Assembly: GCF_003574315.2 (NCBI RefSeq) | Contig: NZ_AP025739.1 | Location: forward strand, 1,302,001 to 1,366,000 | From: Capsulimonas corticalis | Lineage (GTDB): Bacteria; Armatimonadota; Armatimonadia; Armatimonadales; Capsulimonadaceae | Length of the DNA stretch: 64,000 nucleotides | Reading direction: 5' to 3' | Shown: piece after piece, positions 1 through 64,000 of the stretch | How positions within the stretch are numbered: the first letter of the stretch is position 1 | How the letters are laid out: the number at the start of each line of letters is the position of its first letter | Program-made: the position numbers and the translations under genes | The notes under the pieces: model-generated | What the model was told of the DNA's origin: nothing | The model's database searches: none | What the model saw: only the letters and a program-made list of their open reading frames with translations

Positions 1-577
1 GGACATGCTGGCCGGGAAAGCCGGAGCCGATATAGCCGACGCGGCGATGGCCGAGGTCGGCGAGGTACTGCAGGGCTTCGCGGACGCCTGGCTGAGTATC
101 GACACAGACATGGGACGCATTCGGAAAGTCCGATGGCTCGGGGCCGTCGATCAGCACGGCGGGCGTGCGGCCGCGCCGGGTCAGCGCATTGAAATCGTCG
201 GGAGAGACTTCGGGCGCGCCGATCACGACAAGGCCGTCGACCGAGTACATCTCGGTCTCCATGCCTTCGCGGCGGCGGCCAAGGCGAAGCAGCAAGTTAT
301 AGTTGTGGGCGTGCGTTTCTTCTTCCAGAGCGCGCGCCATCTCGATCAGATAGCGGTCCGAGAGCACATCGGCGTTATAGGGGCACTCCAGGCGGATCAA
401 GAAAGTCCGCCCCGTCACCAGATGCCGCGCATTGGCGTTGCGCGCAAATCCGAGTTCCTGCGCTTTTTCCAGGACCATCTGGCGCGTTTTCGGACTGACA
501 TCCGGCCGATCGTTGAGCGCACGGGACACCGTCCCGATGCTAAGATTGAGGCACTTTGCGAACTCGACAATGTTCAT
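1..577 (-). CDS. LacI-family transcriptional regulator (C-terminus beyond window)
   Basis: The minus strand reads from ATG at 577 through the window start, giving about 192 residues without a stop. The first 45 residues form a LacI-type helix-turn-helix: NIVEFAKCLNLS, then GTVSRALNDRPDVS, then a hinge-like segment ending ELGFARNANARHL. The start of the periplasmic-binding-protein-like sugar domain follows (RTFLIRLECPYNADVLSDRY). Family members repress or activate sugar-use genes in response to a sugar ligand. It is divergent from the GH20-like and GH2 genes, which it probably controls. The HTH lacks the usual few residues before it, so it starts very close to the first helix. Confidence 0.9.
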   Translation of the reverse strand, partial: MNIVEFAKCLNLSIGTVSRALNDRPDVSPKTRQMVLEKAQELGFARNANARHLVTGRTFLIRLECPYNADVLSDRYLIEMARALEEETHAHNYNLLLRLGRRREGMETEMYSVDGLVVIGAPEVSPDDFNALTRRGRTPAVLIDGPEPSDFPNASHVCVDTQPGVREALQYLADLGHRRVGYIGSGFPGQHV

Positions 578-723
578 AATGACGCTTTTACCGAATATCT
601 CGGCGCGCTCCCACACCTGTGAAAGTCCATTTCAAGGACGGGGATGTCAGGAAAACGTGGTTCCAAGCAGACGAGCGCGTCGCGAAGAGAAACAATTCCG
701 GCTAGTCCGCCGGCGCAGCTTTA

Positions 724-738
724 GTACATCAATTGTAC
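724..738. promoter_or_regulatory. Candidate LacI-type operator
   Basis: A perfect inverted repeat GTACA-5 nt-TGTAC lies between the divergent LacI gene and the GH20-like gene, about 85 bp before the GH20-like start. Position and symmetry fit a sugar-repressor operator; this is inference only. The rest of the 245-bp gap holds no other clear site. Confidence 0.35.
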
Positions 739-822
739 CAGAACATCGCGGGTTATAAAACACGCGCGACTCTGCGTATTCTCAGAATAATATCACATAT
801 CGCCTTGAGGAGAAAGATCGCC

Positions 823-1992
823 ATGGAAGCGCTGGAGAATGAGGCAACCGCCGCACAGACGAATACGCCCGAGGAAGTCCTGGATGAGCGCACTCCGGAG
901 CAATCGTACGAGCCGACGGAAACAGTCGCGTCCGAGCCATGGAACGATCTTCCCATCCGGGCGCTCCTGCTGACCGCTCCGCCTCCGGAAGACCTGGACC
1001 TGTTCTGCGGCTTCATCCGCGACGCCCTGCCCAAGGAAGGCGTCAACACCCTCGTCGTCCGGTTCCGCTATCAGTACCAGTTCCAAAGCCATCCGGAGCT
1101 TGCCGACATCGGCGCATTGTCTCGGGATCAGGTCCGGCGGATGCTCCAGGCGTGCCGCGACGCGGGCGTCCAACTCATCCCCAAAATGAACCTGCTCGCG
1201 CACCAGTCCGACGAAGGCTATATCATGCCGCTGCTGGCGAAGTACCCGCAGCTGGACGAAGCGCCGCATCTCAACCCGCCCGTCCCGTGGAAATACGGCG
1301 GACTGCACGACTTTTACACCAAAAGCCTCTGTCCGCAGCATCCCGATCTGCTTCCTATCGTCTTCCCGCTGATGGATGAGTTGATCGAGGCCTGCGAGGC
1401 CGACGCCTTCCATATCGGCCTGGACGAAGTGTGGATCCTCGGCGACGATAAGTGCCCGCGCTGCGGCGGCCGCGACAAGGCCGAGCTGTTCGCGGAGTAC
1501 ACGACGATTCTGCGCAACCACCTCGCCGAAAAGGGCTGCCGCACCTGGATCTGGAGCGACCGGCTAATCGACGGCAAGACGACCCACCTTCTCGGCTGGC
1601 AGGCGAGCATGAACAACACGCACCGCGCGATTGATATGATCCCCAAGGACATCGTCATCTGCGACTGGAAGTACGAGGACGCTCCCCCCACCCCGGCGTA
1701 CTTCGCTCTGAAAGGCTTCGACGTCGTCCCCAGCTCCTGCTACAACGCCGAAGCGGCGATCGCGCAGCTGGAGCAGGTGTACTTCGCGCGCAAAAACGGC
1801 GCCCGCGCCTTCTTCTCCGCCCCCCTCGCCAACCACCAGCGCGGCGTCTTCTCGACAAGCTGGATGAGCGCGCGCGAGTTTATCGAAGCGTACTACGGAG
1901 ACCCCACGCCGGGCGCCGCGCCGTCACTGGCGGAGAACACGGCGAATACGTTCAAGGCGCTGTTCGCGGAAGTCCGCCGGAACATGCCGTAG
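823..1992 (+). CDS. GH20-like glycoside hydrolase (hexosaminidase fold), cytoplasmic
   Basis: 389 residues. ATG at 823 is chosen because GAGGAGAA lies at 807-814; an in-frame ATG at 733 lacks a ribosome site. After an acidic low-complexity leader (about 1-35) comes a TIM-barrel-like region. Near residue 200 the motif HIGLDEVW resembles the HxGxDE signature of GH20 beta-N-acetylhexosaminidases, in which the Asp-Glu pair drives substrate-assisted catalysis. WIWSDRL and the C-terminal GVFSTSWMS segment also fit. CPRCGG could be a metal-binding or structural turn. No signal peptide is visible, so it probably acts on imported sugar. It lies 26 bp upstream of the GH2 gene, likely one operon. The exact substrate is unknown. 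Confidence 0.75.
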   Translation: MEALENEATAAQTNTPEEVLDERTPEQSYEPTETVASEPWNDLPIRALLLTAPPPEDLDLFCGFIRDALPKEGVNTLVVRFRYQYQFQSHPELADIGALSRDQVRRMLQACRDAGVQLIPKMNLLAHQSDEGYIMPLLAKYPQLDEAPHLNPPVPWKYGGLHDFYTKSLCPQHPDLLPIVFPLMDELIEACEADAFHIGLDEVWILGDDKCPRCGGRDKAELFAEYTTILRNHLAEKGCRTWIWSDRLIDGKTTHLLGWQASMNNTHRAIDMIPKDIVICDWKYEDAPPTPAYFALKGFDVVPSSCYNAEAAIAQLEQVYFARKNGARAFFSAPLANHQRGVFSTSWMSAREFIEAYYGDPTPGAAPSLAENTANTFKALFAEVRRNMP

Positions 1993-2018
1993 AGAGTTCT
2001 CTGAAGGATAAACCAAGC

Positions 2019-4832
2019 ATGAACAAATATCGCGCGCTGGCGCTGCTCTGGGCCGTCACCGCCTGCGGCGCGGCGCACGCCTCCCCAGCCACGCCCCATT
2101 CCTTCCCGGCCACACCCCACTCCTCCCGTGAACGGATCCGGATCGACGCCGATTGGCGCTTCCATCTTACGGCTTCGCCTCTGGTGAAGGATACGGTCGC
2201 GATTGAAGGATGGCGATGGACCGGCGCCGCGTTCACGGATGAGGCGCACGCGATTCTTCCGGCAGGCGGCGACGATCGGGCATGGGCGCCGGTCAAGATC
2301 GGCGAGAACCTCTTCACGCAGCCGTCGCGTTTCGTCTGGCTGCGCACGACGCTGCCCAGCGATTCGCGGACGCACCGCCTCCTGCATTTCGATTCCGTCG
2401 ACGACAACGCCACCGTGTTCTTGAACGGCAAGCGGCTGCTGCATCATGACGGGTGGGATGTCCCGTTCAATGTTCCACTCGATGCGGCGTGGAGCGTCCA
2501 TGGGCCGAATGTGGTGACGGTGCTGCTGGAAAATGTGAACGGCCCGGGCGGCCTGAGCGGAGCGACTTCCCTGGGGCATGACGAGACGCTGATCGACGGC
2601 GATCCGTCGCGTCCCGCCTTCGACGACCGGAAATGGCGCACCGTCCATCTGCCGCACGACTACATCATCGAGCAGGCGTTCACGCCGCTCGCCAATGTCG
2701 GCCATGGGTCCCTCCCCGTCGCGCCGGCCTGGTACCGCAAGACGTTCACCATCCCCAAGGCTGACAAGGGCAAGAGCCTCTGGATCGATTTCGACGGCGT
2801 CTACCGGGACTGCGCCGTCTGGCTCAACGGCCATCCACTCGGGCGCCACCCAAGCGGATACACCACATTCCGCTACGACATCGCGCCTTACGCGCGCTGC
2901 GGGGCGAAGAACGTTCTCGCCGTTTCCGTGGACCCGACGAATTTTGAGGGATGGTGGTATGAAGGCGGCGGCATCTACCGCCACGTCTGGCTCAACGCCG
3001 CCGCGCCCCTGCACGTCGCGCCCTGGGGCGTCGCCGTCGATACAACGCTGCCGGAGCCCAGGCCGGGCAGTCCTGCGGCGCCCGCCGGCGTCACCATCAA
3101 GACCCATCTGAACAACGACGGCGCAAATGCGGCGTCGACCATCGTGTCGAAGATCGTCGACGCCTCCGGTAAAACCGTCGCCGAGTCGTCGCTCGTCACG
3201 GCGGCGCTCGCAAAACAAAGCAAGACCGTAACGCAGCAAGTCACCATCGCGCAGCCTCATCTCTGGTCGCTGGAGACTCCGTATCTCTATCAAGTCGTTA
3301 CCGAAATCCGCCGGAATGGCGCGGTCACGGATACGCAGGAGACGAGCTTCGGCGTCCGCACCCTTCGGTTTGACGTCAACAAGGGCTTCTTCCTCAATGG
3401 CCGTCACGTCGAGATCCAGGGAACCTGTAACCATCAGGACTTCGCCGGGGTGGGAATCGGCATGCCGGACAGCCTGCTTTACTGGCGCGTGAAAAGGCTC
3501 AAGGAGATGGGCGGCAACGCGTATCGCATGTCGCACAATCCGCCCGCGCCCGAGCTTTTGGACGCCTGCGACAAACTCGGCATGCTCGTGATGGACGAAA
3601 CCCGCCACCTCGGCGACACCTACGCCACGAAATCGCAGCCCGGCACGAAGGCCGACGATCTGAGCGACCTCGCCTCCATGATCCAGCGGGACCGCAATCA
3701 TCCGAGCATCATCATGTGGTCGATGTCCAACGAGGAGCCGTTGCAAGGCACGGAGGAAGGCGCGAAGATCTTCGTCGCGATGCGTAACGTCGTCCACAAA
3801 TACGACACCACCCGCCCCGTCACCAGCGCCATGAACTACGCCTGGGGTACGGGCATCTCGCTCGTGGAGGATTTGCAGGGCTTCAACTACTTCAACCATG
3901 TGAGCGATTACGACGATTTCCACAAGGCGCATCCAGCGATCCCCGCCTACGCCAGCGAAACCTCCAGCGGCGTAAGCGACCGGGATACTTACGAGGACGA
4001 CAAGGCCAAAGGCTACGTCAACGAATTCGACTATCGCCCCTGGTTCGACGGCGCCACCACCGCCGAGCAGGCCTGGCGGCCGATCGCCGACCGCCCCTTC
4101 ATGGCCGGCGCATTCGTCTGGACCGGTTTCGACTACAAGGGCGAGCCGACGCCCTATGGCTGGCCGTGCGTCAACAGCCATTTCGGCAGCCTCGACATGG
4201 CGGGCTTCCCCAAGGATGAGTTCTACTACTACCAGTCCGTCTGGAGCGGCAAGCCGATGGTCCACATCCTGCCGCACTGGAACCGCGCCGGCCAGGAAGG
4301 GAAGACGTTCAGCGTCTGGTGCTACAGCAGCGCCGACAAGGTCGAGCTGTTCCTGAACGGCCAGAGCCTGGGCGCCAAGGATGTCGCCCGCAACAGCCAT
4401 GTGACCTGGCAGGTTCCCTACGCCCCGGGAACCCTGCTCGCCAAAGGCTACCGCAACGGCGCCGTCATCGCCGCCGACAAAGTTGAAACCACCGGCGCGC
4501 CCGCCAGGCTCGTGCTCAAAACCGACCGGACCACCCTCCTCGCCGACGGCGAAGACGTGACGATGGTCGAAGTCGATGTCGTCGACGCCCAGGGCCGCAT
4601 CGTCCCCACCGCAAACGATCTCGTCCATTTCGCCCTCACCGGCCCCGCCGCCCTGGCCGGCGTCGGCAACGGCGACCCGAGCAGCCACGAGCCCGATCAA
4701 GCCCCCCAGCGCCACGCCTGGAACGGCCGCTGCCTCGTCATCGTACGCGGCGGCGACGCCGCAGGCGCGGCGACGCTTGCGGCCAGCGCGCCAGGACTCA
4801 CGGGAGCGATGCTGGGACTGCGGGTGCGGTGA
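2019..4832 (+). CDS. GH2 family beta-galactosidase-like enzyme, secreted
   Basis: 937 residues with a signal peptide (about 1-22, ending AAHA). A galactose-binding-like segment (about 75-185) comes before the usual GH2 N-terminal domain, which starts near the HLPHDY motif (about residue 210) and continues through WYRKTF and EGGGIYRHVWL. The TIM barrel begins near GTCNHQDF (about 467). The acid/base Glu lies in WSMSNEEP (about 570) and the nucleophile Glu in YASETSS (about 646). The C-terminus has DUF4982/Big-like beta domains. GH2 enzymes remove terminal beta-linked sugars with retention. AAGGA precedes the ATG. It is probably co-transcribed with the GH20-like gene under the divergent LacI regulator. 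Confidence 0.9.
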   Translation: MNKYRALALLWAVTACGAAHASPATPHSFPATPHSSRERIRIDADWRFHLTASPLVKDTVAIEGWRWTGAAFTDEAHAILPAGGDDRAWAPVKIGENLFTQPSRFVWLRTTLPSDSRTHRLLHFDSVDDNATVFLNGKRLLHHDGWDVPFNVPLDAAWSVHGPNVVTVLLENVNGPGGLSGATSLGHDETLIDGDPSRPAFDDRKWRTVHLPHDYIIEQAFTPLANVGHGSLPVAPAWYRKTFTIPKADKGKSLWIDFDGVYRDCAVWLNGHPLGRHPSGYTTFRYDIAPYARCGAKNVLAVSVDPTNFEGWWYEGGGIYRHVWLNAAAPLHVAPWGVAVDTTLPEPRPGSPAAPAGVTIKTHLNNDGANAASTIVSKIVDASGKTVAESSLVTAALAKQSKTVTQQVTIAQPHLWSLETPYLYQVVTEIRRNGAVTDTQETSFGVRTLRFDVNKGFFLNGRHVEIQGTCNHQDFAGVGIGMPDSLLYWRVKRLKEMGGNAYRMSHNPPAPELLDACDKLGMLVMDETRHLGDTYATKSQPGTKADDLSDLASMIQRDRNHPSIIMWSMSNEEPLQGTEEGAKIFVAMRNVVHKYDTTRPVTSAMNYAWGTGISLVEDLQGFNYFNHVSDYDDFHKAHPAIPAYASETSSGVSDRDTYEDDKAKGYVNEFDYRPWFDGATTAEQAWRPIADRPFMAGAFVWTGFDYKGEPTPYGWPCVNSHFGSLDMAGFPKDEFYYYQSVWSGKPMVHILPHWNRAGQEGKTFSVWCYSSADKVELFLNGQSLGAKDVARNSHVTWQVPYAPGTLLAKGYRNGAVIAADKVETTGAPARLVLKTDRTTLLADGEDVTMVEVDVVDAQGRIVPTANDLVHFALTGPAALAGVGNGDPSSHEPDQAPQRHAWNGRCLVIVRGGDAAGAATLAASAPGLTGAMLGLRVR

Positions 4833-4859
4833 AGATCCAGATCCACCCCGACCCCCACA

Positions 4860-5060
4860 GTTCACTGGGTAGGTTTTTGTCGACTCGGCAATAAATTACT
4901 CCCTGCCCCCGCATTGAAATACGGGCCTGGGGGCATCTGGACCTTCTCAACACTACGCCAAGATCTATGTCGGCCATAATTACGAACGCCCCCTTTCCCG
5001 CCCGAAGGGCCGAAGCCGGGAAAGGGGGAGGCCGAAGTTTACTTCGGCGGGGGGATGGGG
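4860..5060. repeat. Dispersed palindromic repeat, copy A (partial)
   Basis: The stretch starts GTTCACTGGGTAGG and contains GCAATAAATTAC, then CCCCGCATTGAAATACGGG. Its second block (from about 4952) is nearly identical to 29220-29338, including the stem CCCCCTTTCCCG...CGGGAAAGGGGG and a second hairpin (GCCGAAGT/ACTTCGGC) whose stem differs in the other copy. Related sequence recurs at 45652-45833. It fills the gap between the GH2 gene and the ABC transporter. Confidence 0.75.
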
Positions 5061-5111
5061 ATCCCCAGCCCCAATCCAAAACACCCCCGCATGGTGCATA
5101 ATAGGGGCACC

Positions 5112-6053
5112 ATGACTTCATCCACGCTCGCCATCCAAACCGACCATCTGCGCAAGGTCTACGGAGGTTCCTTAAAAGGGCAGCCGTTTGTCGCCGTGCA
5201 GGATATGAACCTGCAAGTGCCGCGCGGGCAGGTGTTCGGGTTCCTCGGGCCGAACGGCGCCGGCAAGACCACCACAATCAATATGCTGCTGGGGAATATC
5301 GCGCCGACAGCGGGGTCCGCGCAGCTGCTCGGGCGGCCGATTGGCGATATCGAGGCGCGCGCCAAGCTGGGCTTTCTGCCCGAGAAGTTCCAATTTCACG
5401 ATTTTCTGACCGCCGAGGAGTTTCTGGACCTGCACGGCAAGCTCTACGGCATGTCCGCCGCGAAACGCCGCGAGCGGATCGGCGAGACGCTGGAGATGGT
5501 GGGGCTGACGGCGCGACGCAAAAGCAAGATTCGGGAGTTTTCCAAGGGAATGCAGCAGCGCGTCGGGCTGGCGCAGGCGATTTTGAACGATCCCGATCTG
5601 GTGATTCTGGACGAACCGACGAGCGCGCTTGACCCATTGGGACGGCGCGAGGTGCGCGAAATCGTGACGGCGCTTAAAGCGCAGGGCAAGACGGTGATGC
5701 TCAACTCGCACTTGCTCTCGGAGATCGAGATGACGTGCGATCAGGTCGCCATCCTGAAGGCGGGGCAGGTGATCAAGCAGGGAAAGATCGACGATCTGCT
5801 CGCCGCGCCGGCCACGGTGCAGATGCGGATTTTGAATCAGAGCCCGGCGCTGATGCGCGCGCTCGGAAGCCTGGCGCGGACGGTGGAGGCTCAGGGCGAG
5901 ATGGTGACGGCAAGTATCAGCGAGGATGGGATCATCCCCGATCTCGTGGCGGCGGTGGTGGGAAGCGGAGGACGATTGATGTCCCTGCTGCCCATCCGAG
6001 AATCTTTGGAAGATCTGTTCATTCGGGTCGTGGAAACGGAGGGGACGATATGA
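5112..6053 (+). CDS. ABC transporter ATP-binding protein
   Basis: 313 residues. The frame is open from 5055, but that extension lies in the upstream repeat, so ATG 5112 is preferred. Walker A is GPNGAGKT (about residue 45), the signature is FSKGMQQR, Walker B is LVILDEPTSALD, and the switch His is in NSHLLSE. The C-terminal 90 residues form the extra domain typical of ABC-2 (CcmA/NatA-type) exporters. It powers the permease encoded next; the two genes overlap by ATGA (6050-6053), implying translational coupling. The substrate is unknown. Confidence 0.95.
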   Translation: MTSSTLAIQTDHLRKVYGGSLKGQPFVAVQDMNLQVPRGQVFGFLGPNGAGKTTTINMLLGNIAPTAGSAQLLGRPIGDIEARAKLGFLPEKFQFHDFLTAEEFLDLHGKLYGMSAAKRRERIGETLEMVGLTARRKSKIREFSKGMQQRVGLAQAILNDPDLVILDEPTSALDPLGRREVREIVTALKAQGKTVMLNSHLLSEIEMTCDQVAILKAGQVIKQGKIDDLLAAPATVQMRILNQSPALMRALGSLARTVEAQGEMVTASISEDGIIPDLVAAVVGSGGRLMSLLPIRESLEDLFIRVVETEGTI

Positions 6054-6880
6054 ACCATGTCTGGACCCTCGCGGGGCTGACCATCAAAGAAGCGGTGCGC
6101 CGGCGTGTCTTTTTCGCGTCGATGCTGGTGGCGCTGATCTTCGTGCTGTTCGCCGTGCTGCCGCTGCATATCGGACGCGGGACCGAAGGCGTGGAGCTGG
6201 ACGCCGCCCGGGAGTTTTCCGCCAAGACCCTGGCGTGGATGGGCTGCGGCGTGATCAAGTTCTTCGGCTCGGTGCTCGCCGTCACGCTCGCCGCCGGCGC
6301 GATCACCGCAGAAGTGGATCGCGGCGTGCTGTCGATTGTCGCTCCGAAGCCGCTCCCGCGCGCGGCGATTTATTTGGGCAAATGGATTGGGCTGCTGGCT
6401 CTGCTCGCCGTCAGCGTCGCCCTCTGGTCGGTCCTATTGGTCGGCGCCATTTACATCCACACGCATCTGTTTTACCCACGGATCTTCCTGGGGATCCTGG
6501 CGACATTTCTGTTCCCGCTGCTGTTTGCAACCCTGACGCTGTGCTTCTCCTCATTCGCGACGCACGCGCTTTCGGCGGGGCTCGCGCTGATCGCCGCCGG
6601 CGTTGCGCTCGCGGAGGACACGCTTAACTTCCTCTCGATCATGCTCAATGCGCCGGTCCTGAAGTCGCTCAGCACGCTTGTCGGATACATCGTTCCGCTC
6701 GGCAAGATGAACCATTGGATCACGCGCGGCCTGGGCGACGCCGGCAACGATCTCAGCGCGCGAAATCCCTTGGGAGCGCAGGCGGTTCACACGTCCACGG
6801 GGGATATGGCGTATATCCTGTTTTACATCGCGGCGGCGCTGGCGATCGGCTTGTTTATCTTCCAGAAGCGGGATTTATGA
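6050..6880 (+). CDS. ABC-2 type transporter permease
   Basis: 276 residues. The start codon overlaps the ATPase stop (ATGA). About six hydrophobic segments are visible: FFASMLVALIFVLFAVL near residue 25, then VIKFFGSVLAVTLAAGAI, LLALLAVSVALWSVLLVGAI, GILATFLFPLLFATL, ALSAGLALIAAGVAL, and a last one at the C-terminus (AYILFYIAAALAIGLFI). The region RGVLSIVAPKPLPRAAIYLGKW matches ABC-2 permeases. It forms the membrane part of the exporter with the preceding ATPase. Its 3' end overlaps by 6 bp the convergent gene on the minus strand. Confidence 0.9.
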   Translation: MNHVWTLAGLTIKEAVRRRVFFASMLVALIFVLFAVLPLHIGRGTEGVELDAAREFSAKTLAWMGCGVIKFFGSVLAVTLAAGAITAEVDRGVLSIVAPKPLPRAAIYLGKWIGLLALLAVSVALWSVLLVGAIYIHTHLFYPRIFLGILATFLFPLLFATLTLCFSSFATHALSAGLALIAAGVALAEDTLNFLSIMLNAPVLKSLSTLVGYIVPLGKMNHWITRGLGDAGNDLSARNPLGAQAVHTSTGDMAYILFYIAAALAIGLFIFQKRDL

Positions 6881-7294
6881 TTTTCGCAGCGGCGGCGCCC
6901 ACTTTGCGGCGGGACTCGTCGACGTGACGGAGTCGATCTGGGCAACGCCGCTGTTTCGGCCCACGCGGTAGCGCACCAGGACAGGCTCGCCGATGACGGG
7001 GATCCATCGGCTGGTTTCGGGCAGGATATAGAAGACTTTCCGATGGGCGAACTCCAACGTGACGGCGTTGTGCATGCCGCCCCCGCCCGCGTGGCCGACC
7101 GCGACATTGATATCCCGCACGCTCCCAGAGGCGGTCTGCGCGGGGACGCCGCTCAGATCCCCCGCCGCCGCGCGGCGCGCGAGGAACGGGACTCCCCAAA
7201 CAATGCCCGCGATCAAGAGCGCGGCGCCCGCGATGGCGAGCGCGCTCCCCCATCCCAACTTCTCACGGATCTCTCCGGTATTATCGCCCGTCAA
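6875..7294 (-). CDS. Small membrane-anchored protein, DUF3592-like
   Basis: 139 residues. TTG 7294 is the likely start, with GAGGGTGAG just upstream. One transmembrane helix (about 18-38, ALAIAGAALLIAGIVWGV) is followed by a small exported or cytosolic beta domain with VTLEFAHRKVFY and GEPVLVRYRVG. The spacing of the beta strands and the GEPV-VRY motif recall DUF3592 proteins, whose function is unknown. It lies downstream of tRNA-Ser on the same strand and is convergent with the ABC permease. No function can be assigned. Confidence 0.7.
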   Translation of the reverse strand: MTGDNTGEIREKLGWGSALAIAGAALLIAGIVWGVPFLARRAAAGDLSGVPAQTASGSVRDINVAVGHAGGGGMHNAVTLEFAHRKVFYILPETSRWIPVIGEPVLVRYRVGRNSGVAQIDSVTSTSPAAKWAPPLRKS

Positions 7295-7331
7295 CTTCTC
7301 ACCCTCACACCTTCCCAGACCTCAAATGACC

Positions 7332-7363
7332 AAGGGACGTCCTAGCATGCTAGGACGTCCCTT
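7332..7363. terminator. Perfect 32-bp palindrome, likely bidirectional terminator
   Basis: AAGGGACGTCCTAGCATGC and its mirror form a perfect palindrome. It is followed by TGATTTTT on the plus strand and by TGGTCATTT on the minus strand. It lies just 3' of tRNA-Ser on the minus strand, so it probably ends that transcript. Confidence 0.6.
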
Positions 7364-7371
7364 GATTTTTC

Positions 7372-7464
7372 TGGCGGAGTCTGAGAGATTTGAACTCTCG
7401 CGGGAGCTTGCGCCCCCCTACAGGTTTAGCAAACCCGCCCCTTCAGCCACTTGGGTAAGACTCC
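7372..7464 (-). tRNA. tRNA-Ser (anticodon GCU)
   Basis: The 93-nt minus-strand sequence folds as a class II tRNA. The acceptor arm pairs GGAGTCT with AGACTCC, followed by the discriminator G and an encoded CCA. The anticodon loop TTTGCTAA reads GCU. A long variable arm (stem GGGGGGC/GCTCCC region) and a T-arm GAGAG-TTCAAAT-CTCTC are present. A long variable arm and the GCU anticodon identify serine for AGC/AGU codons. Confidence 0.93.
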
Positions 7465-7593
7465 TCATAACGAGGAAGTGGGTTCCGCACGGATATTTTA
7501 GCACACGGCTGCGGAAAATGCAACAGTAAGCCGGCAAAATATCCGGGAAATCGCACAGGGCCTCCTGGGGACAGCCTCTCTCTCCCAGCGGCG

Positions 7594-7803
7594 TTGCGCC
7601 GCCGGGAACTTCCAGAGTTCGCAAATCTCCAGCCGGCCGATATCCTTGCCTGCGAATTCACGCTCATCGACGCCCAGTTAACGGGCGCCCGCGAGTACGG
7701 ATTTGCGAGCTGGGCGAAGCTCAAAAAACATCTCGGAAGCCTCGCGCTCGCGGGGCGCCTGGAAACGGCGAAGCTGCTCCTGGCGGCCAATGCGGCAGCC
7801 TAA
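7594..7803 (+). pseudogene. Fragment of an ankyrin-type protein N-terminal region
   Basis: A 69-residue open stretch contains DAQLTGAREYGFASWAKLKKH, close to the DAQLVIAREYGF-SWPKLK segment common at the start of bacterial ankyrin-repeat proteins, followed by RLETAKLLLAANAAA, which is like half an ankyrin repeat. The only start is TTG; the normal N-terminus and the later repeats are missing. It is probably a remnant. The surrounding 7465-7835 gap shows nothing else I can name. Confidence 0.45.
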
Positions 7804-7835
7804 AACGGGCGGCGGCGATCACGTCAGCTTAACGC

Positions 7836-8618
7836 CTACTTCGCGACGGCCGGCAGCGGACGCGGCCGGGAATCGCCCTTCGCAAGCCCCAGGCTCCAGC
7901 ACAGACCGCCGAGCAGATGGGCCTGATACCAGGGGGCGTTCCAGATATCCTCGCGATGTCCCAGGGCCGTGTAGAACACGCGACCTTTGCCGTACATACG
8001 GTTCCAGGCGATGGGGTAAAGGCCAGGCGTTCCGTCGTTCGGATGCTTGTCCAAATACAGCAGCAGATGGACTTGATGGGCCTCGAAGTTCTGGAACTGA
8101 TAGACCTCCTCCATCGGAACATCCAATGCAGATCCCATGTCCGCGGTCGCCGGAAATTTGGCGTCGGCGACGAGACATTGGACGTGGACCTGTGGGCCGT
8201 GCTGCTTGAATTCGCCGCCGAGCATCTGTAGGTAGCCAGGGAATCCATGGAACGTATCCGAGGCGCTGTGGATGCCGACAAAGGCGTGGCCGTCGCGGAT
8301 CCAATCGAGAAACGCCTGCCGGTCCGGCAGCGGCAGGTCTCCGGTGGTTTCCGCGAAGATCACGCCATCGTAGGCTTGCAGCGCGGTCGCCGTCATCTTG
8401 GTCGCGACTTCCTCATCGGTGCGCGCGTAATCGATCTGGATCTCGCCGTCCTTCGCCGCGATCTCCCCCAAAACACGCTCCGCCGTCGGAATAACATCGT
8501 GCCGGAACCCTTTGGTGACGGTCACCACCAGCACTCGTTTCGACGGCGCCGCCTGCGCCACAGCGCCCCCCAGCAGCATCAATAGTACGATCGAACCAAT
8601 CCCAAGTCTCCACGCCAT
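7836..8618 (-). CDS. ThuA-domain secreted protein
   Basis: 260 residues starting at ATG 8618, with GGAGCAG upstream. A signal peptide (about 1-23, ending AQAA) is followed by a ThuA-like class I glutamine-amidotransferase-like fold: VLVVTVTKGFRHD, then DGVIFAETTGDLPL, GHAFVGIHSASDTF and GRVFYTALGHREDIW. ThuA proteins are linked to sugar use (trehalose in rhizobia) and often occur with secreted glycan-degrading enzymes. The reaction is not established for most members. It stands alone here, divergent from the poly-glycine membrane protein. Confidence 0.88.
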   Translation of the reverse strand: MAWRLGIGSIVLLMLLGGAVAQAAPSKRVLVVTVTKGFRHDVIPTAERVLGEIAAKDGEIQIDYARTDEEVATKMTATALQAYDGVIFAETTGDLPLPDRQAFLDWIRDGHAFVGIHSASDTFHGFPGYLQMLGGEFKQHGPQVHVQCLVADAKFPATADMGSALDVPMEEVYQFQNFEAHQVHLLLYLDKHPNDGTPGLYPIAWNRMYGKGRVFYTALGHREDIWNAPWYQAHLLGGLCWSLGLAKGDSRPRPLPAVAK

Positions 8619-8722
8619 TTTCTGCTCCTATTCTCGATCGCCGCCCTCATTTGCATTGAAAATTTGCGGTATGATATTCCTATTCGTTCACGAGTAGTAT
8701 AGCAGACAAGCCGGGGATCGTC

Positions 8723-9535
8723 ATGAAACTTCACCGTTCGCTCCCATACATCTTGCTCGCTCTGATCCTGCCTGTCGCCGCCTTCGCCCAAGGCGGAGGC
8801 GGGGGCGGAGGTGGTGGAGGGGGCGGGGGTGGCGGCGCGGGAGGCGGAGGCGGTAATGGCAACGACGGATCCGGAGATTATACGCATTTATGGATTTTCG
8901 CTGGGCTCGTGACCACTGTGGCGGTTTATAGGTATTTCACGCGCCCCATGCTGGTCAGTGTCAGCCTGGTGCTGCGGCGAGGGCGACGTTATGGGCGCGC
9001 GCTGGATGAGATTGTATCTGGAGCGGAATTCACCACGCGCCTGGGTCGGCTTGCCGCCATTTATCTTCTGGTTTCCGAAATTCGCCCCGCCGACATCCTT
9101 GCCATGCGCCTGAAAGAAATGGGGCGCGCGCACTACGGCGCCGCGCCGGCAAAATTGGAAAGCGTATGGCGCGATGAATTGGAGCGAACGGGAATCACGC
9201 CGCGCGTCCTGAACATCGCGCCGCCGCACGGCCGCCCAGAGTATTTCAATCACCTACCGCCGCCCGAGCCAGAGCCTGCGGACGACGACAGCGTTTGCTT
9301 TCTGGGCCTACTGCTAGCCGTTGACCACACCCTGGGTCCGCCGGAGTTACAGCCGAATGAGCTCATGCAATATCTGCGAAGATACGAGCGGTTGCTTCAG
9401 GATCACAGCAACGACATGTACTATTTCTATTACACGCCAAAAAGTCCGGTAACGGACGAGCCGCTGCGCCTTGAGAAAGCCACGCAAATGCTCGATCAGA
9501 TCACGTCGCCGAAGCAGGAGCCCGTTACCGCTTAG
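8723..9535 (+). CDS. Poly-glycine membrane protein of unknown function
   Basis: 270 residues. A signal peptide (ending AAFA, about residue 22) is followed by an almost pure glycine tract (about 24-45), then NGNDGSGDY. One transmembrane helix (about 53-70, HLWIFAGLVTTVAVYRYF) follows, then a roughly 200-residue soluble domain with conserved-looking GRLAAIYLLVSEIRPADIL and EPEPADDDSVCFLGLLLAV. The order signal, Gly tract, helix, soluble domain recalls DUF1517-type proteins, but I cannot confirm membership. Its end overlaps the convergent RNase HI gene by 11 bp. Confidence 0.7.
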   Translation: MKLHRSLPYILLALILPVAAFAQGGGGGGGGGGGGGGGAGGGGGNGNDGSGDYTHLWIFAGLVTTVAVYRYFTRPMLVSVSLVLRRGRRYGRALDEIVSGAEFTTRLGRLAAIYLLVSEIRPADILAMRLKEMGRAHYGAAPAKLESVWRDELERTGITPRVLNIAPPHGRPEYFNHLPPPEPEPADDDSVCFLGLLLAVDHTLGPPELQPNELMQYLRRYERLLQDHSNDMYYFYYTPKSPVTDEPLRLEKATQMLDQITSPKQEPVTA

Positions 9536-10022
9536 CGGGCAGCTTCTCGTACACATGGTCCGCCGGGAGATCGCGGCCGCCTGCCGCTGCGACCGACAAA
9601 CGGTCGCAGCGCTCGTTTTCGGTGTGCCCTGCGTGGCCGCGCACCCACTGGAACGTCACTTGGTGACGGTCGCACAGATCGAGCAGCGTGGACCATAGAT
9701 CGGGATTGATCGCGGGATCCTTGGGCGTGCGCATCCAGTTATTCGAGCGCCACTTCTTCGCCCAGCCCTTGCTGATCCCATTCGCCAGATACTGCGAGTC
9801 CGTGTAGAGTGTCACCTTGCTCGGACTCTCCAATGCCTGAAGCCCGACAATGGCCGCGATCAGCTCCATCCGGTTGTTCGTCGTCCGCCGGAAGCCGCCC
9901 GACAGCTCCTTCGATTCGCCGTCCTGCGTGACGATCACGCCATAGCCCCCCGGCCCCGGGTTGCCCGTGCACGCGCCGTCGGTAAAAATCTCGATATGCT
10001 TTTGTTCGGTTGATGTATTCAC
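9525..10022 (-). CDS. rnhA: Ribonuclease HI
   Basis: 165 residues from GTG 10022, which gives VNTSTEQKHIEIFTDGACTG; the frame is open to TTG 10079 with a non-conserved extension. Catalytic residues of RNase HI are visible: the first Asp in FTDGACTGNPGPGG, the Glu in NNRMELIAAI, Asp in LYTDSQYL and a final Asp in ENERCDRLS, after the handle-region KKWRSNNW and VRGHAGHTENE. It cleaves RNA in RNA-DNA hybrids in the cytoplasm during replication and R-loop removal. It is probably monocistronic. Confidence 0.95.
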   Translation of the reverse strand: MNTSTEQKHIEIFTDGACTGNPGPGGYGVIVTQDGESKELSGGFRRTTNNRMELIAAIVGLQALESPSKVTLYTDSQYLANGISKGWAKKWRSNNWMRTPKDPAINPDLWSTLLDLCDRHQVTFQWVRGHAGHTENERCDRLSVAAAGGRDLPADHVYEKLPAKR

Positions 10023-10093
10023 GAGGAATATGATACCCCGTGCGAGGAATGCAGCGGCTTCCGAGTGGACGCTCGGCAAAGATCAGAACTCCC

Positions 10094-11014
10094 TTACGCC
10101 AGCCCCGCCAGCGCCTTCACCTTGTCGAACGCTTCTTTTGGCGTGGTCGTGGTCCTGTGCTCCATGCCGATGTAGCCCGCGTAGCCGATCTCACGCAGGA
10201 CCTGGAAGATCCGGGGATAGTTTACTTCACCGGTTCCTGGCTCGAATCGGCCTGGGACATCGCCCACTTCGACAAAGCGCACGTAGCCCTTCGCGATTCC
10301 ATCCTTTAAGGTATCGAGAAGGTTGCCTTCTCCGAGCTGGCGATGGTAGAGATCGAAGTCGACTTTGACGCGCTCGTGATTCACTTCTTTCGCGATCTCG
10401 TAAGCGCGGGCGCTGGTGATTATCGCCATCTGCGCGTTTTCGACGCCGTTCAGCGGCTCCAGCGTCGCGTAAACGCCCGCCGCCCCCGCCAAATCTCCCG
10501 CCGCCTTCAGCCCGGTGACAATCTGGTCATGCTGCGTTTGCCACGGAATATCCGGCTGCGTCACGCCAACAAACGTGATTAAGTTCTCCGCGCCCAGCCG
10601 CTTCGCGACTTTGATCGAGTCCGCGAAATCGTCCAGAAACGCCTTCTCCTCACCTGTCTTTGTCAGCCCTGCCCCCCACCCGGTCTTCGTCGGCCCGATG
10701 ATTGACGCGCACGCAATGCCGGACTTGTCCTGAATCGCCCGCATTTTGTCCAGCGGTTTACCCTCATGCCCCCAGAACGAATATGCTTTCGCCCCGGCGT
10801 CCACGACGATTTGCAGACGCTGGTCAAACGGCATGTCCCCCGGAAACATCAGCTCCAGATTGACCGATAGCGTGTACTGAGGCGCCGGCAAGCGGGGCGG
10901 CGGCGCCGCTTCGCTCGTTCGCGATTGGGGCAGCGCGGCGGCCGTCAGCGACAGAGCGGCCGCCTGCGTGAGAAAGCCGCGCCGTGTGATTCGTGAGGAG
11001 GAAGAGGTGTTCAT
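10094..11014 (-). CDS. TAT-exported sugar isomerase-like TIM barrel (hydroxypyruvate isomerase family)
   Basis: 306 residues. The N-terminus SSRITRRGFLTQAAAL is a twin-arginine signal, cleaved about residue 38. The rest matches the xylose isomerase-like TIM barrel / AP endonuclease family 2, with hydroxypyruvate-isomerase-like segments: SVNLELMFPGDMPFDQRL, ENLITFVGV, YATLEPLNG, VKVDFDLYHRQLGEGN, RFVEVGDVPGR and YIGMEH. The Glu and Asp residues in LEPLN, KVDFDLYH, VEVGD and GMEH are the usual metal ligands and base. Export by TAT suggests an extracytoplasmic sugar-processing role. The substrate is not known. Confidence 0.85.
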   Translation of the reverse strand: MNTSSSSRITRRGFLTQAAALSLTAAALPQSRTSEAAPPPRLPAPQYTLSVNLELMFPGDMPFDQRLQIVVDAGAKAYSFWGHEGKPLDKMRAIQDKSGIACASIIGPTKTGWGAGLTKTGEEKAFLDDFADSIKVAKRLGAENLITFVGVTQPDIPWQTQHDQIVTGLKAAGDLAGAAGVYATLEPLNGVENAQMAIITSARAYEIAKEVNHERVKVDFDLYHRQLGEGNLLDTLKDGIAKGYVRFVEVGDVPGRFEPGTGEVNYPRIFQVLREIGYAGYIGMEHRTTTTPKEAFDKVKALAGLA

Positions 11015-11085
11015 GTCTCTGATTATAAAGATCGATGGACAAGCTGTCTAGTCGAAATTCGCTCAGATTCTTGATCTATTGCCAG

Positions 11086-11206
11086 GAGAATATGGCATGA
11101 ATTTTGCAGCGATGCTTTTGCGATCATATGAGACCAGGAAAGATCGGCGCTCGCGCCGACGGCTAGGCTCAACTCAATTCCACTGCGCCTATAGGAGTTT
11201 AGCGTC
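11086..11206 (+). repeat. Leader repeat copy 1 before PEP-CTERM paralogue 1
   Basis: About 120 bp directly before the ATG match 12501-12631 closely, including GAAAGATCGGCG, CGCGCCGACGGCT, GGCTCAACTCAAT and AGGAGTTTAGCGTC. It contains a small hairpin CGGCG-CTCG-CGCCG and the ribosome site AGGAG. The second copy has CGGCG-TTCG-CGCCG. It may be a regulatory 5' leader or simply part of the tandem gene duplication. Confidence 0.7.
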
Positions 11207-12490
11207 ATGAAGCAAGTCTTTTCACGGTCTACCGGACGATTTCTCGTCCCGTTCGCGGCGGCGCTTGGGCTCGCCGTTTTCTCCTGCCCTACCTCGGCGG
11301 CCACATTCTCATTCGCTCAAGACGACTGGTTATCGGATTCTGGCGGCTTCACCAGTCAGAATTCGGATTGGGGTCAGGTGGATATCCACCTTGCCCCCTC
11401 GGACCTGAGCGCCTTTCGATATAGCGCCACGGATGGGACCTACACGGGATATGTCAATGTGGTGACGAATGTCCAGAACGGCGCCACGATGAACTGGGCT
11501 GTCCAAAACCTTCCCGTCCAATTCCGTAACGTCACCGATTTGAGCGGCAGTCTTCCTTCGACCGTGCGGTTTGACCTTGGGGTGACGCCGGGCGTCAATG
11601 TCACCAACCTCGGCTACTTCGCAACCATTAATAGGGATCCTCTGGGCATGGAGCCGACGGGGAGCTTCGCCGCCGCCAGCGTCGGCGATAAATCCATACT
11701 CTTTGGCGGCATTACCGGGACCGATCCGATCACGGGAGACACTTATTCGGGCGACAGCGGCGGAGACCCGCCTCCGAAGGCGTCGAACTTCGTAGGATTA
11801 GACGCAACCCAAGTGGCGGGTAAAGGACATGCAATCGCGATAAAAGAAACGGCTGTCGCGGCGATTGATGAAGACGACGCAGGGTGCGCGCCCGGCGCTG
11901 TGGCGAGATCTATCGAATATCTGAAATCCATTAACAAACGAATCGTGATCAATGGTTCGGCTCAGGATGTCTATTCCGGTCTGCAAACAAATATGCAAAC
12001 TCAACCGGGCACGGGCACTCGTGTGGATCTAGTAAAGTCGAAAAAAGATGAGTACGACAAGAAAAACCACATTCCGATTCAGACGACGAAGAGTGGGGAT
12101 ATCGAAGTTGCTTACAAAGCTCTCGGACATAAGGAAGACGTGGAAGTCTTTCTGAACAAGAAGAGTGGGAGCGGTCACTTCGCGTTCGTTTCCAAAATCA
12201 TCCCCGTATATACACTTAACCCACATGATCCTAAAGAAAAAGATCTTACCAATTACATATTCACGATTATCGACGACCCGACTCAAGCCGATCACAAGGC
12301 GGAGAACGAATCCATACCGCTGTATGTATACACGAATCGCACGATCGGGCAAAGCGATTATTTATCAAGCATCGGCTCTTTCTTTATCGAAAACGTCGTC
12401 CCCGAACCTTCTCCCCTCATCTTCGTGCTTGCGGGCTCCTGCGTTCTCATCCTCATGATCGGTCTTCGACGCAGACACGCCGCGAGATAA
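11207..12490 (+). CDS. PEP-CTERM secreted protein with possible Cys-His-Asp triad, paralogue 1
   Basis: 427 residues. Signal peptide about 1-32 (ending TSAA). The C-terminal VPEPSPLIFVLAG, hydrophobic stretch and RRRH tail form a PEP-CTERM sorting signal, cleaved and anchored by exosortase. The N-terminal half is a beta-rich domain (DWLSDSGGFTSQNSDWGQVDI, NVVTNVQNGATMNWAVQNLP). The C-terminal half has DAGCAPGAVARSIEYL, a Cys at a helix start, then GSGHFAFVSKI and FTIIDDPTQ. The order Cys...His...Asp recalls papain-like or C39-like folds. This triad is my inference. It is paralogous to the next gene. Confidence 0.75.
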   Translation: MKQVFSRSTGRFLVPFAAALGLAVFSCPTSAATFSFAQDDWLSDSGGFTSQNSDWGQVDIHLAPSDLSAFRYSATDGTYTGYVNVVTNVQNGATMNWAVQNLPVQFRNVTDLSGSLPSTVRFDLGVTPGVNVTNLGYFATINRDPLGMEPTGSFAAASVGDKSILFGGITGTDPITGDTYSGDSGGDPPPKASNFVGLDATQVAGKGHAIAIKETAVAAIDEDDAGCAPGAVARSIEYLKSINKRIVINGSAQDVYSGLQTNMQTQPGTGTRVDLVKSKKDEYDKKNHIPIQTTKSGDIEVAYKALGHKEDVEVFLNKKSGSGHFAFVSKIIPVYTLNPHDPKEKDLTNYIFTIIDDPTQADHKAENESIPLYVYTNRTIGQSDYLSSIGSFFIENVVPEPSPLIFVLAGSCVLILMIGLRRRHAAR

Positions 12491-12508
12491 ACTTACCAGC
12501 GATTCCCA

Positions 12509-12543
12509 GCACGGCTTGGCATGGATCATGCAGCCGTGCTTTT
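12509..12543 (+). terminator. Terminator-like hairpin after PEP-CTERM paralogue 1
   Basis: Outer stem GCACGGCT/AGCCGTGC and inner stem GCATG/CATGC are followed by TTTT. It lies 19 bp after the stop of the first paralogue, so it probably ends that transcript before the second copy's promoter. Confidence 0.6.
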
Positions 12544-12631
12544 GCTATCAAGTTAGACCATTGAAAGATCGGCGTTCGCGCCGACGGCTCGGCTCAACTC
12601 AATCCTACTGCATCCACAGGAGTTTAGCGTC
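12544..12631 (+). repeat. Leader repeat copy 2 before PEP-CTERM paralogue 2
   Basis: This matches the leader at 11086-11206 (GAAAGATCGGCG, GGCTCAACTCAAT, AGGAGTTTAGCGTC). The hairpin CGGCG-TTCG-CGCCG carries a stable UUCG-type loop. Confidence 0.7.
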
Positions 12632-13906
12632 ATGAAGCAAGTCTTTCCAGGGTCCTTCGGGCGATTTCTTGCCCCGTTCGCGGCGGCGCTCGGGCTCGCC
12701 GTCTTCCCCTCTCCCGCCGGCGCGGCGAACCTTACCTTCCATCAGGCGGACTGGCTGTCGGATTTCACCGGATTCACCAGTCAGAATTCCGACTGGGGCC
12801 AGGTGGACATCCACCTGACCAGCTCGGACCTCAGCGCTCTTCAGTACGATCCTTCGAGCTCTACGTACACGGGTTACATCAACGTGGTGACGAATGTTCA
12901 GGACGGCGCCACGATGAACTGGGCGGTGCAAAACCTTCCGGTTCAATTTCAGGGTCTGTCCTCGTTCAACGGCAGCCTGCCGGACTCGGTCATGTTCGAT
13001 CTGGGAGTCACGCCGGGAATGGACGTCACCCAGCTCGGCTATTACGCGACGATCAATATGGATCCGCTGGGCCTCGCGCCCACTGGCAGCTTCGCCACGG
13101 CGGGAGTTGACAACTTGTCTCTGCTCTACGGCGGCGTGGACGGTACGGACCCGGATACGGGGACGACCTTCCTCGGCGGCACGGGACGCGACGCGCCTCC
13201 CAAGGCCGAAAATTTCAAAGGCGCCAACGCGGGTGAGACGCAGGGGAAAGGCGGGCAGATCGCGGGAAAAGAAACGGATGTCGCGGCGGTGGACGAAGAC
13301 AAAATGGGCTGCGTGCCGGGCGCCACAGCGCGCTCCATCAAGTATCTGCAATCGCAGCACAAAAACGTCAATACCCCCGACTCAGCGCAGGACGTCTACA
13401 ATGCGCTGAAGACCACGATGCAATCGAGCGTGGGAGACGGCGGCAACGGCACCAATGTTGACAATCTGAAACCAGGAAAGGACGCCTACGACAAGGCGAA
13501 GAAGCTGCCGATCAAAACCGAGAAGAACGGCGGGATTGCCAACGCCATCGCCGCACTGAATAAAAAGAAAGACGTCGAGGTGATTTTGAAGTCGAAGGGC
13601 CAGGGCGGGCACTGCGCTTTTGTCTCCAAGATCATTCCCACGCTGGATAAGAAGGGACGCGTCGTCAGTTACACCATCTCCACGATTGACGACCCCACAC
13701 AGGGCAATCACAAAGCTGAGAACCGTAAGGCCGACTATACGGTCAAGCCGAACGGCGATATCACCAGCCCCGGAAACTTCGCCAAAGTCGATACCTACTT
13801 CATCGAAACCGCCGTCCCCGAACCCAGCTCATCCGCCGCACTCTTCGCCGGATTCGTGAGCCTCGTTTTCTTCGCCGGCCGCCGCCGCAGCAGCCTCACG
13901 GCGTAG
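12632..13906 (+). CDS. PEP-CTERM secreted protein with possible Cys-His-Asp triad, paralogue 2
   Basis: 424 residues with the same architecture as the preceding gene: signal peptide (about 1-32, ending GAA), beta-rich domain with SQNSDWGQVDIHL and NVVTNVQDGATMNWAVQNLP, then KMGCVPGATARSIKYL, GQGGHCAFVSKI and STIDDPTQGNHKAENR. It ends in VPEPSSSAALFAGF and an RRR tail, an exosortase sorting signal. The retained Cys, His and Asp-Asp in both paralogues, despite drift elsewhere, suggest that they matter. AGGAG precedes the ATG. It probably faces the cell surface or matrix. The function is unknown. Confidence 0.75.
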   Translation: MKQVFPGSFGRFLAPFAAALGLAVFPSPAGAANLTFHQADWLSDFTGFTSQNSDWGQVDIHLTSSDLSALQYDPSSSTYTGYINVVTNVQDGATMNWAVQNLPVQFQGLSSFNGSLPDSVMFDLGVTPGMDVTQLGYYATINMDPLGLAPTGSFATAGVDNLSLLYGGVDGTDPDTGTTFLGGTGRDAPPKAENFKGANAGETQGKGGQIAGKETDVAAVDEDKMGCVPGATARSIKYLQSQHKNVNTPDSAQDVYNALKTTMQSSVGDGGNGTNVDNLKPGKDAYDKAKKLPIKTEKNGGIANAIAALNKKKDVEVILKSKGQGGHCAFVSKIIPTLDKKGRVVSYTISTIDDPTQGNHKAENRKADYTVKPNGDITSPGNFAKVDTYFIETAVPEPSSSAALFAGFVSLVFFAGRRRSSLTA

Positions 13907-13922
13907 GGGCGTCCGCAAATCG

Positions 13923-13960
13923 CCGCCGGCCACGGAGCGTATTTGCTCCGTGGCCGGCGG
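13923..13960. terminator. Long perfect hairpin, terminator-like without T-run
   Basis: A 16-bp perfect stem (CCGCCGGCCACGGAGC and its complement) with a 6-nt loop GTATTT lies 16 bp after the second PEP-CTERM gene. No U-tract follows, so it may act as an mRNA 3' barrier rather than a classic intrinsic terminator. Confidence 0.55.
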
Positions 13961-14066
13961 CAGTGCGGAGCCGTTCCGAACGCCGGCGATGTGGGTATGA
14001 TGAAGCCAAATCACACGTTCATCCCCACGCCGCGACGGGCGGCGTTGCGTCGAAAGGAAATCGTTC

Positions 14067-15317
14067 TTGCGAAAATGGGTCCCGCTATGTCTCGCCATCC
14101 TGCCGGCGCTCGCCGCCACGGCCGAGGCGAACAATCTCGTCTCCGTTCATAAAAACGGCGCTCTCTCGCCGGCGAATTTTAATACCCGAGCCAAAGCCGC
14201 CATCGGCGATATCCATCTCGCCACTCAAACGACGGAATTCTATAAGATCCGATATCGATCGGTCGACGCCAAAGGCCGGCCGGCGGTCCTCAGCGGTTTG
14301 CTTGTCCTGCCGCATGGCGGCGCGCCCCGAGGCTTGATCGTCTTTGACCATGGGACGATCTCCCACCGGGAGGCCGCTCCCTCGCGGTACACTGGCGCCG
14401 CGAAGTCATCCGAGGAACAGGCGGCGACGCTGGCGTTCGCCTCCGGCGGATACGCGATCGCGATGCCCGATTATCCGGGCCTGGGCGACGACAAAGGGAT
14501 TCACCCATTCCCAATGGCGCGGCTCAGCAGTCCCTCGTCCGTAGATCTGATCGCGCCCGCCCGGGCGGCGGCCCAGCAGCTTCACATCACGGTCGGCCGC
14601 CCCCTCTTCATCACCGGCTATTCCGAAGGCGGCGCGATCGCGATGTGGACCGTGCGGACGCTGGAGCAAAGTCCCGCCATGGCCGCCCAGCTAACGGCGT
14701 CCGCGCCGCTCTCCGGCCCATACGATCTGAGCGATGTCACGCCGCGATCCCTGCTCGCGCCCAGCGCAAACGCCACCGTGTTCGCGGGACGCCTGTATCT
14801 GATGGCCTATCTGATGCACACCGCCTATAAGAACCGTGGGGTGAAGCTCACGGACTACCTCGCCCCCGCGATGGCCCTGGTCGTCTCACGCGTCTTCGAT
14901 CGCGGGCTTACCGACGAAGTGATCGTCAAACGGCTGGTCGTAACCGCCACCCTGCTGCGCGCCAAAAACTCGATGGACCGCCTCACGACTCCCAGGCTCC
15001 GCGAGGCCCTGCGCAAAACCGACCCCGCCGACCCCATCATGCGCGAGCTTCTTGAGAATAACTGCTACGACTGGTCACCCCGCGCCCGGATGCTGCTAGT
15101 CTGCCTGCAATCCGACCCACTTGTCACCGCCGAGAATACCCACGAAACCCTGCGCGCCATGCGTGGGCGCGGCGTCAGCCTCCTCACCGTCCAGGAGCAC
15201 ACGCTCACCAGCCCCACCCTGACCCACATCACCGCCATCGTCCCCGCCCTGCTCCAAGCCCGGCGTTTTTTTGACGAGCGAGGGCAAACGCTCTCTCGTA
15301 CAAACCCACCCCAATGA
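14067..15317 (+). CDS. Secreted alpha/beta hydrolase (lipase-like)
   Basis: 416 residues from TTG 14067. AAAGGAAA lies 7 nt upstream, and the resulting N-terminus MRKWVPLCLAILPALAATA is a good signal peptide; internal ATGs would lose it. The fold is alpha/beta hydrolase: GLIVFDHGTIS (oxyanion-hole region), GGYAIAMPDYPGLGDD, and the nucleophile elbow GYSEGG (GxSxG, about residue 185). PDYPG-GDD resembles secretory lipase / cephalosporin-esterase-like families. A C-terminal His probably lies in the VQEHTLTSPTLTHI region. It likely hydrolyses an ester outside the cytoplasm; the substrate is unknown. Confidence 0.85.
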   Translation: MRKWVPLCLAILPALAATAEANNLVSVHKNGALSPANFNTRAKAAIGDIHLATQTTEFYKIRYRSVDAKGRPAVLSGLLVLPHGGAPRGLIVFDHGTISHREAAPSRYTGAAKSSEEQAATLAFASGGYAIAMPDYPGLGDDKGIHPFPMARLSSPSSVDLIAPARAAAQQLHITVGRPLFITGYSEGGAIAMWTVRTLEQSPAMAAQLTASAPLSGPYDLSDVTPRSLLAPSANATVFAGRLYLMAYLMHTAYKNRGVKLTDYLAPAMALVVSRVFDRGLTDEVIVKRLVVTATLLRAKNSMDRLTTPRLREALRKTDPADPIMRELLENNCYDWSPRARMLLVCLQSDPLVTAENTHETLRAMRGRGVSLLTVQEHTLTSPTLTHITAIVPALLQARRFFDERGQTLSRTNPPQ

Positions 15318-15460
15318 GGCCTTCGGCCATGGCCGGCGGGATACGAGACCGCGCGAATATCTTGGTGCAGCGTGACTCCCGTCAACGCGACGAATGTCCT
15401 CAGGCGCACGGCGAGTTATGATGTTTACGCCATCCGATAATTTTATGGCCTGTCTCTCAT
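15318..15460. other. Intergenic stretch, no feature seen
   Basis: This separates the secreted hydrolase from the minus-strand immunity island. I see no clear hairpin with a T-run and no RNA gene. Base composition shifts toward AT from here to about 18.2 kb. Confidence 0.4.
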
Positions 15461-15643
15461 TTAGCAGCTCGAATTAGATTTCGTCGCCGCTTCCGCAGAT
15501 GAGCTCCGTTTCGCCAGTGAAGCCCTGACTAATAGTTCGCACCCAGAACGCCATGTACTAAGTTGGGCGATCCAGCGTCCGCTCGCTTCCTCGAAAGCGA
15601 ACGTCAATCCCATATAGTCCGCTTCTTCTTCGACTCGTGTCAA
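15461..15643 (-). CDS. Short hypothetical ORF overlapping the upstream gene
   Basis: 60 residues from TTG 15643, overlapping the upstream stop (TTGA). The first half, MGLTFAFEEASGRWIAQLS, looks like real protein; the tail is Ser/Ala-rich. It could be a small gene or the out-of-frame C-terminus of the upstream protein. Weak evidence only. Confidence 0.3.
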   Translation of the reverse strand: MTRVEEEADYMGLTFAFEEASGRWIAQLSTWRSGCELLVRASLAKRSSSAEAATKSNSSC

Positions 15644-16248
15644 TAAAGAAATCCTCTCTCAAAGCTCCAGGGGCTCTGAGCGTCGTACGGCATTTCGACG
15701 CACTCCCCGCCAGTAAGCGCGATCCAGGTTTGGAGCATCGCATGGATAGGAGACGCAGGGTCGGGCGAGACAAAAATCTGCTGACTGGACACATCGCTTA
15801 ACTGGTTGATAATGATCCATACGCCGCCAATCCCCTGCCCCATCATTCGAAGATTATCCTCTAACCACTCTTCGTTTCTCCAGAAGTCGTGTACCGAGGG
15901 ATCGAGGCCATAGATTGTAAAATCTTCGCCATAACTCAGATTTCCGCCAGATAAGATCTCTCGCATCACAGTATCGATATTTTCCGGAGAGATTACGCGA
16001 TAGTGTTGAAGCGAATATCGGTTTGCCAGCCCTGGATCTTTATTCAGTTCTTCGTCACTGTAATTACACCACAGCCAGATTGCCTCGCAATTCAGGAGTT
16101 GTTCGCGAAGTATATTCTCTACACCGGCAATGAGACTAAACACGGGAATGGTGTAAGTAATGACACCTGAGTTCTCGTGCTGAACCGCCATCTTCTCATG
16201 ATGTGCAGGTCTTTTCCGATGAGCGCCTGTTCTGGATAAAAACGACAT
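15640..16248 (-). CDS. Hypothetical protein in the immunity-gene island
   Basis: About 202 residues from ATG 16248 (GTG 16293, overlapping the Imm21-like gene, is also possible). No signal peptide. It is acidic and Trp-rich, with AIWLWCNYSDEELNKDP, SYGEDFTIYGLDPSVHDFW and a C-terminal GGVWIIINQLSDVSSQQIFV segment. The size, acidity and position next to Imm21-like, barstar-like and WGR-like genes suggest an immunity protein of a polymorphic toxin system, but I do not recognise the family. Confidence 0.6.
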   Translation of the reverse strand: MSFLSRTGAHRKRPAHHEKMAVQHENSGVITYTIPVFSLIAGVENILREQLLNCEAIWLWCNYSDEELNKDPGLANRYSLQHYRVISPENIDTVMREILSGGNLSYGEDFTIYGLDPSVHDFWRNEEWLEDNLRMMGQGIGGVWIIINQLSDVSSQQIFVSPDPASPIHAMLQTWIALTGGECVEMPYDAQSPWSFERGFLY

Positions 16249-16265
16249 ATCAACGCCCCACCACT

Positions 16266-16823
16266 CTACACATGCAGTCGGACAAGATGACACCGCCTTG
16301 CAGTATCGTCATTCACTGCGACTTTATCCCCGAAACATCGATATATGCCATTCTTGACTTTAATCAACAACCCGCCTGACCCCGTCGCCATTTCTCCCAT
16401 AGGGCGCTCATTGTCTAGCACATTCAAATCAAGAATACATGAACCGCTTTCGGGAGCCCATAAAATTGCCAGTACTTCAGAGGTTATTTCGATCACTCCA
16501 AAATCTTCAGGATTTATCAACGGTGATTGCGCAAGAGCGTCTATTGCAATCTGAGTATCTTCATTTAACCAAGCACGCAAAATAAGCCACTGGTTTTCAT
16601 TAATTTGATAGACATCGCCAGTTCCTGGTCCATCTGTCTCCCAAATGAGAGCTTGCCCTGCATCAACAGATAAGAGGCTGCCCTCTTTTGCAGGCAGTAG
16701 GATATCGCATGCTCTGTCGTAATCCAAACTGCCGTCATCGGAACCACGCCAAGACTGCACAATGCCACCATCAGCAATCAGGAACGGTCCACCTTCTGTA
16801 TCCACATAATCTATGTATCGCAA
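16266..16823 (-). CDS. Imm21-like immunity protein
   Basis: 185 residues. The N-terminus has GGPFLIADGGIVQSWRGSDD, then DYDRACDILLP. This matches the GGP...W.G...DYDRAC pattern of immunity protein 21 (Imm21), a cytosolic protein predicted to neutralise a polymorphic toxin. The middle has GQALIWETDGPGTGDVY and the expected WLILRAW segment; LIKVKNGIYRCFG is near the end. No toxin gene is in the window, so it would protect against toxins from neighbours or is an orphan. It is followed on the same strand by another likely immunity gene. Confidence 0.7.
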   Translation of the reverse strand: MRYIDYVDTEGGPFLIADGGIVQSWRGSDDGSLDYDRACDILLPAKEGSLLSVDAGQALIWETDGPGTGDVYQINENQWLILRAWLNEDTQIAIDALAQSPLINPEDFGVIEITSEVLAILWAPESGSCILDLNVLDNERPMGEMATGSGGLLIKVKNGIYRCFGDKVAVNDDTARRCHLVRLHV

Positions 16824-16998
16824 ATTTTTAATCCAAACAAAGATGATCCGAATTGTATACCACTGAAATCAAATTTGGGAAATTTGGCCCTTCTCCTACG
16901 AGAAATATTAGTAAACTCATAGGAGTTGGAAATCCGGTTCTCGTGTGTGATACACTGTCAGATAGTTGTTCGAAGCAACTTAGAGCGACTATTAAATC

Positions 16999-17295
16999 TT
17001 ACAAGCCATGTTTCAACATTTCCTGGGCATCGTTCCATATGATTGCAACATTTGGCTCTTTGATGTCAAGGAGGTTCATATAAATACTATCTTGAAATGC
17101 GTCCCATTTGTTGAGAGAAATGAGTTCGATGGGTTGTGGTAAATCTACAGCCGCTTGTGCGAGAAAACTGGACTTGTCATGGACACAACGCCCGTCTAAC
17201 TCAAAAATGCAATACCCGCGTTGCTCGAGATCATTTTTCAAGATAATGCTGTCGCTTTTATTTACACAATTCATTCGTGAATAACGGTATGTCAT
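16999..17295 (-). CDS. Barstar-like protein, C-terminus short
   Basis: About 98 residues (ATG 17295; GTG 17313 possible). YCIFELDGRCVHDKSSFLAQ, then NKWDAFQDSIYMNLLDI, and NVAIIWNDAQEML match the barstar layout: a first beta strand ending in DG, the helix with N-WDAF-D that plugs the barnase active site, and a late strand with an aliphatic-W patch. Barstars bind and block secreted RNases. The usual last helix and strand are missing after KHGL, so it may be truncated. It is AT-rich compared with the chromosome around it, suggesting transfer. Confidence 0.65.
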   Translation of the reverse strand: MTYRYSRMNCVNKSDSIILKNDLEQRGYCIFELDGRCVHDKSSFLAQAAVDLPQPIELISLNKWDAFQDSIYMNLLDIKEPNVAIIWNDAQEMLKHGL

Positions 17296-17349
17296 AAAGG
17301 TTCGAATCTGCACGTTTTAAGATATGTGCGAATGCTAAGCCGCCTGCCG

Positions 17350-17859
17350 TCACAAGATTATGGCTCCGCCCTTAGGATGCAGGACAACGTACTCATCCTC
17401 TTTACTGTAGGCGAGAGTGGCGCCGGCGTCCCACTCACGCGCGGTCAGTTCCTCCCACACCGTTTTATGAGCCGCCTCTATATCCAGCACGAAGCAGTAG
17501 ATTGTCATCGAACCGGAACCAATGTCGCCGCCATCGCAGTGTCCGTTTCCGGTCCACCCCAAGACTTCGTTCATCAAATCTTCAATCCTATGCCGCCGAT
17601 GCAGATCGGTTTCTGTCCCCCATCCATCGATACAATATTGAATGACGAAATCGATGTAGTCCTCGTCAGTCAAGTCTCGGAATCCTTCGGCGCGCTGTTC
17701 CTCGGCAAGAGCCTTCATGACACTCTCGATTTCGCTGCTGGGAATTTGTCCCGTCTTTGACTGACCACGATGCCCCACGTGGCCCCAGTGCACCGTAATG
17801 TCTGAGCCATCATTCCAGATTTCCCAGTATGCGCTTGTAGAATTTATCAATTTGATCAT
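17350..17859 (-). CDS. WGR-like domain protein in the immunity island
   Basis: 169 residues from ATG 17859. Residues 1-40 (AYWEIWNDGSDITVHWGHVGHRGQ) fit the WGR fold pattern (W-I...V.WG..G..GQ), a nucleic-acid- or protein-binding beta domain. The rest is acidic, with EDYIDFVIQYCIDGWGT and a C-terminal DEYVVLHPKGGAIIL. Such WGR plus acidic-domain proteins occur in immunity-gene arrays. A direct role is not shown. It lies between the barstar-like and ankyrin genes, all on the minus strand. Confidence 0.6.
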   Translation of the reverse strand: MIKLINSTSAYWEIWNDGSDITVHWGHVGHRGQSKTGQIPSSEIESVMKALAEEQRAEGFRDLTDEDYIDFVIQYCIDGWGTETDLHRRHRIEDLMNEVLGWTGNGHCDGGDIGSGSMTIYCFVLDIEAAHKTVWEELTAREWDAGATLAYSKEDEYVVLHPKGGAIIL

Positions 17860-17870
17860 TGGTCTTAACG

Positions 17871-18156
17871 TATTCCGCCCGTCTGCTCAAGGATTGTGAT
17901 CACACGCTTCCGCTTCTTCGCAATGCCCGGCGCATGTTCGATACTCGAGTTCATGGAACGAGTGCGCATTAATATCAGTGCCATGATCCAGCAGCAACGC
18001 GGATCGTCCATATTTGCTATCCGCATTCACATCTGCTCCGTTCTGAAGTTGATCCACAACCGCCGCGTAATTCTCGCGACTGCATGCTTGCATCAGTAGA
18101 ATATAGCCCTGTGCGACCATCGCTGGGTCCATCAAGATTTCGATATCTTCGTCCAT
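17871..18156 (-). pseudogene. Ankyrin-repeat gene, apparently frameshifted
   Basis: The frame from 18156 reads LLMQACSRENYAAVVDQL, then NGADVNADSKYGRSA and LLLDHGTDINAHSF, clear ankyrin pieces. After about 17963 the natural continuation is in another frame (MNSSIEHAPGIAKKRKRV...TILEQTGG, stop at 17871), while the open frame ends in non-repeat sequence at 17887. Between GRSA and LLLDHG most of one repeat seems deleted. It may be a decayed immunity-type ankyrin protein or a sequencing indel. Confidence 0.55.
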
Positions 18157-18285
18157 TTGCTACTATTTCTCCGAAAGCGATTAGCAAGCAAATGTGATGT
18201 TCGCCCTAAAGCATCATATCACAAAAACGCACCTCGCGAAAACGTCCGTTCGCTTCGGCGTCTCCTCACCGGGTATAATCTCCCC

Positions 18286-18579
18286 ATGATCTCTCCACTC
18301 CTAGAAGGCCTCAACGAGCCGCAGACGCAGGCGGTGCTGCATGAATCCGGGCCGTTGCTGATCTTTGCCGGCGCGGGGTCGGGCAAGACGAATGCGCTGA
18401 CGAAGCGGATTGCGTATCTGATTCGTGAGCGGTATGTGCGGCCTTATAACATTTTGGCGGTCACCTTTACCAATAAGGCGGCGGCGGAGATGAAGGAGCG
18501 CATTGTGCGGCTCGTCGGCGAGACGGTGACGCGGGAGCTTTGGGCGGATTGGGAAAAGCACATCGGCAAAAAAAGATAA
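18286..18579 (+). pseudogene. Truncated duplicate of the pcrA/uvrD 5' end
   Basis: Ninety-seven residues. The first 87 codons (18286-18546) match codons 1-87 of the intact helicase at 20227, with 12 nucleotide differences, 11 of them synonymous and one Ser/Thr change. After TRELWA the frame runs into unrelated sequence and stops. It keeps the Walker A motif AGAGSGKT but lacks all later helicase motifs, so it is not an active helicase. A TATAAT box lies 6 nt before its ATG, as in the intact copy. Confidence 0.85.
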
Positions 18580-18584
18580 AAACA

Positions 18585-18628
18585 CTTGTACACAAAAAGA
18601 TGAATTGCCTTGTACACAAATCGATGAA
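18585..18628 (+). promoter_or_regulatory. Tandem operator-like repeats in the Fic promoter
   Basis: Two 20-bp direct repeats, CTTGTACACAAA-2 nt-GATGAA, start 24 bp apart (18585 and 18609). The second contains a likely -35 (TTGTAC, 18610-18615), 18 bp before TACAAT (18634-18639), which lies 7 nt before the Fic ATG. The layout suggests repression by a protein bound at the -35 box, perhaps Fic's own winged-helix domain. Confidence 0.6.
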
Positions 18629-18646
18629 TATGATACAATCTATCTT

Positions 18647-20179
18647 ATGGCTCAAGGTAATGAAAAACTCGCGGCGGCGATGGAGGCGCTTCAGGCAGTT
18701 CAGAAACACGGCATAGTGCGCTCTGAGGATCTGAGCAGGCGCTATCGTGATCGCCTGGTAACTGCAGGCTTTCTCACACCCATCATCAATGGCTGGCTTC
18801 AGGTTGCAAACCCTACAGCGCCATCAGGCTCCACGGCGTCATGGTTCGGCGCATATTGGTCATTCATCTCCCAGTATCTCCAAGCGCGCTTCGGTGACGA
18901 ATACTGCTTATCTGCGGAAGCATCGATTAAGAAGCATGTTCAATCGACCATTATCCCACAGCAAATCCTAGTCAGCGTCACGAGCAGGATCAATAATACG
19001 ATTAGCCTGCCGCATGATACTTCCATCACGGTGTTCGCTTCACCTGAAAATATCTCTGCCCAACAGAAGATGAAGATCGACGGCGTCTGGACTCTCAGCC
19101 TAGCCGCCGCCATCTGCAAAGTCTCTGAACCCTATTATGCAAACAATGCAGAAGAGATGGAACTGGCGCTTCGGATGGTGCGCGATCCCAGCGAACTGCT
19201 CGAAATTCTGCTGGAAAACGGCAGCACCACCAAAGCAGGAAGACTGGTTGGGGCTTACAATTTTCTAGGAGACACCAAGACAGCAAGCCGCATAAAATCG
19301 GCGATGGTTGCCGCAGGACACACAATTGAAGAGAAGAACCCGTTTCGCCGCCCTGAGCCAATGCTCAGTGGGCGAACACGCATTGTATCGCCGCACATCG
19401 CTCGTTTAGAAGGTCTGTGGGCAGACATGCGCGATCAAGTTATCGAGCAATTCGCGGACTATAATATTCCTCTACTCTCCACTGCAGAATATTTAGCGGA
19501 CCTCGAAGATAGATATGCCGCAGATGCGTATAATTCGCTGTCCATTGAAGGCTATCGCGTCACTCCCGAACTGATTCAGCGCGTACGCGACTACGGATGG
19601 AATCCCGAAGCCACTCCCGAAGATCGCATGCATCAAGACGCGCTGGCCGCGCACGGATACTATTTAGCGTTTCAAGCTGTAAAACAGAGCATCGAGCGAA
19701 TCTTGAATGGAGTTGAGGCGGCAAAAGTCATCGATAACGATTTTCATGACTGGTATACACAGATGTTCTCCCCTCAGGCGACGGCTGGAATTATCAAGCC
19801 CGCACAACTGGCAGGATACCGCAATAATCCTGTCTACCTGCGAGGATCCATGCACGTTCCGCCAGCCGCCGAGTCTGTACCGGACTGCATGGATACCTTT
19901 ATCGAGCTGATGACGGCGGAAGAGAACGCCGCCGTTCAAGCCGTGCTGGGGCATTTTATCTTTGTGTTCGTTCATCCCTATACGGATGGCAACGGGCGAA
20001 TCGGCAGATTCATCATGAATGCGGGGTTCAGTTCTGGCGGTTTCCCGTGGACAGTCATCCATCAGAACCGGCGTGAAGAGTATCTTGCAGCGCTCGAAGA
20101 AGCGTCTGTGAGACGCAATATCACTCCTTTTGCACAGTTCGTACGCGAAGAGATGGAAAGCAAGCGCACGGGAGCTTGA
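18647..20179 (+). CDS. Fic-family protein with AbiEi-like N-terminal winged helix
   Basis: 510 residues from ATG 18647. The N-terminus (about 5-55, ALQAVQKHGIVRSEDLSRRY then LTPIINGWLQ) resembles the AbiEi-type winged-helix antitoxin domain. The Fic domain has the core motif HPYTDGNGRIGR (about 442-453), which transfers AMP or another phosphate-containing group to a protein hydroxyl. Upstream, SLSIEG (about 297-302) fits the autoinhibitory (S/T)xxxE(G/N) motif, whose Glu blocks ATP. So it should be a self-restrained AMPylase fused to a DNA-binding head. It sits between two copies of the pcrA 5' end, suggesting acquisition. Confidence 0.88.
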   Translation: MAQGNEKLAAAMEALQAVQKHGIVRSEDLSRRYRDRLVTAGFLTPIINGWLQVANPTAPSGSTASWFGAYWSFISQYLQARFGDEYCLSAEASIKKHVQSTIIPQQILVSVTSRINNTISLPHDTSITVFASPENISAQQKMKIDGVWTLSLAAAICKVSEPYYANNAEEMELALRMVRDPSELLEILLENGSTTKAGRLVGAYNFLGDTKTASRIKSAMVAAGHTIEEKNPFRRPEPMLSGRTRIVSPHIARLEGLWADMRDQVIEQFADYNIPLLSTAEYLADLEDRYAADAYNSLSIEGYRVTPELIQRVRDYGWNPEATPEDRMHQDALAAHGYYLAFQAVKQSIERILNGVEAAKVIDNDFHDWYTQMFSPQATAGIIKPAQLAGYRNNPVYLRGSMHVPPAAESVPDCMDTFIELMTAEENAAVQAVLGHFIFVFVHPYTDGNGRIGRFIMNAGFSSGGFPWTVIHQNRREEYLAALEEASVRRNITPFAQFVREEMESKRTGA

Positions 20180-20214
20180 TCCCGCCGTGAGTCGAACGGA
20201 TGCTCCGCATCCGG

Positions 20215-20220
20215 TATAAT
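20215..20220 (+). promoter_or_regulatory. -10 box of pcrA, six nt from the start codon
   Basis: TATAAT ends at 20220 and the ATG is at 20227, which would place transcription initiation at or within a base or two of the start codon, giving a leaderless mRNA. The same spacing is kept in the truncated upstream copy (TATAAT 18274-18279, ATG 18286). Confidence 0.55.
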
Positions 20221-20226
20221 AACCCC

Positions 20227-22467
20227 ATGATCTCTCCACTCTTAGAAGGCCTCAACGAGCCGCAGACGCAGGCGGTGCTGCATGAAACCGGGCCGCTGCT
20301 GATCTTTGCCGGCGCGGGGTCGGGCAAGACGAATGCGTTGACGAAGCGGATTGCGTATCTGATTCGTGAGCGGTATGTGCGGCCGTACAACATTTTGGCA
20401 GTCACCTTTACCAATAAAGCGGCGGCGGAGATGAAGGAGCGTATCGTGCGGCTCGTTGGCGAGACGGTGACGCGGGAGCTGTGGGCGGGGACGTTTCACT
20501 CGCTGTGCGCGCGGATCCTGCGGGAGCGCGGCACGATGATCGGGCTGGACAAGAACTTTGTCATCTATGATGATGGGGATCAGTTGTCGCTGATCAAGGA
20601 GGCGGTGCAGGAACAGCATCTTGATGAGAAGCAGTTCGCGCCGCGCGCGATCCTGTCGCAGATCAGCAAGTATAAAGAGACGATGCAGGGGCCGGAAGAT
20701 ATCAAGGGCGACTACACGGCGTCGCCGTTCGAGCGGGCGGTGGCGGGGGTCTATCAGTCGTATCAGGAGAAGCTGGCGCTGTCGAATGCGCTGGACTTCG
20801 ACGATCTGATCATGAAGACCGTGCAGCTTTTGCGGGAATCGGACAAGGCGCGCGAGCATTACCAGAACCGATTCCAGTATGTCCACTGCGATGAGTTTCA
20901 GGACGTCAACGACAGCCAGTACAAGCTGCTTTCGCTCTTCTCCGGCAAGCACCGCAATATCTGCGCGGTCGGCGACGACGATCAGAGCATCTACGCTTTC
21001 CGCGGCGCGAATGTCCAGATCATCCTGAACTTCGAGCGCGACTTCCCCGACGCCACGATTATCAAATTAGAGCAGAACTATCGCTCGACGCGCACGATTC
21101 TGGACGCTGCGTATCATGTGGTCAAGAACAATCGGGGACGCGCGGACAAGCGGCTCTGGACTGATAAGGCCGAAGGCGAGAGCGTGACGCTGATCGAGGC
21201 GCCCAATGAGGTGGAGGAGGCGGTCGCGATCGTCAACATCATCAAAGAGGCGACCATCACCGGCGACCGGCGCTATCAAGACTTCGCCGTGCTCTACCGC
21301 GCCAACGCGCAGTCGCGGGCGATGGAAGAGCAGTTTATCAATTATCGGATCCCATATAAGATTGTCGGCGGCGTGCGGTTCTACGAGCGGCGTGAGATCA
21401 AGGACATCATCGCGTATCTTCGCGTCATCACCAACCCGTTCGATGGGCTGTCGATGCGGCGCATCATCAACGTCCCCGCCCGCGCCATCGGCGTCACGAC
21501 CATCGACAAGATCAACAACTTCGCCTCCCGGTACGAGATCTCATTTTGGGACGCCTGCCGCCGGGTCAACGAGATCGAACTCTCGTCGCGCACCCGGCAC
21601 AACGTCCAGGCGTTCGTCAAGATGATCGAGTACCTGATCGGCCGGCGCGAGAACCAGGGCGTGGTCGAGTTATTGCAGAACGTGATCGATACGTCGGGGT
21701 ACATCGACGCCCTCAAGCGCGAGAAGACGCCCGAATCGGATTCGCGCATTGAAAACGTCCGCGAGCTTCTCACCGTCGCCCATGCCTTCGAGGAGCAGAC
21801 CGCCGAACCCGAAGACCGCACGCTGTCGATGTTCCTGGAAAATGTCGCGCTCGTCTCCGACCTCGACTCCCTGGAAGACGACGCCAACTCCGTCACGCTC
21901 ATGACCCTGCACGCCGCCAAGGGCCTGGAGTTCCCAGTCGTGTTCATGATCGGCATGGAGGAAGCCGTCTTCCCGCACAGCCGCAGCATGGGCAAACAGG
22001 CCGAGCTCGAAGAAGAACGACGTCTCTGCTATGTCGGCATCACCCGCGCGCAGACCGAGCTCTACATGTCCTACGCCGGCGCGCGCACCCTGTTCGGCCA
22101 GACCCAACGCAACCCGGTCTCGCGCTTCATCTCCGAGATCCCCATGTCGCTCTTTCTGGCGAAGTCCACCCGCCGCCCGTCCATGGAGCCCTACCAGAGC
22201 ACCCTTGGAACCAACCAGTACCGCGCCGAAAGCCACATCGCCCCCCGCTGGGACGACCTCGCGCGCGGCAGCGCCCAGAAAGCCCGCACCACCGCCGCCC
22301 CGCCCGTCGACCGCCCGTTCAACCTCGGCCAAAAAGTCAAACACGAGAAGTTCGGCACCGGAACCGTCGTCAGCTTCGAAGGCGACACCGTCGTCACGAT
22401 CGCGTTCCCCGCGCCGGTGGGGATCAAAAAGCTGGACACAGGATTTGCAAAGCTGGAGAAGGCGTAA
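20227..22467 (+). CDS. pcrA: UvrD/PcrA-type ATP-dependent DNA helicase
   Basis: 746 residues, a normal length for PcrA. SF1A motifs in order: Q-motif region LNEPQTQAV, Walker A AGAGSGKT (about 28-35), Ia [74 protein letters not shown]. The C-terminal tail (FNLGQKVKHEKFGTGTVVS) is the Tudor-like domain that in PcrA contacts RNA polymerase. It unwinds DNA 3' to 5' in repair and plasmid replication. No Shine-Dalgarno is seen. Its first 87 codons are duplicated upstream. Confidence 0.95.
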   Translation: MISPLLEGLNEPQTQAVLHETGPLLIFAGAGSGKTNALTKRIAYLIRERYVRPYNILAVTFTNKAAAEMKERIVRLVGETVTRELWAGTFHSLCARILRERGTMIGLDKNFVIYDDGDQLSLIKEAVQEQHLDEKQFAPRAILSQISKYKETMQGPEDIKGDYTASPFERAVAGVYQSYQEKLALSNALDFDDLIMKTVQLLRESDKAREHYQNRFQYVHCDEFQDVNDSQYKLLSLFSGKHRNICAVGDDDQSIYAFRGANVQIILNFERDFPDATIIKLEQNYRSTRTILDAAYHVVKNNRGRADKRLWTDKAEGESVTLIEAPNEVEEAVAIVNIIKEATITGDRRYQDFAVLYRANAQSRAMEEQFINYRIPYKIVGGVRFYERREIKDIIAYLRVITNPFDGLSMRRIINVPARAIGVTTIDKINNFASRYEISFWDACRRVNEIELSSRTRHNVQAFVKMIEYLIGRRENQGVVELLQNVIDTSGYIDALKREKTPESDSRIENVRELLTVAHAFEEQTAEPEDRTLSMFLENVALVSDLDSLEDDANSVTLMTLHAAKGLEFPVVFMIGMEEAVFPHSRSMGKQAELEEERRLCYVGITRAQTELYMSYAGARTLFGQTQRNPVSRFISEIPMSLFLAKSTRRPSMEPYQSTLGTNQYRAESHIAPRWDDLARGSAQKARTTAAPPVDRPFNLGQKVKHEKFGTGTVVSFEGDTVVTIAFPAPVGIKKLDTGFAKLEKA

Positions 22468-22469
22468 AA

Positions 22470-22985
22470 TCAGGCTTCCGCTTCTATAGATTGGCGGATA
22501 TCCTTGAACAGCAGAAACAAGTGCAGTGAGTTGGTCGGTGACGCCTCCATCCCAAACTTTTGATAGAAAGTCCTGGCCTCTTCGTCTTTCGCATGAACCA
22601 AAAACGCCCGCCCTCCTATGGCTTCTGCCCCGTACAAGGCGCGACGAAGGGCATCCCGAAGCAAAGCCTTGCCAAGTCCCTTGCCTTGCTCGTTCTGATC
22701 TACGGCAAAGCGGGCCATAAGAATGACCGGCACGGGGTAACGCCCCTGACCTTTGGTGACGCGATCGGGCGCCGCTTCTGGCGCCACGGAAGCCGGAGCA
22801 AGGCTGTAATAGCCGATTACGCGTTTGCCTCGCGCTATAACATAGGTTCTCGCTCCTCCGCTGGCCTGGTTTTGAAGAGCATACTTTCTCAGAAAATCAT
22901 TCAGGGGAGATTTGCCGCAATCAAAGCCGGCGATCTCATGGCTCTTGGCAAGCAACGCCGGTGAATGCAATACTTCATCATCCAT
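22470..22985 (-). CDS. GNAT acetyltransferase toxin (TacT-like)
   Basis: 171 residues. The N-terminal FDCGKSPLNDFLRKYA motif, YYSLAPASV, the acetyl-CoA loop QNEQGKGLGKALL and late FYQKFGME fit the GNAT toxins that acetylate the amino group of charged tRNAs and stop translation. It overlaps by 8 bp the upstream DUF1778 antitoxin gene, a standard type II toxin-antitoxin operon. It is convergent with pcrA, only 2 bp apart. The lethal target is inferred from the family. Confidence 0.9.
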   Translation of the reverse strand: MDDEVLHSPALLAKSHEIAGFDCGKSPLNDFLRKYALQNQASGGARTYVIARGKRVIGYYSLAPASVAPEAAPDRVTKGQGRYPVPVILMARFAVDQNEQGKGLGKALLRDALRRALYGAEAIGGRAFLVHAKDEEARTFYQKFGMEASPTNSLHLFLLFKDIRQSIEAEA

Positions 22986-23265
22986 GAAAAGGATCTGCCT
23001 CGCTGAACAATTGGCGAAGCGCCGGAATGTTTTTTGGCGCTTCCTCTAGTCGCTGGCAAAAAGCTTCCCATTGTTCGGGCGGAAGATGAAATTCTGTTTG
23101 ATCGGCGATGATGGCGCGGGCGGCGTCCAGGGACGCCTCCAGCACAAATTGGCTCATGTTCATACTGCGGGCGCGAGCAGCCTGCGCCAATAGCGTTTTA
23201 TCTGGCTCAGATGCGCGAATAGAAAGCCGACTTTCCCGCTGGGTAGTTGGGGTATGGTTTTTCAT
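22978..23265 (-). CDS. DUF1778-family antitoxin (TacA-like)
   Basis: 95 residues from ATG 23265, with AAGGAG 8 nt upstream (GTG 23274 overlaps that site). The ribbon-helix-helix N-terminus RESRLSIRASEPDKTLLAQA, then MNMSQFVLEASLDAA, binds operator DNA. The C-terminal tail (LPPEQWEAFCQRLEE) is the segment that wraps the GNAT toxin in this family. It precedes and overlaps the toxin gene. A direct repeat in its promoter is the likely autoregulatory site. Confidence 0.9.
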   Translation of the reverse strand: MKNHTPTTQRESRLSIRASEPDKTLLAQAARARSMNMSQFVLEASLDAARAIIADQTEFHLPPEQWEAFCQRLEEAPKNIPALRQLFSEADPFHG

Positions 23266-23300
23266 GCTTCTCACTCCTTGCTGACTCCATCATACCATAC

Positions 23301-23320
23301 TGTACACCCGTTGTACACCC
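23301..23320 (-). promoter_or_regulatory. Likely operator of the DUF1778-GNAT operon
   Basis: On the plus strand, TGTACACCC occurs twice, 11 bp apart, about one helical turn, immediately upstream of a TATGAT -10 box on the minus strand. Ribbon-helix-helix antitoxins usually bind such short repeats. The shared core TGTACAC also appears in the Fic promoter repeats. Confidence 0.55.
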
Positions 23321-23390
23321 TAAAACACGAGAACGACGGTTCGGGGCGAACGCCGAACATGACGCTCACCCCAATTTCTAAGACCGAACT

Positions 23391-23903
23391 TTATGCGGAG
23401 CGGTAGCGCATTCGGAGCCCCATCAGCACCAGGCTGCCGATGGCGAACGCCGCCATCGTGGACGGTTCAGGAGCGGGACAGGGGCCTGGGGTGATCTTGA
23501 TGTAGAAGTTCTTCCCGGACGCCGCGCCCGCGAACTTGTGCGTGATGGGAAGAGACAGATAGCCGAAGCCGCCAAACTGGCCGGCCGTTTGGGTGACGTC
23601 ACTCTGGTTGAGCGTCAATTGGTAACAGCCCAGGTCCGTGTCGGCGAAGATCAGGTTCTTCTGCATTAGACACGCGCAGAAGGTCGCCGGCAGATTGCCG
23701 TAGCTGTCCACGCCGCCGGTGATGTCTTCAATGCTAAATGTGGCGATGACATCTTTGCCGGATTTCGTAAATGTGCTGTCGTTGGTGACAAAAGCCGCGC
23801 CGCGCGCGACGGAGGCGGAGCCCAGCACCAGGCATGTAAGAATACAGAGAGACCCGCCGGATCTTGCTAAGCGAGCGCGTGCGTCATTGACGGATGTTTT
23901 CAC
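23391..23903 (-). CDS. Small PEP-CTERM secreted protein
   Basis: 170 residues. GTG 23903 is chosen because AAGGAG lies upstream and it gives the signal peptide GGSLCILTCLVLGSASVARG (ends about residue 34); the longer frame to 24014 adds no signal. The mature part is beta-rich with TFSIEDITGGVDSYG and a Cys pair. The end APEPSTMAAFAIGSLVLMG with an RMRYRSA tail is a PEP-CTERM sorting signal for exosortase. The function is unknown; it is probably an envelope or matrix protein. Confidence 0.75.
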   Translation of the reverse strand: MKTSVNDARARLARSGGSLCILTCLVLGSASVARGAAFVTNDSTFTKSGKDVIATFSIEDITGGVDSYGNLPATFCACLMQKNLIFADTDLGCYQLTLNQSDVTQTAGQFGGFGYLSLPITHKFAGAASGKNFYIKITPGPCPAPEPSTMAAFAIGSLVLMGLRMRYRSA

Positions 23904-24026
23904 AACTGAGCATCTCCTTCTTTGGACAGAGGTCTTGCAGTGAAGTGAATGGTCTGCAGCGCTAACAGAAGCGGCAATCAGAATTTGTTCTAATTGCCCA
24001 ACAATGCTACCCAATAATCGCGTATT

Positions 24027-25040
24027 TTACGCCTGTGTTTCCACAATATTTCCACTTTCTTTTGTGAACTGCTGCGAGAGCGGCAGGGAGCCGTGCAGCC
24101 GAAAATCGCTGGGCGTCATTTGCATCACCTGTCGGAAGGCGTGCATGAAGTTGGCGTAGTCGGAGTAGCCGAGCTGCGCGGCGATGGTTTTGATGGGCGT
24201 ATCCGTGTTCTTGAGCAGGAAACAGGCGCGGCGGATGCGCTGTTCAAAACAAAACTGGCGGGGCGACACGCCAAGGCGGCGCTGGAAGCAGCGCGAGAGG
24301 TGTTCGCGGCTGACGCCGAGCTCGCGCGCGACGTTCTGGATCGGGATCTCCTCGTCGCCGCTCAGCATCGTGACGGCGCGGCGCACCAGTTCAATCGCGG
24401 GATCGGTGTCTTCCGTCGTCCGCGCCGCCGCCATCAGCGCCAGCATCAGCTCGATCACCAGCTGGGCGGCGTCCGAGACATGGATATTCGTCACCCGGTA
24501 GCCGTCCGCCTCATACGCGAGCAGACGCTTGATGATGGGGGTCTCGGGAGACAGCTTATAGACCGAGCCATAGTTATGGATCAGCGCACGCGTCATCGCG
24601 TGCGCGGCCAGGCCATGAAAGTCAAAGCCTAAATATTGCCAGGGCTCGGTCGCGTCTGGTGGATAGTAGTAACTGGCGTACGGGTTATCTTTCTCCACCA
24701 GAAACCCCGTCCCCGCCGGCACGGGATAGGCGCCGGTATTGTCCTCATACACCCCCCTCCCGGACAGCGTATAACAGAAATACCGAACTTCGTCGCCCGG
24801 GCTGTAGATACAGTCGTTGCGATATCGGGCGTCGCGCGCGATCTGCATCGTCACATCGATCGAACGCGGCAGCAGCGGCCCGTTTTCCAGCACATGGAAT
24901 GTCGTATTCCAAAGCGTTTCAAAGGTGCTTTTATGCGTGGAGTGGTGGCGCGCCAGCTCATCCATCGGCACCGGAAGCGTGGCGATCGGCGGCAGCCAAT
25001 CGAGGCTCTTCAGGGGATACAGGGCTTTACGATCGGTCAT
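24027..25040 (-). CDS. AraC-family regulator, paralogue 1 of 3
   Basis: 337 residues. The N-terminal sensor part has [40 protein letters not shown] and [14 protein letters not shown]. The C-terminal about 100 residues carry two HTHs: [20 protein letters not shown] and [20 protein letters not shown]. Near-identical architecture occurs at 36552 and 43342. It is divergent from the GDSL-RICIN gene, and the 184-bp gap holds a paired TCACGT promoter module (25073-25135). So it probably activates that gene, and perhaps others with the module, in response to a sugar. Confidence 0.92.
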   Translation of the reverse strand: MTDRKALYPLKSLDWLPPIATLPVPMDELARHHSTHKSTFETLWNTTFHVLENGPLLPRSIDVTMQIARDARYRNDCIYSPGDEVRYFCYTLSGRGVYEDNTGAYPVPAGTGFLVEKDNPYASYYYPPDATEPWQYLGFDFHGLAAHAMTRALIHNYGSVYKLSPETPIIKRLLAYEADGYRVTNIHVSDAAQLVIELMLALMAAARTTEDTDPAIELVRRAVTMLSGDEEIPIQNVARELGVSREHLSRCFQRRLGVSPRQFCFEQRIRRACFLLKNTDTPIKTIAAQLGYSDYANFMHAFRQVMQMTPSDFRLHGSLPLSQQFTKESGNIVETQA

Positions 25041-25072
25041 TGCAATTTTCTGTCACTCTCCGGACATCGGTG

Positions 25073-25135
25073 TCACGTCGCCACACAATTGATCACGTCA
25101 TAGTCATTGACGATACTGATGCACTATTGTATCAT
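25073..25135 (+). promoter_or_regulatory. AraC promoter module 1 (GDSL-RICIN gene)
   Basis: Direct boxes TCACGT at 25073 and 25093 (20 bp apart). The second starts 14 bp before the -35 TTGACG (25107-25112), followed by a 17-bp spacer and -10 TATCAT (25130-25135). Spacing is identical to the modules at 35473, 36482, 37748 and 44356; here the box ends in GT instead of AA. Confidence 0.7.
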
Positions 25136-25223
25136 AAATATCGCAGATCACGTGAACGGGTATCGAATTAAGTTTTAATCGATATAATCGCAATACAAAT
25201 GCAGCGATGAGGCGCATCCATCC

Positions 25224-27149
25224 ATGAAAAGAACACGACTCAAAACCGTCACACGAACGGCTTCCGCGCTACTGGTCAGCCTGCTGATCGGCAAGACCGG
25301 CGCGGCGCAGATCCGCGTGGCGTGTGTCGGCGACAGCATCACCTGGGGCCAGGGCGCTTCCAACAGCGCGACGACCAGTTATGTGGCGCTGCTCCAGCAG
25401 ATGCTTGGCTCGGGATACGCCGTCACCAATTACGGCAACCCGGGAAAGGCGATGATCTCGAACCCGAACCTGGACATCGCCTATGTGAAGACGGCCGAGT
25501 ATACGAACAGCACCAACGCCAACCCGAATATCGTCATCATCCAGCTCGGGACAAACGACGCGCTGGACAATGTCTGGACACAGCTCGGGAACGAGTACGC
25601 GGCGGACGCGCAGGCGCTGATCAACCACTACGCGGCCCTGCCCGCGCATCCCAAGATCTATATCTGCCTGCCCCCCGCGATCTACGGCGTCGGCAACTTA
25701 CGCGCCGTCCACCTGGAAAACGGCGTCATCCCCGCCCTGCGCACCCTGACGGGCGCGAACTTGATCGATAACTACACGCCGACCCGAAACGTCCCCGAGG
25801 ACTTTGTCGACGGCGTTCACCCCAGCGACGCCGGGCATGCCATCCTCGCCAACGACGTGTATCGGGCCATGACCAACGCGGCGCCCATTCCGCCAAGCTT
25901 CGTGGCCGTAGGCCCGGACAATCAAACACGCGTATTGAAGGCCACCGACACCAATGGCTCGATCTCGCTCCAGACGATCGCGACGGACGGCGTGACGGTC
26001 ATCAGCACAAACAACTACGGTCCCTTTCCCGGCTGGCGTGTGACCGCGATGTGCGTCGGGCCGGACAACTGCCCGCACATCCTGTGGACAAACGTCAATC
26101 AAACCGTCAATCTCTGGAAGCTGAGTTCGACGGGAGCGAATCCCGCGATCAGCCAGACCTTCAGCCCAATTACCTCGTTCCTGCCGCGCGACATCAGCGT
26201 CGGCGCGGACAATCTCCCGCATGTGCTCTGGGACGACACCAACAACTCCGAGTTCCTCTGGCGTCTCTCCGCCACGGACACGAACCCGGTGACCAGCGCC
26301 GTCTCGGCCGCGCCTGCCGGATACGCGGACAAGGCCGTCGCCGTCGGCGCGGACAATCTGCCGCATATCCTCTGGGGCAGTTACGACGGCCGCATGCAGC
26401 TCTGGCGCACGAATTCGGACGGAAGCAGCCCCGCTGCCGGCCCCGCTTACGGCCCATTCGCCAGCTTTGTCGCCTCCGATATGGGTATCGGCCCCAACAA
26501 TCAGCCGCAGGTGCTCTGGAAGCACAGCGCCGGGTTCGCCACCCTCTGGTCGCTTCAGTCCGACGGCTCCAACCCCGTCAACTATCAGACCTACACGCCC
26601 GCCGCGCCCTGGCGTCAGGCCGGCCTCGATGTCGGCGGCGACAACCAGCCACGCGTTCTCACCAACAATAACGATGGAAGCGCGACGCTGAAGAAATTCA
26701 CCGCCGCCTTTACCCCTCCCCTCGCCGCCGGAACCTATCGCATCATGGGACGGCAAAGCGGACGCGCCCTGGACGCCGCCGGCCAGAACACCGGCAACGG
26801 AACCCACATCGATCTCTGGGATGATAACGCGGGCGCCAACCAGCGCTGGACCGTCACGCCCGTAACCGGCGGCGCTTACAAAATCGTCGGCCTGCAAAGC
26901 GGACGCCCGCTGGACGTCGCCGGCCAAGCCACGGTCAACGGAACAGGCATCGATCTATGGGATGACAACGGCGGCCTCAACCAGCTCTGGACGATCTCGC
27001 CCACGGACGGCGGCAACTTCGCGATCGTCGGCGTCCAAAGCGGACGCGCTCTCGACGCCCACGGCCAGGGCGCGGTCAACGGAACGCCGATCGATATCTG
27101 GGACTGGGACAGCGGCTTCAATCAGCAATGGAGCTTTGGGACGCCTTAG
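25224..27149 (+). CDS. Secreted SGNH/GDSL esterase with repeat region and RICIN lectin domain
   Basis: 641 residues. Signal peptide about 1-28 (ends GAAQ). The SGNH hydrolase domain (about 30-220) has block I VACVGDSITWGQG (catalytic Ser), block III IQLGTNDA, and block V DGVHPSDAGH (Asp and His). About 225-495 hold roughly six repeats of near 47 residues marked by VGPDN or VGADNLPHVLW, likely a beta-propeller. The C-terminal 140 residues are a ricin-type beta-trefoil with QRW, QLW and QQW motifs, binding carbohydrate. It probably deacetylates polysaccharide outside the cell. Promoter module 1 suggests AraC control. Confidence 0.88.
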   Translation: MKRTRLKTVTRTASALLVSLLIGKTGAAQIRVACVGDSITWGQGASNSATTSYVALLQQMLGSGYAVTNYGNPGKAMISNPNLDIAYVKTAEYTNSTNANPNIVIIQLGTNDALDNVWTQLGNEYAADAQALINHYAALPAHPKIYICLPPAIYGVGNLRAVHLENGVIPALRTLTGANLIDNYTPTRNVPEDFVDGVHPSDAGHAILANDVYRAMTNAAPIPPSFVAVGPDNQTRVLKATDTNGSISLQTIATDGVTVISTNNYGPFPGWRVTAMCVGPDNCPHILWTNVNQTVNLWKLSSTGANPAISQTFSPITSFLPRDISVGADNLPHVLWDDTNNSEFLWRLSATDTNPVTSAVSAAPAGYADKAVAVGADNLPHILWGSYDGRMQLWRTNSDGSSPAAGPAYGPFASFVASDMGIGPNNQPQVLWKHSAGFATLWSLQSDGSNPVNYQTYTPAAPWRQAGLDVGGDNQPRVLTNNNDGSATLKKFTAAFTPPLAAGTYRIMGRQSGRALDAAGQNTGNGTHIDLWDDNAGANQRWTVTPVTGGAYKIVGLQSGRPLDVAGQATVNGTGIDLWDDNGGLNQLWTISPTDGGNFAIVGVQSGRALDAHGQGAVNGTPIDIWDWDSGFNQQWSFGTP

Positions 27150-27160
27150 CGAACGGAAAT

Positions 27161-27310
27161 GCCTGGCGAATGAATTCGCGGCTAAAAGTACGGTCACCCG
27201 CCTGCGCGGGTTCAGAATTTTGCGCCGAAGGCGCTTATCTTAATGCCGTAGGTTCCGAAGTCCGCGAAGGCGGACGGCCGTACTTTTAGGCGCGAATTCA
27301 TTCGCCGGCC
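27161..27310. repeat. 150-bp multi-hairpin element, copy 1
   Basis: It has terminal inverted repeats of about 31 bp (...GGCGAATGAATTCGCGGC, TAAAAGTACG) and three internal hairpins at 27197-27210, 27222-27234 and 27260-27275. It is the reverse complement of 55461-55609 with about a dozen differences; the 27260-27275 stem differs by a compensatory pair swap. It lies between two secreted-enzyme genes and encodes nothing visible. Confidence 0.85.
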
Positions 27311-27361
27311 TTCTTAACGCGCATCACATTACGAACACACTCAAGAGAAATCAGGAGATCA

Positions 27362-29011
27362 ATGAAAACACAACTCAAAGATGCGGTGCGGGTCGGCAAG
27401 ATGATGGTATGCCTCGCGCTCGCGGGGGCCGCCGGAATGGGCGGCGCGCACGCGGGCAGTCCTGTCGGCGATGTCGTCGGCAAGGTGACGGTTGGATACC
27501 AAGGATGGTTCTCATCGGCGGGTGACGGTTCGCCGTCGAACAGCTGGAACCATACGAATTATGAACTCTGGCCCGATGTTCGGGAGTACACGACGACCTA
27601 TCAAACGCCCTACGCCAATCTCGGCAACGGCCAGCCGGCGAAGATGTTCTCGTCGTACGACCAGTCGACGGTCAACGTCCACTTCAACTGGATGGCGCAG
27701 AACGGGATCGACACGGCGGCGCTCCAGCGCTTCGTCAATGAGATCACTCCCGGCAGTACACTCAAGGCGCAGCGGGATGGGGAAGCGACTCGGGTGATGA
27801 ACGCCGCCCAGGCGGCGGGCCGCAAGTTCTACATCATGTACGACACCTCCGGCGGCACGGCGGGCATGGAGACCGACTGGACCAACACGATCGTCAACAC
27901 CCTGCATCTGACGTCGTCCTCGGCGTACGCCAAACAGAACGGCAAGCCCGTCGTCTGCATTTGGGGCGTGGGTTACAAGTTCTTCCCCAACCCCACGGAC
28001 GGCGCGGCGATTATCAACTGGTTCAAGGCGCAGGGCTGCTACGTGATCGCCGGAGTCGCCGGCGACTGGCGCACCGGCAGCGGAGGCGCCAACGACAACA
28101 CGCAGGCCGGCTACGGCGCCGTGTGGCCCCTGTGCGATATGATCATGCCCTGGCAGGTCGGCGGGGGGCCGGATCAGCCCTGGATGACGGCCGATTACTC
28201 CTACTGCAATTCGCATAACATCGACTACCAATCGGACGTCTACCCCGGCTTTTCGTTCCATAACTCCAACGGTTCGACGCAAAACGCGATCCCAAGAAAC
28301 CATGGCGACTTCATGTGGTCGCAGTTCGCGCTCGTCAAGCAGGTCGGCGTCCCAAGCGTCTACATCTCGATGTTCGATGAGATGAACGAAGGCACGGCCA
28401 TCTTCAAATGCGCGGAAGACTCGTCCATGATCCCCACCAACCAGTGGTTCCTGACGCTGGACGCCGACGGCAAGCATGTCTCCTCGGATTACTACCTGCG
28501 CCTCACGAATAACGGCGGCAAGATGATCAAGGGAGCGCTTCCGTACCAGGCGATCAACTCGACCCCATTCACGGTGAACTCCTCCGTAAGCGCCGGGACG
28601 TACCGGATCATCGGGCGACAAAGCGGGCGGGCGCTCGATGTCGCGGCTCAAGGCGCGGCCAACGGCTCGGCGATCGATCTGTGGGATTACAACGCCGGCG
28701 GCAACCAGCAATGGGTGATCACGCCGGTCAGCGGCGGTTATAAGATTATCGGCGCACAGAGCGGCCGCGCGCTCGACGCCGCCGGGCAAGGGACCGCGAA
28801 TGGAACCGCGATCAACCTCTGGGATTATAACGGCGGCGGCAACCAGGTCTGGACCATCTCCCCCACCGACAGCGGCTACTTCAAAATCATCGGCGCACAA
28901 AGCGGCCGCGCGCTCGACGCCCACGCCCAGCTCACCGCCAACGGCACCGCCATCGACCTCTGGGACTGGGACGGCGGCCTGAATCAGCAATGGAGCATCG
29001 GGGCGCCGTAG
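27362..29011 (+). CDS. Secreted GH71/GH99-like protein with RICIN domain
   Basis: 549 residues. AGGAG precedes ATG 27362. Signal peptide about 1-31. The catalytic-type region (32-400) starts GKVTVGYQGWFSSAGDGSP and has VNVHFNWMAQNGIDTAALQRF, KFYIMYDTSGG, VVCIWGVGYKF, YVIAGVAGDWR, DMIMPWQVGG and MFDEMNEGTAIFKC. This is the pattern of GH71/GH99-like TIM barrels, whose acids lie near DEMNE; linkage specificity is not known. About 405-549 are a ricin beta-trefoil with three QxW motifs (QQW, QVW, QQW). It follows the GDSL-RICIN gene, separated by the hairpin element, and may be co-regulated. Confidence 0.82.
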   Translation: MKTQLKDAVRVGKMMVCLALAGAAGMGGAHAGSPVGDVVGKVTVGYQGWFSSAGDGSPSNSWNHTNYELWPDVREYTTTYQTPYANLGNGQPAKMFSSYDQSTVNVHFNWMAQNGIDTAALQRFVNEITPGSTLKAQRDGEATRVMNAAQAAGRKFYIMYDTSGGTAGMETDWTNTIVNTLHLTSSSAYAKQNGKPVVCIWGVGYKFFPNPTDGAAIINWFKAQGCYVIAGVAGDWRTGSGGANDNTQAGYGAVWPLCDMIMPWQVGGGPDQPWMTADYSYCNSHNIDYQSDVYPGFSFHNSNGSTQNAIPRNHGDFMWSQFALVKQVGVPSVYISMFDEMNEGTAIFKCAEDSSMIPTNQWFLTLDADGKHVSSDYYLRLTNNGGKMIKGALPYQAINSTPFTVNSSVSAGTYRIIGRQSGRALDVAAQGAANGSAIDLWDYNAGGNQQWVITPVSGGYKIIGAQSGRALDAAGQGTANGTAINLWDYNGGGNQVWTISPTDSGYFKIIGAQSGRALDAHAQLTANGTAIDLWDWDGGLNQQWSIGAP

Positions 29012-29554
29012 AGTGAGTTGCGCCCTGGCTGCGCCCTATCCCCCGCCTCAGTTCACAAGGGTAGGTTTTTTGCCTACCGGGCAATAAATTACCCGGCTGG
29101 GGGTTGCTTCGCAACCCCCAGCCCCGTATTTCAATGCGGGGTCAGAGCCGCCCCCATAATTTATTGCGGGGGCGGAAAAACCTACCCCAGTGAACCGGCC
29201 CCCATGGGGGGCATCTTCCCTTCTCAACACCACGACAAGATCTATATCGGCCATAATTACGAACGCCCCCTTTCCCGCCCGAAGGGCCGAAGCAGGGAAA
29301 GGGGGAGGCCGAGCCTCAGCGAGGCGGGGGGATGGGGCGCTGTCGGGGATGGGGCGCAGCCAGCGGCTGGCGTCTTTCACGAGAATAGATCAAGAAATCG
29401 ATGGCATTGTGACTAGACACCCCGGCGCGCATCCCTTATACTGAGAAGCAGGGTGAAACATATCAAGCGTCTTGCGGCGTTCGGCAAGATGTATTGATAG
29501 AAATTATTGCCATTCAGAACAATCTCAAGAATTAGGAAAGAAGTAATCCCACCG
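29012..29554. other. 540-bp intergenic region, mostly repeat
   Basis: The first 330 bp hold dispersed repeat copy B. The remaining 200 bp before the GH87 gene contain a plausible promoter (TAGACA, 17 bp, TATACT at about 29414-29442). No AraC boxes with the usual spacing and no RNA gene were found. Confidence 0.45.
29051..29338. repeat. Dispersed palindromic repeat, copy B (complete)
   Basis: 29051-29195 is bounded by inverted repeats: GTTCACAAGGGTAGG at one end and CCTACCCCAGTGAAC at the other, each followed inward by GCAATAAATTA or its complement. The centre is a hairpin (GGGGGTTGC-TTC-GCAACCCCC) next to CCCCGTATTTCAATGCGGGG. The second block, 29220-29338, matches 4952-5060. The core is shared, in opposite orientation, with 45652-45833. 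Confidence 0.8.
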
Positions 29555-31765
29555 ATGACAACATCAATGAAGACATTCACTCAGCTTCTATGCCTCCCCA
29601 TGGTCGCCGGCGCGCTTGCCGGCGCGGCGAATTCGGCGCACGGGGCCGTCGGCGCGACGACGCCTTTTTCGAGTTACGAAGCTGAGGCGGGGACGGTCGG
29701 CGGCGGCGCTTCCGTGGTCTCGCTGACGTCCGCGCCGACGACGCAGTATTCGAGCCCGACGCTGGAGGCGTCCGGACACGCTTACGTTCAGCTGACGGGC
29801 AACGGGCAGTATGTGCAGTGGACGAACAATACCGGCGGGAATATCACGGCGATCAATGTGCGGGCGTGTATCCCCGATTCCTCCGGCGGCGGCGGGATTA
29901 CGGCCACGCTGGACCTTTATGTGAACGGGACGTTTCGACAGGCGATCAATCTGAGCTCGAAGCAGACGTGGCTTTACGAAGGCAATAACAACTATCAGGG
30001 CAACGATCAGAATCCGGCGGACGGCAACCCGCGCGTGTTCTACGACGACGCGCATACGTTCATCTCGGGAGCCGCGATCCCGGCGGGCGCGACGATCAAG
30101 CTCCAGAAGGATTCGACGAACACCGCCGCCTTCTACGATATCGATGTCGTCGATGTGGAGAATCCGCCGGCGGCGATCGCACAGCCGGCCAACTCGCTCA
30201 GCATCACCAGCTATGGCGCGACGGCGAATAACAGCGGCGTGGATAACTCCACGGCGATCCAGAACTGTATCAATGACGCGCAGTCGCAGGGCAAAAGCGT
30301 ATGGATCCCCTCGGGTACGTTCTATGTGAAGACACAGGGCGGCATCAACGCGAACGGCGTCACCATCCAGGGCGCGGGCATGTGGTACAGCACGATCTAC
30401 CGCAATATGAACCTCCCCAACGCCAACCCGCTGGGAGCGATCTTCAACGTCACATCCTGCACGGTTCGTAACTTCGCGCTCGATTCCAACGCGCCCAGCC
30501 GCGCCACCGTCGATGGCTGTGGCGGCGGCATGGACACCACGGGAACGAACTGGCTGGCGGAAAATATCTGGACCCAGCACACGATGTCCGGCTTCTGGGC
30601 GTCGGGGACTGGCGGCACGGTGCGCAACTGCCGGCTAACAAGCATCTGGGCCGACGGCTGCAACCTCAACAATGTCGCGCTGACGGGAACGGTCGGCAAC
30701 AACCTGACCGCGACGAATAACTTCATTCGTGGAACCGGCGACGACGGCATGGCGATCAACTCCGTCAACTACAACGGCAGCACCAACTACACCCCGATGT
30801 CGGGCGCGACCATGACCAACAACACCATTGTCGCAATCTGGGGCGGCAAGTGCCTGGGGATCTACGGCGGCGGCGGGCATCAGGTGATGTATAACTACAT
30901 GAGCGACACCGCGCGCTACATCGGCCTAGGCGTCGGCAAGTTCGGCGTGAACGGCTCGGACCTTACCTCCGGAACCGTCATGTTCAACACCGTCGTGCGC
31001 TGCGGCGGCAACGGCTTCAACCAGGGACAGCCGGCGCTGCACATCGGCAACGGCGGAGACGGACAGGGTGTCGGCGTTGTCTCCGGCGTCACGGTCAGCA
31101 ACAACACGGTGCAGAACGCGCTGTACAACGGCGTCGGCTTCTCCACCAGCTCGAACATCACCTTCGAGAGCAACACCATCACCGCGCCGGCGCTGGACGG
31201 CATCGTCATCGCGCCGCCGTTCTACCCGGCCCCGTCGGGTTCGGCGTCGATCCGCTTCAACACGGTGAACGCCTTGAATTCGGGCCACACACAGTTCGTC
31301 AATAACTCCAGCGGGTACACGGCCACGGTCGTTCAGAACACCTGGCAGGGAACCCACAAGCTGGTTCCCGGGACGAACGTTTCTTTTCAGGCGGTCGGCG
31401 CCAACAGCAAGTACGTCACGGCTCCCAGCGCCACCAGCCCGCTGATCGCCAGCGCGTCCACCGTGGGAAGCGGACAAACGTTCACGGTCATCGACGCCGG
31501 TAACGGCAACATCGGCCTCAAGGCGCTTGCGAACAGCGAATATGTCTGCGCCGACAATTCGGGAACCAGCCCCCTCATCGCCAACCGCACGGCGGTCGGC
31601 CCCTGGGAAACGTTCACGGAGGTCGACGCCGGCAATGGCAACATCGCCCTGCGAGCCCTGAACGACAGCGAATACGTCTGCGCCGACAACGCCGGCGCCA
31701 ACCCGCTGATCGCCAACCGCGCCGCCTTCGGCGGCTGGGAAACGTTCGCGGTGGCGACGCACTAG
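29555..31765 (+). CDS. GH87-like alpha-1,3-glucanase (mycodextranase) with CBM6-like and fascin-like domains
   Basis: 736 residues from ATG 29555. Signal peptide about 1-31 (ends SAHG). A CBM6/35-like module starts SYEAEAGTVGGGA (about 38-205). The right-handed beta-helix (about 215-600) begins ITSYGATANNSGVDNSTAIQ with VWIPSGTFYV and GAGMWYSTI, and has SIWADGCNLNNV and RGTGDDGMAINS, matching the conserved acidic cluster of GH87 enzymes that cut alpha-1,3-glucan. The C-terminal 130 residues are fascin-like repeats (NSKYVTAPSATSPL, NSEYVCADNSGTSPL, NSEYVCADNAGANPL). It probably attacks fungal or dental-type glucans outside the cell. Confidence 0.85.
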   Translation: MTTSMKTFTQLLCLPMVAGALAGAANSAHGAVGATTPFSSYEAEAGTVGGGASVVSLTSAPTTQYSSPTLEASGHAYVQLTGNGQYVQWTNNTGGNITAINVRACIPDSSGGGGITATLDLYVNGTFRQAINLSSKQTWLYEGNNNYQGNDQNPADGNPRVFYDDAHTFISGAAIPAGATIKLQKDSTNTAAFYDIDVVDVENPPAAIAQPANSLSITSYGATANNSGVDNSTAIQNCINDAQSQGKSVWIPSGTFYVKTQGGINANGVTIQGAGMWYSTIYRNMNLPNANPLGAIFNVTSCTVRNFALDSNAPSRATVDGCGGGMDTTGTNWLAENIWTQHTMSGFWASGTGGTVRNCRLTSIWADGCNLNNVALTGTVGNNLTATNNFIRGTGDDGMAINSVNYNGSTNYTPMSGATMTNNTIVAIWGGKCLGIYGGGGHQVMYNYMSDTARYIGLGVGKFGVNGSDLTSGTVMFNTVVRCGGNGFNQGQPALHIGNGGDGQGVGVVSGVTVSNNTVQNALYNGVGFSTSSNITFESNTITAPALDGIVIAPPFYPAPSGSASIRFNTVNALNSGHTQFVNNSSGYTATVVQNTWQGTHKLVPGTNVSFQAVGANSKYVTAPSATSPLIASASTVGSGQTFTVIDAGNGNIGLKALANSEYVCADNSGTSPLIANRTAVGPWETFTEVDAGNGNIALRALNDSEYVCADNAGANPLIANRAAFGGWETFAVATH

Positions 31766-31790
31766 CGGCCCTCACAGGTCCATCCACAAT

Positions 31791-31837
31791 AAGATGCCCC
31801 CCGGCCCCCACTGGGGGCGCCGGGGGGCATCTTATTT
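31791..31837. terminator. Bidirectional terminator between convergent genes
   Basis: Stem AAGATGCCCCCCGGC pairs with its complement at 31819-31833 around a GC-rich loop with a further CCCCA/TGGGG stem, followed by ATTT on the plus strand and ATTGTGG on the minus. It lies between the GH87 and prepilin genes, which converge. Confidence 0.7.
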
Positions 31838-32681
31838 AGATCGGGCTAAACGTCGCCGAGAAGTGCTGATTTCCGCTGGTCAGCGCATCGGTTCCGGAGG
31901 CGTTGCCGCCCGTGCCGCCGCCCCAGTTGTAGAGGCAGCCGTCCTGAAGGCAGCTTGCGGCGGTGGTTCCGGCGGGAATGGAGCCCGCGTTGTTGCCGCC
32001 GGGCGTTCCGCCGGAGGAGACGGCGGTGGGGCGCTGAAATTTGACGTGGCCGTCGGAGAATAGGTAATTCGCGCCGTCGGTGTGGCGGCCCGTGCGGCTC
32101 TTATCGTAGAGCGAATCGTAGGGGCGTCCGCCGATCGGACCGGTGTCGTAGAGCGCCCACGGGTTGGGGATGTAGCCGCCGCCGCCATCGCCGCCGTTCC
32201 CGGAGACCGAGTAGTCGTTGCCGGAGGTGACGGGATCGGTGACATCGCCGACCACGCCGATCACTTCGAAATACATGACGGTGGACGCCGGAGCATTCAA
32301 CGAGGCGACCGTGCCGGAGGCCGGTGTCAGCAGCGAGCTGAGGTTGGAGTTGTAGCCGTAGCTGATCGGCACGCGGGCGTCCGGCGATGTCGTCGGGTCG
32401 TCCGGACACTTCATCATGCCGACGCTCTTGATATACGGCATCACGCGGCTCGCCCAGCCGTGCCCGCCCGCGCCGTTGTCGGACGCCATAAACGTCTCGT
32501 CGTTGTCCTGCACGTATTGCAAGACGGACAGGCCCAGCTGCTTCATATTACTAGCGCAACTGATCTGACGGGCCTTTTCCCGCGCTTTGGCGAAGACCGG
32601 GAAGAGAATTGCGGCGAGAATCGCAATGATTGCGATGACGACGAGTAGCTCGATCAGTGTAAATCCATGCTGGCGTTTCAT
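31836..32681 (-). CDS. DUF1559 prepilin-like protein 1
   Basis: 281 residues from ATG 32681, with AAAGGGGGCG upstream. [18 protein letters not shown] is a type IV prepilin/type II secretion pseudopilin leader: the peptidase PilD cuts before Phe and methylates it. [20 protein letters not shown] follows, and near the end [17 protein letters not shown] carries the H-X9-DG motif of DUF1559 proteins, abundant in Planctomycetes and Armatimonadota. It probably assembles into, or is displayed with, a pseudopilus. An 18-bp inverted repeat, TTGTGA-6 nt-TCACAA, lies upstream, unlike the spaced module of its two paralogues. Confidence 0.92.
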
Positions 32682-32719
32682 AAAATATCGCCCCCTTTTG
32701 ATAACGGAATGATGGGTGG

Positions 32720-32737
32720 TTGTGATCCTGGTCACAA
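32720..32737. promoter_or_regulatory. Inverted TTGTGA/TCACAA operator candidate
   Basis: TTGTGA-TCCTGG-TCACAA is a perfect inverted repeat 39 bp upstream of prepilin gene 1. It carries the same TCACAA half-site as the AraC promoter modules but as a palindrome, so it could be a variant of the regulon site or a CRP-type site. Confidence 0.5.
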
Positions 32738-32797
32738 CGATGCAAATGATGAGACAATGCGCTCACACCACTATCATATCCTATAGGGGAATATGGG

Positions 32798-35245
32798 TCA
32801 ATATGGATCATGTGACCCGGTTATGTGCTCAAGTGATCGCGAAACTGAAATTTGCGTCCGCGAGCGCGGAGCGGGAGAAGCCGCCTCCGCGCTCGCCCGC
32901 AGTCGATCCAGCCTGAGCGCAATTCGGACGCTCTTGCCGGCGCGCAGCGGAACGATGCGCGCGATCCGTCCCAGCGGCGATACGCGGAACTTCGGCGCTC
33001 CCGAAATCGCCTGGATCCCGCCCCGGTCGATCAAAGTCAGATCCTGATCGATATCGGACTTCAGCACGCAGGTCACCGCCGCGCCGTCCGCATCCCAGCG
33101 TAAACTTTGAATCGTGACGCGGTTTCGGCCTTTGACGCCCGAAATCTCGCCCTGATCGAGAGTCTCCGGCAGCGCCGGCAGCAGCTCTAGCACGCCGGGC
33201 CGTGAGGAGATGAGCATCTCCATCATGACGGTCGGGACGGCGTTACACACATCGGTGCAGAAGACATCGTGATTGGCGTTATGCGATGTCGCCAGGCTGT
33301 CAAAATAGAAGCCGTTTTGGAACAGATGCAGCAGCTTGCTGTTGACCGCCCGATCGTTGTTGACGGCCGCCGCGATCAGCGCGCTGTGCAGATAGCCATG
33401 GCCCGTACCGTAATCGAACTGATCCTTCTTCGCGAGTGTCGTGGACGCCGCCTGGAACATCGCCGGCTCCGTTTCCGCCGTGATCTCCCGGAACGGCCAA
33501 ACGCCGAGCAGCTGGCTGGAGTGGCGATGGTTGTAGTTATCCTGCAAGCCCGGCCACGACCATTCCTGCAAGGCGCCGTCGACATTCACCAGATACGGCG
33601 GCAGCTTATTCAGGATCTTCGTCCACCGCTCCCGCCCCTGCCCCGCTCCCTGCTCCACATGCAAAATTCCGCATGTCTCGACTAGCGCCGTCAGCGCGAA
33701 CTTCGCCCCCGCGATATCGAACGAGGAGTTGTTCAGCAGCGAGACATGGACATTGGCCGGCTGGTTTTCCGGAGACACGGATCCGGCCAGAATGTACTTT
33801 CCGTTGGCGTCGGTCTTGGTCAGGAAGTCCTCATAGAAGTCTCCCATCTCTTTAAGCAGGGGATAGAGGCGGGTTCTGAGAAACCGGGAGTCGCCCGTCA
33901 CCAGGTAGTGCTCCCAGAACGGGTACAGCAGCCATCCCTCCTCGCCCGTCGCGTATTGATAGGGATAGTAGTCGCTGATTCCCGCCATAAGGCCGGCGCC
34001 CGCCGCCGGCGTGTTTCCGGCGGCCACCATGCCCCGGCAGCCGAGCAGCTTGCGCGCGTTGGTTTCGAAGTCGGGCCGCCAGGATTCGTTGATCTTGAAG
34101 TAGCCTTCCATCGCCTCCGGCATGTCGCCGATATTGCCGCCGCTGACCTGGAAATTGAGATTGGCGTCCAGGTGATAAAATCCGCCCCAGCCCGCGCCGC
34201 AGTCGGCGGTCCAGATACCGAGCAGATCGGGCGGCGTCTGATCGCTGCTCGCGCAGAGATAGTAATATCGGCCCGCGTCGAAGATCCGCTCCCAGAGCGC
34301 CCTGGTCGCGGACGGCGAGGTCTTCTGGAGGGCCAGCTGCTCCTCATTCGTTCGCGCGCGGTCGGCGGGGCTGGCGTTCAGATCGAGGCGGACCCGATCG
34401 TAAATCGCCTGATGGACCGCTTTGTGCCGCTCCAGAAGCGTCTGATAATCGGCGGGCAGCGCGGCCAGTTGTTTCTGGATTTCGCGCCGATCCCAATGAG
34501 CTTCGCAGTTCTCGTAGTACTTCGCGGTTCGGGTCAGCAGCAGCACCGAATCGGCGTCCACGATACGAAGCACATTGCCGTCGACGCTTTTGGATCCTCC
34601 CACCGTCACGACGCGGGTCACGCCTTCATATCCGGCGTTGCTCGGGTTGGGCGAATACTTCACTCGCATATTGAGCGTGTCGAGACTCGCGGCGCTGTCG
34701 AACGTCATGTCCGATGGGAATCCCATCTTCGGCTCCGTCGTCAATTGGATCGCGCAGGTAATTTTGTGGCCCTTCGGCGCCGTGAGAGACTGCGCCGTGA
34801 CATTGTCGGGCCGGGAGACGAACGCGCGGCGCGACCAATCGCCGCGCCGATCCGTCCAACGAACGACGATCTCCCCCGTCTGGAAGTTACAGATGCGGGA
34901 ATAGCTGCGGATCGCGCCGTCTTCCGGTGTTGAGATCCGCATCTCATATCCCGGATGACGGTTCCCCTCCCCGCCCCCTTGATAATGCGCCGATTTCACG
35001 GCCAGATCATTGGCGGCGGTGAAATTCCCGGCGACGCAAAAGTCCTTGATCGCCGCCAGGTCGGCGGCGCTCACCTGGGCGAACGACCGGTCACTCGTCT
35101 TGGCGAGATTAAAGCCCCGGTCGTTATAGACAACGGTTTCTTGCAGCGGATTGCCGAAGACCATGATTCCCATCTTGCCGTTGCCGGAAAGAAACGCGTT
35201 TTCCCAGTCGCCATACTCCACCGGATAACGATGCGAAATCCCCAT
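32798..35245 (-). CDS. GH95-like alpha-L-fucosidase, signal peptide split off by frameshift
   Basis: 815 residues from ATG 35245. GH95 features: GNGKMGIMVFGNPLQETVVYNDR near the N-terminus, the (alpha/alpha)6 barrel with ALWERIFDAGRYYYLCASSD, PPDLLGIW, GGFYHLDANLNFQVSG, GSVSPENQP, and late HRHSSQLLGVWP. GH95 enzymes invert and release alpha-1,2-linked fucose or related sugars. The frame upstream encodes TFAFALILAALALPCFAGG, a signal peptide without any start codon; its ATG (35358) is out of frame because of an 11-bp tandem duplication. The deposited frame therefore starts inside the mature protein. Promoter module at 35473-35535. Confidence 0.85.
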   Translation of the reverse strand: MGISHRYPVEYGDWENAFLSGNGKMGIMVFGNPLQETVVYNDRGFNLAKTSDRSFAQVSAADLAAIKDFCVAGNFTAANDLAVKSAHYQGGGEGNRHPGYEMRISTPEDGAIRSYSRICNFQTGEIVVRWTDRRGDWSRRAFVSRPDNVTAQSLTAPKGHKITCAIQLTTEPKMGFPSDMTFDSAASLDTLNMRVKYSPNPSNAGYEGVTRVVTVGGSKSVDGNVLRIVDADSVLLLTRTAKYYENCEAHWDRREIQKQLAALPADYQTLLERHKAVHQAIYDRVRLDLNASPADRARTNEEQLALQKTSPSATRALWERIFDAGRYYYLCASSDQTPPDLLGIWTADCGAGWGGFYHLDANLNFQVSGGNIGDMPEAMEGYFKINESWRPDFETNARKLLGCRGMVAAGNTPAAGAGLMAGISDYYPYQYATGEEGWLLYPFWEHYLVTGDSRFLRTRLYPLLKEMGDFYEDFLTKTDANGKYILAGSVSPENQPANVHVSLLNNSSFDIAGAKFALTALVETCGILHVEQGAGQGRERWTKILNKLPPYLVNVDGALQEWSWPGLQDNYNHRHSSQLLGVWPFREITAETEPAMFQAASTTLAKKDQFDYGTGHGYLHSALIAAAVNNDRAVNSKLLHLFQNGFYFDSLATSHNANHDVFCTDVCNAVPTVMMEMLISSRPGVLELLPALPETLDQGEISGVKGRNRVTIQSLRWDADGAAVTCVLKSDIDQDLTLIDRGGIQAISGAPKFRVSPLGRIARIVPLRAGKSVRIALRLDRLRASAEAASPAPRSRTQISVSRSLEHITGSHDPY

Positions 35246-35317
35246 GCGCTGAGAGTTGAAGCCGCCCGCAAAACACGGCAGGGCGAGGGCGGCGAGTATA
35301 AGGGCGAAGGCGAAGGT

Positions 35318-35348
35318 CCGGCGGAGCGCCGGCGGAGCGCCGGCGGAG
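35318..35348. repeat. 11-bp tandem repeat that breaks the GH95 reading frame
   Basis: The unit CGCCGGCGGAG occurs at 35327 and 35338, with nine bases of another at 35318. Removing one unit joins ATG 35358 (AGGA upstream) to the GH95 frame and gives MILTPPALRRTFAFALILA, a normal signal peptide. The extra unit shifts the frame. Slipped-strand change or an assembly error are both possible. Confidence 0.85.
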
Positions 35349-35472
35349 TGAGGATCATTCTCGAAGTCCTAAATTTTGTCTTAAGATCAATCAGTCGGGC
35401 AATCGTTGCAATAGATATTACGAATGCGAGCCTTCGTCACAGGGGCGAATGCGCGCAGCGCGGGCATGCAAT

Positions 35473-35535
35473 ATTATAGGGTAAAGATCGGCCACGGTCA
35501 ACCTCCGTATTGTGATTTCTCCTGTGAATTTGTGA
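35473..35535 (-). promoter_or_regulatory. AraC promoter module 2 (GH95 gene)
   Basis: Minus-strand TCACAA boxes begin at 35535 and 35515 (20 bp apart). The second is 14 bp before -35 TTGACC (35501-35496), then 17 bp, then -10 TATAAT (35478-35473). Geometry is identical to the other modules. It points toward the GH95 start at 35358. Confidence 0.75.
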
Positions 35536-35555
35536 TGTCCTGGGATCGATCGCGC

Positions 35556-35592
35556 AAAAAAGCCTCGCGAAGCGCGCTTCGCGAGGCTTTTT
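35556..35592 (-). terminator. Strong intrinsic terminator after prepilin gene 2
   Basis: An 11-bp perfect stem (GCCTCGCGAAG/CTTCGCGAGGC) with loop CGCG, with six T on the minus strand and five T on the plus strand. It ends the prepilin transcript 22 bp after its stop and insulates the GH95 promoter. Confidence 0.85.
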
Positions 35593-35613
35593 CCGTGCGG
35601 CGATCCAAAACGC

Positions 35614-36402
35614 CTATTTGTACTTGTTGGCGGCGTTCTGCAAAATGTTCAGACAGTTGTCCAGACCGGAGCCGGTGTAGTTCAGGCCACGGCGGTTCCA
35701 CATATTGACGGCGCCCGCGCCGCCCATGCTGGGGTTCCCGGCGCTGTCCGCGACGTTGCTGATTGTCTGGAAGGGCAGCAGCGCCTTCACATGACCGTCG
35801 GAGAACAAGATATTCGCATGGCCGGTATGACCAAAAAACAGCGTGGGGTTATTGCCGCCGATGTTATCGGGCATATGCGAGTCGCGCCAGTAATTTCCCG
35901 TAATCCGCAGATCCGTGTTGCTGGAGTTGCTCTCAAACACGGCGATGGTGTTCGACGGCGCGTCGAAGTCCGCCAGGGTCGGCCCGGCAAACCCGCGTTG
36001 TCCGAACGCGCCCAGGCTTCCGTCGTTGTCCGTGTTGACGTTGTAGGAAACACGGCTCTTTTTGTCGACATCGTCGTCGTTCATCGATGTGGAAGACAAA
36101 GAGTTGGACGGGCAGGTGAATACGCCGTAACTCTTGATATACGGCTGAAGCAAGTTCTCCCAGTTCGGACCGAAGTTGTCCTGATTGTTCGGACTCATGC
36201 GTCCGGAAGGCATGGTCTCATCGTTGTCCTGGGCGTACTGCATAATGCCCAGGCCGATCTGCTTCAAATTGCTGGCGCAGCTGGTCTGGCGGGCCTTTTC
36301 GCGCGCCTTGGCGAAAACGGGAAAGAGAATAGCGGCAAGAATCGCGATAATAGCGATGACAACGAGTAGTTCGATCAGAGTGAAAGCGGAATTTCGCTTC
36401 AT
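35614..36402 (-). CDS. DUF1559 prepilin-like protein 2
   Basis: 262 residues from ATG 36402. [18 protein letters not shown] is the prepilin leader and helix, then [20 protein letters not shown] and YAQDNDET. The end has [17 protein letters not shown], the DUF1559 H-X9-DG motif. It is a likely substrate of prepilin peptidase, inserted in the inner membrane and displayed on a pseudopilus. Its promoter is AraC module 3 (36482-36544), so it appears co-regulated with GH95 and GH130. It is followed by a strong terminator and so is probably monocistronic. Confidence 0.93.
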
Positions 36403-36481
36403 AATATTGATCCCCCAAGATGGCTGAATAGAGATAAAGAGATTTGGGATACCAAAGCGTTCCCTGTAGTCGCGTGACACC

Positions 36482-36544
36482 ATTATAGAAGGGCGCGTGA
36501 GAACGGTCAAGGTGGCAATTGTGATATTTAGTATTATTTTGTGA
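36482..36544 (-). promoter_or_regulatory. AraC promoter module 3 (prepilin 2)
   Basis: Minus-strand TCACAA at 36544 and TCACAATTGCC at 36524, 20 bp apart; 14 bp from the second box to -35 TTGACC (36510-36505); 17-bp spacer; -10 TATAAT (36487-36482). It directs transcription of the prepilin gene at 36402. Confidence 0.78.
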
Positions 36545-36551
36545 TGTCGTC

Positions 36552-37568
36552 TTACTCGATGGTATTTCGCTGAGGAGGAAGCGCATCATGGAGGAAGATC
36601 TGTGAGAGGGGCAGGAAGCCGCGCTGGCGGAACTCGCTGGGCGTCATCTGCGTAACCTGACGGAAGGCGTGGACGAAGTTGGAGTATTCGGTATAGCCGA
36701 GCTGCGCGGCGATGGTTTTGATCGGCGCATCGGTGTCCTTGAGCAGGAGACAGGCTTTGCGGATGCGCTGCTCCAGGCAGAATTGCCGGGGCGACATGCC
36801 GACTCGGCGCTGAAAGCAGCGCGACAGATGCTCCCGGCTGACCCCCAGGGCGCGCGCGACATCCTGCACCGAGATATCCTCGCCGGTGCTCATGATCGGG
36901 ATCGCGCGGCGCACCAGATCGATCACGGGGTCCGTCTCTTCCTTCGCCCGTCCGGCCGCCGTCAGCGCCAGCAGCAGCTCCATCACCATCTGCGCGCCGT
37001 CGGCCATATGGATGTTCGTAATCCCATGCCCCAACGCCTCATACGCCAGCAGCCGCTTAATAATCGGCGTGTCGGGCGGCAGGGAGTAAATCGGCCCATA
37101 TTTATTGACCAGCGCCCGGGTCATGGCGTGGGCGGGCAGGCCGTTATAGTTGAACGCCAGAAACCGCCATGGCTCGCGCGTATCCGGGGGATAGAAATAG
37201 GCGGCGTCGGCGTTGTCTTTTTCCACCAGAAACGCCTGCCCTTCCGGAACGGAGTAAATCCCGGAGGCGTCGGAAAAGCCTCCCACACCCGACAGGGTGT
37301 AGCAAAAGTAGCGATAATTTTCAAACTGGCTGTATTTGCAGTCGTTCCGATAAAGCGGGCTGCGCACCACCTGCGCGCTGATATCGATCGGGCGCGGCAT
37401 CATCGGCGCGTCTTCCAGCACGTGAAAATGGGTGCGCCAGAGATGCTGGAAGGTCGTAAAGTGCAGGCGGCCGTGCCGATCGATTTCTTCCGGGGGAACG
37501 AAAAGCGCCGCGATCTGAGGCAGCTCGTCCGGCTTCGGGAGATCGGCGGGAGCAGGGGATTCGTTCAT
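36552..37568 (-). CDS. AraC-family regulator, paralogue 2 of 3
   Basis: 338 residues from ATG 37568 (the frame is open to TTG 37613, inside an operator-like sequence). Same layout as the paralogues at 24027 and 43342: [57 protein letters not shown] in the sensor part; HTHs [18 protein letters not shown] and [20 protein letters not shown] at the end. It lies between two prepilin genes that both carry the TCACAA module, upstream and downstream. It is a strong candidate for the activator of the module; the effector is unknown. Confidence 0.92.
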
Positions 37569-37597
37569 TCGCGTATCGTCTTTCCGGTCGGGCGAAG

Positions 37598-37660
37598 TCA
37601 CAATTGCACTCAAAAGATGATTTCTCTAGCGTTAACGCCGCTTGTCGATCATTGTATCAT
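37598..37660 (+). promoter_or_regulatory. AraC promoter module 4, decayed
   Basis: TCACAATTGCAC at 37598 keeps the distal box, but the position 20 bp on reads TGATTT. A -35-like TTAACG (37632) and -10 TATCAT (37655-37660) keep the 14-bp and 17-bp spacings. The 21-bp distal-box stretch is identical, bar one base, to 44356-44376. It may be a relic of a module like the GH130 one. Confidence 0.55.
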
Positions 37661-37747
37661 AAAAACCCCGAGAATATCGAAACAGGTCTTAACGCGGTAA
37701 TAGCAATTCTAACACTCCTAATCAGCGTCCAAATAATTCGTCTTAAG

Positions 37748-37810
37748 TCACAATCGCCCATGATTTATCACAATTGCGCCATTGACAGTACAATTGCGCT
37801 TCGTTATAAT
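37748..37810 (+). promoter_or_regulatory. AraC promoter module 5 (prepilin 3), consensus promoter
   Basis: TCACAATCGCCC at 37748 and TCACAATTGCGC at 37768; 14 bp to -35 TTGACA (37782-37787), 17 bp, -10 TATAAT (37805-37810). A third related site GTACAATTGCGC sits at 37788, again 20 bp on, inside the spacer. Both promoter hexamers are perfect consensus. Confidence 0.8.
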
Positions 37811-37900
37811 TTGTATGCGATCATCGATCACCTCATTGGCCTATGGCGCATTGCCGATCGCTGCAAATATCAATCTTTTTTTGTCGGGAGACCAAGTACT

Positions 37901-38653
37901 ATGAAACGCAATACAGGGTTTACGTTGATTGAGCTTCTAGTTGTCATCGCTATCATTGCGATTCTAGCCGCGATTTTGTTCCCGGTTTTCGCCAAAGCGC
38001 GCGAAAAGGCGCGTCAGGCGTCCTGCGCCTCGAACGAAAAGCAGATCGCCCTGGGACTGCTCCAATACGCCCAGGACAATGAGGAAACGAACCCGCCCAT
38101 CTATACGGACAGCGGCGGCTGCTGGCAGTATATTATCGATCCTTATGTCAAAAGCACCGGTCTCTACAAGTGCCCCTCCAACCCAAACCCCAACCCGTCG
38201 TACCGGGGGGCCAATGCGAATATCAGCGCCGACTACGCCGGCAATTGGACTTACTACGGCCTGTATGGAGCGTTCGGATACAACAACGCCGTCGGCCCGT
38301 CCCTCGCCAAGATGGACGCGCCCGCGCAGTTCATCACCGTGGCGGAATCGAACGCCAGTAATGGTCAGAACGGGCAGATCACAATCGACCGCACGGACCG
38401 CGCCCCTGGCCCCAGCATGAATGTGCTGTACGCCGGCCATACCGGCCAAACCAACTACCTGTTCGCCGATGGCCACGTCAAATCGCTGCGGCCCTTCGCC
38501 ACCATCGACGCCTCCGCCGGCGGAACCGCCTCCGTGAACTACTGGCGTATCGACGGCAAGCCGTTTACCGACAGCATGGCCGACAGCGGCGGCCTCAACG
38601 AACTGACCGCCGCGAAAGCGGAGCTGAACAGCGCCGTCAACACCTTCCACTAA
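37901..38653 (+). CDS. DUF1559 prepilin-like protein 3
   Basis: 250 residues from ATG 37901, with GGGAG upstream; the frame opens earlier (37604) but that part is promoter [21 protein letters not shown] is the prepilin leader; [20 protein letters not shown] and YAQDNEET follow; [17 protein letters not shown] near the end is the DUF1559 motif. It is transcribed from a consensus promoter with AraC-type boxes. Its role is probably pseudopilus or surface display, co-expressed with the secreted glycan enzymes. Confidence 0.93.
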
Positions 38654-38844
38654 GTGTGCCGGACACTGAGCCTTGCATCAAAATCGCGCCCGAAATGCAT
38701 TCTGCATCCCTTCGAACGCTCCAGAAAGTGATCAACATCACATTCCAGAGATTCCCTTAGGGACGCATTGCGCTTCGAGGCGCGGTTTCCGTTCTCGGGG
38801 CGAGAGAGCATGATCGGTGCGTGATGACAAAGAAAGGTCAACAA

Positions 38845-40794
38845 ATGCAGCGATGTGACGACATAACGGAGACGGGCGGCCGCCCAGGCGCCGATTCTGA
38901 GAAGAATCGCATCAAATCTTATCGCAGGGCGATCGCCGTCGCCGCGATGTTCATGCCCATGGCTCTCGGACCCAGCCCCGCCCTGGCGCGCTACGATCCC
39001 CGGAGTTACAATCCCAGCGCCCCCACGTTTCTCGTAACCTACACGGCGCGCCAGAAGGCCGAGCAGCGCGTTCCCGGCGCGGCCATGATGGCGGAATTGG
39101 AGAGCGCGGCAAAGTCGGGCCAAGCGAGCTATACGATCAAACCCGGCGTTTATCGCATCACCGGCGGCCTCTGCGCTCTGGACGGCGTGCGCCACTTTAT
39201 ACTTCATTGCCGTAATGTCCATATCTGGATGGAAAACAATCCCGCCGCTCCCAGCTTGCGATGGATCACCCTGCGCAACTGCCAGGATATTACCGTGGAC
39301 GGGCCGGTCTTTCTGGACTCCGAACAGCTTCAGTTCATCCAGGGCGTCATCACAGGCGTGGACGCCGTGAACAAGACGATCGATATTCAGGTAACGCCCG
39401 GCTACGAAGCCAAAGACTTCCCCGCTCAGACCCAGGGCAATCTGAGTTGGCATTATAACCGCAAAGGCGAGTGTCTCACACGGCCCGTTTACACATCGTA
39501 TGTCAATCTGGACCCTGGCGATATCACCAAAAAGCGGCTCACGATCAAGCCCGAGTACTTCGACGGCCCGGCCAAGCGGCTCAAGGTCGGCGATTTGTTC
39601 CTAACCCATAATACTATCGATGGCGACAATACGCCGTTCGGCGTCGAGCGAGACACGCGCGACCTGGACCTGGAGGGCGTGCAGTGCTACTACGGCCCAA
39701 TGTGGGCGACGGTCGCCTCCAGCGGCAAGTTTATCAACCGGAACTGCTCCAACTACCGGGAGCCGGGAACCAACCGGCTCGGCGGATGCGCGGAGCCGCC
39801 GAACCTGGATAACGCCGACGAGCTGGTTTATGACGGCTGTAACTGCGGGCCAGGCCAGGACGACGGCGTCAACATCACCCGCCGCTACAGTCTGACGGCG
39901 GATCAGACCGGACCACGCACGCTTATCCTAGCCGTCAGACCCGCGCCGGGAGAAAGCATCGACTTTTACGACGGCGACTCCTACGCGCCCGAAGGAACGG
40001 CGCTCGTCGCCGCCGAGCCAACCCCGCTTGCCGATGACGCGCGGCGCACGCGGCTCATCCGCGATATTAACGCGATACAGGACGCCCACGGCTACGCGTG
40101 GCGTCTCCAGCCGGGCGATCTGCTTTGGTCCGTTCCGCTGGACCGGGATGTCAAGATTGCCCGCTTCTCCGCCGTGGACCGCTCCGGCGATCGGATCAAG
40201 AAGGCAACCATCCGAAACTGTTACTTCGCCGACATGAACGCGCAGGCGTTCTTCCTCAAAGCCAGCTCGATCCTGATGGAGAATAATGTCGTGGAGCGCG
40301 GGACCGGCCCCGCTTATCACGCCCAACTCTCGCCTTACTGGTGGGAAGGGCCAATGCCTCAGAACGTGACGATTCGAAATAACGTGAGCATCGACAACCC
40401 CAGCCGGTATGGGAACGACCGGCTGTTCTGGGACTGGGCGATCGGCTCCATCTGCGTGGAGGTCGGCGGCAACATGTCCGGCGTCGGCGACATCTCGCCG
40501 GTGACGATTGAGGGGAATCGTATCGTCCGCTCGACGGTCACGCCGATCGTAGTGAAGAACGCCAAAAACGTCGTCATTAGAAACAATCAGATCACCGCGC
40601 CGATGCCGGCGGCTCCCAAGGAGGCGCGAATCTACGGAGCCGTACCCGCAGGCGCCATTTATCTTGCCGCCGACAGCAACGTCCAAGTGTATGGAAACCA
40701 TTTGCTCGACGCGACGCCATTCTGTGCGACCCTGGTGGAATTGGGACCTTTTCTCGCCCCCGGCGCGGTCACGGGCGGCGACATCAAACACTAA
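38845..40794 (+). CDS. Secreted right-handed beta-helix protein (GH110/GH28-like)
   Basis: 649 residues from ATG 38845, with AAAGG 7 nt upstream. The signal segment IAVAAMFMPMALGPSPALA is preceded by about 35 polar residues, unusually long. The body is a beta-helix: WITLRNCQDITVDGPVFLD, LDLEGVQCYYGPMWATV, ELVYDGCNCGPGQDDGVNI, KKATIRNCYFADM, NVTIRNNVSIDNPSRYG, VVIRNNQITAP. GQDDGVN supplies the paired Asp seen in GH28/GH110-type helices, and SPYWWEGPMPQ is shared with the next gene (TYWGEGPQCK). It is probably a glycosidase cutting galactose-type side chains; the family is not certain. Confidence 0.72.
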   Translation: MQRCDDITETGGRPGADSEKNRIKSYRRAIAVAAMFMPMALGPSPALARYDPRSYNPSAPTFLVTYTARQKAEQRVPGAAMMAELESAAKSGQASYTIKPGVYRITGGLCALDGVRHFILHCRNVHIWMENNPAAPSLRWITLRNCQDITVDGPVFLDSEQLQFIQGVITGVDAVNKTIDIQVTPGYEAKDFPAQTQGNLSWHYNRKGECLTRPVYTSYVNLDPGDITKKRLTIKPEYFDGPAKRLKVGDLFLTHNTIDGDNTPFGVERDTRDLDLEGVQCYYGPMWATVASSGKFINRNCSNYREPGTNRLGGCAEPPNLDNADELVYDGCNCGPGQDDGVNITRRYSLTADQTGPRTLILAVRPAPGESIDFYDGDSYAPEGTALVAAEPTPLADDARRTRLIRDINAIQDAHGYAWRLQPGDLLWSVPLDRDVKIARFSAVDRSGDRIKKATIRNCYFADMNAQAFFLKASSILMENNVVERGTGPAYHAQLSPYWWEGPMPQNVTIRNNVSIDNPSRYGNDRLFWDWAIGSICVEVGGNMSGVGDISPVTIEGNRIVRSTVTPIVVKNAKNVVIRNNQITAPMPAAPKEARIYGAVPAGAIYLAADSNVQVYGNHLLDATPFCATLVELGPFLAPGAVTGGDIKH

Positions 40795-40897
40795 AGCATT
40801 CTTGACGAACCGACGAGCAATTCATACTATTCGCGAGAATTACGATCTGAAATCACGCCGCACGACTGACATCTTCGTCATACCTAAGGAGAAACGC

Positions 40898-43249
40898 ATG
40901 AAGTCCTATCTCAGAGTGATCGGCGCAGCCGCCGCGCTCTCCGCGACGCAAACCGCGGCGTTCGCCGCCACGTACAACGTACGAAACGCTCCGTATAACG
41001 CCACGGGAAACGGGTCCACGGATGACCGGGCGGCCATTCAGGCCGCGATCAACGCCGCCGCCAGCGCCGGTCCGAACAACACCGTCTATATTCCCGCCGG
41101 AACCTACGCGCTGAACAGCAGCGCGGCGACAAGCTGGCAGACGTTCTACATTCCGTCCAATGCGAGCGGCCTGACCATCCTGGGCGACGGCTCCAGCACG
41201 CTGCTTCTCTCCAACGGCGGCAACCGCGAGATTTTCTATTTAGATCATTGCGCCAATTGCAATTTTCAGAACTTCAATCTCGACCAGAAAGTCCCGAACC
41301 TGACACAGGGAACAATCACCGCCGTCAACACCAGCACTAACTCCGTCACCGTCAGCATCGACGCGGGATATCCGGCGCCAAACACCAGCTTTCTCATGGC
41401 GAGCAGCGGCTACACGCCCTCGCTTCTCGTGCTGACAGACCCCAAACGCAGCACTTACACCTGGTCGGAGACCCCGCAAATCAACAGCGTCGCCAGCGCG
41501 GGCAGCGGAAAATGGACCGTCAATCTGGGAAGCACGCCCAGCTCCAGCGACGTGAACAAGAAGTTCTTTATCTGGGGAAGCAATTCCGAGGGCTGGATGT
41601 TCAACATTCAGGGATGCAATAATGTCACGGTCCAGAACGTGAATGACTACTCCGCGCAGGGCTTTTATGTCAATCGGGCGACAGGGACGCTTAGCTTCAC
41701 CAACTTTTATATCGGATCGCCTCCGGGGTCCAATCGGCTCGGGCTGAACTCGGGCATGCAGGGCGTCAGCCGCGCGGATCTGGTGATGACCGGCTGCTCC
41801 ATCCTGCAAAGCAACGACGACGCCGTCAATCAGCTCACCGGAATCGATCATATTCTGGCGAAGCCGGCGCCGTCCACAGTTCAGGTCAGCGGCGGCGGCG
41901 ATTACCAGCCGGGGGACACGGTCTGCGTTTGGGATTACCGCAACCCCGCATCCCCCTATATCCGCGCCACGGCCCATATTGTGAGCACCCACGCCGACGG
42001 CGCGAATTTGGATGTCGTGCTGGACGCCGACGTGCAGATCGTGAACGTCGGCCCACAGCCCACCGGGCCGGGAAATCCGCAGGTTGCCCAGCAGAGCGAC
42101 GGGATCGACCGTCTGTGTGACCTTTCCGGCGGCGCCATCACCTTAACCAACTCGACCTTTGTCTCATCGTTCGCGCGCCCCTTGCTGGTCAAATCCGCCA
42201 AGAGCCTCACCATCACCGGCTGCAACATCTTAGGCGGCGATCAAGACGGCATTGAGGCCGGCATGGAAACGTACTGGGGCGAAGGTCCGCAGTGCAAGAA
42301 CGTGACGATCAAGAATAATACGTTCTCCGACATGGACGGATGCAGCGTGGACATCGGGATCTTCGCCACCAATGGGCCATCGGGACTCTCACACGATCAA
42401 ACCAATATCGACATCGAAAACAATCTGTTCCAGAATGGGGGCCAGCATGCCGTCTGGAACGACGTCATGCCGCGCGGAATCGCTCTCAGATTGGCGAACG
42501 CAAGCGGAGCGACGGTCAAGAATAACACGTTCAAAAACTTCTCGAACGCCAATATCGCCGTATTGACGTCGGACAACGTGAATATTACGGGCAATAACTT
42601 CGTCAATCCGCACCAAACGGCCCTCCCGGTGAATCGCAGTCAAGGGGCGGTCGATCCGGGCGCGGTGATCTGGATCGACAACTCGCAAAATGTCTCGCTG
42701 TCGAACAACGTGGTGTTCAGTCCCGGGTCGCATGAGACGGCGCTCGCCGAGGCGACGGCGAACAACTCCGGAATCAATGGTCTTTCGACCGGCGTCTACG
42801 TCTCCAGCGGCGTTCCGGTCGGCCATCGCATCGCGCTCAAGTCCGCCGTGTCCGGTAAGTACGTCTCCGTCAATCTCTATGGGGGAGATCCCAATCAGAA
42901 CGATCTCCAGGCGGCGTTCGCCGACAGCGCCCAGGGCTGGGAAATGTTTGATGTGGTGGATGCGGGCGGCGGCAATATCGCGCTCAAAAGCGAAGCGACC
43001 GGAAAGTACGTCACCGTGGATTTGAATCAGTCGAGCAAGGTTCTCCGCGCCGACCTCGCAACGGTCATCCAGGCATGGGAGACCATGAATTGGGTCGATC
43101 AAGGCGGCGGCGTCTTCGGGCTCAAGTCCGGCGCGAACGGGCTCTATGTGAGCTGCAACAACGGGGCGGGAAACATCCTGGAGGCGCAATGGGCTCAGAG
43201 CATCAGCACCTGGGAGCAATTCACCTGGGTGGACGCCGGCAAGTTCTGA
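40898..43249 (+). CDS. Secreted beta-helix glycosidase-like protein with fascin-like domain
   Basis: 783 residues from ATG 40898, with AAGGAG 6 nt upstream. Signal peptide about 1-23. The pectate-lyase-type start YNVRNAPYNATGNGSTDDRAAIQAAI and VYIPAGTY is followed by beta-helix coils with ILQSNDDAVNQ (paired Asp), VTIKNNTFSDMDG and VNITGNNFVNPHQ. About 640-783 hold three fascin-like repeats (SGKYVSVNLYGG, TGKYVTVDLNQS, NGLYVSCNNGAG). It shares layout with the preceding gene and is probably a tandem partner acting on the same extracellular glycan. Exact linkage unknown. Confidence 0.78.
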   Translation: MKSYLRVIGAAAALSATQTAAFAATYNVRNAPYNATGNGSTDDRAAIQAAINAAASAGPNNTVYIPAGTYALNSSAATSWQTFYIPSNASGLTILGDGSSTLLLSNGGNREIFYLDHCANCNFQNFNLDQKVPNLTQGTITAVNTSTNSVTVSIDAGYPAPNTSFLMASSGYTPSLLVLTDPKRSTYTWSETPQINSVASAGSGKWTVNLGSTPSSSDVNKKFFIWGSNSEGWMFNIQGCNNVTVQNVNDYSAQGFYVNRATGTLSFTNFYIGSPPGSNRLGLNSGMQGVSRADLVMTGCSILQSNDDAVNQLTGIDHILAKPAPSTVQVSGGGDYQPGDTVCVWDYRNPASPYIRATAHIVSTHADGANLDVVLDADVQIVNVGPQPTGPGNPQVAQQSDGIDRLCDLSGGAITLTNSTFVSSFARPLLVKSAKSLTITGCNILGGDQDGIEAGMETYWGEGPQCKNVTIKNNTFSDMDGCSVDIGIFATNGPSGLSHDQTNIDIENNLFQNGGQHAVWNDVMPRGIALRLANASGATVKNNTFKNFSNANIAVLTSDNVNITGNNFVNPHQTALPVNRSQGAVDPGAVIWIDNSQNVSLSNNVVFSPGSHETALAEATANNSGINGLSTGVYVSSGVPVGHRIALKSAVSGKYVSVNLYGGDPNQNDLQAAFADSAQGWEMFDVVDAGGGNIALKSEATGKYVTVDLNQSSKVLRADLATVIQAWETMNWVDQGGGVFGLKSGANGLYVSCNNGAGNILEAQWAQSISTWEQFTWVDAGKF

Positions 43250-43267
43250 CGCGGCGCCCTGCTTTGG

Positions 43268-43300
43268 GGCCTAAGGAGAAGTTCTGCTTCTCCTTAGGCC
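43268..43300. terminator. Perfect hairpin between convergent genes
   Basis: A 14-bp stem (GGCCTAAGGAGAAG/CTTCTCCTTAGGCC) with loop TTCTG lies between the beta-helix gene and the convergent AraC gene. No T-run, but the position suits a bidirectional 3' end. Confidence 0.65.
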
Positions 43301-43341
43301 ATGGATCTTGCACGCCCAGGTCCAAGCCTCCCCGCTTATCC

Positions 43342-44325
43342 CTATTCTCCGCCCGAAAACAACTGGGCCAGCGGCAGAAAGCCGCGCCGGCGAAACTCGG
43401 TCGGCGTCATATGCGTGACCTGACGAAACGCGTGGACGAAGTTGGAGTATTCAGCGTAACCGAGCTGCGCGGCGATCGTCTTGATTGACGCGTCCGTATC
43501 CTTGAGCAGCAGGCAGGCGCGACGGACCCGCTGCTCCAGGCAAAACTGGCGCGGCGACATGCCGACTCGGCGCTGAAAGCAGCGCGACAGATGCTCCCGA
43601 CTGACGCCCAGAGCGCGCGCGACATCCTGCACCACCGCCTCTTCTCCGTCGCCCATCATCGCGATTGCGCGGCGCACCAGTTCGATCACCGGATCGGTTT
43701 CCTCGCGCGCCCTCCCCACCGTCATCAGCGCCAGCAGCAGCTCCACCACCATCTGCGCGCCGTCCGCGACATGGATATTCGCGATCCCATGCCCGTTGGC
43801 CTCATACCCGAGAAGCCGCTTAATGATCGGAGTATCGGGGGATAACGCGTAAACCGGCCCATATTTCCCCACCACGGCGCGCGTCATCGCATGCGCCGGC
43901 AAACCGTTGAAATCGAACGCCAAAAACGTCCATGGCTCGACCCCATGGGGAGGATAGAAGTACGCAGCCTCAGCGTTATCTTTTTCAAGAAGAAAGGCGT
44001 GTCCTTGTGGAAGAAGATACGTACCGGACGCATCGCTCATCGCCCCCACGCCCGAGAGCGTATAGCAGAAGTAGCGAAAATCCTCATACTGCGTGTATTT
44101 GCAGTCGTTGCGATACCGCGCATCGGTCACGGTCTGGACGCTGACATGGATCGGACGCGGCAGCATCGCAGCGTCCTCCAGCGCATGAAAATAGGTGCTC
44201 CAGAGATACCGGTAGGTAAGGCTGTGGGCGCGGTGGTGACGCTCAATCTCCTCCGAAGAAACGGGGACCGCCACAATGGGAGGAAGCGCATCGGCGGTCG
44301 GCCACGGCGTGAAGGAATCGTTCAT
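43342..44325 (-). CDS. AraC-family regulator, paralogue 3 of 3
   Basis: 327 residues from ATG 44325 (TTG 44346 also possible). Sensor segments [40 protein letters not shown] and PIIKRLLGYEANGHGI match the paralogues at 24027 and 36552; HTHs [18 protein letters not shown] and [20 protein letters not shown]. It is closer to paralogue 2 than to 1. It is divergent from the GH130 gene, whose promoter (44356-44418) carries the paired TCACAA/TCACAT boxes, so it probably controls it and perhaps itself. Confidence 0.92.
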   Translation of the reverse strand: MNDSFTPWPTADALPPIVAVPVSSEEIERHHRAHSLTYRYLWSTYFHALEDAAMLPRPIHVSVQTVTDARYRNDCKYTQYEDFRYFCYTLSGVGAMSDASGTYLLPQGHAFLLEKDNAEAAYFYPPHGVEPWTFLAFDFNGLPAHAMTRAVVGKYGPVYALSPDTPIIKRLLGYEANGHGIANIHVADGAQMVVELLLALMTVGRAREETDPVIELVRRAIAMMGDGEEAVVQDVARALGVSREHLSRCFQRRVGMSPRQFCLEQRVRRACLLLKDTDASIKTIAAQLGYAEYSNFVHAFRQVTHMTPTEFRRRGFLPLAQLFSGGE

Positions 44326-44355
44326 AAACAGGCACGACTTTCCCAACGGAACAAA

Positions 44356-44418
44356 TCACAATCGCACTCAAAAGATCACATCACGGGCGTTGACGCTTCT
44401 GATTAATCATTGTATCAT
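44356..44418 (+). promoter_or_regulatory. AraC promoter module 6 (GH130 gene)
   Basis: TCACAATCGCAC at 44356 and TCACAT at 44376 (20 bp apart), 14 bp to -35 TTGACG (44390-44395), 17 bp, -10 TATCAT (44413-44418). Same geometry as the GDSL module, with which it shares -35 and -10 sequences. Confidence 0.75.
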
Positions 44419-44496
44419 AGAAATAGTCAGATCACGATAGACCGCTCACTTCGCGAGTATCGCCATCTTGTCGAAAACCATCCCGAAAGACCAACG

Positions 44497-45624
44497 ATGA
44501 CCACCCAGCGCGCGGCCATTCTCTGCGCGGCCGCCCTCGCCATATCCCTGAACCCCGCCGGCGCCGCGCCCAACGCCGCCGACACGCCCCGCGCCGCCTG
44601 GATGCTTGGACCATTCGCCAAGGCCGACGACGCTAATCCCATCCTGAAGCCCGATCCCAGCGCCGCCTTCGACTGCCCGATGACGAAGGCTAAAGTCGCC
44701 TGGGAGCACGATCATGTCTTCAATCCAGCGGCCGTGGTCCGCAATGGCAAAGTTTATATTCTTTACCGGGCCGAGGATCACTCCGGAGAAGGCATCGGCC
44801 ATCATACGTCTCGCCTCGGCCTCGCCGAAAGCAAGGACGGCCTGCGCTTCACTAAATGCCCCACTCCCGTGCTCTTTCCCGATGAGGATGACCAGAAGGC
44901 CAACGAATGGACGGGCGGCTGCGAGGACCCGCGCATCGTGGAGACCGAAGACGGCGGCTATGTCCTGATGTATACCCAGTGGAACCGCAGCGTCGCCCGC
45001 CTCGCGTCGGCGACCTCGCGCGATCTGGTCCACTGGACAAAGCACGGCCCGGTGCTCGCCAAATCGAACGGCGGTAAGTTTCTGGGAGTCTACTGCAAGT
45101 CCGGAGCGGTGGTCACGCGGCGCAAAGGCGACCACTTGATCGCCGCGAAGATCGATGGCAAGTACTGGATGTACTTCGGCGAGGGCTCGGTCTACGCCGC
45201 GACCTCGACCAATCTGACCGACTGGGACCCGGTGCTGGACGAACGCGGCGCATGGAAGCCGCTCCTGCAAACCCGGGCCAACCATTTCGACAGCAGTCTC
45301 GCCGAATCCGGCCCGCCGGCGATCATCACCGATCGGGGAATCGTATTTCTCTACAATGGGAAAAACGGCGATCAAAACGGCGACAAGTCCATCCCCGCCG
45401 GCGCGTACTCCGGCGGTCAGGCGCTATTCGACGCCAAAGATCCAACCAAACTCATCGACCGCACCGACGGCTGGTTCATCACGCCCGAGCGCCCTTACGA
45501 AACCACCGGCCAGTACGCCGCCGGCACGGTCTTCATCGAAGGTCTGGTCCACTTCCAAAAGAAGTGGTTTTTATACTACGGCACAGCCGACTCGTTTGTC
45601 GCAGCGGCGGTCGCGAAGGAATGA
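44497..45624 (+). CDS. Secreted GH130-family beta-mannoside phosphorylase/hydrolase-like protein
   Basis: 375 residues from ATG 44497. Signal peptide about 1-23 (ends AGAA). Five-bladed propeller of the GH130/GH43/GH32 fold: NPAAVVRNGKVYILYRAED, GLAESKDGLRF, WTGGCEDPRIVE, YVLMYTQW, RSVARLASATSRDLVHW, KYWMYFGEG. The GGCEDPR motif is typical of GH130, which phosphorolyses or hydrolyses beta-mannosides. Export makes hydrolysis more likely than phosphorolysis, since phosphate-dependent members are mostly cytosolic. It is under AraC promoter module 6. Confidence 0.85.
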   Translation: MTTQRAAILCAAALAISLNPAGAAPNAADTPRAAWMLGPFAKADDANPILKPDPSAAFDCPMTKAKVAWEHDHVFNPAAVVRNGKVYILYRAEDHSGEGIGHHTSRLGLAESKDGLRFTKCPTPVLFPDEDDQKANEWTGGCEDPRIVETEDGGYVLMYTQWNRSVARLASATSRDLVHWTKHGPVLAKSNGGKFLGVYCKSGAVVTRRKGDHLIAAKIDGKYWMYFGEGSVYAATSTNLTDWDPVLDERGAWKPLLQTRANHFDSSLAESGPPAIITDRGIVFLYNGKNGDQNGDKSIPAGAYSGGQALFDAKDPTKLIDRTDGWFITPERPYETTGQYAAGTVFIEGLVHFQKKWFLYYGTADSFVAAAVAKE

Positions 45625-45651
45625 GATGACCCTCGTTCCACAACTCGTTGT

Positions 45652-45833
45652 GGGTAGGATCTGGCTCTGCCCCGCATTGAAATACGGGGCTGGGGGCGCT
45701 TCGCGCCGACCGTCCGTGCCGGACGGAAGATCATGAAACGCTAGCGATCACCCTCTTCCGTCCGGCACGGACGGTCGGCGCGAAGCGCCTCCAGCCGGGT
45801 AATTTATTGCCCGGTACGCGAAAAGGCTACCCC
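45652..45833. repeat. Dispersed palindromic repeat, copy C, with 35-bp perfect inverted repeat
   Basis: The outer part matches the core of copy B in reverse: GGCTCTGCCCCGCATTG, AAATACGGGGCTGGGGG at one end; CCAGCCGGGTAATTTATTGC at the other. The centre is a perfect 35-bp inverted repeat (45695-45729 with 45755-45789) around a 25-bp loop, where copy B has only a 9-bp stem. It fills the gap between the GH130 and GH2 genes. Confidence 0.8.
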
Positions 45834-45903
45834 CATAAGCTTATTGGGGCCCGGGCGCCACGCTCCCTATTTGGCTTCACTCTCAATCAGGAAACTCTTA
45901 CCG

Positions 45904-48900
45904 ATGCGCCCAAACACCCGAATCTCTCTCACCCTCGCCGCACTCGCCTGCGCGGCGCCCGGCGCTCACGCCGCCGATCTTCCGGCCTCCGTCGCCATTT
46001 CCGGCGGATGGAAACTGCAGACGGAGGCCAAAGTCGGCGCGGCCGGCGACTCAGTTTCTGGAGCACAGTATAAGACATCAGGATGGTATGACGCTGTTGT
46101 CCCCGGCACGGTGCTAACGACGCTGGTGCAGGCGGGCGTTTATCCCGAGCCGCTGTATGGCGAGAACAACCGGGCGATTCCCGAAAGCCTCAATAAGAGC
46201 AATTATTGGTATCGCACGACATTCACCGTCCCACGCGGCTATGCCGGCAAGGCCGTCTGGCTCCGGTTCGATGGGATCAACTACACTGCCAACGTCTGGA
46301 TCAACGGACACAGCGCCGGCGAGATCCAAGGCGCGTTCACACGCGGCGTCTTTGACGTCACGCCCTATGTGAAGCCGGGCGCGACGAGCGTGCTGGCGGT
46401 GGAGGTGCATCCGCAGCCGCACCCCGGCGTTCCGCACGAGCATACGCAGGCGACCGGCACCGGCGGGAACGGCGGAATCACAGCCCTCGATGGACCCACG
46501 TTTCTCTGCACGATCGGCTGGGATTGGATGCCTGGGATCCGCGACCGCGATACGGGCATCTGGCGGGACGTCACCCTCAGCGCCACCGGTCCGGTCACCC
46601 TCACCGACACGGATGTCGTCTCCGACCTGCCCACGCCCAAGCTCGACGTCGCCGACTTAACCGTGCAGACAACGCTGCATAATACGACCGGACAAGCGCA
46701 GTCGGGAGAGCTGATCGGCGCGTTTGGCGGCGTCACGTTTCACAAGCCTATCACGCTGGCGGCGGCGGAGACCAAGCTTCTCACGCTGACGTCCGCCGAT
46801 ACGCCGCAGCTGCGCGTTCAAAACCCCAAACTCTGGTGGCCGAACGGGTATGGGCCGCAAAATCTCTACCATCTTCAGCTCAAGTTTGTGGCGAAGAACG
46901 ATACCTCCGATGTGACCAACACCAACTTTGGCGTCCGCAAGATCACTTACGAAGTCCCCTCCTCCGAGAACCTGACGCTCTCGGTCAACAACGTCCCGAT
47001 CATGGTGCGCGGCGGCGACTGGGGGATGGACGACGCGATGAAACGCGTCACCGCCAAACGGATCGACGCGCAGGTTCGGATGCACAAGCTCGCCAACCTG
47101 AACATGATCCGGAACTGGGTGGGACAGAGCACCAGTCAGTATCTCTACGACGCCTGCGACAAGTATGGGATTATGCTCTGGGACGAGTTCTTCCAGCCGA
47201 ACCCCAGCGACGGCCCCAACCCGAGCGACGAAGCGCTGTATCTGGCGAACGTGCGCGAGAAGATCCTGCGCTTCCGCAGCCACCCGTCCATCGCCGTCTG
47301 GTGTGGGCGCAACGAAGGCCCGCCGCCGCCCGGAATCAACGCCGGGATCCAGGCGCTTATGACCGAGCTCGATCCCAAACGGCATTATCAGCCCAGCTCC
47401 ACCGACGGCCGTGGCGTCCACTCCGGCGGCCCGTACTGCTATCAGGAGCCACGCAAGCTTTACAGCTTCAACGAGCCGTTCAAGACCGAAATCGGCGGCG
47501 TTTCCGTCCCCACCCTCGAAGGCGTCCGCTTGATGATGCCTGAGAAAGACTGGACCGAGATCAACGACGACTGGGCCGAGCACGACCTCTGCGCCGGCGC
47601 GCAGGGCGGCGACTGGTATCCCAAGACGCTCTCCGCGCGCTTCGGCAAAGCCGCCACGTTTGAAGACTTCGTACGCAAGGCGCAGCTCGCGAACTACGAG
47701 TACCATCGAGCGGTTTATGAAGGCCGCAACTCCAAGCTGTTCGCGCCGGCCTCCGGCGTCATTCTCTGGATGAGCCACCCCGCGCAGCCCAGCTTCGTCT
47801 GGCAGCTCTACAGCTACGACCTGGAGCCCAACGCCTCCCTGTTCGGCGCCCGCAAGGGCAACGAGATGGTCCATATCCAGATGAATCAGAGCGACTGGCG
47901 CTTGATTGCGGTCAATAACTCCGCGCGACCAATCGCCAATCTGACCGCCACGGCGACGGTGCTGAACCTCGACGGCTCGGTCCAATACACGCGCGACTTC
48001 CCCGTCTCAGCCCCCTCCGCCGCGACGAGCGATGTGGGCGCCATCGACTGGCCGGCGAACCTTTCCCCCGTCCACTTCGTCAAGCTCACGCTGCGCGACT
48101 CCCTGAAGCAGCTCGTCTCGGAGAACTTCTACTGGCGCGCCGATCCCGCGCATGAAGACGATTTCAGCGCGCTTGGCTCCCTGCCGACCGTCCCGCTCAC
48201 GGCCAGCGCCGTCGCCCATGATTCGGGCGCAAACCGCCAGATTGTCGTCACGCTCCAGAACCCCGCCAAAGTCGTGGCGCTCATGACGCACCTTCAGCTG
48301 CGCCGCCAGCGCAGCGGCGCGCGCGTTCTGCCCGCCTTCTACAGCGACAACTACGTCTCGCTCCTGCCCGGCGAAACGCGCACGATCACCATCGACGCCG
48401 CCAAAGAAGATTTCGCGGGCGAAACACCGCAAGTCGTGATCGACGGCTGGAACGCCACGGTCGCCCCGAAAGACGCCGGCGCCAGCGGCGTCAGCTTCGC
48501 GCCGAACAACCATGCGGCGGAGACGCATACGTTTGTCCGAAACATCCACATCCTGAAAAACATCAACTCCGGCGGCGCAGCCGTCGGAATCTTCTCGGCG
48601 GATGGAAACTTCTCCGACGGCAACGTCTACGGATCCGACGCCGTGGTGGACACCAGCGCGCCGAACGCCGGCCCGGCCGCTCTCTATCAAACGGAGCGCT
48701 GGGGCAATCTGACCTACAACCTCCCCGTGGCGCCCGCCGACGCCAAACGCGCATTCACGGTGCGCCTGCACTTCGCCGAAAACAAGTACGAATCCGCCGG
48801 CCAGCGCAAATTCGCCGTCACGATCAACGGCAAACGCGTCCTCAACGAATTCGACATCTTCGCCGAAGCCGGCGGATCGAAAAAGGCGCTGGTGAAAGAC

Positions 48901-48999
48901 TTTCCGGGCATTGTTCCGAATGCCGATGGGGAGATTGTGATCGATTTTATCAAGGGCTCGGCGGACGAGGCGAAGGTCTGCGGAGTGCAGATTTTTTGA
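45904..48999 (+). CDS. Secreted GH2 exo-beta-glucosaminidase/mannosidase-like enzyme with malectin-like domain
   Basis: 1031 residues from ATG 45904. Signal peptide about 1-24 (ends AHAA). Domain order resembles exo-beta-D-glucosaminidase (CsxA): sugar-binding domain with VPGTVLTTLVQAG, NYWYRTTF, WLRFDGINYTANVWING; a CTIGWDWMPGIRDRDTGIW segment; barrel with VRGGDWGMDD and MIRNWVG; acid/base in VWCGRNEGPPPP; a later SGVILWMSHP region. The last about 170 residues (THTFVRNIHILKNINSGG, RLHFAENKYESAGQR, RVLNEFDIFAEAG) are a malectin-like carbohydrate-binding module. It releases terminal beta-linked glucosamine or mannose outside the cytoplasm. Confidence 0.85.
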   Translation: MRPNTRISLTLAALACAAPGAHAADLPASVAISGGWKLQTEAKVGAAGDSVSGAQYKTSGWYDAVVPGTVLTTLVQAGVYPEPLYGENNRAIPESLNKSNYWYRTTFTVPRGYAGKAVWLRFDGINYTANVWINGHSAGEIQGAFTRGVFDVTPYVKPGATSVLAVEVHPQPHPGVPHEHTQATGTGGNGGITALDGPTFLCTIGWDWMPGIRDRDTGIWRDVTLSATGPVTLTDTDVVSDLPTPKLDVADLTVQTTLHNTTGQAQSGELIGAFGGVTFHKPITLAAAETKLLTLTSADTPQLRVQNPKLWWPNGYGPQNLYHLQLKFVAKNDTSDVTNTNFGVRKITYEVPSSENLTLSVNNVPIMVRGGDWGMDDAMKRVTAKRIDAQVRMHKLANLNMIRNWVGQSTSQYLYDACDKYGIMLWDEFFQPNPSDGPNPSDEALYLANVREKILRFRSHPSIAVWCGRNEGPPPPGINAGIQALMTELDPKRHYQPSSTDGRGVHSGGPYCYQEPRKLYSFNEPFKTEIGGVSVPTLEGVRLMMPEKDWTEINDDWAEHDLCAGAQGGDWYPKTLSARFGKAATFEDFVRKAQLANYEYHRAVYEGRNSKLFAPASGVILWMSHPAQPSFVWQLYSYDLEPNASLFGARKGNEMVHIQMNQSDWRLIAVNNSARPIANLTATATVLNLDGSVQYTRDFPVSAPSAATSDVGAIDWPANLSPVHFVKLTLRDSLKQLVSENFYWRADPAHEDDFSALGSLPTVPLTASAVAHDSGANRQIVVTLQNPAKVVALMTHLQLRRQRSGARVLPAFYSDNYVSLLPGETRTITIDAAKEDFAGETPQVVIDGWNATVAPKDAGASGVSFAPNNHAAETHTFVRNIHILKNINSGGAAVGIFSADGNFSDGNVYGSDAVVDTSAPNAGPAALYQTERWGNLTYNLPVAPADAKRAFTVRLHFAENKYESAGQRKFAVTINGKRVLNEFDIFAEAGGSKKALVKDFPGIVPNADGEIVIDFIKGSADEAKVCGVQIF

Positions 49000-49028
49000 C
49001 TTACTCCGGCGCTTCGCGGTCCCTCTGG

Positions 49029-49177
49029 CAAACCCACCCCGGCCCTTCGGGCCACCCCTCCCGCCGACGGGAAGGGTTTGTAAGAGACACTCGTACGCAA
49101 ACCGCCTGCGATAACACGCCCAGAAATAACCCTTCCCGGCGGCGGGAGGGGTGGCCCGAAGGGCCGGGGTGGGTTTG
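49029..49177. repeat. Long imperfect inverted repeat between convergent genes
   Basis: Arms of about 50 bp (49029-49080 and 49129-49177): CAAACCCACCCCGGCCC, TTCGGGCCACCCCTCCCG, then GGGAAGGGTTTG, mirrored by AACCCTTCCCGGC, GGCGGGAGGGGTGG and CCGGGGTGGGTTTG. The loop is about 48 bp. It spans nearly the whole gap between the GH2 gene and the AraC gene, so it may end both transcripts or be another mobile palindrome. Confidence 0.8.
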
Positions 49178-49180
49178 CGG

Positions 49181-50125
49181 TCACCGCCTTGCGCCCGCGC
49201 GGTATTCTCGCGGGGTTTGATCCACGGCTTTTCGAAAGACGTGGGTGAAGTAAGACGCTTGATCGAAGCCGGAATCGGCGGCGATCCGGGTGATCGGCAG
49301 GTCCGTGGTGGCGAGCAGCAGTTTGGCGTGCTCGATCCGGATATAACGCAGGTAATCGCTGGGGGAGCGGCCCATCGCCGCCGAGAAGACTTCGGTGAAA
49401 CGATCGGCGGAGAGGAAAACCGAGGCCGCGATCTGCTCGATCCGGAGCGGCTCGGCGAAACGCTCGTCCATAAAGCGCAGCGCCGCCGCCAGCGTCTCTT
49501 CGGATTTGGGCGTGTGGGCGACGCTCGACCCGTAATCGGCGGCGGCGTTCTCGTCGCAAAAACGCGCCAGGCGCACCAGAAGCTCCAGGAACAGCGCGCG
49601 CGTCATGAGCGCGTTTCCGTAATCCCCCCGAAGCCACTCCCCATGCAGCGTATCGACCAGTTGCGTCATCCGCGTATGCTGCGCCGGATTCAAATGCAGC
49701 AGACGCCCGCCGCTGGCGTCATCGCTCCCCCGAGACTCCGACCCGACCAGCAGCGGCAGAAACCCCGCAGTCGCGCGCAGCCAATCCATCTCCAGCGGCG
49801 TAAAGATATCCAGAGTGAAGTAAAGCGCGTCCAGAACCAACTGCTCCGCCTGCCGGTAGGCGTGCACGGCGCCGGGGCTCATGATGTAGACGTCCCCACG
49901 CGAAACGCTGTACACCACATCGTTCACCATATGGCGGCCGGAGCCCTGACGGACAAAGTACAGTGAGTAGAAATCCTCGTGGTGATTCGTGGAGACCATC
50001 AGGTTGTGCTCAAGGATTAAGTCGTCGCGCCGGCTGATCAGCGGCAGCAGATGGTCGGCGGCGCCGGGAACGCGTCTGGCGATATCGTTGAAACAGTGAG
50101 AGGAGATGTTGGTGCGGTTTTCCAT
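49181..50125 (-). CDS. AraC-family regulator with cupin sensor (divergent from GH78 genes)
   Basis: 314 residues from ATG 50125; the frame runs open to 51001 opposite the GH78 gene, but that extension is antisense to a real gene. The cupin-like sensor has FYSLYFVRQGSGRHMVNDV, VSRGDVYIMSPGAVHAYRQ and LYFTLDIF. The C-terminal HTHs are LRIEQIAASVFLSADRFTE and ITRIAADSGFDQASYFTHVF. It is not one of the three 24-44-kb paralogues. It is divergent from two rhamnosidase genes and is likely their rhamnose-type activator; two ACTGATATT repeats lie between. Confidence 0.92.
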   Translation of the reverse strand: MENRTNISSHCFNDIARRVPGAADHLLPLISRRDDLILEHNLMVSTNHHEDFYSLYFVRQGSGRHMVNDVVYSVSRGDVYIMSPGAVHAYRQAEQLVLDALYFTLDIFTPLEMDWLRATAGFLPLLVGSESRGSDDASGGRLLHLNPAQHTRMTQLVDTLHGEWLRGDYGNALMTRALFLELLVRLARFCDENAAADYGSSVAHTPKSEETLAAALRFMDERFAEPLRIEQIAASVFLSADRFTEVFSAAMGRSPSDYLRYIRIEHAKLLLATTDLPITRIAADSGFDQASYFTHVFRKAVDQTPREYRAGARR

Positions 50126-50138
50126 GAGACGCCGTGAA

Positions 50139-50193
50139 ACTGATATTATTCGCCGGATAACTGATATTCGAGATTGGGACCGATCACTATAAT
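50139..50193 (+). promoter_or_regulatory. Direct-repeat operator and promoter of the GH78 genes
   Basis: ACTGATATT at 50139 and 50160 (21 bp apart). TATAAT lies at 50188-50193; the position 17 bp before it overlaps the proximal repeat, as in class II AraC-type activation. It lies between the divergent AraC gene and GH78 gene. Confidence 0.6.
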
Positions 50194-50221
50194 CAAAATA
50201 GAGTATAGCTCGAATGCCAAT

Positions 50222-52972
50222 ATGAACGGCGTCCATATCAATCACGAAAGTCAAATGACAATGACACAATCGGTTTTGGAGGTTTCCTCGCCGGCGCGAG
50301 ACAACACGATGACGACGATTAATTCTCTGCGCTGCGAATTTGCAGATAGCCCGGCGTGCGTCGATACCTTCGCCCCGCGTCTGAGCTGGGAGATCGCCTC
50401 CGAGCAGCGCGGCTGGGCGCAAGGCGCGTATCGGATCTGGGTCGCCTCTCACCCCAGGCTCCTCAAGGAAGGCAAAGCGGATCGATGGGACAGCGGAAGG
50501 GTCGAATCCCGGCGGACGGCGCGGATCGCCTACGCGGGAAAGACGCTCCGGTCCGGCGAACGCTGCTTCTGGAAGGTTCAGGTCTGGGATCAGTCCGGCG
50601 AGTCGGAAACCGTCAGCGAGACGGGCGTCTGGAGCATGGGAATCCTCTATTCCTCCGATTGGAAGGCGTCGTGGATCTCCGCCAGCACGCCCCGCGATGT
50701 CGTCGTGGACGGGCGCACGCTGCCGCCCTGCGCCTATTTGAGAAGAAAATTCACCGTCGATCAGCCGATCAAGAGCGCGACGATCTTCGCGACCGCGCGC
50801 GGCCTTTATGAGATGCATCTCAACGGCGCGCGCCTTGGCGATTCGCGGCTCAGCCCCGGCTGGACCGATTACGACAAGCGGATCCAATATCAGTCGTACG
50901 ATGTCACGGCGCTGCTTCGTCAGGGCGGCAACGCGCTGGGCGCCGTGCTGGGCGACGGCTGGTATAGCGGCTACCTGGGATTCGACGTCCAGCGCGACCA
51001 CTACGGCGACCGACCGCAGCTTCTCGCGCAGCTTGTCATCGAATACGCCGACGGCGCGCGCGAACTCATCGTGACCGACGGCAACTGGCGCGCCGCTACC
51101 GGCCCCATCGATTACTCCGACTTTTTGATGGGCGAGCAGTATGACGCCCGCAAAGAGCTCATCGGCTGGGACCGTCCGGAGTTTTCCGACGCGTCATGGC
51201 GGTCGGCCCGAGTCCAAAGCGACTCCGTGACGGCGCCCGGCCATCCGGCGCTCGTCGGCGATTCGGGACCGCCGATCCGAGTGACGCAGGAACTGCGCCC
51301 CATCGCGATCACGCAGCCGGCTCCCGGAGCGTATCTCTTCGATCTCGGCCAAAACATGGTCGGCTGGGCGCGTCTCGCGGTGACGGCGCCCGCCGGGACA
51401 CGCATTCAGATGCGCTTCGCCGAGATGCTCAATCCCGACGGGACGCTGTACACGACGAACCTGCGGGCGGCGAAGTCGACGGACGTCTACATTTGCCGGG
51501 GCGACGGCGTGGAGACTTACGAACCGCGCTTCACCTTCCATGGGTTCCGATACGTCGAAGTGACGGGATATCCGGGCGAACCGTCTCTGGACACGATCAC
51601 CGGATGCTTTGTCGGCTCCGACGCGCCGGACGCCGGAACATTTGAATGCTCCGACCCGATGGTCAACCAGCTGCAAAGCAATATCGTCTGGGGCCAGCGC
51701 GGCAACTTCCTGAGCATCCCGACCGACTGCCCGCAGCGCGACGAGCGGCTGGGATGGATGGGCGACGCGCAGATCTTCGTCCGCACCGCCACGTACAATC
51801 GCGACGTGCAGACGTTCTTCAACAAGTGGATTCAGGATGTGGAAGACGCACAGGCGGCCGACGGCGGCTATCCCGATGTCGCGCCGCGCCGCGTGGACGA
51901 CCGCAATGGCGCGCCGGCTTGGGGCGACGCCGGCGTGATCGTCCCATGGACGATCTATCACACCTACGGCGACACGGATCTCATTTCCAAGCACTGGGCG
52001 TCGATGACGCGCTGGATGGACTATCTCACGATCGCCAATCCCAGCGGCTTGTGGGAGAACGAGCGCCACAACGACTTCGGCGACTGGCTCTCCATCGACG
52101 CCGACACGCCCAAGGATGTTCTCGCGACGGCCTATTACGCCTACGACGCCGCGCTGATGGCGCGGATGGCCCGCGCGATCGGCCGCAGGGAGGACGCGGC
52201 GACGTATGACGCTCTGTTCACGCACATCAAAAACGCGTTCCACAGCGCTTATGTCACCCCCGACGGCAAGGTCAAAGGCGAGACACAGACCTGCTACGTG
52301 CTCGCCCTGCGCTTCGGTCTGCTGCCGGAGAACCTGCGCCCGCTGGCCGCGAAGCATCTGACGGACGACATCGCCGCGAAGAACGGCCACCTCTCGACCG
52401 GCTTCGTCGGCGTCGGCTATCTCTGTCCGGTCCTGACCGAGACGGGTTACAACGACATCGCTTACCAGCTGCTTTTGAACGACACGTTCCCCAGCTGGGG
52501 GTACTCGATCCGGCAGGGCGCGACGACCATCTGGGAGCGCTGGGACGGCTGGACAAAAGAAAAGGGGTTCCAGGACCCCGGCATGAACTCGTTCAACCAT
52601 TACTCCCTCGGCTCGGTCGGCCAGTGGCTCTATCAAACCGTCGCCGGCATCGACACCGAGGGCGCCGGTTTTGAGCGCATCGTCATCGCCCCCCGTCCCG
52701 GTCCCGGCCTGACCTATGCCCGCGCCACCTACCACGGAACCCACGGCCCAATCGCCAGCGCCTGGGACGCCAGCGCAAACGGACTGACCATGGATGTCTC
52801 GATCCCCGCCAACGCTACGGCCACGGTGTTTGTCCCGACCTCCGATCCGCGCACGGTCACCGAAGGCGGCCGGCCCGCCGCCGACGCGCCCGGGGTGCGG
52901 TTCCTGCGTCACGAAAACGGCCGTGCGGTCTACGCCGTCGGCTCGGGAACGTACACATTCGCGGCGCGCTGA
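50222..52972 (+). CDS. GH78 alpha-L-rhamnosidase, first of two
   Basis: 916 residues from ATG 50222; starts at 50255 or 50309 are also possible, the last giving the family-typical beginning TTINSLRCEFADSPACVDTF. No signal peptide in any case, so cytoplasmic. Order: Ig-like domain (LSWEIASEQRGW), Bac_rhamnosid N domain (FTVDQPIKSATIFATARGLY), concanavalin-like domain, then the (alpha/alpha)6 barrel with DCPQRDERLGWMGDAQ (acidic catalytic cluster, about 500-515) and GATTIWERWDGW. It removes terminal alpha-L-rhamnose with inversion. Next to a divergent AraC regulator and followed by a second GH78 gene. Confidence 0.92.
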   Translation: MNGVHINHESQMTMTQSVLEVSSPARDNTMTTINSLRCEFADSPACVDTFAPRLSWEIASEQRGWAQGAYRIWVASHPRLLKEGKADRWDSGRVESRRTARIAYAGKTLRSGERCFWKVQVWDQSGESETVSETGVWSMGILYSSDWKASWISASTPRDVVVDGRTLPPCAYLRRKFTVDQPIKSATIFATARGLYEMHLNGARLGDSRLSPGWTDYDKRIQYQSYDVTALLRQGGNALGAVLGDGWYSGYLGFDVQRDHYGDRPQLLAQLVIEYADGARELIVTDGNWRAATGPIDYSDFLMGEQYDARKELIGWDRPEFSDASWRSARVQSDSVTAPGHPALVGDSGPPIRVTQELRPIAITQPAPGAYLFDLGQNMVGWARLAVTAPAGTRIQMRFAEMLNPDGTLYTTNLRAAKSTDVYICRGDGVETYEPRFTFHGFRYVEVTGYPGEPSLDTITGCFVGSDAPDAGTFECSDPMVNQLQSNIVWGQRGNFLSIPTDCPQRDERLGWMGDAQIFVRTATYNRDVQTFFNKWIQDVEDAQAADGGYPDVAPRRVDDRNGAPAWGDAGVIVPWTIYHTYGDTDLISKHWASMTRWMDYLTIANPSGLWENERHNDFGDWLSIDADTPKDVLATAYYAYDAALMARMARAIGRREDAATYDALFTHIKNAFHSAYVTPDGKVKGETQTCYVLALRFGLLPENLRPLAAKHLTDDIAAKNGHLSTGFVGVGYLCPVLTETGYNDIAYQLLLNDTFPSWGYSIRQGATTIWERWDGWTKEKGFQDPGMNSFNHYSLGSVGQWLYQTVAGIDTEGAGFERIVIAPRPGPGLTYARATYHGTHGPIASAWDASANGLTMDVSIPANATATVFVPTSDPRTVTEGGRPAADAPGVRFLRHENGRAVYAVGSGTYTFAAR

Positions 52973-53003
52973 CGCTCACCGCTCCCTTGAAGAGAACGAA
53001 ACA

Positions 53004-55433
53004 ATGCCCTACCCGAAATACGCCGCGCTCTGGATGACGCTCGCTGCGGCGACTCTGACTCCGGCAGCGCCCGGCGCCTCCAAGACGCCGCCGACCGTCG
53101 ACCCGACATACGGCCTTCCGATTCCGAAGCAGCCAAAAGCGCCTGCGGCCGTATCGGCGACCCAATGGATCTGGGCGGACACGAAAACGGACAATCAGAC
53201 GATCTCTCTGCGGCGCGCGTTCGATCTTAAGGCCGCGCCCAAAAAAGCGGTGCTTTATCTCACCGCCGACGACTTTTTCACGCTGTTCGTCAACGGCAGG
53301 CAGATCGACCAATCCGTTCCAGACCCCAATGACCGGGATGTCTGGAAGCGTGTCCACCGGATCGATGTCACACCGTATCTGCGCGCCGGCAAGAACGCGC
53401 TGGCGGCGCGCGTCGTAAACGCCGGCGGAGACGCCGGATTCCTGGCGCAGCTGGAAATCGACGGCCAGGCTGCAATCCTGACGGACACGAGCTGGAAAGT
53501 CTCCACGGACGCGACGCCGCCGGCCGATTGGAGCGCCGTGGACTTTGACGCCGACGCCTGGAAACCGGCCGCCGCCATCGCCCCGCTTTCGGGCGGCGTC
53601 TGGGCGAACGTGGGCGGTTTGCAGGGCTGGCCCGGCTACGAAGCCGTGACGGCGGTTCCATACCTCGCCCATCTGACGCTGCCCTTTGCCCGCGTGGCGG
53701 ACGCGCATCCCGGCGCGGGAGCCTTCGCGGGCGCGGACAACCTGGCGAACCATTCCGACGCCGTGCTGACCGTCACCCCGCCGCCGGCGGGCGCCACGGA
53801 CGTCCCAAGTTTGCTGCTGGACTTTGGGAAAGAGATCGCGGGACGCGTTCGGATCGAGCCGCTGACATCGGGAACGGTCATCGTGGGAACGGGCGAGTCG
53901 GATGACGAAGCCCTCAAAGCACCCTGGGGCGGGCCGCATTCCCTGATTTTGACGCCGGGAAATGCGTCGTACACGCCGTACAGCGCGTTTCGATATGTGC
54001 GCCTGACGTTTCCCGCCGGGACCGCGCAGGACCCCATTCGCCTGCGCGTCTCCTGCGACCACAAATACTATCCCGTTGAGTACAAAGGCTGGTTCGACTG
54101 TTCCGACGCATTGCTGACCAAGCTCTGGTACACGGGCGCGTACACCGCCCATCTGTGCATGCAGGAAGATATTTGGGACGCGCCCAAGCGCGACCGAGCC
54201 CGCTGGATCGGCGACCTGCATGTTTCCGGGGAAGTGATCAACAACGTGTTCGCCGACAAGTTCTTGATGGAGCAGACGATGACGCGCCTGCGCGACGACG
54301 TTCAGGGCGGCCGGCCGAACACCGAACTTCCGAACAATCACGTCAACACCATCCCCGGCTATTCCTGCTCCTGGATCTGCACGCTCGCGGATTTCCACCG
54401 GCATCTCGGTGATTACGCTTATCTCAAGAGCCAGCACGACGCGCTGATCTCCCTGCTGGAGTACATGCGCGGCGAGCTGGACGAACGCGGGCTGTTCGCC
54501 AACAAACTCGGCAAATGGCCCTTCGTCGACTGGTCGCCGGAGTTCGACGGCGACCACCCGATGGCGCGAGCGACCACGCATCTTTTTTACGTGAAAGCCG
54601 CGCGGGAAGCCGCGTTTCTTCTCCGCGAGATGAACGACGCGCCCAGCGCCGCGAAGTACGACGCCTGGGCGGATACTCTGACCGCCGCCGCGCGCCAGTA
54701 TCTGCCGGACGCCGCCACGGACACGTACGGTAACCGGCTTCAGGAGAATGCGATGGCGGTTTATTCCGACGTCGCCACCCCCGCACAACAGACCGCCATC
54801 TACAGCAAGGTCCTCACCCCGGACAGCCCCTCCTGGGACAAGTCAGGCGCGCTGCTCGGCAACAACCCGGTGCTGTCGCCGTACTACGGCAACTACATTA
54901 TCGCCGCCATGAGCCAGACCGGCCATAACGCCGATACCCTGCGTGTCCTGCGGGACTACTGGGGCGGGATGCTCGCCGAAGGCGCGACGACCTTCTGGGA
55001 AGGTTACGACCCGAAATTGCCGAAGGAGCACTTCCATCAGTTCCTGCAAGCCGACAATATCACCGGCATGAACGCCAGCCTCTGCCACGGCTGGTCGGCG
55101 GGTCCAACAAATCTGCTGACCGAACGCATCCTGGGCGTCTCCCCGACCAGCGGAGGTTTCCAGACCGCCGAGATCATCCCCGACCTCGGCGACCTGACCT
55201 GGGCCGAAGGCGCCGTCCCCACTCCACACGGCCTCCTGCGCGTCCGAGCCGCCCGCGCGGCTTCCCAACTGACTGTCACTGTGACCGTGCCCCAGGGCGT
55301 CTCCGCAACGGTCGGCGTCCCCGGCTCCGGCGTGACGATCAATGGGCGTCCGGCGAAGTCCATCCAGTCGAAAGACGGCCGGAGCTTTGTGCCGGTTGCG
55401 GCTGGGAAGAGCATCGTCGTTTCTCAGATCTAG
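53004..55433 (+). CDS. GH78-type alpha-L-rhamnosidase, second, secreted
   Basis: 809 residues from ATG 53004, 31 bp after the first GH78 gene, so probably the same operon. Signal peptide about 1-25 (ends GAS). An N-terminal sugar-binding domain (WIWADTKTDNQTISLRRAF, ADDFFTLFVNGRQI) precedes a barrel with EDIWDAPKRDRARWIGDL (about 385-402) and GATTFWEGYDP (about 660). KRDRARW replaces the QRDERLGW of the first enzyme, so a different substrate or subsite is likely. An exported plus a cytosolic rhamnosidase would give stepwise rhamnoside breakdown. Confidence 0.88.
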   Translation: MPYPKYAALWMTLAAATLTPAAPGASKTPPTVDPTYGLPIPKQPKAPAAVSATQWIWADTKTDNQTISLRRAFDLKAAPKKAVLYLTADDFFTLFVNGRQIDQSVPDPNDRDVWKRVHRIDVTPYLRAGKNALAARVVNAGGDAGFLAQLEIDGQAAILTDTSWKVSTDATPPADWSAVDFDADAWKPAAAIAPLSGGVWANVGGLQGWPGYEAVTAVPYLAHLTLPFARVADAHPGAGAFAGADNLANHSDAVLTVTPPPAGATDVPSLLLDFGKEIAGRVRIEPLTSGTVIVGTGESDDEALKAPWGGPHSLILTPGNASYTPYSAFRYVRLTFPAGTAQDPIRLRVSCDHKYYPVEYKGWFDCSDALLTKLWYTGAYTAHLCMQEDIWDAPKRDRARWIGDLHVSGEVINNVFADKFLMEQTMTRLRDDVQGGRPNTELPNNHVNTIPGYSCSWICTLADFHRHLGDYAYLKSQHDALISLLEYMRGELDERGLFANKLGKWPFVDWSPEFDGDHPMARATTHLFYVKAAREAAFLLREMNDAPSAAKYDAWADTLTAAARQYLPDAATDTYGNRLQENAMAVYSDVATPAQQTAIYSKVLTPDSPSWDKSGALLGNNPVLSPYYGNYIIAAMSQTGHNADTLRVLRDYWGGMLAEGATTFWEGYDPKLPKEHFHQFLQADNITGMNASLCHGWSAGPTNLLTERILGVSPTSGGFQTAEIIPDLGDLTWAEGAVPTPHGLLRVRAARAASQLTVTVTVPQGVSATVGVPGSGVTINGRPAKSIQSKDGRSFVPVAAGKSIVVSQI

Positions 55434-55460
55434 ATCGTAAAAAGCGTTAATGCGTCAGAA

Positions 55461-55609
55461 GGCCGGCGAATGAATTCGCGCCTAAAAGTACGATCGTCCC
55501 CCTTCGGGGACTTCGGAGCCTACGGCAGATCAATCAGCGCCTTCGGCGCAAAATCTGAACCCGCGCAGGCGGGTGACCGTACTTTTAGCCGCGAATTCAT
55601 TCGCCGGCC
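55461..55609. repeat. 149-bp multi-hairpin element, copy 2
   Basis: Inverted relative to 27161-27310. Terminal inverted repeats start GGCCGGCGAATGAATTCGCG; about 31 bp with one mismatch. Internal hairpins at 55496-55511 (GTCCCC-CTTC-GGGGAC), 55537-55549 and 55560-55573. In copy 1 the first hairpin is GTCCGC-CTTC-GCGGAC, so both bases of one pair have changed together. Confidence 0.85.
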
Positions 55610-55755
55610 TCTTCACGCGTATCTACCCGCGATTTTACTCACAAAACGATCCCTATACTCTCTCCGTCAGGGAAACCCACCCTCCTGTGCCATAATAATC
55701 TTGCTGTGACTACTTACGCCCGCCGCGTCCCAAAACGCGGCGGGCGCGGCAAGGG

Positions 55756-58700
55756 ATGCGTGTGACGACAGAAGAGCTGGTGCGACGAAAAATTGAGGGC
55801 TGGCAGTCGGCGCTGATCGACTTGACGCGGCGCAATCCGCTGTACGCCCTCTCCCCGAAAGCGCGCGGAGTTCTGCCGCTGACCGATCCGAGTCTGGATG
55901 AGCTGTATACGCTGCTCGTGCGCAAGCGCAAGTCGCTGACGTTTGTACAAAGCCAGATCGATCCCGAACTGCTTGGCGAGCCGAAGCCGAGGAAGTCGGC
56001 CCATATCTCCCTCGCCGAACCGGAATACAAAATCCTCAACAACCTGCGGCTGCGCGGCGTTTCGGCGCTGCGCGAGCAGGGCATCAATATCTTATTTCTG
56101 GCCGCCGGAATGCTGGAGTGGGTCGATCCCGACACACGCAGCGCCACGCGCTCGCCTCTGCTGCTCATCCCCGTGCAGCTGGAGCGCCTGCCGGGCGGCG
56201 ACGCCTTCAAGCTCACGCGCTTCGAGGACGAGATCGAAGTCAATCCTACCCTGCGCTATCGGCTCAGTCAGGGCGATCTGCGGATCGAACTGCCCGAGCT
56301 GCCGGACGAAGACGACCTGGCGCCGAGCGAATATCTGGCGTCCGTCGCCGCGCTCCTGCCCCAGCGTCCCGAGTGGAGCGTCACGCCGGAAGTCGTTCTC
56401 GGGCGGTTCTCGTTTCTCAAGATGGTGATGTACCGGGACTTAGTAGCCCATACGGAGCAGGCGCGCCAGCACCCCATCGTCGCCGCTCTCGCGGGAGACC
56501 GGGACGCCCTGCGCGGCCTCCCGCAAGTCGATCTGCCGCCGGTTGCCGAGCTGGATGAATCCCTGCGAGGCGCGCGCACGTACCAGGTGCTGGACGCCGA
56601 CCCGACGCAGCAGCGGGCGATCCTCGCCGCCCGCGCCGGTCAGAGCTTTGTGCTGCAAGGACCTCCGGGGACGGGCAAGACCCAAACCATCGCGAATATT
56701 ATCACCGAATGCATCGCCGGCGGCAAGCGCGTGCTGTTCGTCTCGCAGAAGATGGCGGCGCTGGACGCCGTGTTCAAACGCCTGCGCGACAAGGGCCTCG
56801 CGGACCTCTGCCTGGAGGCCCACAGCCACAAGGCCAATAAGAAAGACGTGCTCGATCAGCTGCGGCGCGCCCTGCACGCCCGCCGCCAGACGCTCAGCGG
56901 CGCCGAATTCTCCGTGGAGGAGCTGGACGAGATCCGGGACGCGCTCGCTCAGGTCGTCACGGCGCTGCACGCGCCCCAGGAGCCGCTCGGCCTCTCCGTC
57001 TACGAAGCCAACGGCGTGGTGACGCAGGCGGTCACGACCATGGAGCTTCCCTTCGCATTCATCGCTCCCGAACAGGTTTCCCGCGAACAATATCGCCGCC
57101 TGGAAACGCTGGCCGAGCGGCTGCAAAACTACCACGCGATCTTCGCGGAGATCCATACGCATCCCTGGCGCGGCGTACAGGCCAAGCGCTTCACGCTGGA
57201 CTTGCAGACACGCGTGCGCGCCGTCGTCGGCGATCTGCGTCCTCAGGTCGATCTGCTCGCCTCGGAAGCCGCGCGCCTCGCCGCGCTTTGCCGTGTCGAC
57301 GCCCCGCAAACGCTGGCGGCGTCCGAGCATCTGCGCGATGTCGCGGACGCCGCCGCGCGGACGCCGAAGCCGCCCCGCGCCTGGCTGACCGAAGATTCGC
57401 TCGCCGAACTGCGGCAAACCGCCTCTCGCAGTCAAACCCGCGACCAAAATCACACAGACGCCAAAGCCGCGCTGCTGCGCTCCTGGACGCCTCACATTCT
57501 GGCGCTGGATCACGCCGCGCTGCTGGACCGCCTCGGCCCCAGGCATATCCCGACGCTGCGGCCCGCGCTTGGCCCCCTCTGGGAAACGCGGATCGCGGAC
57601 CGATTCTCGGATCTCGACCGCGCGCTGGGCGAGACCGGCGACAAGATCGCGCGTCTCCAGCGCGGGCTGGACGGGCTGGGCCACTTCACCGGCCGCGCCG
57701 CCGCACGCACGCTGGGCGCCGCGCGCCACGAAGCCCGGATCGCCGAACTGGCCCTGGCCGATCCGCGTCCCGAAGCGCACTGGTTCGCTCCCGGCGCCAT
57801 CGCCGCGCTGCAAGCGCAGGCGAGCGAGGCGAGCGCGCAGCATCAGGCTTATCTGACGGGCCGCCAAACACTCTTCACCGACTACTCCGAGGCGGTGCTG
57901 GGTCTGGATCTCCCCGGCCTGCGCGCCCGGTTCGCCTCGGACTACGTCGGCTTTCTGAGATTTTTCAAACCCGCGTTCTACCAGGACCGCAAGACCGTCA
58001 CGCTCACGCTCAAGCCCGAAGCGACACGCGGCGGGCGAGACTTGCTGCGCGATTTGACGCTCGCACAGGACGTTCGAGACCGGGGCGAATGGATCCGCGC
58101 GCATTCGACGGAGCTGCGCGCGGCGTTCGGGCGGCATTTTCAGAACCTGGAAACGGACTGGGCGGCGATCGGGGCGGCGCTGCGTCAGACATCGGAACTG
58201 TCCGAAGCGTGCTCGGGCGATGTCCCGGCGGCGCTCATGCAGCGTGTCGTGCGCTCCGGGCCGGAGCTTGAGCCGCTGCGCGATCAGCATCAGGCAGTCG
58301 TGGCGCAGCTGCAAGAGTTAGACCGGGCCATTCAGGCATTGGGAACTCTGGTCGATCTGACGCAGCTTCCATTCACCAATTTGCCGCTGTCCCAGGCGCC
58401 GATGGACGAGCTTGCCGCATGGCTGGGCGGCGTGCGCGAGGCGGCGGGGGACGTCCACGCCGCGCGCCAGGAAACGCTCGCCTGCCATCTCTCGCAAAGC
58501 TCGGAGTCCCCTCTTGCCCCCCTGCAAGTGGGGGCCGCGCTGATCGAAGCGCGGCGGCTGGTGGCGGAGGCCGCGCGGATCGCCGCCGAAGGCGACGCGC
58601 TGCGCCGGCAATATCAGCAGCTTTACTCCGGTCTGGAGACCGACTGGGCGGCGGTGCTCGCCGCGCTGGACTGGACGGAGACGCTGCGCGCGCTGTATCC

Positions 58701-61437
58701 CGAGGCTGCGCTGCCCTCGGGGCTGGTGGATGTCGTCACCGAAGGCTCGGCCCCGGCGCTGGCCGATATCGCGGAGCTCGGCCGGGCGCTGGCGGCGCGC
58801 ATCGCCGGAGTGCGCCGGCTGCTGGGCGAACTTGGCGAACTGTTTCCGCCGGAGCGCCTCACCGTCTTGGACTTGCCGCTCGCGCAGGCGGCGTTCCCGG
58901 CGTTCGCGGCGTGGCTGCAGCTTCGTCTCGACCGCATGGGCGATCTGGAGCGGTGGATCGACTTCCAAAACCTGCGCGAGGAGTGCGCGGACAACGGCAT
59001 GCTCTCGTTCTTCGAGACGGCGACCAATCGGATCCCGCCGGCGGATCAGATCGCGCCGGCGTTTCGCAAGCAGTTCCATCGCCTGTGGCTCGACGCCGTC
59101 ACCGACCAGATCCCCGCCCTCCGGCGCTTTCGCGGCGAGGAGCACGCCGTCCAGATCGCGCGCTTCTGCGCGCTGGACCAGCGCCAGATCGATGTCGCGC
59201 CGGAAGGCGTGCGGACAATCGCGCAGAAGCGAAAGCCCGTCACCGTGGAAGGCGCAATCTCCAGCATCGGCGAGATGGGCGCGCTCAAGACGCAGCTTAG
59301 CCGCCAGCGTCCCAAAGCTATCCGCAAGCTGCTCGCCGACATCCCGAACCTGCTCTTTTTGCTCAAGCCCTGCCTGCTGATGAGCCCGCTCTCGGTGAGC
59401 CTCTTTCTGGCATCCGAGACGATCTGGTTCGACACCGTCATCTTCGACGAAGCCTCGCAGGTCTTCACCGAGGACGCCGTGGGCGCGATCTTACGCGCGA
59501 AGCAAGTGATCATCGCCGGCGACACCAAGCAGCTCCCGCCGACTTCCTTCTTCTCCAGTCTTCAAGACGACGGCGCGGGGGACGACGAGGAGGAGGACGG
59601 CGGCGCGGCTGAGTTTGAAAGCGTCTTGAAGGCGGCGGACGCCTTCGCCGACCCGGACTCGCCGCACTTCGCCGAGCACCCATTGAACTGGCACTACCGA
59701 AGCCGGCACGAATCGCTCATCGCCTTTTCGAAGGTTCATTTTTACAAGGAGCTGATCCCTTACCCGTCGGCAAGCCTGCCGTCGGCGGTGACGTTCGACT
59801 ATGTCGCGGACGGCGTCTACTACCCGGGGACCGGCGCGGCGCGCAACAATCCCATTGAGGCGCGCCGCGTCGCCGATCGGGTCATCCAGCACGTTCGGGA
59901 GAACCCGGGGCAGTCGGTCGGCGTCATCACGTTCAACGAACCGCAGCAGACGACGATCCTGACCGAGATCGAGCGGCGCAAGCGGGAAACGCCCGATCTG
60001 ATTCCACTGCTTACGGAGGAGGGCTCGGAAGGGTTTTTCGTCAAGAACATCGAGAATGTGCAGGGCGACGAGCGCGATGTGATCTTCCTCAGTCTGGGCT
60101 TCGGACACGACCCCAGCGGCAAGCTCTCCATGAACTTCGGGCCGCTCAATCAAGCGGGCGGCGAGCGGCGTTTAAACGTCGCCGTCACCCGCGCCCGCCA
60201 GCGCATGACGGTGGTCGCCTCCATTCAAGGCGGTGAGATCGACACACAGCGCACCAGCGCCGAAGGCCCCAAGTTACTCAAGGCGTATCTGGAGTTCGCC
60301 GCGAGCGGCAGCCAGTCCGGCCTCGCGTTCGAAGCGCACGCCGTCGCGGCGCAGAGTGCGTTCGAACAGGCCATCGAAACGGCGCTCGCAAACGCGGGCT
60401 ACACCGTGCGCCGCCAGGTCGGCCTCTTCGAGTATCGCGTGGATCTGGGAATTGTGGACGACGCCGATCCCGAGCGCTACTTGCTCGGAATCGAATGCGA
60501 CGGCCCGATGTACCGCGACGCCCCCGGAGCGCGCGCCCGCGAGCGCCTGCGCGCGCAGGTGCTGGGAACGCTCGGCTGGCGTCTCCTGCGCGTGTGGTCC
60601 TCGGACTGGGTGCGCGACCCGCAGCGCGAACTGGCGCGCATCGCCGACGCCGTCGCCCGCGCGAAGGCTGGAGCCTGGGAGCCCGAGGCGCCCGCCCTCC
60701 CCATTGTCACGCAGGAGCCCGGCGAAAGCAACGGTTCGGAAGAAACGCCGATTGACGGGAGCCTGTTCGCGTATCACTCGTCCGAAACTCCGTCGTCCCC
60801 CGCAGGCGCGAACGCTGTATACGAGACCCAGGCGGCGTATACGACCGAAGGGGCGGTCCCGTTCGCGCTGCCGCCGGGGGTCGATGTCTACGCGCGCTGG
60901 TTCGCCCCGCTGCCCGGCGGGCGGGACACGCTGTACGGCGACCTGCCCGCCCAGCAAAAGGCCCGCGCCGACTTTTTAGTCCAGATGGTCGATCTCGAAG
61001 GGCCGCTGCCGCTGGAAACCGCCGCGCAGCACATGGCGGAAATGTCGGGCGTCGCGCGCGCCGGCGCGCGCATCCGGGAGATCGTGGAGGAAATGGCCGA
61101 CGCCCTCGCCCTACAGGACCGCCTCGAACAGCGCGACGGCTTCCTCTGGCCACGCGGCGGCGAGCGCCCTATCCCGCGCGTCCCCGCCGCCCAGTCCGCG
61201 CCGCGCCCGATCGACGAGATCTGCCTCGAAGAGATCGGCGAAGCCGCCGTCGCCCTGCTCAAAATCGCCTACGGCATGCGCCGCGACGAGCTCGTCATCG
61301 AAACCGCCCGCCTGCTCGGCTACCGCAACACCGGCGCCAACATCCGCGACCGCATCGGCGACGCCCTCTCACTCTTAGAATTGGACAACCGAATCCACGT
61401 CGTCGGCACACAGATCCGAGCACTGGAAATGGCTTAA
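55756..61437 (+). CDS. DUF4011/SF1 helicase/Vsr-like nuclease protein (Hhe-like defence candidate)
   Basis: 1893 residues (ATG 55756; GTG 55762 is better spaced from AAGGG). DUF4011 starts KIEGWQSALIDLTRRNPLYA. The helicase is split: Walker A QGPPGTGKTQTIANII (about 299), a long insert of about 900 residues, Walker B VIFDEASQV (about 1230), GDTKQLPPTSFF, LNWHYRSRHESL and NVAVTRARQRM. A PD-(D/E)xK Vsr/DUF559-like nuclease follows (YRVDLGIVDD, LGIECDGPMYRD, GWRLLRVWSSDW; about 1555-1620). DUF3320 ends the protein (about 1810-1893). This order matches the single-gene phage-defence type called Hhe; activity here is inference. Confidence 0.88.
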   Translation: MRVTTEELVRRKIEGWQSALIDLTRRNPLYALSPKARGVLPLTDPSLDELYTLLVRKRKSLTFVQSQIDPELLGEPKPRKSAHISLAEPEYKILNNLRLRGVSALREQGINILFLAAGMLEWVDPDTRSATRSPLLLIPVQLERLPGGDAFKLTRFEDEIEVNPTLRYRLSQGDLRIELPELPDEDDLAPSEYLASVAALLPQRPEWSVTPEVVLGRFSFLKMVMYRDLVAHTEQARQHPIVAALAGDRDALRGLPQVDLPPVAELDESLRGARTYQVLDADPTQQRAILAARAGQSFVLQGPPGTGKTQTIANIITECIAGGKRVLFVSQKMAALDAVFKRLRDKGLADLCLEAHSHKANKKDVLDQLRRALHARRQTLSGAEFSVEELDEIRDALAQVVTALHAPQEPLGLSVYEANGVVTQAVTTMELPFAFIAPEQVSREQYRRLETLAERLQNYHAIFAEIHTHPWRGVQAKRFTLDLQTRVRAVVGDLRPQVDLLASEAARLAALCRVDAPQTLAASEHLRDVADAAARTPKPPRAWLTEDSLAELRQTASRSQTRDQNHTDAKAALLRSWTPHILALDHAALLDRLGPRHIPTLRPALGPLWETRIADRFSDLDRALGETGDKIARLQRGLDGLGHFTGRAAARTLGAARHEARIAELALADPRPEAHWFAPGAIAALQAQASEASAQHQAYLTGRQTLFTDYSEAVLGLDLPGLRARFASDYVGFLRFFKPAFYQDRKTVTLTLKPEATRGGRDLLRDLTLAQDVRDRGEWIRAHSTELRAAFGRHFQNLETDWAAIGAALRQTSELSEACSGDVPAALMQRVVRSGPELEPLRDQHQAVVAQLQELDRAIQALGTLVDLTQLPFTNLPLSQAPMDELAAWLGGVREAAGDVHAARQETLACHLSQSSESPLAPLQVGAALIEARRLVAEAARIAAEGDALRRQYQQLYSGLETDWAAVLAALDWTETLRALYPEAALPSGLVDVVTEGSAPALADIAELGRALAARIAGVRRLLGELGELFPPERLTVLDLPLAQAAFPAFAAWLQLRLDRMGDLERWIDFQNLREECADNGMLSFFETATNRIPPADQIAPAFRKQFHRLWLDAVTDQIPALRRFRGEEHAVQIARFCALDQRQIDVAPEGVRTIAQKRKPVTVEGAISSIGEMGALKTQLSRQRPKAIRKLLADIPNLLFLLKPCLLMSPLSVSLFLASETIWFDTVIFDEASQVFTEDAVGAILRAKQVIIAGDTKQLPPTSFFSSLQDDGAGDDEEEDGGAAEFESVLKAADAFADPDSPHFAEHPLNWHYRSRHESLIAFSKVHFYKELIPYPSASLPSAVTFDYVADGVYYPGTGAARNNPIEARRVADRVIQHVRENPGQSVGVITFNEPQQTTILTEIERRKRETPDLIPLLTEEGSEGFFVKNIENVQGDERDVIFLSLGFGHDPSGKLSMNFGPLNQAGGERRLNVAVTRARQRMTVVASIQGGEIDTQRTSAEGPKLLKAYLEFAASGSQSGLAFEAHAVAAQSAFEQAIETALANAGYTVRRQVGLFEYRVDLGIVDDADPERYLLGIECDGPMYRDAPGARARERLRAQVLGTLGWRLLRVWSSDWVRDPQRELARIADAVARAKAGAWEPEAPALPIVTQEPGESNGSEETPIDGSLFAYHSSETPSSPAGANAVYETQAAYTTEGAVPFALPPGVDVYARWFAPLPGGRDTLYGDLPAQQKARADFLVQMVDLEGPLPLETAAQHMAEMSGVARAGARIREIVEEMADALALQDRLEQRDGFLWPRGGERPIPRVPAAQSAPRPIDEICLEEIGEAAVALLKIAYGMRRDELVIETARLLGYRNTGANIRDRIGDALSLLELDNRIHVVGTQIRALEMA

Positions 61438-61457
61438 GGAATTGGAAGATCCCATGG

Positions 61458-61463
61458 TAAAAT
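61458..61463 (+). promoter_or_regulatory. -10 box six nt before the Phd-type antitoxin start
   Basis: TAAAAT ends 6 nt before the ATG at 61470, the same tight layout as pcrA (TATAAT, 6 nt) and the Fic gene (TACAAT, 7 nt), suggesting a leaderless transcript. Confidence 0.4.
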
Positions 61464-61469
61464 AAACCT

Positions 61470-61706
61470 ATGACGACCGTGAGTATTGAGGAAATACAAC
61501 TTGATCCGGCAACTTATCTCCACCGCGCACAGGCGGGAGAGTCGTTTGTCGTGCTGGAAGCAGGACGCCAGATCGCGGAAATCACCCCTGTCGTATCCCC
61601 AACACAAAGCCGCCGGCCCTTTGGCCTCTGCGCCGGCGAGTTTGTCGTCCCAGCCGATTTTGACGCCCCGCTGCCGGATGATGTTCTTTACGGGACGCTC
61701 TTATAG
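61470..61706 (+). CDS. Phd/YefM-type antitoxin, apparently without its toxin
   Basis: 78 residues. TVSIEEIQLDPATYLHRAQAG, then ESFVVLEAGRQIAEITPV, is the Phd/YefM DNA-binding fold, followed by RPFGLCAGEFVVPADFDAPLPDD, the toxin-binding tail seen in antitoxins paired with PIN-domain RNases. After DDVLYGTLL it stops. No PIN gene follows; the next gene lies on the other strand and overlaps by 19 bp. So it is an orphan, or the toxin was lost. It may still act as a DNA-binding repressor or as protection against related toxins. Confidence 0.75.
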   Translation: MTTVSIEEIQLDPATYLHRAQAGESFVVLEAGRQIAEITPVVSPTQSRRPFGLCAGEFVVPADFDAPLPDDVLYGTLL

Positions 61707-62794
61707 TCCACCGCCTGTCGTCCGCCCGAGAGCAACTCGATGGTGCAGATCAGTTCGTGTGACGGCGTCTCAATCAAGCTGGGCGCGTACATTGTGTCCC
61801 GGCTGGCGTTCACGGTTTCTGGTGCGCTCCACTCATCGACCGAGCCCAGCATTTGCATAAACTTGACGTGGGCGTTGCGCTTGTCCGGCGGCGCGCTGTC
61901 GATGGAGGGCGCGGCGAAATCGTCGTCGGTGCAGAACACGACGCCCACGGAGACGCCGATGCGCGCTGCGATTGGGCAGTAAGCGTTGAACGCCACGCCG
62001 TTCTTCGTGGGCGCCCAGAACTTACGACGGCTTGCATAATCCCACGTCTTCCCGTTGTCATGCGATAGGATTGCGAATAGGCAGTTCGTCGCCGGCTTGT
62101 CCGAATCCACACCTTCGCACAACAGCACCATCTCCTTGCCGTCCAAATTACAGACCGACGCCATCCCATCCCGCGACAATCGCGTCTCATCCAGCGGTCG
62201 GCTGGCGACCATCGGCGCTCGCCACGCCTTCCCATGCGCCCGCCGGGGCCGCGACGCCATACTGATCCACTGCCCACCCGGATGCCCCGCATTCGCCGGC
62301 GTCTCCTCATCGTCGTAATAACACTGGAGATCCCCATCGCGCGAGTACCACAAATCAGGCGCGCCCACAAACCGCCCGCTGGCGGTCCGAGCCACCACGC
62401 TATCCTGCGCCCAGTTCCGGCCCCCGTCCACGCTCCGGCAGACCACCACCCGCCATTCCTTCCCCACATGCTCCCGAAACGCGCAATAGACCTCGCGCCC
62501 ACCATCGCTCAAAAAACTCCCATCCCCATACACCACCCCCGCCTTCGGCCCCGCCGCCGTCCCAATCCGCCGCCACAACTCGCCCCCGTCCCCACTCGCC
62601 CAAACCTCCATCCGGTCGCTAATCCGCCCACCGACAAGCTGACCATCGGACCGCGTGAGAGATCGAATCGCGGCAGGCGAATCCGGGGCTTTCGGACGCC
62701 ACACGCCTTGCGCGCAGGCCTGCGCGACCGCGCTCGCCACAAATACAGCAAGAAGCGCAATCATTTTTGTTTGTATTCGGAATGGGAAACTCAC
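61688..62794 (-). CDS. Secreted BNR-repeat (sialidase-fold) protein
   Basis: 368 residues from GTG 62794, with AGGTGA 7 nt upstream (TTG 62800 is the longer alternative). Signal peptide about 1-30 (ends ACAQ). Three Asp-box motifs (SxDxGxxW) are visible: SGDGGELW, SVDGGRNW and SHDNGKTW, the mark of six-bladed sialidase/BNR propellers. GAPDLWYSRDGDLQCYYDDE and the late MYAPSLIETPSHELICTIE also fit GH33/GH93-like proteins. The Arg triad of true sialidases is not obvious, so a GH93-type arabinanase or a binding protein is possible. Confidence 0.75.
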   Translation of the reverse strand: MSFPFRIQTKMIALLAVFVASAVAQACAQGVWRPKAPDSPAAIRSLTRSDGQLVGGRISDRMEVWASGDGGELWRRIGTAAGPKAGVVYGDGSFLSDGGREVYCAFREHVGKEWRVVVCRSVDGGRNWAQDSVVARTASGRFVGAPDLWYSRDGDLQCYYDDEETPANAGHPGGQWISMASRPRRAHGKAWRAPMVASRPLDETRLSRDGMASVCNLDGKEMVLLCEGVDSDKPATNCLFAILSHDNGKTWDYASRRKFWAPTKNGVAFNAYCPIAARIGVSVGVVFCTDDDFAAPSIDSAPPDKRNAHVKFMQMLGSVDEWSAPETVNASRDTMYAPSLIETPSHELICTIELLSGGRQAVDYKSVP

Positions 62795-62955
62795 GCTCAA
62801 ATCACCTCATGTTATTCCGCTACGGAAAACGTCAAAAGGACAGCGTGCGACGGCAGAGCGATTACGATCAACAAACGCCAAACTACGATTATATCAGCGG
62901 AATGAATCAGAATGCCGCAATCGATCCAGAAATATTCTTCAAGAGAGGAGGCGCA

Positions 62956-63046
62956 TTCACTACCATACACAAAATCGCCGTTAATGATTATTGGCAATGG
63001 CTAGCAAGCGATAATTATCAACATCAATTTTGTGTACGGTAGTGAA
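62956..63046. repeat. 20-bp inverted repeat flanking a 51-bp AT-rich core
   Basis: TTCACTACCATACACAAAAT at 62956 and its complement at 63027-63046, with one mismatch. It lies between the BNR gene and a minus-strand membrane protein. It could be a small non-autonomous element or a terminator-type structure. A weak ORF across it (62767-63042) is not convincing. Confidence 0.65.
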
Positions 63047-63061
63047 TCAGAAACTAGTAAA

Positions 63062-63559
63062 CTACGACGCAATTTTCGATAGACCTGATTTCATTGTCAT
63101 CCTGTGAATTAGGAGAAGAAAAATAAGCGCCACAATTGGCGCATTTATCTTCAGGAACGTTTCAATGTCATTCACGCCAACGTGATATGTCAGCGTATTA
63201 AATTGTCGCTGTGGAACGCTAAGAGAATAATAGTGATTCATTATCCGGTTATAGACTGTATCAGGGACGATATCAGTAAGATACCACCAGTTTAAATGTA
63301 CAGTAAATGCAATACACGCGGAAATCAATAACATTGACATTTGGCGCGTTTTCCAAATAATCCTTGCTAGAGTTAACAGACTAATTGGAAAAACCACGTA
63401 GACCAACAACTTATAAAATAATGGAAACAATATATGCACTGGTAACCAAGTTTCGAAATCCGTTGTTTTATCCCAAAAAAACAAGCTCAAGAAAACGAAT
63501 TGACTTATAGTACTAGCAATAATGCTCCAACTAACAATTAGCCTAACGTGGTTTTTCAT
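63062..63559 (-). CDS. Hypothetical integral membrane protein
   Basis: 165 residues from ATG 63559. About four hydrophobic segments: LIVSWSIIASTISQFVFLSL (8-28), HILFPLFYKLLVYVVFPISL (40-62), MSMLLISACIAFTVHL (73-90) and APIVALIFLLLIHRM (138-155). The 95-135 stretch is polar and likely outside. I do not recognise a family. It lies in an AT-rich stretch with an ankyrin gene on the same strand, so it may belong to a second acquired segment. Confidence 0.6.
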   Translation of the reverse strand: MKNHVRLIVSWSIIASTISQFVFLSLFFWDKTTDFETWLPVHILFPLFYKLLVYVVFPISLLTLARIIWKTRQMSMLLISACIAFTVHLNWWYLTDIVPDTVYNRIMNHYYSLSVPQRQFNTLTYHVGVNDIETFLKINAPIVALIFLLLIHRMTMKSGLSKIAS

Positions 63560-63742
63560 TAATTAATCTCACTTATTGACTTGCTGCCGATCAGAAAACA
63601 TGCTGGCGTTCACTTGATCAATCCAACCACTTGTTTACGAGAAGCGTCACATCACAGAACGTTAAGATTGCTCGTTTTTTCATCAGCAGTAAGTCAATAT
63701 TGATCTTGTAAAGCTAGTAGAGGATCAGAGTATTTCAGATGC

Positions 63743-63778
63743 ATTGCTCCACCTCATTATCATCTCAGGTGGAGCAAT
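63743..63778. terminator. Hairpin downstream of the ankyrin gene
   Basis: Stem ATTGCTCCACCT/AGGTGGAGCAAT (12 bp) with a 12-nt loop. It lies 3' of the minus-strand ankyrin gene. No T-run is present. Nothing else is seen in 63560-63845. Confidence 0.5.
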
Positions 63779-63845
63779 ATCAAGAATATCACCTAGAAAT
63801 TTCGACGCCATAGGAGGCAACCGGGCTTCTTCTGTCTAACTTCCT

Positions 63846-64000
63846 TTATTCTCCTCTTCTATACTGATCCAAACGAGTTATTAGATCTAAATGATGGTTG
63901 TTAAAAGCCAATGTTCTAGCAGAATTCCCTTCTTTATCATGATATTTCACATTCGCCCCTGCTCTCAACAGATCGTCCATGATATCTCCATTTTTTTCAG
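63846..64000 (-). CDS. Ankyrin-repeat protein, C-terminal 50 residues (partial)
   Basis: The minus strand enters the window in frame and ends at 63846. It reads EKNGDIMDDLLRAGANVKYH, then DKEGNSARTLAFNNHHLDLITRL, a classic ankyrin repeat (GD...LL-AGA-V...D--GN-A...A--N-H-DLI--L) and half of a capping one. The rest lies beyond 64000. It may belong to an immunity-type or protein-binding gene like the broken ankyrin gene at 17.9 kb. Confidence 0.75.
   Translation of the reverse strand, partial: EKNGDIMDDLLRAGANVKYHDKEGNSARTLAFNNHHLDLITRLDQYRRGE

Follow-up and report, generated by a model that had tools for sequence, protein, structure and literature searches.

The 64,000-nt stretch of the Capsulimonas corticalis genome analysed here (the window) carries, at 15640-18156, five closely packed minus-strand open reading frames (ORFs) of, in order of position, 202-217, 185, 104, 169 and 89 aa (Table 1). 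Read in the direction of transcription, the cluster opens with the ankyrin-repeat gene, continues with the WGR, barstar-like and Imm21-like genes, and closes with the gene for a protein of 202 aa. When the minus-strand frames of 15380-18300 are followed over their full original length, the intergenic gaps come to 5, 54, 4 and 17 nt; the full ankyrin frame ends 5 nt before the WGR gene, the full barstar frame 4 nt before the Imm21-like gene, and the latter is spaced 17 nt from the 202-aa gene. Minus-strand ORFs cover 2472 nt of 15461-18156, a total that counts a further 60-aa ORF, compared with a mean of 762 nt and a maximum of 1602 nt in 300 dinucleotide shuffles. The GC content of the stretch is 41-52%, against about 60% on both sides, and GC3 ranges from 0.40 to 0.61 in the five genes, compared with 0.75-0.84 in three flanking host genes. 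The initial annotation, which was partly confirmed overall, had described five or six minus-strand genes in an AT-rich stretch; five genes and the lower GC content stand, while the gene count of six does not. The would-be sixth gene, the 60-aa ORF, shows GC1/2/3 values (0.49/0.57/0.52) that do not fit a coding frame. It lacks any homologue, even a hidden one in any of the three frames of its strand, and its proposal as a new immunity family is not supported.

Table 1. Genes of the cluster and features around it, in window positions.
Feature	Positions	Strand	Remarks
Tandem paralogous exported proteins	11207-13906		two genes
60-aa ORF, judged non-gene	15461-15643	-	GC1/2/3 pattern; no family match
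202-aa gene (p217/p202)	15640-16248	-	ATG at 16248 gives 202 aa; GTG at 16293 gives 217 aa
Imm21-like gene, apparently intact	16266-16823	-	TTG start; Pfam Imm21 24.8 bits
Barstar-like gene, broken	16828-17295	-	in-frame stop 16999-17001; ORF as listed 16999-17313
WGR-ferredoxin-like two-domain protein, intact	17350-17859	-	Pfam WGR 21.2 bits
Ankyrin-repeat gene, broken	17865-18156	-	ORF 17887-18156; Pfam Ank 22.7 bits
Truncated second copy of uvrD/pcrA start	18262-18579		precedes Fic gene
Fic protein	18605-20179		524 aa
Full-length uvrD	20200-22467
GNAT acetyltransferase and small RelB/MobA-like protein	22470-23274		just downstream of uvrD
Membrane protein of Rhs locus	63062-63559
Ankyrin protein of Rhs locus	63846-64613
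Rhs gene	64564-68598		past the window end (window-equivalent positions)

A Pfam search of the neighbouring genes identified an alpha/beta hydrolase, Fic, UvrD and GNAT proteins and no recombinase. A repeat scan found no repeated intergenic element in the cluster, the minus-strand frames of 15380-18300 held no toxin gene or Rhs tip remnant between the genes, and a search for Rhs cores in the host genome had no match at the site. There were no Rfam matches, and a scan for promoters and terminators returned 9 promoter-like sites where 4.1 were expected. PHROGs and PADLOC added weak Ank matches and assigned the neighbouring Fic protein to SoFic, with nothing further.

The surroundings have features of their own. 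The truncated copy of the uvrD/pcrA start spans 286 nt at 94% identity, includes the -10 region and precedes the Fic gene, which lies just upstream of the full-length uvrD; the arrangement looks like an insertion that duplicated the 5′ end of its target gene. The SoFic-like protein (PADLOC) retains its HPYTDGNGR motif intact and may also carry an inhibitory SxxxEG motif, in the form SLSIEG. Beyond uvrD, the GNAT acetyltransferase and the small protein beside it, DUF1778-like by eye, are probably a TacAT-type toxin-antitoxin pair. In three other genomes (G002, G004 and G006) the uvrD matches are split at about residue 260 by an open frame of about 640-730 nt, possibly an intein. Synteny around uvrD differs among relatives, and an empty site is not definable. 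Elsewhere in the window, the two exported proteins listed in Table 1 (427 and 424 aa) end in a PEP-CTERM-like C-terminal tail.

The resemblances to Imm21, Barstar, WGR and Ank reported by the initial annotation are real but weak, and the Ank score is the only one of the four above its Pfam cut-off; the as-listed ORFs of the other three all score below theirs, which counts against an immunity reading of the cluster. The Imm21-like protein is so called because its 24.8 bits to PF15589 fall under the gathering cut-off of 30.7. It does carry, as WRG and YDRAC, the WxG and YxxxC motifs described as absolutely conserved in Imm21 (Zhang et al., 2012; PMC3482391). The genome encodes another Imm21 protein, which at 36 bits exceeds the cut-off and is solitary, as are the other Imm21 copies found.

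The barstar-like ORF as listed scores 22.4 bits to Pfam Barstar (PF01337), against a cut-off of 23.4, and matches profile positions 3-64. Its frame continues past the stop to 16828, and when read through, with X at the stop, it reaches 29.5 bits and positions 3-89 of 96. A relative without that stop (G070; 50% identity) matches on both sides of it. Immediately upstream of another relative (G078) lies an Rhs-linked tip that scores 34.8 bits to the PF00545 ribonuclease domain, the classic partnership of barnase and barstar. In a further genome (G007), a Barstar-like domain is fused behind a DnaJ J-domain (L084:6729-7388). Sequence searches of the PDB with the barstar-like and WGR proteins gave nothing useful.

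The WGR protein, at 21.2 bits, lies just under its Pfam cut-off. Its predicted model (pLDDT 95.2) shows a WGR fold in residues 1-68, which align with 2ra8 (Z 10.1, 68 aligned, rmsd 2.1) and with the WGR domain of PARP2 (Z 7.8, 65 aligned, rmsd 1.7; both by VIA-align), and a second half of a common ferredoxin-like alpha/beta type. The best Foldseek matches of the model, to eIF4E (TM 0.4, rmsd 9), were rejected as a common arrangement. Full-length relatives with 31-47% identity occur in Bacillota, Dysgonomonas and a Chloroflexi MAG. They are mostly solitary in ordinary gene contexts, and no recognisable toxin was found beside them at any of 12 GTDB loci; ten neighbouring proteins were scanned. 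One relative, however, sits in a B. ovatus plasmid island together with integrase, SMI1/KNR4, Imm26, DUF2262, PoNi-like and Tdi1 genes. The WGR gene is the weakest member of the cluster and need not encode an immunity protein. Two fusions were also seen: on a Riemerella anatipestifer plasmid (L018:1-954) a WGR-like N-terminal part is joined in frame to dihydrofolate reductase, beside resistance genes, and in Dysgonomonas (L008, L010-L013) the WGR protein has a conserved domain of about 118 aa fused to its N terminus, and its chromosomal surroundings are largely conserved.

Aligned to an ankyrin protein of the same genome, the ankyrin ORF is missing about 15 residues from a repeat. The gene is also frameshifted, its native tail lying in another frame that ends at 17865. 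The frameshift could be a sequencing or assembly error.

The 202-aa protein was not named by any family library searched, Pfam, PHROGs and PADLOC included. A first weak relative (G021; 19% identity over the full length) seeded a profile; among 291 genomes of the phylum, the final profile finds the family at 10 loci in 8 of them. When all window ORFs were searched with a profile of the seven other aligned members, the window protein alone was retrieved (E=1.7e-13), a value mildly biased by the inclusion of the window sequence in the underlying alignment. None of the eight aligned members had a credible Pfam match, and the match of one of them to PRK13678 (NCBIfam; E=0.0013) was judged too weak. 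The 202-aa, Imm21-like and G021 204-aa proteins had no tblastn match among plasmids, and an IMG/VR scan with the 202-aa pair was equally empty; a single-sequence structure model of the 202-aa protein was set aside at a pLDDT of 45.5.

Four of the nine other members in the phylum lie in Rhs toxin arrays: one begins 13 nt behind a 1626-aa Rhs gene (G021), one stands directly behind an Rhs C-terminal tip (G184), and two occur within arrays that combine displaced Rhs tips with small genes (both in G189). The G021 and G184 members directly follow the same type of tip, with 61% identity over the first 57 residues; beyond these the G184 tip is broken, and the G021 tip ends in a glycine-zipper-like segment. 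Because there are few Rhs genes per genome, linkage in four of nine cases would lie far above random placement. At the five remaining loci the members stand alone or are fused; one of these is a second copy in the same genome (C1:250350-250913; L073:8345-8968), which has a host-like GC content of 0.64 and the same gene neighbourhood in a genome of the same genus (G001), and looks like one vertically inherited, domesticated copy. The suggestion of the initial annotation that 15640-16248 might represent a new immunity family thus gains support from the Rhs linkage at four loci, a genomic context that points to a candidate immunity-like family absent from Pfam. On balance, we favour the fuller proposal that this unnamed family neutralises Rhs tips of the G021/G184 type and has spread through the phylum, for which no extended polyimmunity loci are listed, both as the cognate partner of Rhs genes and in the form of orphan defence genes that stand alone or in arrays.

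Rhs toxins are well represented in the host genome itself, with eight clear and two weaker core loci. The nearest Rhs gene lies past the window end, about 46 kb from the cluster; the earlier statement that no toxin is near holds within the window and fails just beyond it. Several of the Rhs genes are followed, directly behind the toxin, by AT-rich small genes, two of which encode ankyrin proteins, so ankyrin immunity is in local use. The end of the window cuts such a locus (C1:1366564-1370598), in which a 1344-aa Rhs gene is followed by an ankyrin protein and a membrane protein, both small genes having about 37-40% GC. The tips that were recognised in this genome are a GH-E nuclease and a HINT domain with a Tse2-like ADP-ribosyltransferase. 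Neither a PF00545 toxin nor a G021-type tip was detected in it, the second of these searches, run without a positive control, being a weak negative; since both partners went undetected, the barstar-like and 202-aa genes, at a minimum, look like orphans.

The most probable reading of 15640-18156 is that of a heterogeneous polyimmunity locus, acquired horizontally and now partly decayed. Its five unrelated immunity-type genes would form one compact minus-strand operon, in which each intact protein would bind and block a single class of incoming Rhs-type polymorphic toxin. The mode of action would be that of single immunity proteins, with no need for secretion or an enzymatic step. The array presumably arrived by lateral transfer, and its proteins are presumably expressed and toxin-binding. 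Judged from family membership and linkage, the likeliest function of the intact genes would be protection from Rhs toxins delivered by neighbours, a role ascribed to them because immunity proteins of such families bind and block the toxin. Homologue neighbourhoods point the same way and support the orphan immunity proposed in the initial annotation, whose interpretation holds in part: the 202-aa family occurs in Rhs arrays, a barstar relative stands behind a barnase-type tip, and a WGR relative lies in a recombinase-linked Bacteroides immunity island. Homologues lying mainly in non-toxin contexts had been named as grounds against that proposal; these grounds partly apply to the WGR gene, most of whose relatives are solitary (12 of 12 GTDB loci), and to the Imm21-like gene, the other copies of which are solitary as well. 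The earlier label of an immunity "bank" is too strong, because two of the five genes are broken. These two, the barstar-like and ankyrin genes, of which intact relatives exist, have presumably lost their function; their lesions suggest that part of the array is no longer under selection, and the cluster may be disappearing.

The main rival, which we consider unlikely, is that the cluster is the scar of a lost Rhs toxin locus, whose immunity modules, derived from successive tips, were stranded by deletion of rhs and never gathered for defence. It would account for the decay of two genes, and relatives of two of the cluster genes do lie in arrays where displaced tips and immunity genes accumulate. 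However, the Rhs core search had no match at the site, and no tip remnant remains between the genes, whereas real Rhs arrays retain tips there. Less probable still is that small foreign genes came together by chance at an insertion hotspot beside uvrD and that several of them, such as WGR and ankyrin, do not encode immunity proteins. The Fic gene with its duplicated uvrD start and the GNAT/DUF1778-like pair adjoining the cluster fit a hotspot, as does the mostly solitary occurrence of WGR relatives, but the operon spacing and shared orientation would be unlikely by chance, and so would the meeting of three families whose links to immunity are published (Imm21, Barstar and Ank) with a fourth that is Rhs-linked. 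That all five genes are intact and form a fully working immunity bank, the lesions being sequencing or assembly errors, is very improbable: the genome record is a single contig for which the sequencing method is not given, and frameshifts are a frequent sequencing error, but the barstar-like gene is interrupted by a stop codon instead of a frameshift, and the damage to the ankyrin gene includes an in-frame loss of 15 residues.

Read as a decayed polyimmunity locus, the cluster can be set beside several known systems. The type called heterogeneous polyimmunity loci, described in 2012, consists of tandem, co-oriented, structurally unrelated immunity genes with small gaps and no toxin between them; several of these loci, though not all, are adjoined by a XerC/D-type recombinase (PMC3482391). 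The cluster resembles them in its tandem arrangement of unrelated immunity-type families (the WGR gene being less sure and two genes broken), in its common orientation with gaps of 4-54 nt and in the absence of toxins between its genes. Imm21 and Imm-Ank, both types represented here, are listed members of such loci (PMC3482391). It differs from the listed examples in having only five genes, two of them broken, in containing one family outside Pfam, and in lacking a XerC/D-type recombinase, a feature not required of polyimmunity loci. With rAID islands it shares co-oriented, short orphan immunity genes, and the WGR relative of B. ovatus sits in a plasmid island of that type; in contrast to them, it has neither a tyrosine recombinase nor a repeated intergenic motif. 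The SAIDI-1 islet of Salmonella Typhi is chromosomal and consists mostly of orphan immunity genes whose matching toxins are absent from the genome (PMC7400221), and the window cluster appears to be of similar make-up. Islets related to SAIDI-1 often contain pseudogenes (PMC7400221). The immunity of SAIDI-1, however, is directed at T6SS/CDI effectors, whereas the toxins linked to the window cluster are Rhs tips. Orphan tip/immunity arrays of Rhs loci hold relatives of the 202-aa and barstar-like genes, but the site in the window has no Rhs core or tip.

The kind of system is already known, and the gain is incremental. New are the 202-aa family and, probably, a lineage, the Armatimonadota, outside the four (proteobacteria, bacteroidetes, firmicutes and actinobacteria) in which alone extended polyimmunity loci are listed (Zhang et al., 2012; PMC3482391). 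Orphan immunity arrays record the toxins that a bacterium had to survive. Compared with known loci, the present array contributes an immunity-like family not described before, together with a concrete candidate for its partner toxin, and extends such loci to an apparently under-studied phylum, and its gene loss bears on how long orphan immunity is retained after the toxin has disappeared.

What the first reader, a model, noticed from the sequence alone, without database searches (positions are those of the whole stretch)
25073..44418. A rigid 63-bp AraC-type promoter module shared by glycan enzymes and prepilin genes
Five intact modules (25073-25135 +, 35473-35535 -, 36482-36544 -, 37748-37810 +, 44356-44418 +) and one decayed module (37598-37660 +) share exact geometry: a TCACAA-like box, 20 bp, a second box, 14 bp from that box's first base to the -35, then 17 bp and the -10. 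They precede the GDSL-RICIN, GH95, prepilin 2, prepilin 3 and GH130 genes. Three of the six lie in the divergent promoter of an AraC paralogue. Two direct boxes two helical turns apart, next to the -35, is how AraC-type activators dock. I infer one regulon joining extracellular glycan breakdown with pseudopilin-like surface proteins.
Basis: partly seen in the sequence, partly recalled or inferred. Interest (0 to 1): 0.85.

Follow-up and report, generated by a model that had tools for sequence, protein, structure and literature searches.

The report
AraC regulon of glycanases and pilins
A bacterium of the genus Capsulimonas seems to use one promoter layout, read by a small family of AraC-like regulators, to switch on sugar-polymer-digesting enzymes together with pilin-like surface proteins, which hints that these common but unexplained pilin-like proteins take part in feeding on glycans.

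Summary
One intact module was missed (32773-32836, minus strand, boxes 21 bp apart). The genome holds 18 intact modules by my count; their first genes are carbohydrate proteins (10), DUF1559 prepilins (7) and a sugar-type ABC transporter (1). The likely regulator is a seven-member AraC subfamily. All 11 members found (7 here, 3 in a second Capsulimonas, 1 in another genus of the family) have the module in their divergent promoter, 9 intact and 2 decayed; in both decayed cases the target gene is lost or displaced. The layout is that of dimeric AraC/XylS operators: two direct half-sites two turns apart, the near one beside the -35. 'One regulon' needs amending: base 10 of the far half-site is C (once A) in the window but G at the unlinked sites elsewhere in this genome, and follows one residue (His/Asn or Arg) in the second HTH, so at least two sub-regulons are likely. 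No binding or expression was measured. The architecture is known; I found no description of this regulon or of its pilin link in the library searched.

The parts
25073..25135 (+). intact module, divergent from AraC1, before the GDSL-ricin gene
   Evidence: ortholog in G001
35473..35535 (-). intact module before GH95 (leader about 228 bp)
36482..36544 (-). intact module before prepilin 2
   Evidence: ortholog in G001 C272
37598..37660 (+). decayed module, divergent from AraC2 (box 2 lost)
37748..37810 (+). intact module before prepilin 3
44356..44418 (+). intact module, divergent from AraC3, before GH130
   Evidence: near-identical site before GH130 in G001
24027..25040 (-). AraC1, predicted activator
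36552..37568 (-). AraC2, predicted activator
43342..44325 (-). AraC3, predicted activator
25224..27149 (+). target: GDSL-type esterase/lipase with ricin-type lectin domains
31836..32681 (-). target: prepilin 1 (DUF1559, H-X9-DG)
32798..35245 (-). target: GH95
35614..36402 (-). target: prepilin 2 (DUF1559)
37901..38653 (+). target: prepilin 3 (DUF1559)
44497..45624 (+). target: GH130

Best explanation
The module is the operator-promoter of a lineage-specific subfamily of AraC-type activators, probably sugar-sensing. A dimer binds two direct half-sites: the far one through both helix-turn-helix motifs (TCACA and, starting 9 bp on, [G/C]A[C/T]A), the near one mainly through the first motif (TCACA), which puts the near subunit against the -35 and sigma70-type RNA polymerase (class II activation). 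Each activator gene sits divergently beside a module, and further copies lie at unlinked genes. Targets are glycan enzymes and lectin-like proteins, DUF1559 prepilins and a sugar-type ABC transporter. The family has split in specificity: proteins with His or Asn at one place in the second recognition helix go with C at position 10 (window cluster, 2567060), those with Arg go with G (the unlinked sites). Shown here: the sites, their genes, co-occurrence with the subfamily, conservation, decay where the target is gone. Inferred: binding, activation, sugar effector, the residue-base contact, joint expression of pilins and enzymes.
For: 18 intact sites in the genome, reversed controls 0; their 18 first genes are carbohydrate-related (10), prepilins (7) or ABC transporter (1). 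7 of 7 subfamily AraCs have a module in the divergent promoter; none of the next ten AraC matches lies within 10 kb of a counted site. In 61 genomes the subfamily is in 3; a strict module pattern is in 2 of these, a longer-box pattern in all 3 and once in 16 genomes without it. With the target lost (G001 C499) box 2 has decayed. AraC boxes agree between species at 84 of 90 positions, neighbouring spacers at 77 of 116 (six pairs); 43 of 45 against 41 of 58 for the three pairs on contigs found through the AraC gene. Position 10 follows the HTH2 residue in 10 of 10 readable cases. Half-site spacing of 20-21 bp is close to that of XylS and MekR (21) and MtlR (22), worked out from patterns quoted in PMC4514859 (passages); the same paper says the upstream half-site is the stronger one for MelR and RhaS.
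Against: No binding, footprint or expression data. The position-10 correlation is in essence one split in the AraC tree, so it counts about once. Only 4 of 12 GH92 genes found by one query are under a module. At least 152 DUF1559 matches exist, so the regulon holds few of them. Three of six ortholog partners were found only by the box pattern, which inflates box conservation. The N-terminal AraC_binding domain passed Pfam's cut-off in AraC1 but was not reported for AraC2 or AraC3. A strict pattern also hits 24 unrelated records, mostly Clostridia. Some spacer pairs outside the AraC promoters are alike too (up to 62%), so part of the likeness may be common descent.
Confidence: 0.8

Rival explanations
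1. One global regulon: all seven AraC proteins bind all modules interchangeably.
For: One layout and the same first box at all sites; HTH1 is nearly the same in all seven.
Against: Position 10 differs between window (C or A) and unlinked own-genome sites (G) and follows the HTH2 residue.
Confidence: 0.12
2. The likeness is common descent: promoters copied with genes, without present function as binding sites.
For: 37598 and 44356 share 73% of spacer bases; a few other pairs reach 59-62%.
Against: Mean spacer identity of 105 pairs is 33% against 26% expected and 83% in the boxes; boxes outlast spacers between species; box 2 decays where the target is gone.
Confidence: 0.04
3. Another factor, for instance a CRP-like one (TCACA is half of its palindrome, recalled), binds the boxes; the AraC genes are only neighbours.
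For: The TCACA half-box.
Against: Boxes are direct repeats, with no TGTGA-N6-TCACA palindrome in the aligned sites (by eye); module and subfamily occur in the same 3 of 19 genomes, with one stray hit in the rest.
Confidence: 0.04

Closest known systems
Dimeric AraC/XylS operators: XylS/Pm, MekR, MtlR/PmtlE (patterns as quoted in PMC4514859; passages read)
   Same: Two direct half-sites, each with two short contacts, 21-22 bp start to start, near half-site by the -35; stronger upstream half-site stated there for MelR and RhaS
   Different: Other box letters; mostly 20 bp here; one layout at 18 promoters with seven paralogous regulators
Alpha-mannan gene clusters of Bacteroidota (PMC9213526; listing and start of abstract only)
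   Same: GH76 and GH92 enzymes
   Different: Here scattered promoters with AraC modules and DUF1559 prepilins; SusC/SusD were not searched for
Type IV pilins in cellulose adhesion of Ruminococcus (PMC3672088; passages)
   Same: Pilin-type proteins made along with glycan-degrading enzymes
   Different: There a pilin in a pilus gene cluster; here DUF1559 prepilins, at least 152 matches per genome
Dextran-binding pili-like fibres of Planctomycetes (PMC5394234; passages)
   Same: Pilus-like fibres that bind polysaccharide; R. baltica has 74 DUF1559 genes (PMC2754498; passage)
   Different: Other phylum; the fibre protein was not named in the passages I saw, so a link to DUF1559 is my guess

Membership tests
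AraC/XylS transcription regulators | C-terminal domain with two HTH motifs (PF12833, PF00165) | tested here: met
   Three window proteins above both cut-offs; the profile of the seven matches AraC, SoxS, MarA and Rob chains
AraC/XylS transcription regulators | N-terminal effector-binding/dimerisation domain | tested here: inconclusive
   PF02311 over its cut-off in AraC1 only; the seven align along their length
Dimeric AraC-type class II operator | Two direct half-sites about 21 bp apart | tested here: met
   20 bp at most sites, 21 at some
Dimeric AraC-type class II operator | Near half-site adjoins the -35 | tested here: met
   box 2 start to -35 14 bp, 15 at two sites
Dimeric AraC-type class II operator | Regulator binds there and activates | not testable with these tools
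   needs footprinting and expression work
DUF1559 prepilins | N-terminal prepilin motif with PF07596 and/or H-X9-DG | tested here: met
   prepilins 1 and 3 by Pfam; prepilin 2 by TIGR02532 and the PF07596 genome search
DUF1559 prepilins | Assembly into a filament | not testable with these tools
   no data

The most novel reading that the evidence does not exclude
DUF1559 prepilins are dedicated, sugar-induced surface parts matched to particular glycans: each glycan system switches on its own pilin-like subunit (adhesin or capture fibre) with its enzymes, a counterpart to SusD proteins or binding modules. In this genome several regulator families would be wired to prepilins in this way: this AraC subfamily at 7 of them, LacI-type regulators at others.
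Probability: 0.3. Interest if true: 0.78.

Novelty: new member of a known kind. Interest (0 to 1): 0.55.

Why it matters
DUF1559 prepilins are strongly expanded in some bacteria (74 in R. baltica, PMC2754498, passage; at least 152 matches here) and I know of no accepted role for them. A compact, conserved regulon that couples some of them to glycan enzymes gives a testable function. The seven regulators with matching operators are also a natural set for studying how AraC proteins split specificity: one residue and one base can be exchanged.

Tried and rejected
Matches dropped from the count of 18: genome 960835 (antisense inside a called gene); 5507850 and 7011489 (no gene called after them in a 4-kb stretch); 2250862 (context not examined); 5411651 (it precedes a prepilin, but its boxes are weak, TAACAA and AACACA). 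The one hit in G012 has no gene called just after it and that genome has no subfamily AraC; taken as chance.

A strict pattern over genome contigs gave 25 stretches. One is Capsulimonas sp. RYN_270. The other 24 are mostly Clostridia; eight of them (L090, L094, L099, L102, L104, L106, L108, L109) share one Ruminococcus promoter with more TTCAC repeats. L100, titled Candidatus Zipacnadia, lacks the [G/C]A[C/T]A part; its genes were not looked at. Whether any of the 24 has an AraC neighbour was not tested. The tool says records of the own genome may be left out of that scan.

Auto-repression of the AraC genes: at 5349946 the reverse of box 2 could be the -35 of the AraC gene (by eye); I did not scan the others systematically and claim nothing. 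In one search the calibration on known sites failed (strings too short for the loop); the separation rests on three GH92 loci with a module (41-49 bits) against at most 6.9 for the other 19 upstream regions, four of which were short (84-214 bases), and at most 9.8 in 60 random 400-base sequences. My regular expression missed the G006 AraC, so the tree lacks it; I read it.

Paper searches for Capsulimonas, DUF1559, Armatimonad + prepilin, prepilin + glycoside hydrolase + AraC, Armatimonad + regulon and PF07596 listed nothing that I recognised as this regulon; I judged by titles and abstract starts except where passages are cited. The library lacks most subscription papers.
Full report
Check of the observation. 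The six modules lie at the stated coordinates with the stated spacing. The own genome is one contig of 7,645,051 bases. Its relative of the same genus, G001 (69% complete), has a contig C272 of 3,112 bases with modules at 1711 and 669, which matches JAOQAA010000263.1, Capsulimonas sp. RYN_270, in length and positions. So the genus is Capsulimonas; no call gives the species.

Genome-wide. Four own-genome scans of different strictness give together 18 intact modules; the reversed control was 0 in each. One search, which uses the longer box 1, finds 16 of the 18 (it misses 37748 and 44356) and none of the five matches I rejected. Outside the window the sites are at 441670, 2567060, 2920776, 3743620, 4581952, 5233131, 5349946, 5526112, 5660801, 5764181, 6508208 and 6654668. 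First genes: prepilins at 7 (32773, 36482, 37748, 441670, 2567060, 5233131, 5349946); carbohydrate-related at 10 (GDSL-ricin at 25073, GH95 at 35473, GH130 at 44356, GDSL at 2920776, MGH1-like GH at 3743620, GH76 then GH92 at 5526112, a ricin-domain protein at 5660801, GH38 at 5764181, GH92 at 6508208 and at 6654668); a sugar-type ABC transporter at 4581952. After the prepilin at 2567060 come GH92 and an alpha-galactosidase-like gene. Seven prepilins of 18 is more than expected even if all 336 prepilin candidates were real (binomial P about 2e-5; the gene total of 6,500 is my assumption).

A sigma70-like promoter at 32801-32773 (-) has TCACAT 14 bp upstream of the -35 and TCACTTGAGCACA 21 bp further up. 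The boxes lie in the last 39 bases of the GH95 ORF and the promoter points at prepilin 1. The same site with the same 21-bp spacing precedes the prepilin 1 ortholog in G001 (L127). All three prepilins of the window cluster thus have a module of their own.

The regulator. A search with AraC1 at E up to 1e-10 gives 17 AraC-type matches in the genome. Seven form a subfamily (E below 1e-60); the next ten are at 1e-18 or weaker. All seven have a module in the divergent promoter; none of the ten lies within 10 kb of a counted site (positions compared by eye). In 61 genomes (own plus 60 relatives) the subfamily is found in three: own (7), G001 (3), G006 (1). The strict module pattern is in own and G001 only; the longer-box scan of 19 genomes found 16, 8 and 1 in own, G001 and G006 and 1 in the other 16. 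All 11 subfamily members have a recognisable module, 9 intact and 2 decayed. One decayed module is at AraC2 in the window; the other is at C499 in G001, where the GH gene that follows in the own genome is missing and box 2 reads GCGTG. In G001 the protein closest to AraC2 (support 89/92) still faces GH130 across an intact module. In the window prepilin 3, two beta-helix genes and AraC3 stand between AraC2 and GH130, so the target of AraC2 has been displaced by duplication or insertion here, or the segment was lost in G001.

Conservation. Over six own/G001 pairs the AraC boxes agree at 84 of 90 positions and the spacers upstream of the -35 at 77 of 116 (Fisher P 2.4e-6). Three partners (C361, C365, C391) were found only by the box pattern, so I repeated the count on the three pairs lying on contigs found by the AraC gene: 43 of 45 against 41 of 58 (P 0.0016). 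Bases within a site are not independent, so these values are rough.

Half-site anatomy. I aligned 18 intact sites of standard spacing (14 own, 3 G001, 1 G006); six of the 24 sites listed were left out for other spacing or decay, and 32773 and the later G001 sites were not in that table. Positions 1-6, 10-13 (A11 and A13 each 17 of 18), 21-25, the -35 and the -10 carry the information. Only the far half-site has the second contact; the near one has TCACA alone. From patterns quoted in PMC4514859 (passages) XylS and MekR half-sites start 21 bp apart and MtlR ones 22, and that paper says the upstream half-site is the stronger for MelR and RhaS.

Two sub-regulons. At the AraC-linked modules position 10 is C for AraC1, AraC2 (decayed), AraC3, 2567060, C272 and C290, and G for 3743620, 5764181, 5349946, C499 and G006. 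The residue after NFx in the second recognition helix is His or Asn in the first set (C290 is cut by the contig end) and Arg in the second: 10 of 10 readable. An alignment to a solved E. coli AraC domain puts it at the Arg of YFSRVF; that this place touches bases in MarA is recalled. The eight sites outside the window with no subfamily AraC beside them all have G; the four such sites in the window have C, C, A, C. In G001 sites without a linked AraC in the DNA I saw, C361, C365 and C660 have G, C391 (the prepilin 1 ortholog) C, and C259, before a prepilin, C; that last one may lie apart from the cluster, but the contigs are too short to tell. The tree (midpoint-rooted) groups the His/Asn proteins with support 82/83, so this is one change and not many.

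Results that limit the claim. Of 12 GH92 matches in the own genome (one query, E up to 1e-60) two have a module directly upstream, two are second genes after one, and eight have none within 700 bases. GH92 homologues in G004 and G007, which lack the subfamily, have none. DUF1559 has at least 152 matches, so this regulon covers few.

Wider context. I took 20 module-free prepilin loci (about every seventh of the list, one replaced because it lay close to another, the last dropped) and 20 loci at even steps through the genome (three shifted away from loci already in hand). Up to four neighbouring ORFs were taken from each; in 10 of the 20 prepilin loci my motif did not find the prepilin near the centre, and the ORFs nearest the centre were used. 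Of 74 proteins from prepilin loci 13 are DUF1559 themselves and 8 match LacI-type sugar-binding domains (PF13377, PF00532; the LacI HTH itself in 3). In 73 control proteins these domains are not among the 25 families shown, which include every family with two or more members, so at most 1. Fisher P is 0.0014 if the control has none and 0.011 if it has one. AraC-type HTH is not enriched in this sample (at most 1 member shown for prepilin loci, 2 in the control). This fits, modestly, a habit of placing prepilins beside sugar-responsive regulators.

Reading. A lineage-specific AraC subfamily most likely activates glycan enzymes, prepilins and a transporter through a class II operator. What the prepilins do is open. 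Pilin-type proteins are linked to cellulose adhesion in Ruminococcus (PMC3672088, passages), and pili-like fibres of Planctomycetes bind dextran (PMC5394234, passages). GH92, GH76 and GH38 among the unlinked targets suggest alpha-mannan or N-glycans (family knowledge, recalled). The window also has an alpha-1,3-glucanase-like gene (29600-31765) and other enzymes without a module of their own; whether they are co-transcribed was not shown.

Noticed in passing
window 18286-18579 and 20200-22467: A 97-aa ORF repeats the start of the helicase-like gene at 20200 (name recalled) almost letter for letter, on the other side of the ORF at 18605-20179, as if the 5' end had been duplicated.
   Followed up: no
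L094 4740-4802, L108 939-1001 and six more of L088-L112: Eight Ruminococcus records share one promoter with phased TTCAC/TCACA repeats before TTGACA and TATAAT.
   Followed up: partly
own genome, at least 152 places: Very large expansion of DUF1559 prepilins; in a sample the neighbours are rich in LacI-type domains.
   Followed up: partly
L027 6947-7030: The reverse of box 2 and a TACAAT beside box 1 could form the AraC gene's own promoter, which would give auto-repression (by eye).
   Followed up: no
L053 8061-9313 and L086 1006-1122: In the own genome a prepilin stands between module and GH92; in G001 the module directly precedes GH92, so a prepilin was gained or lost in this operon.
   Followed up: partly
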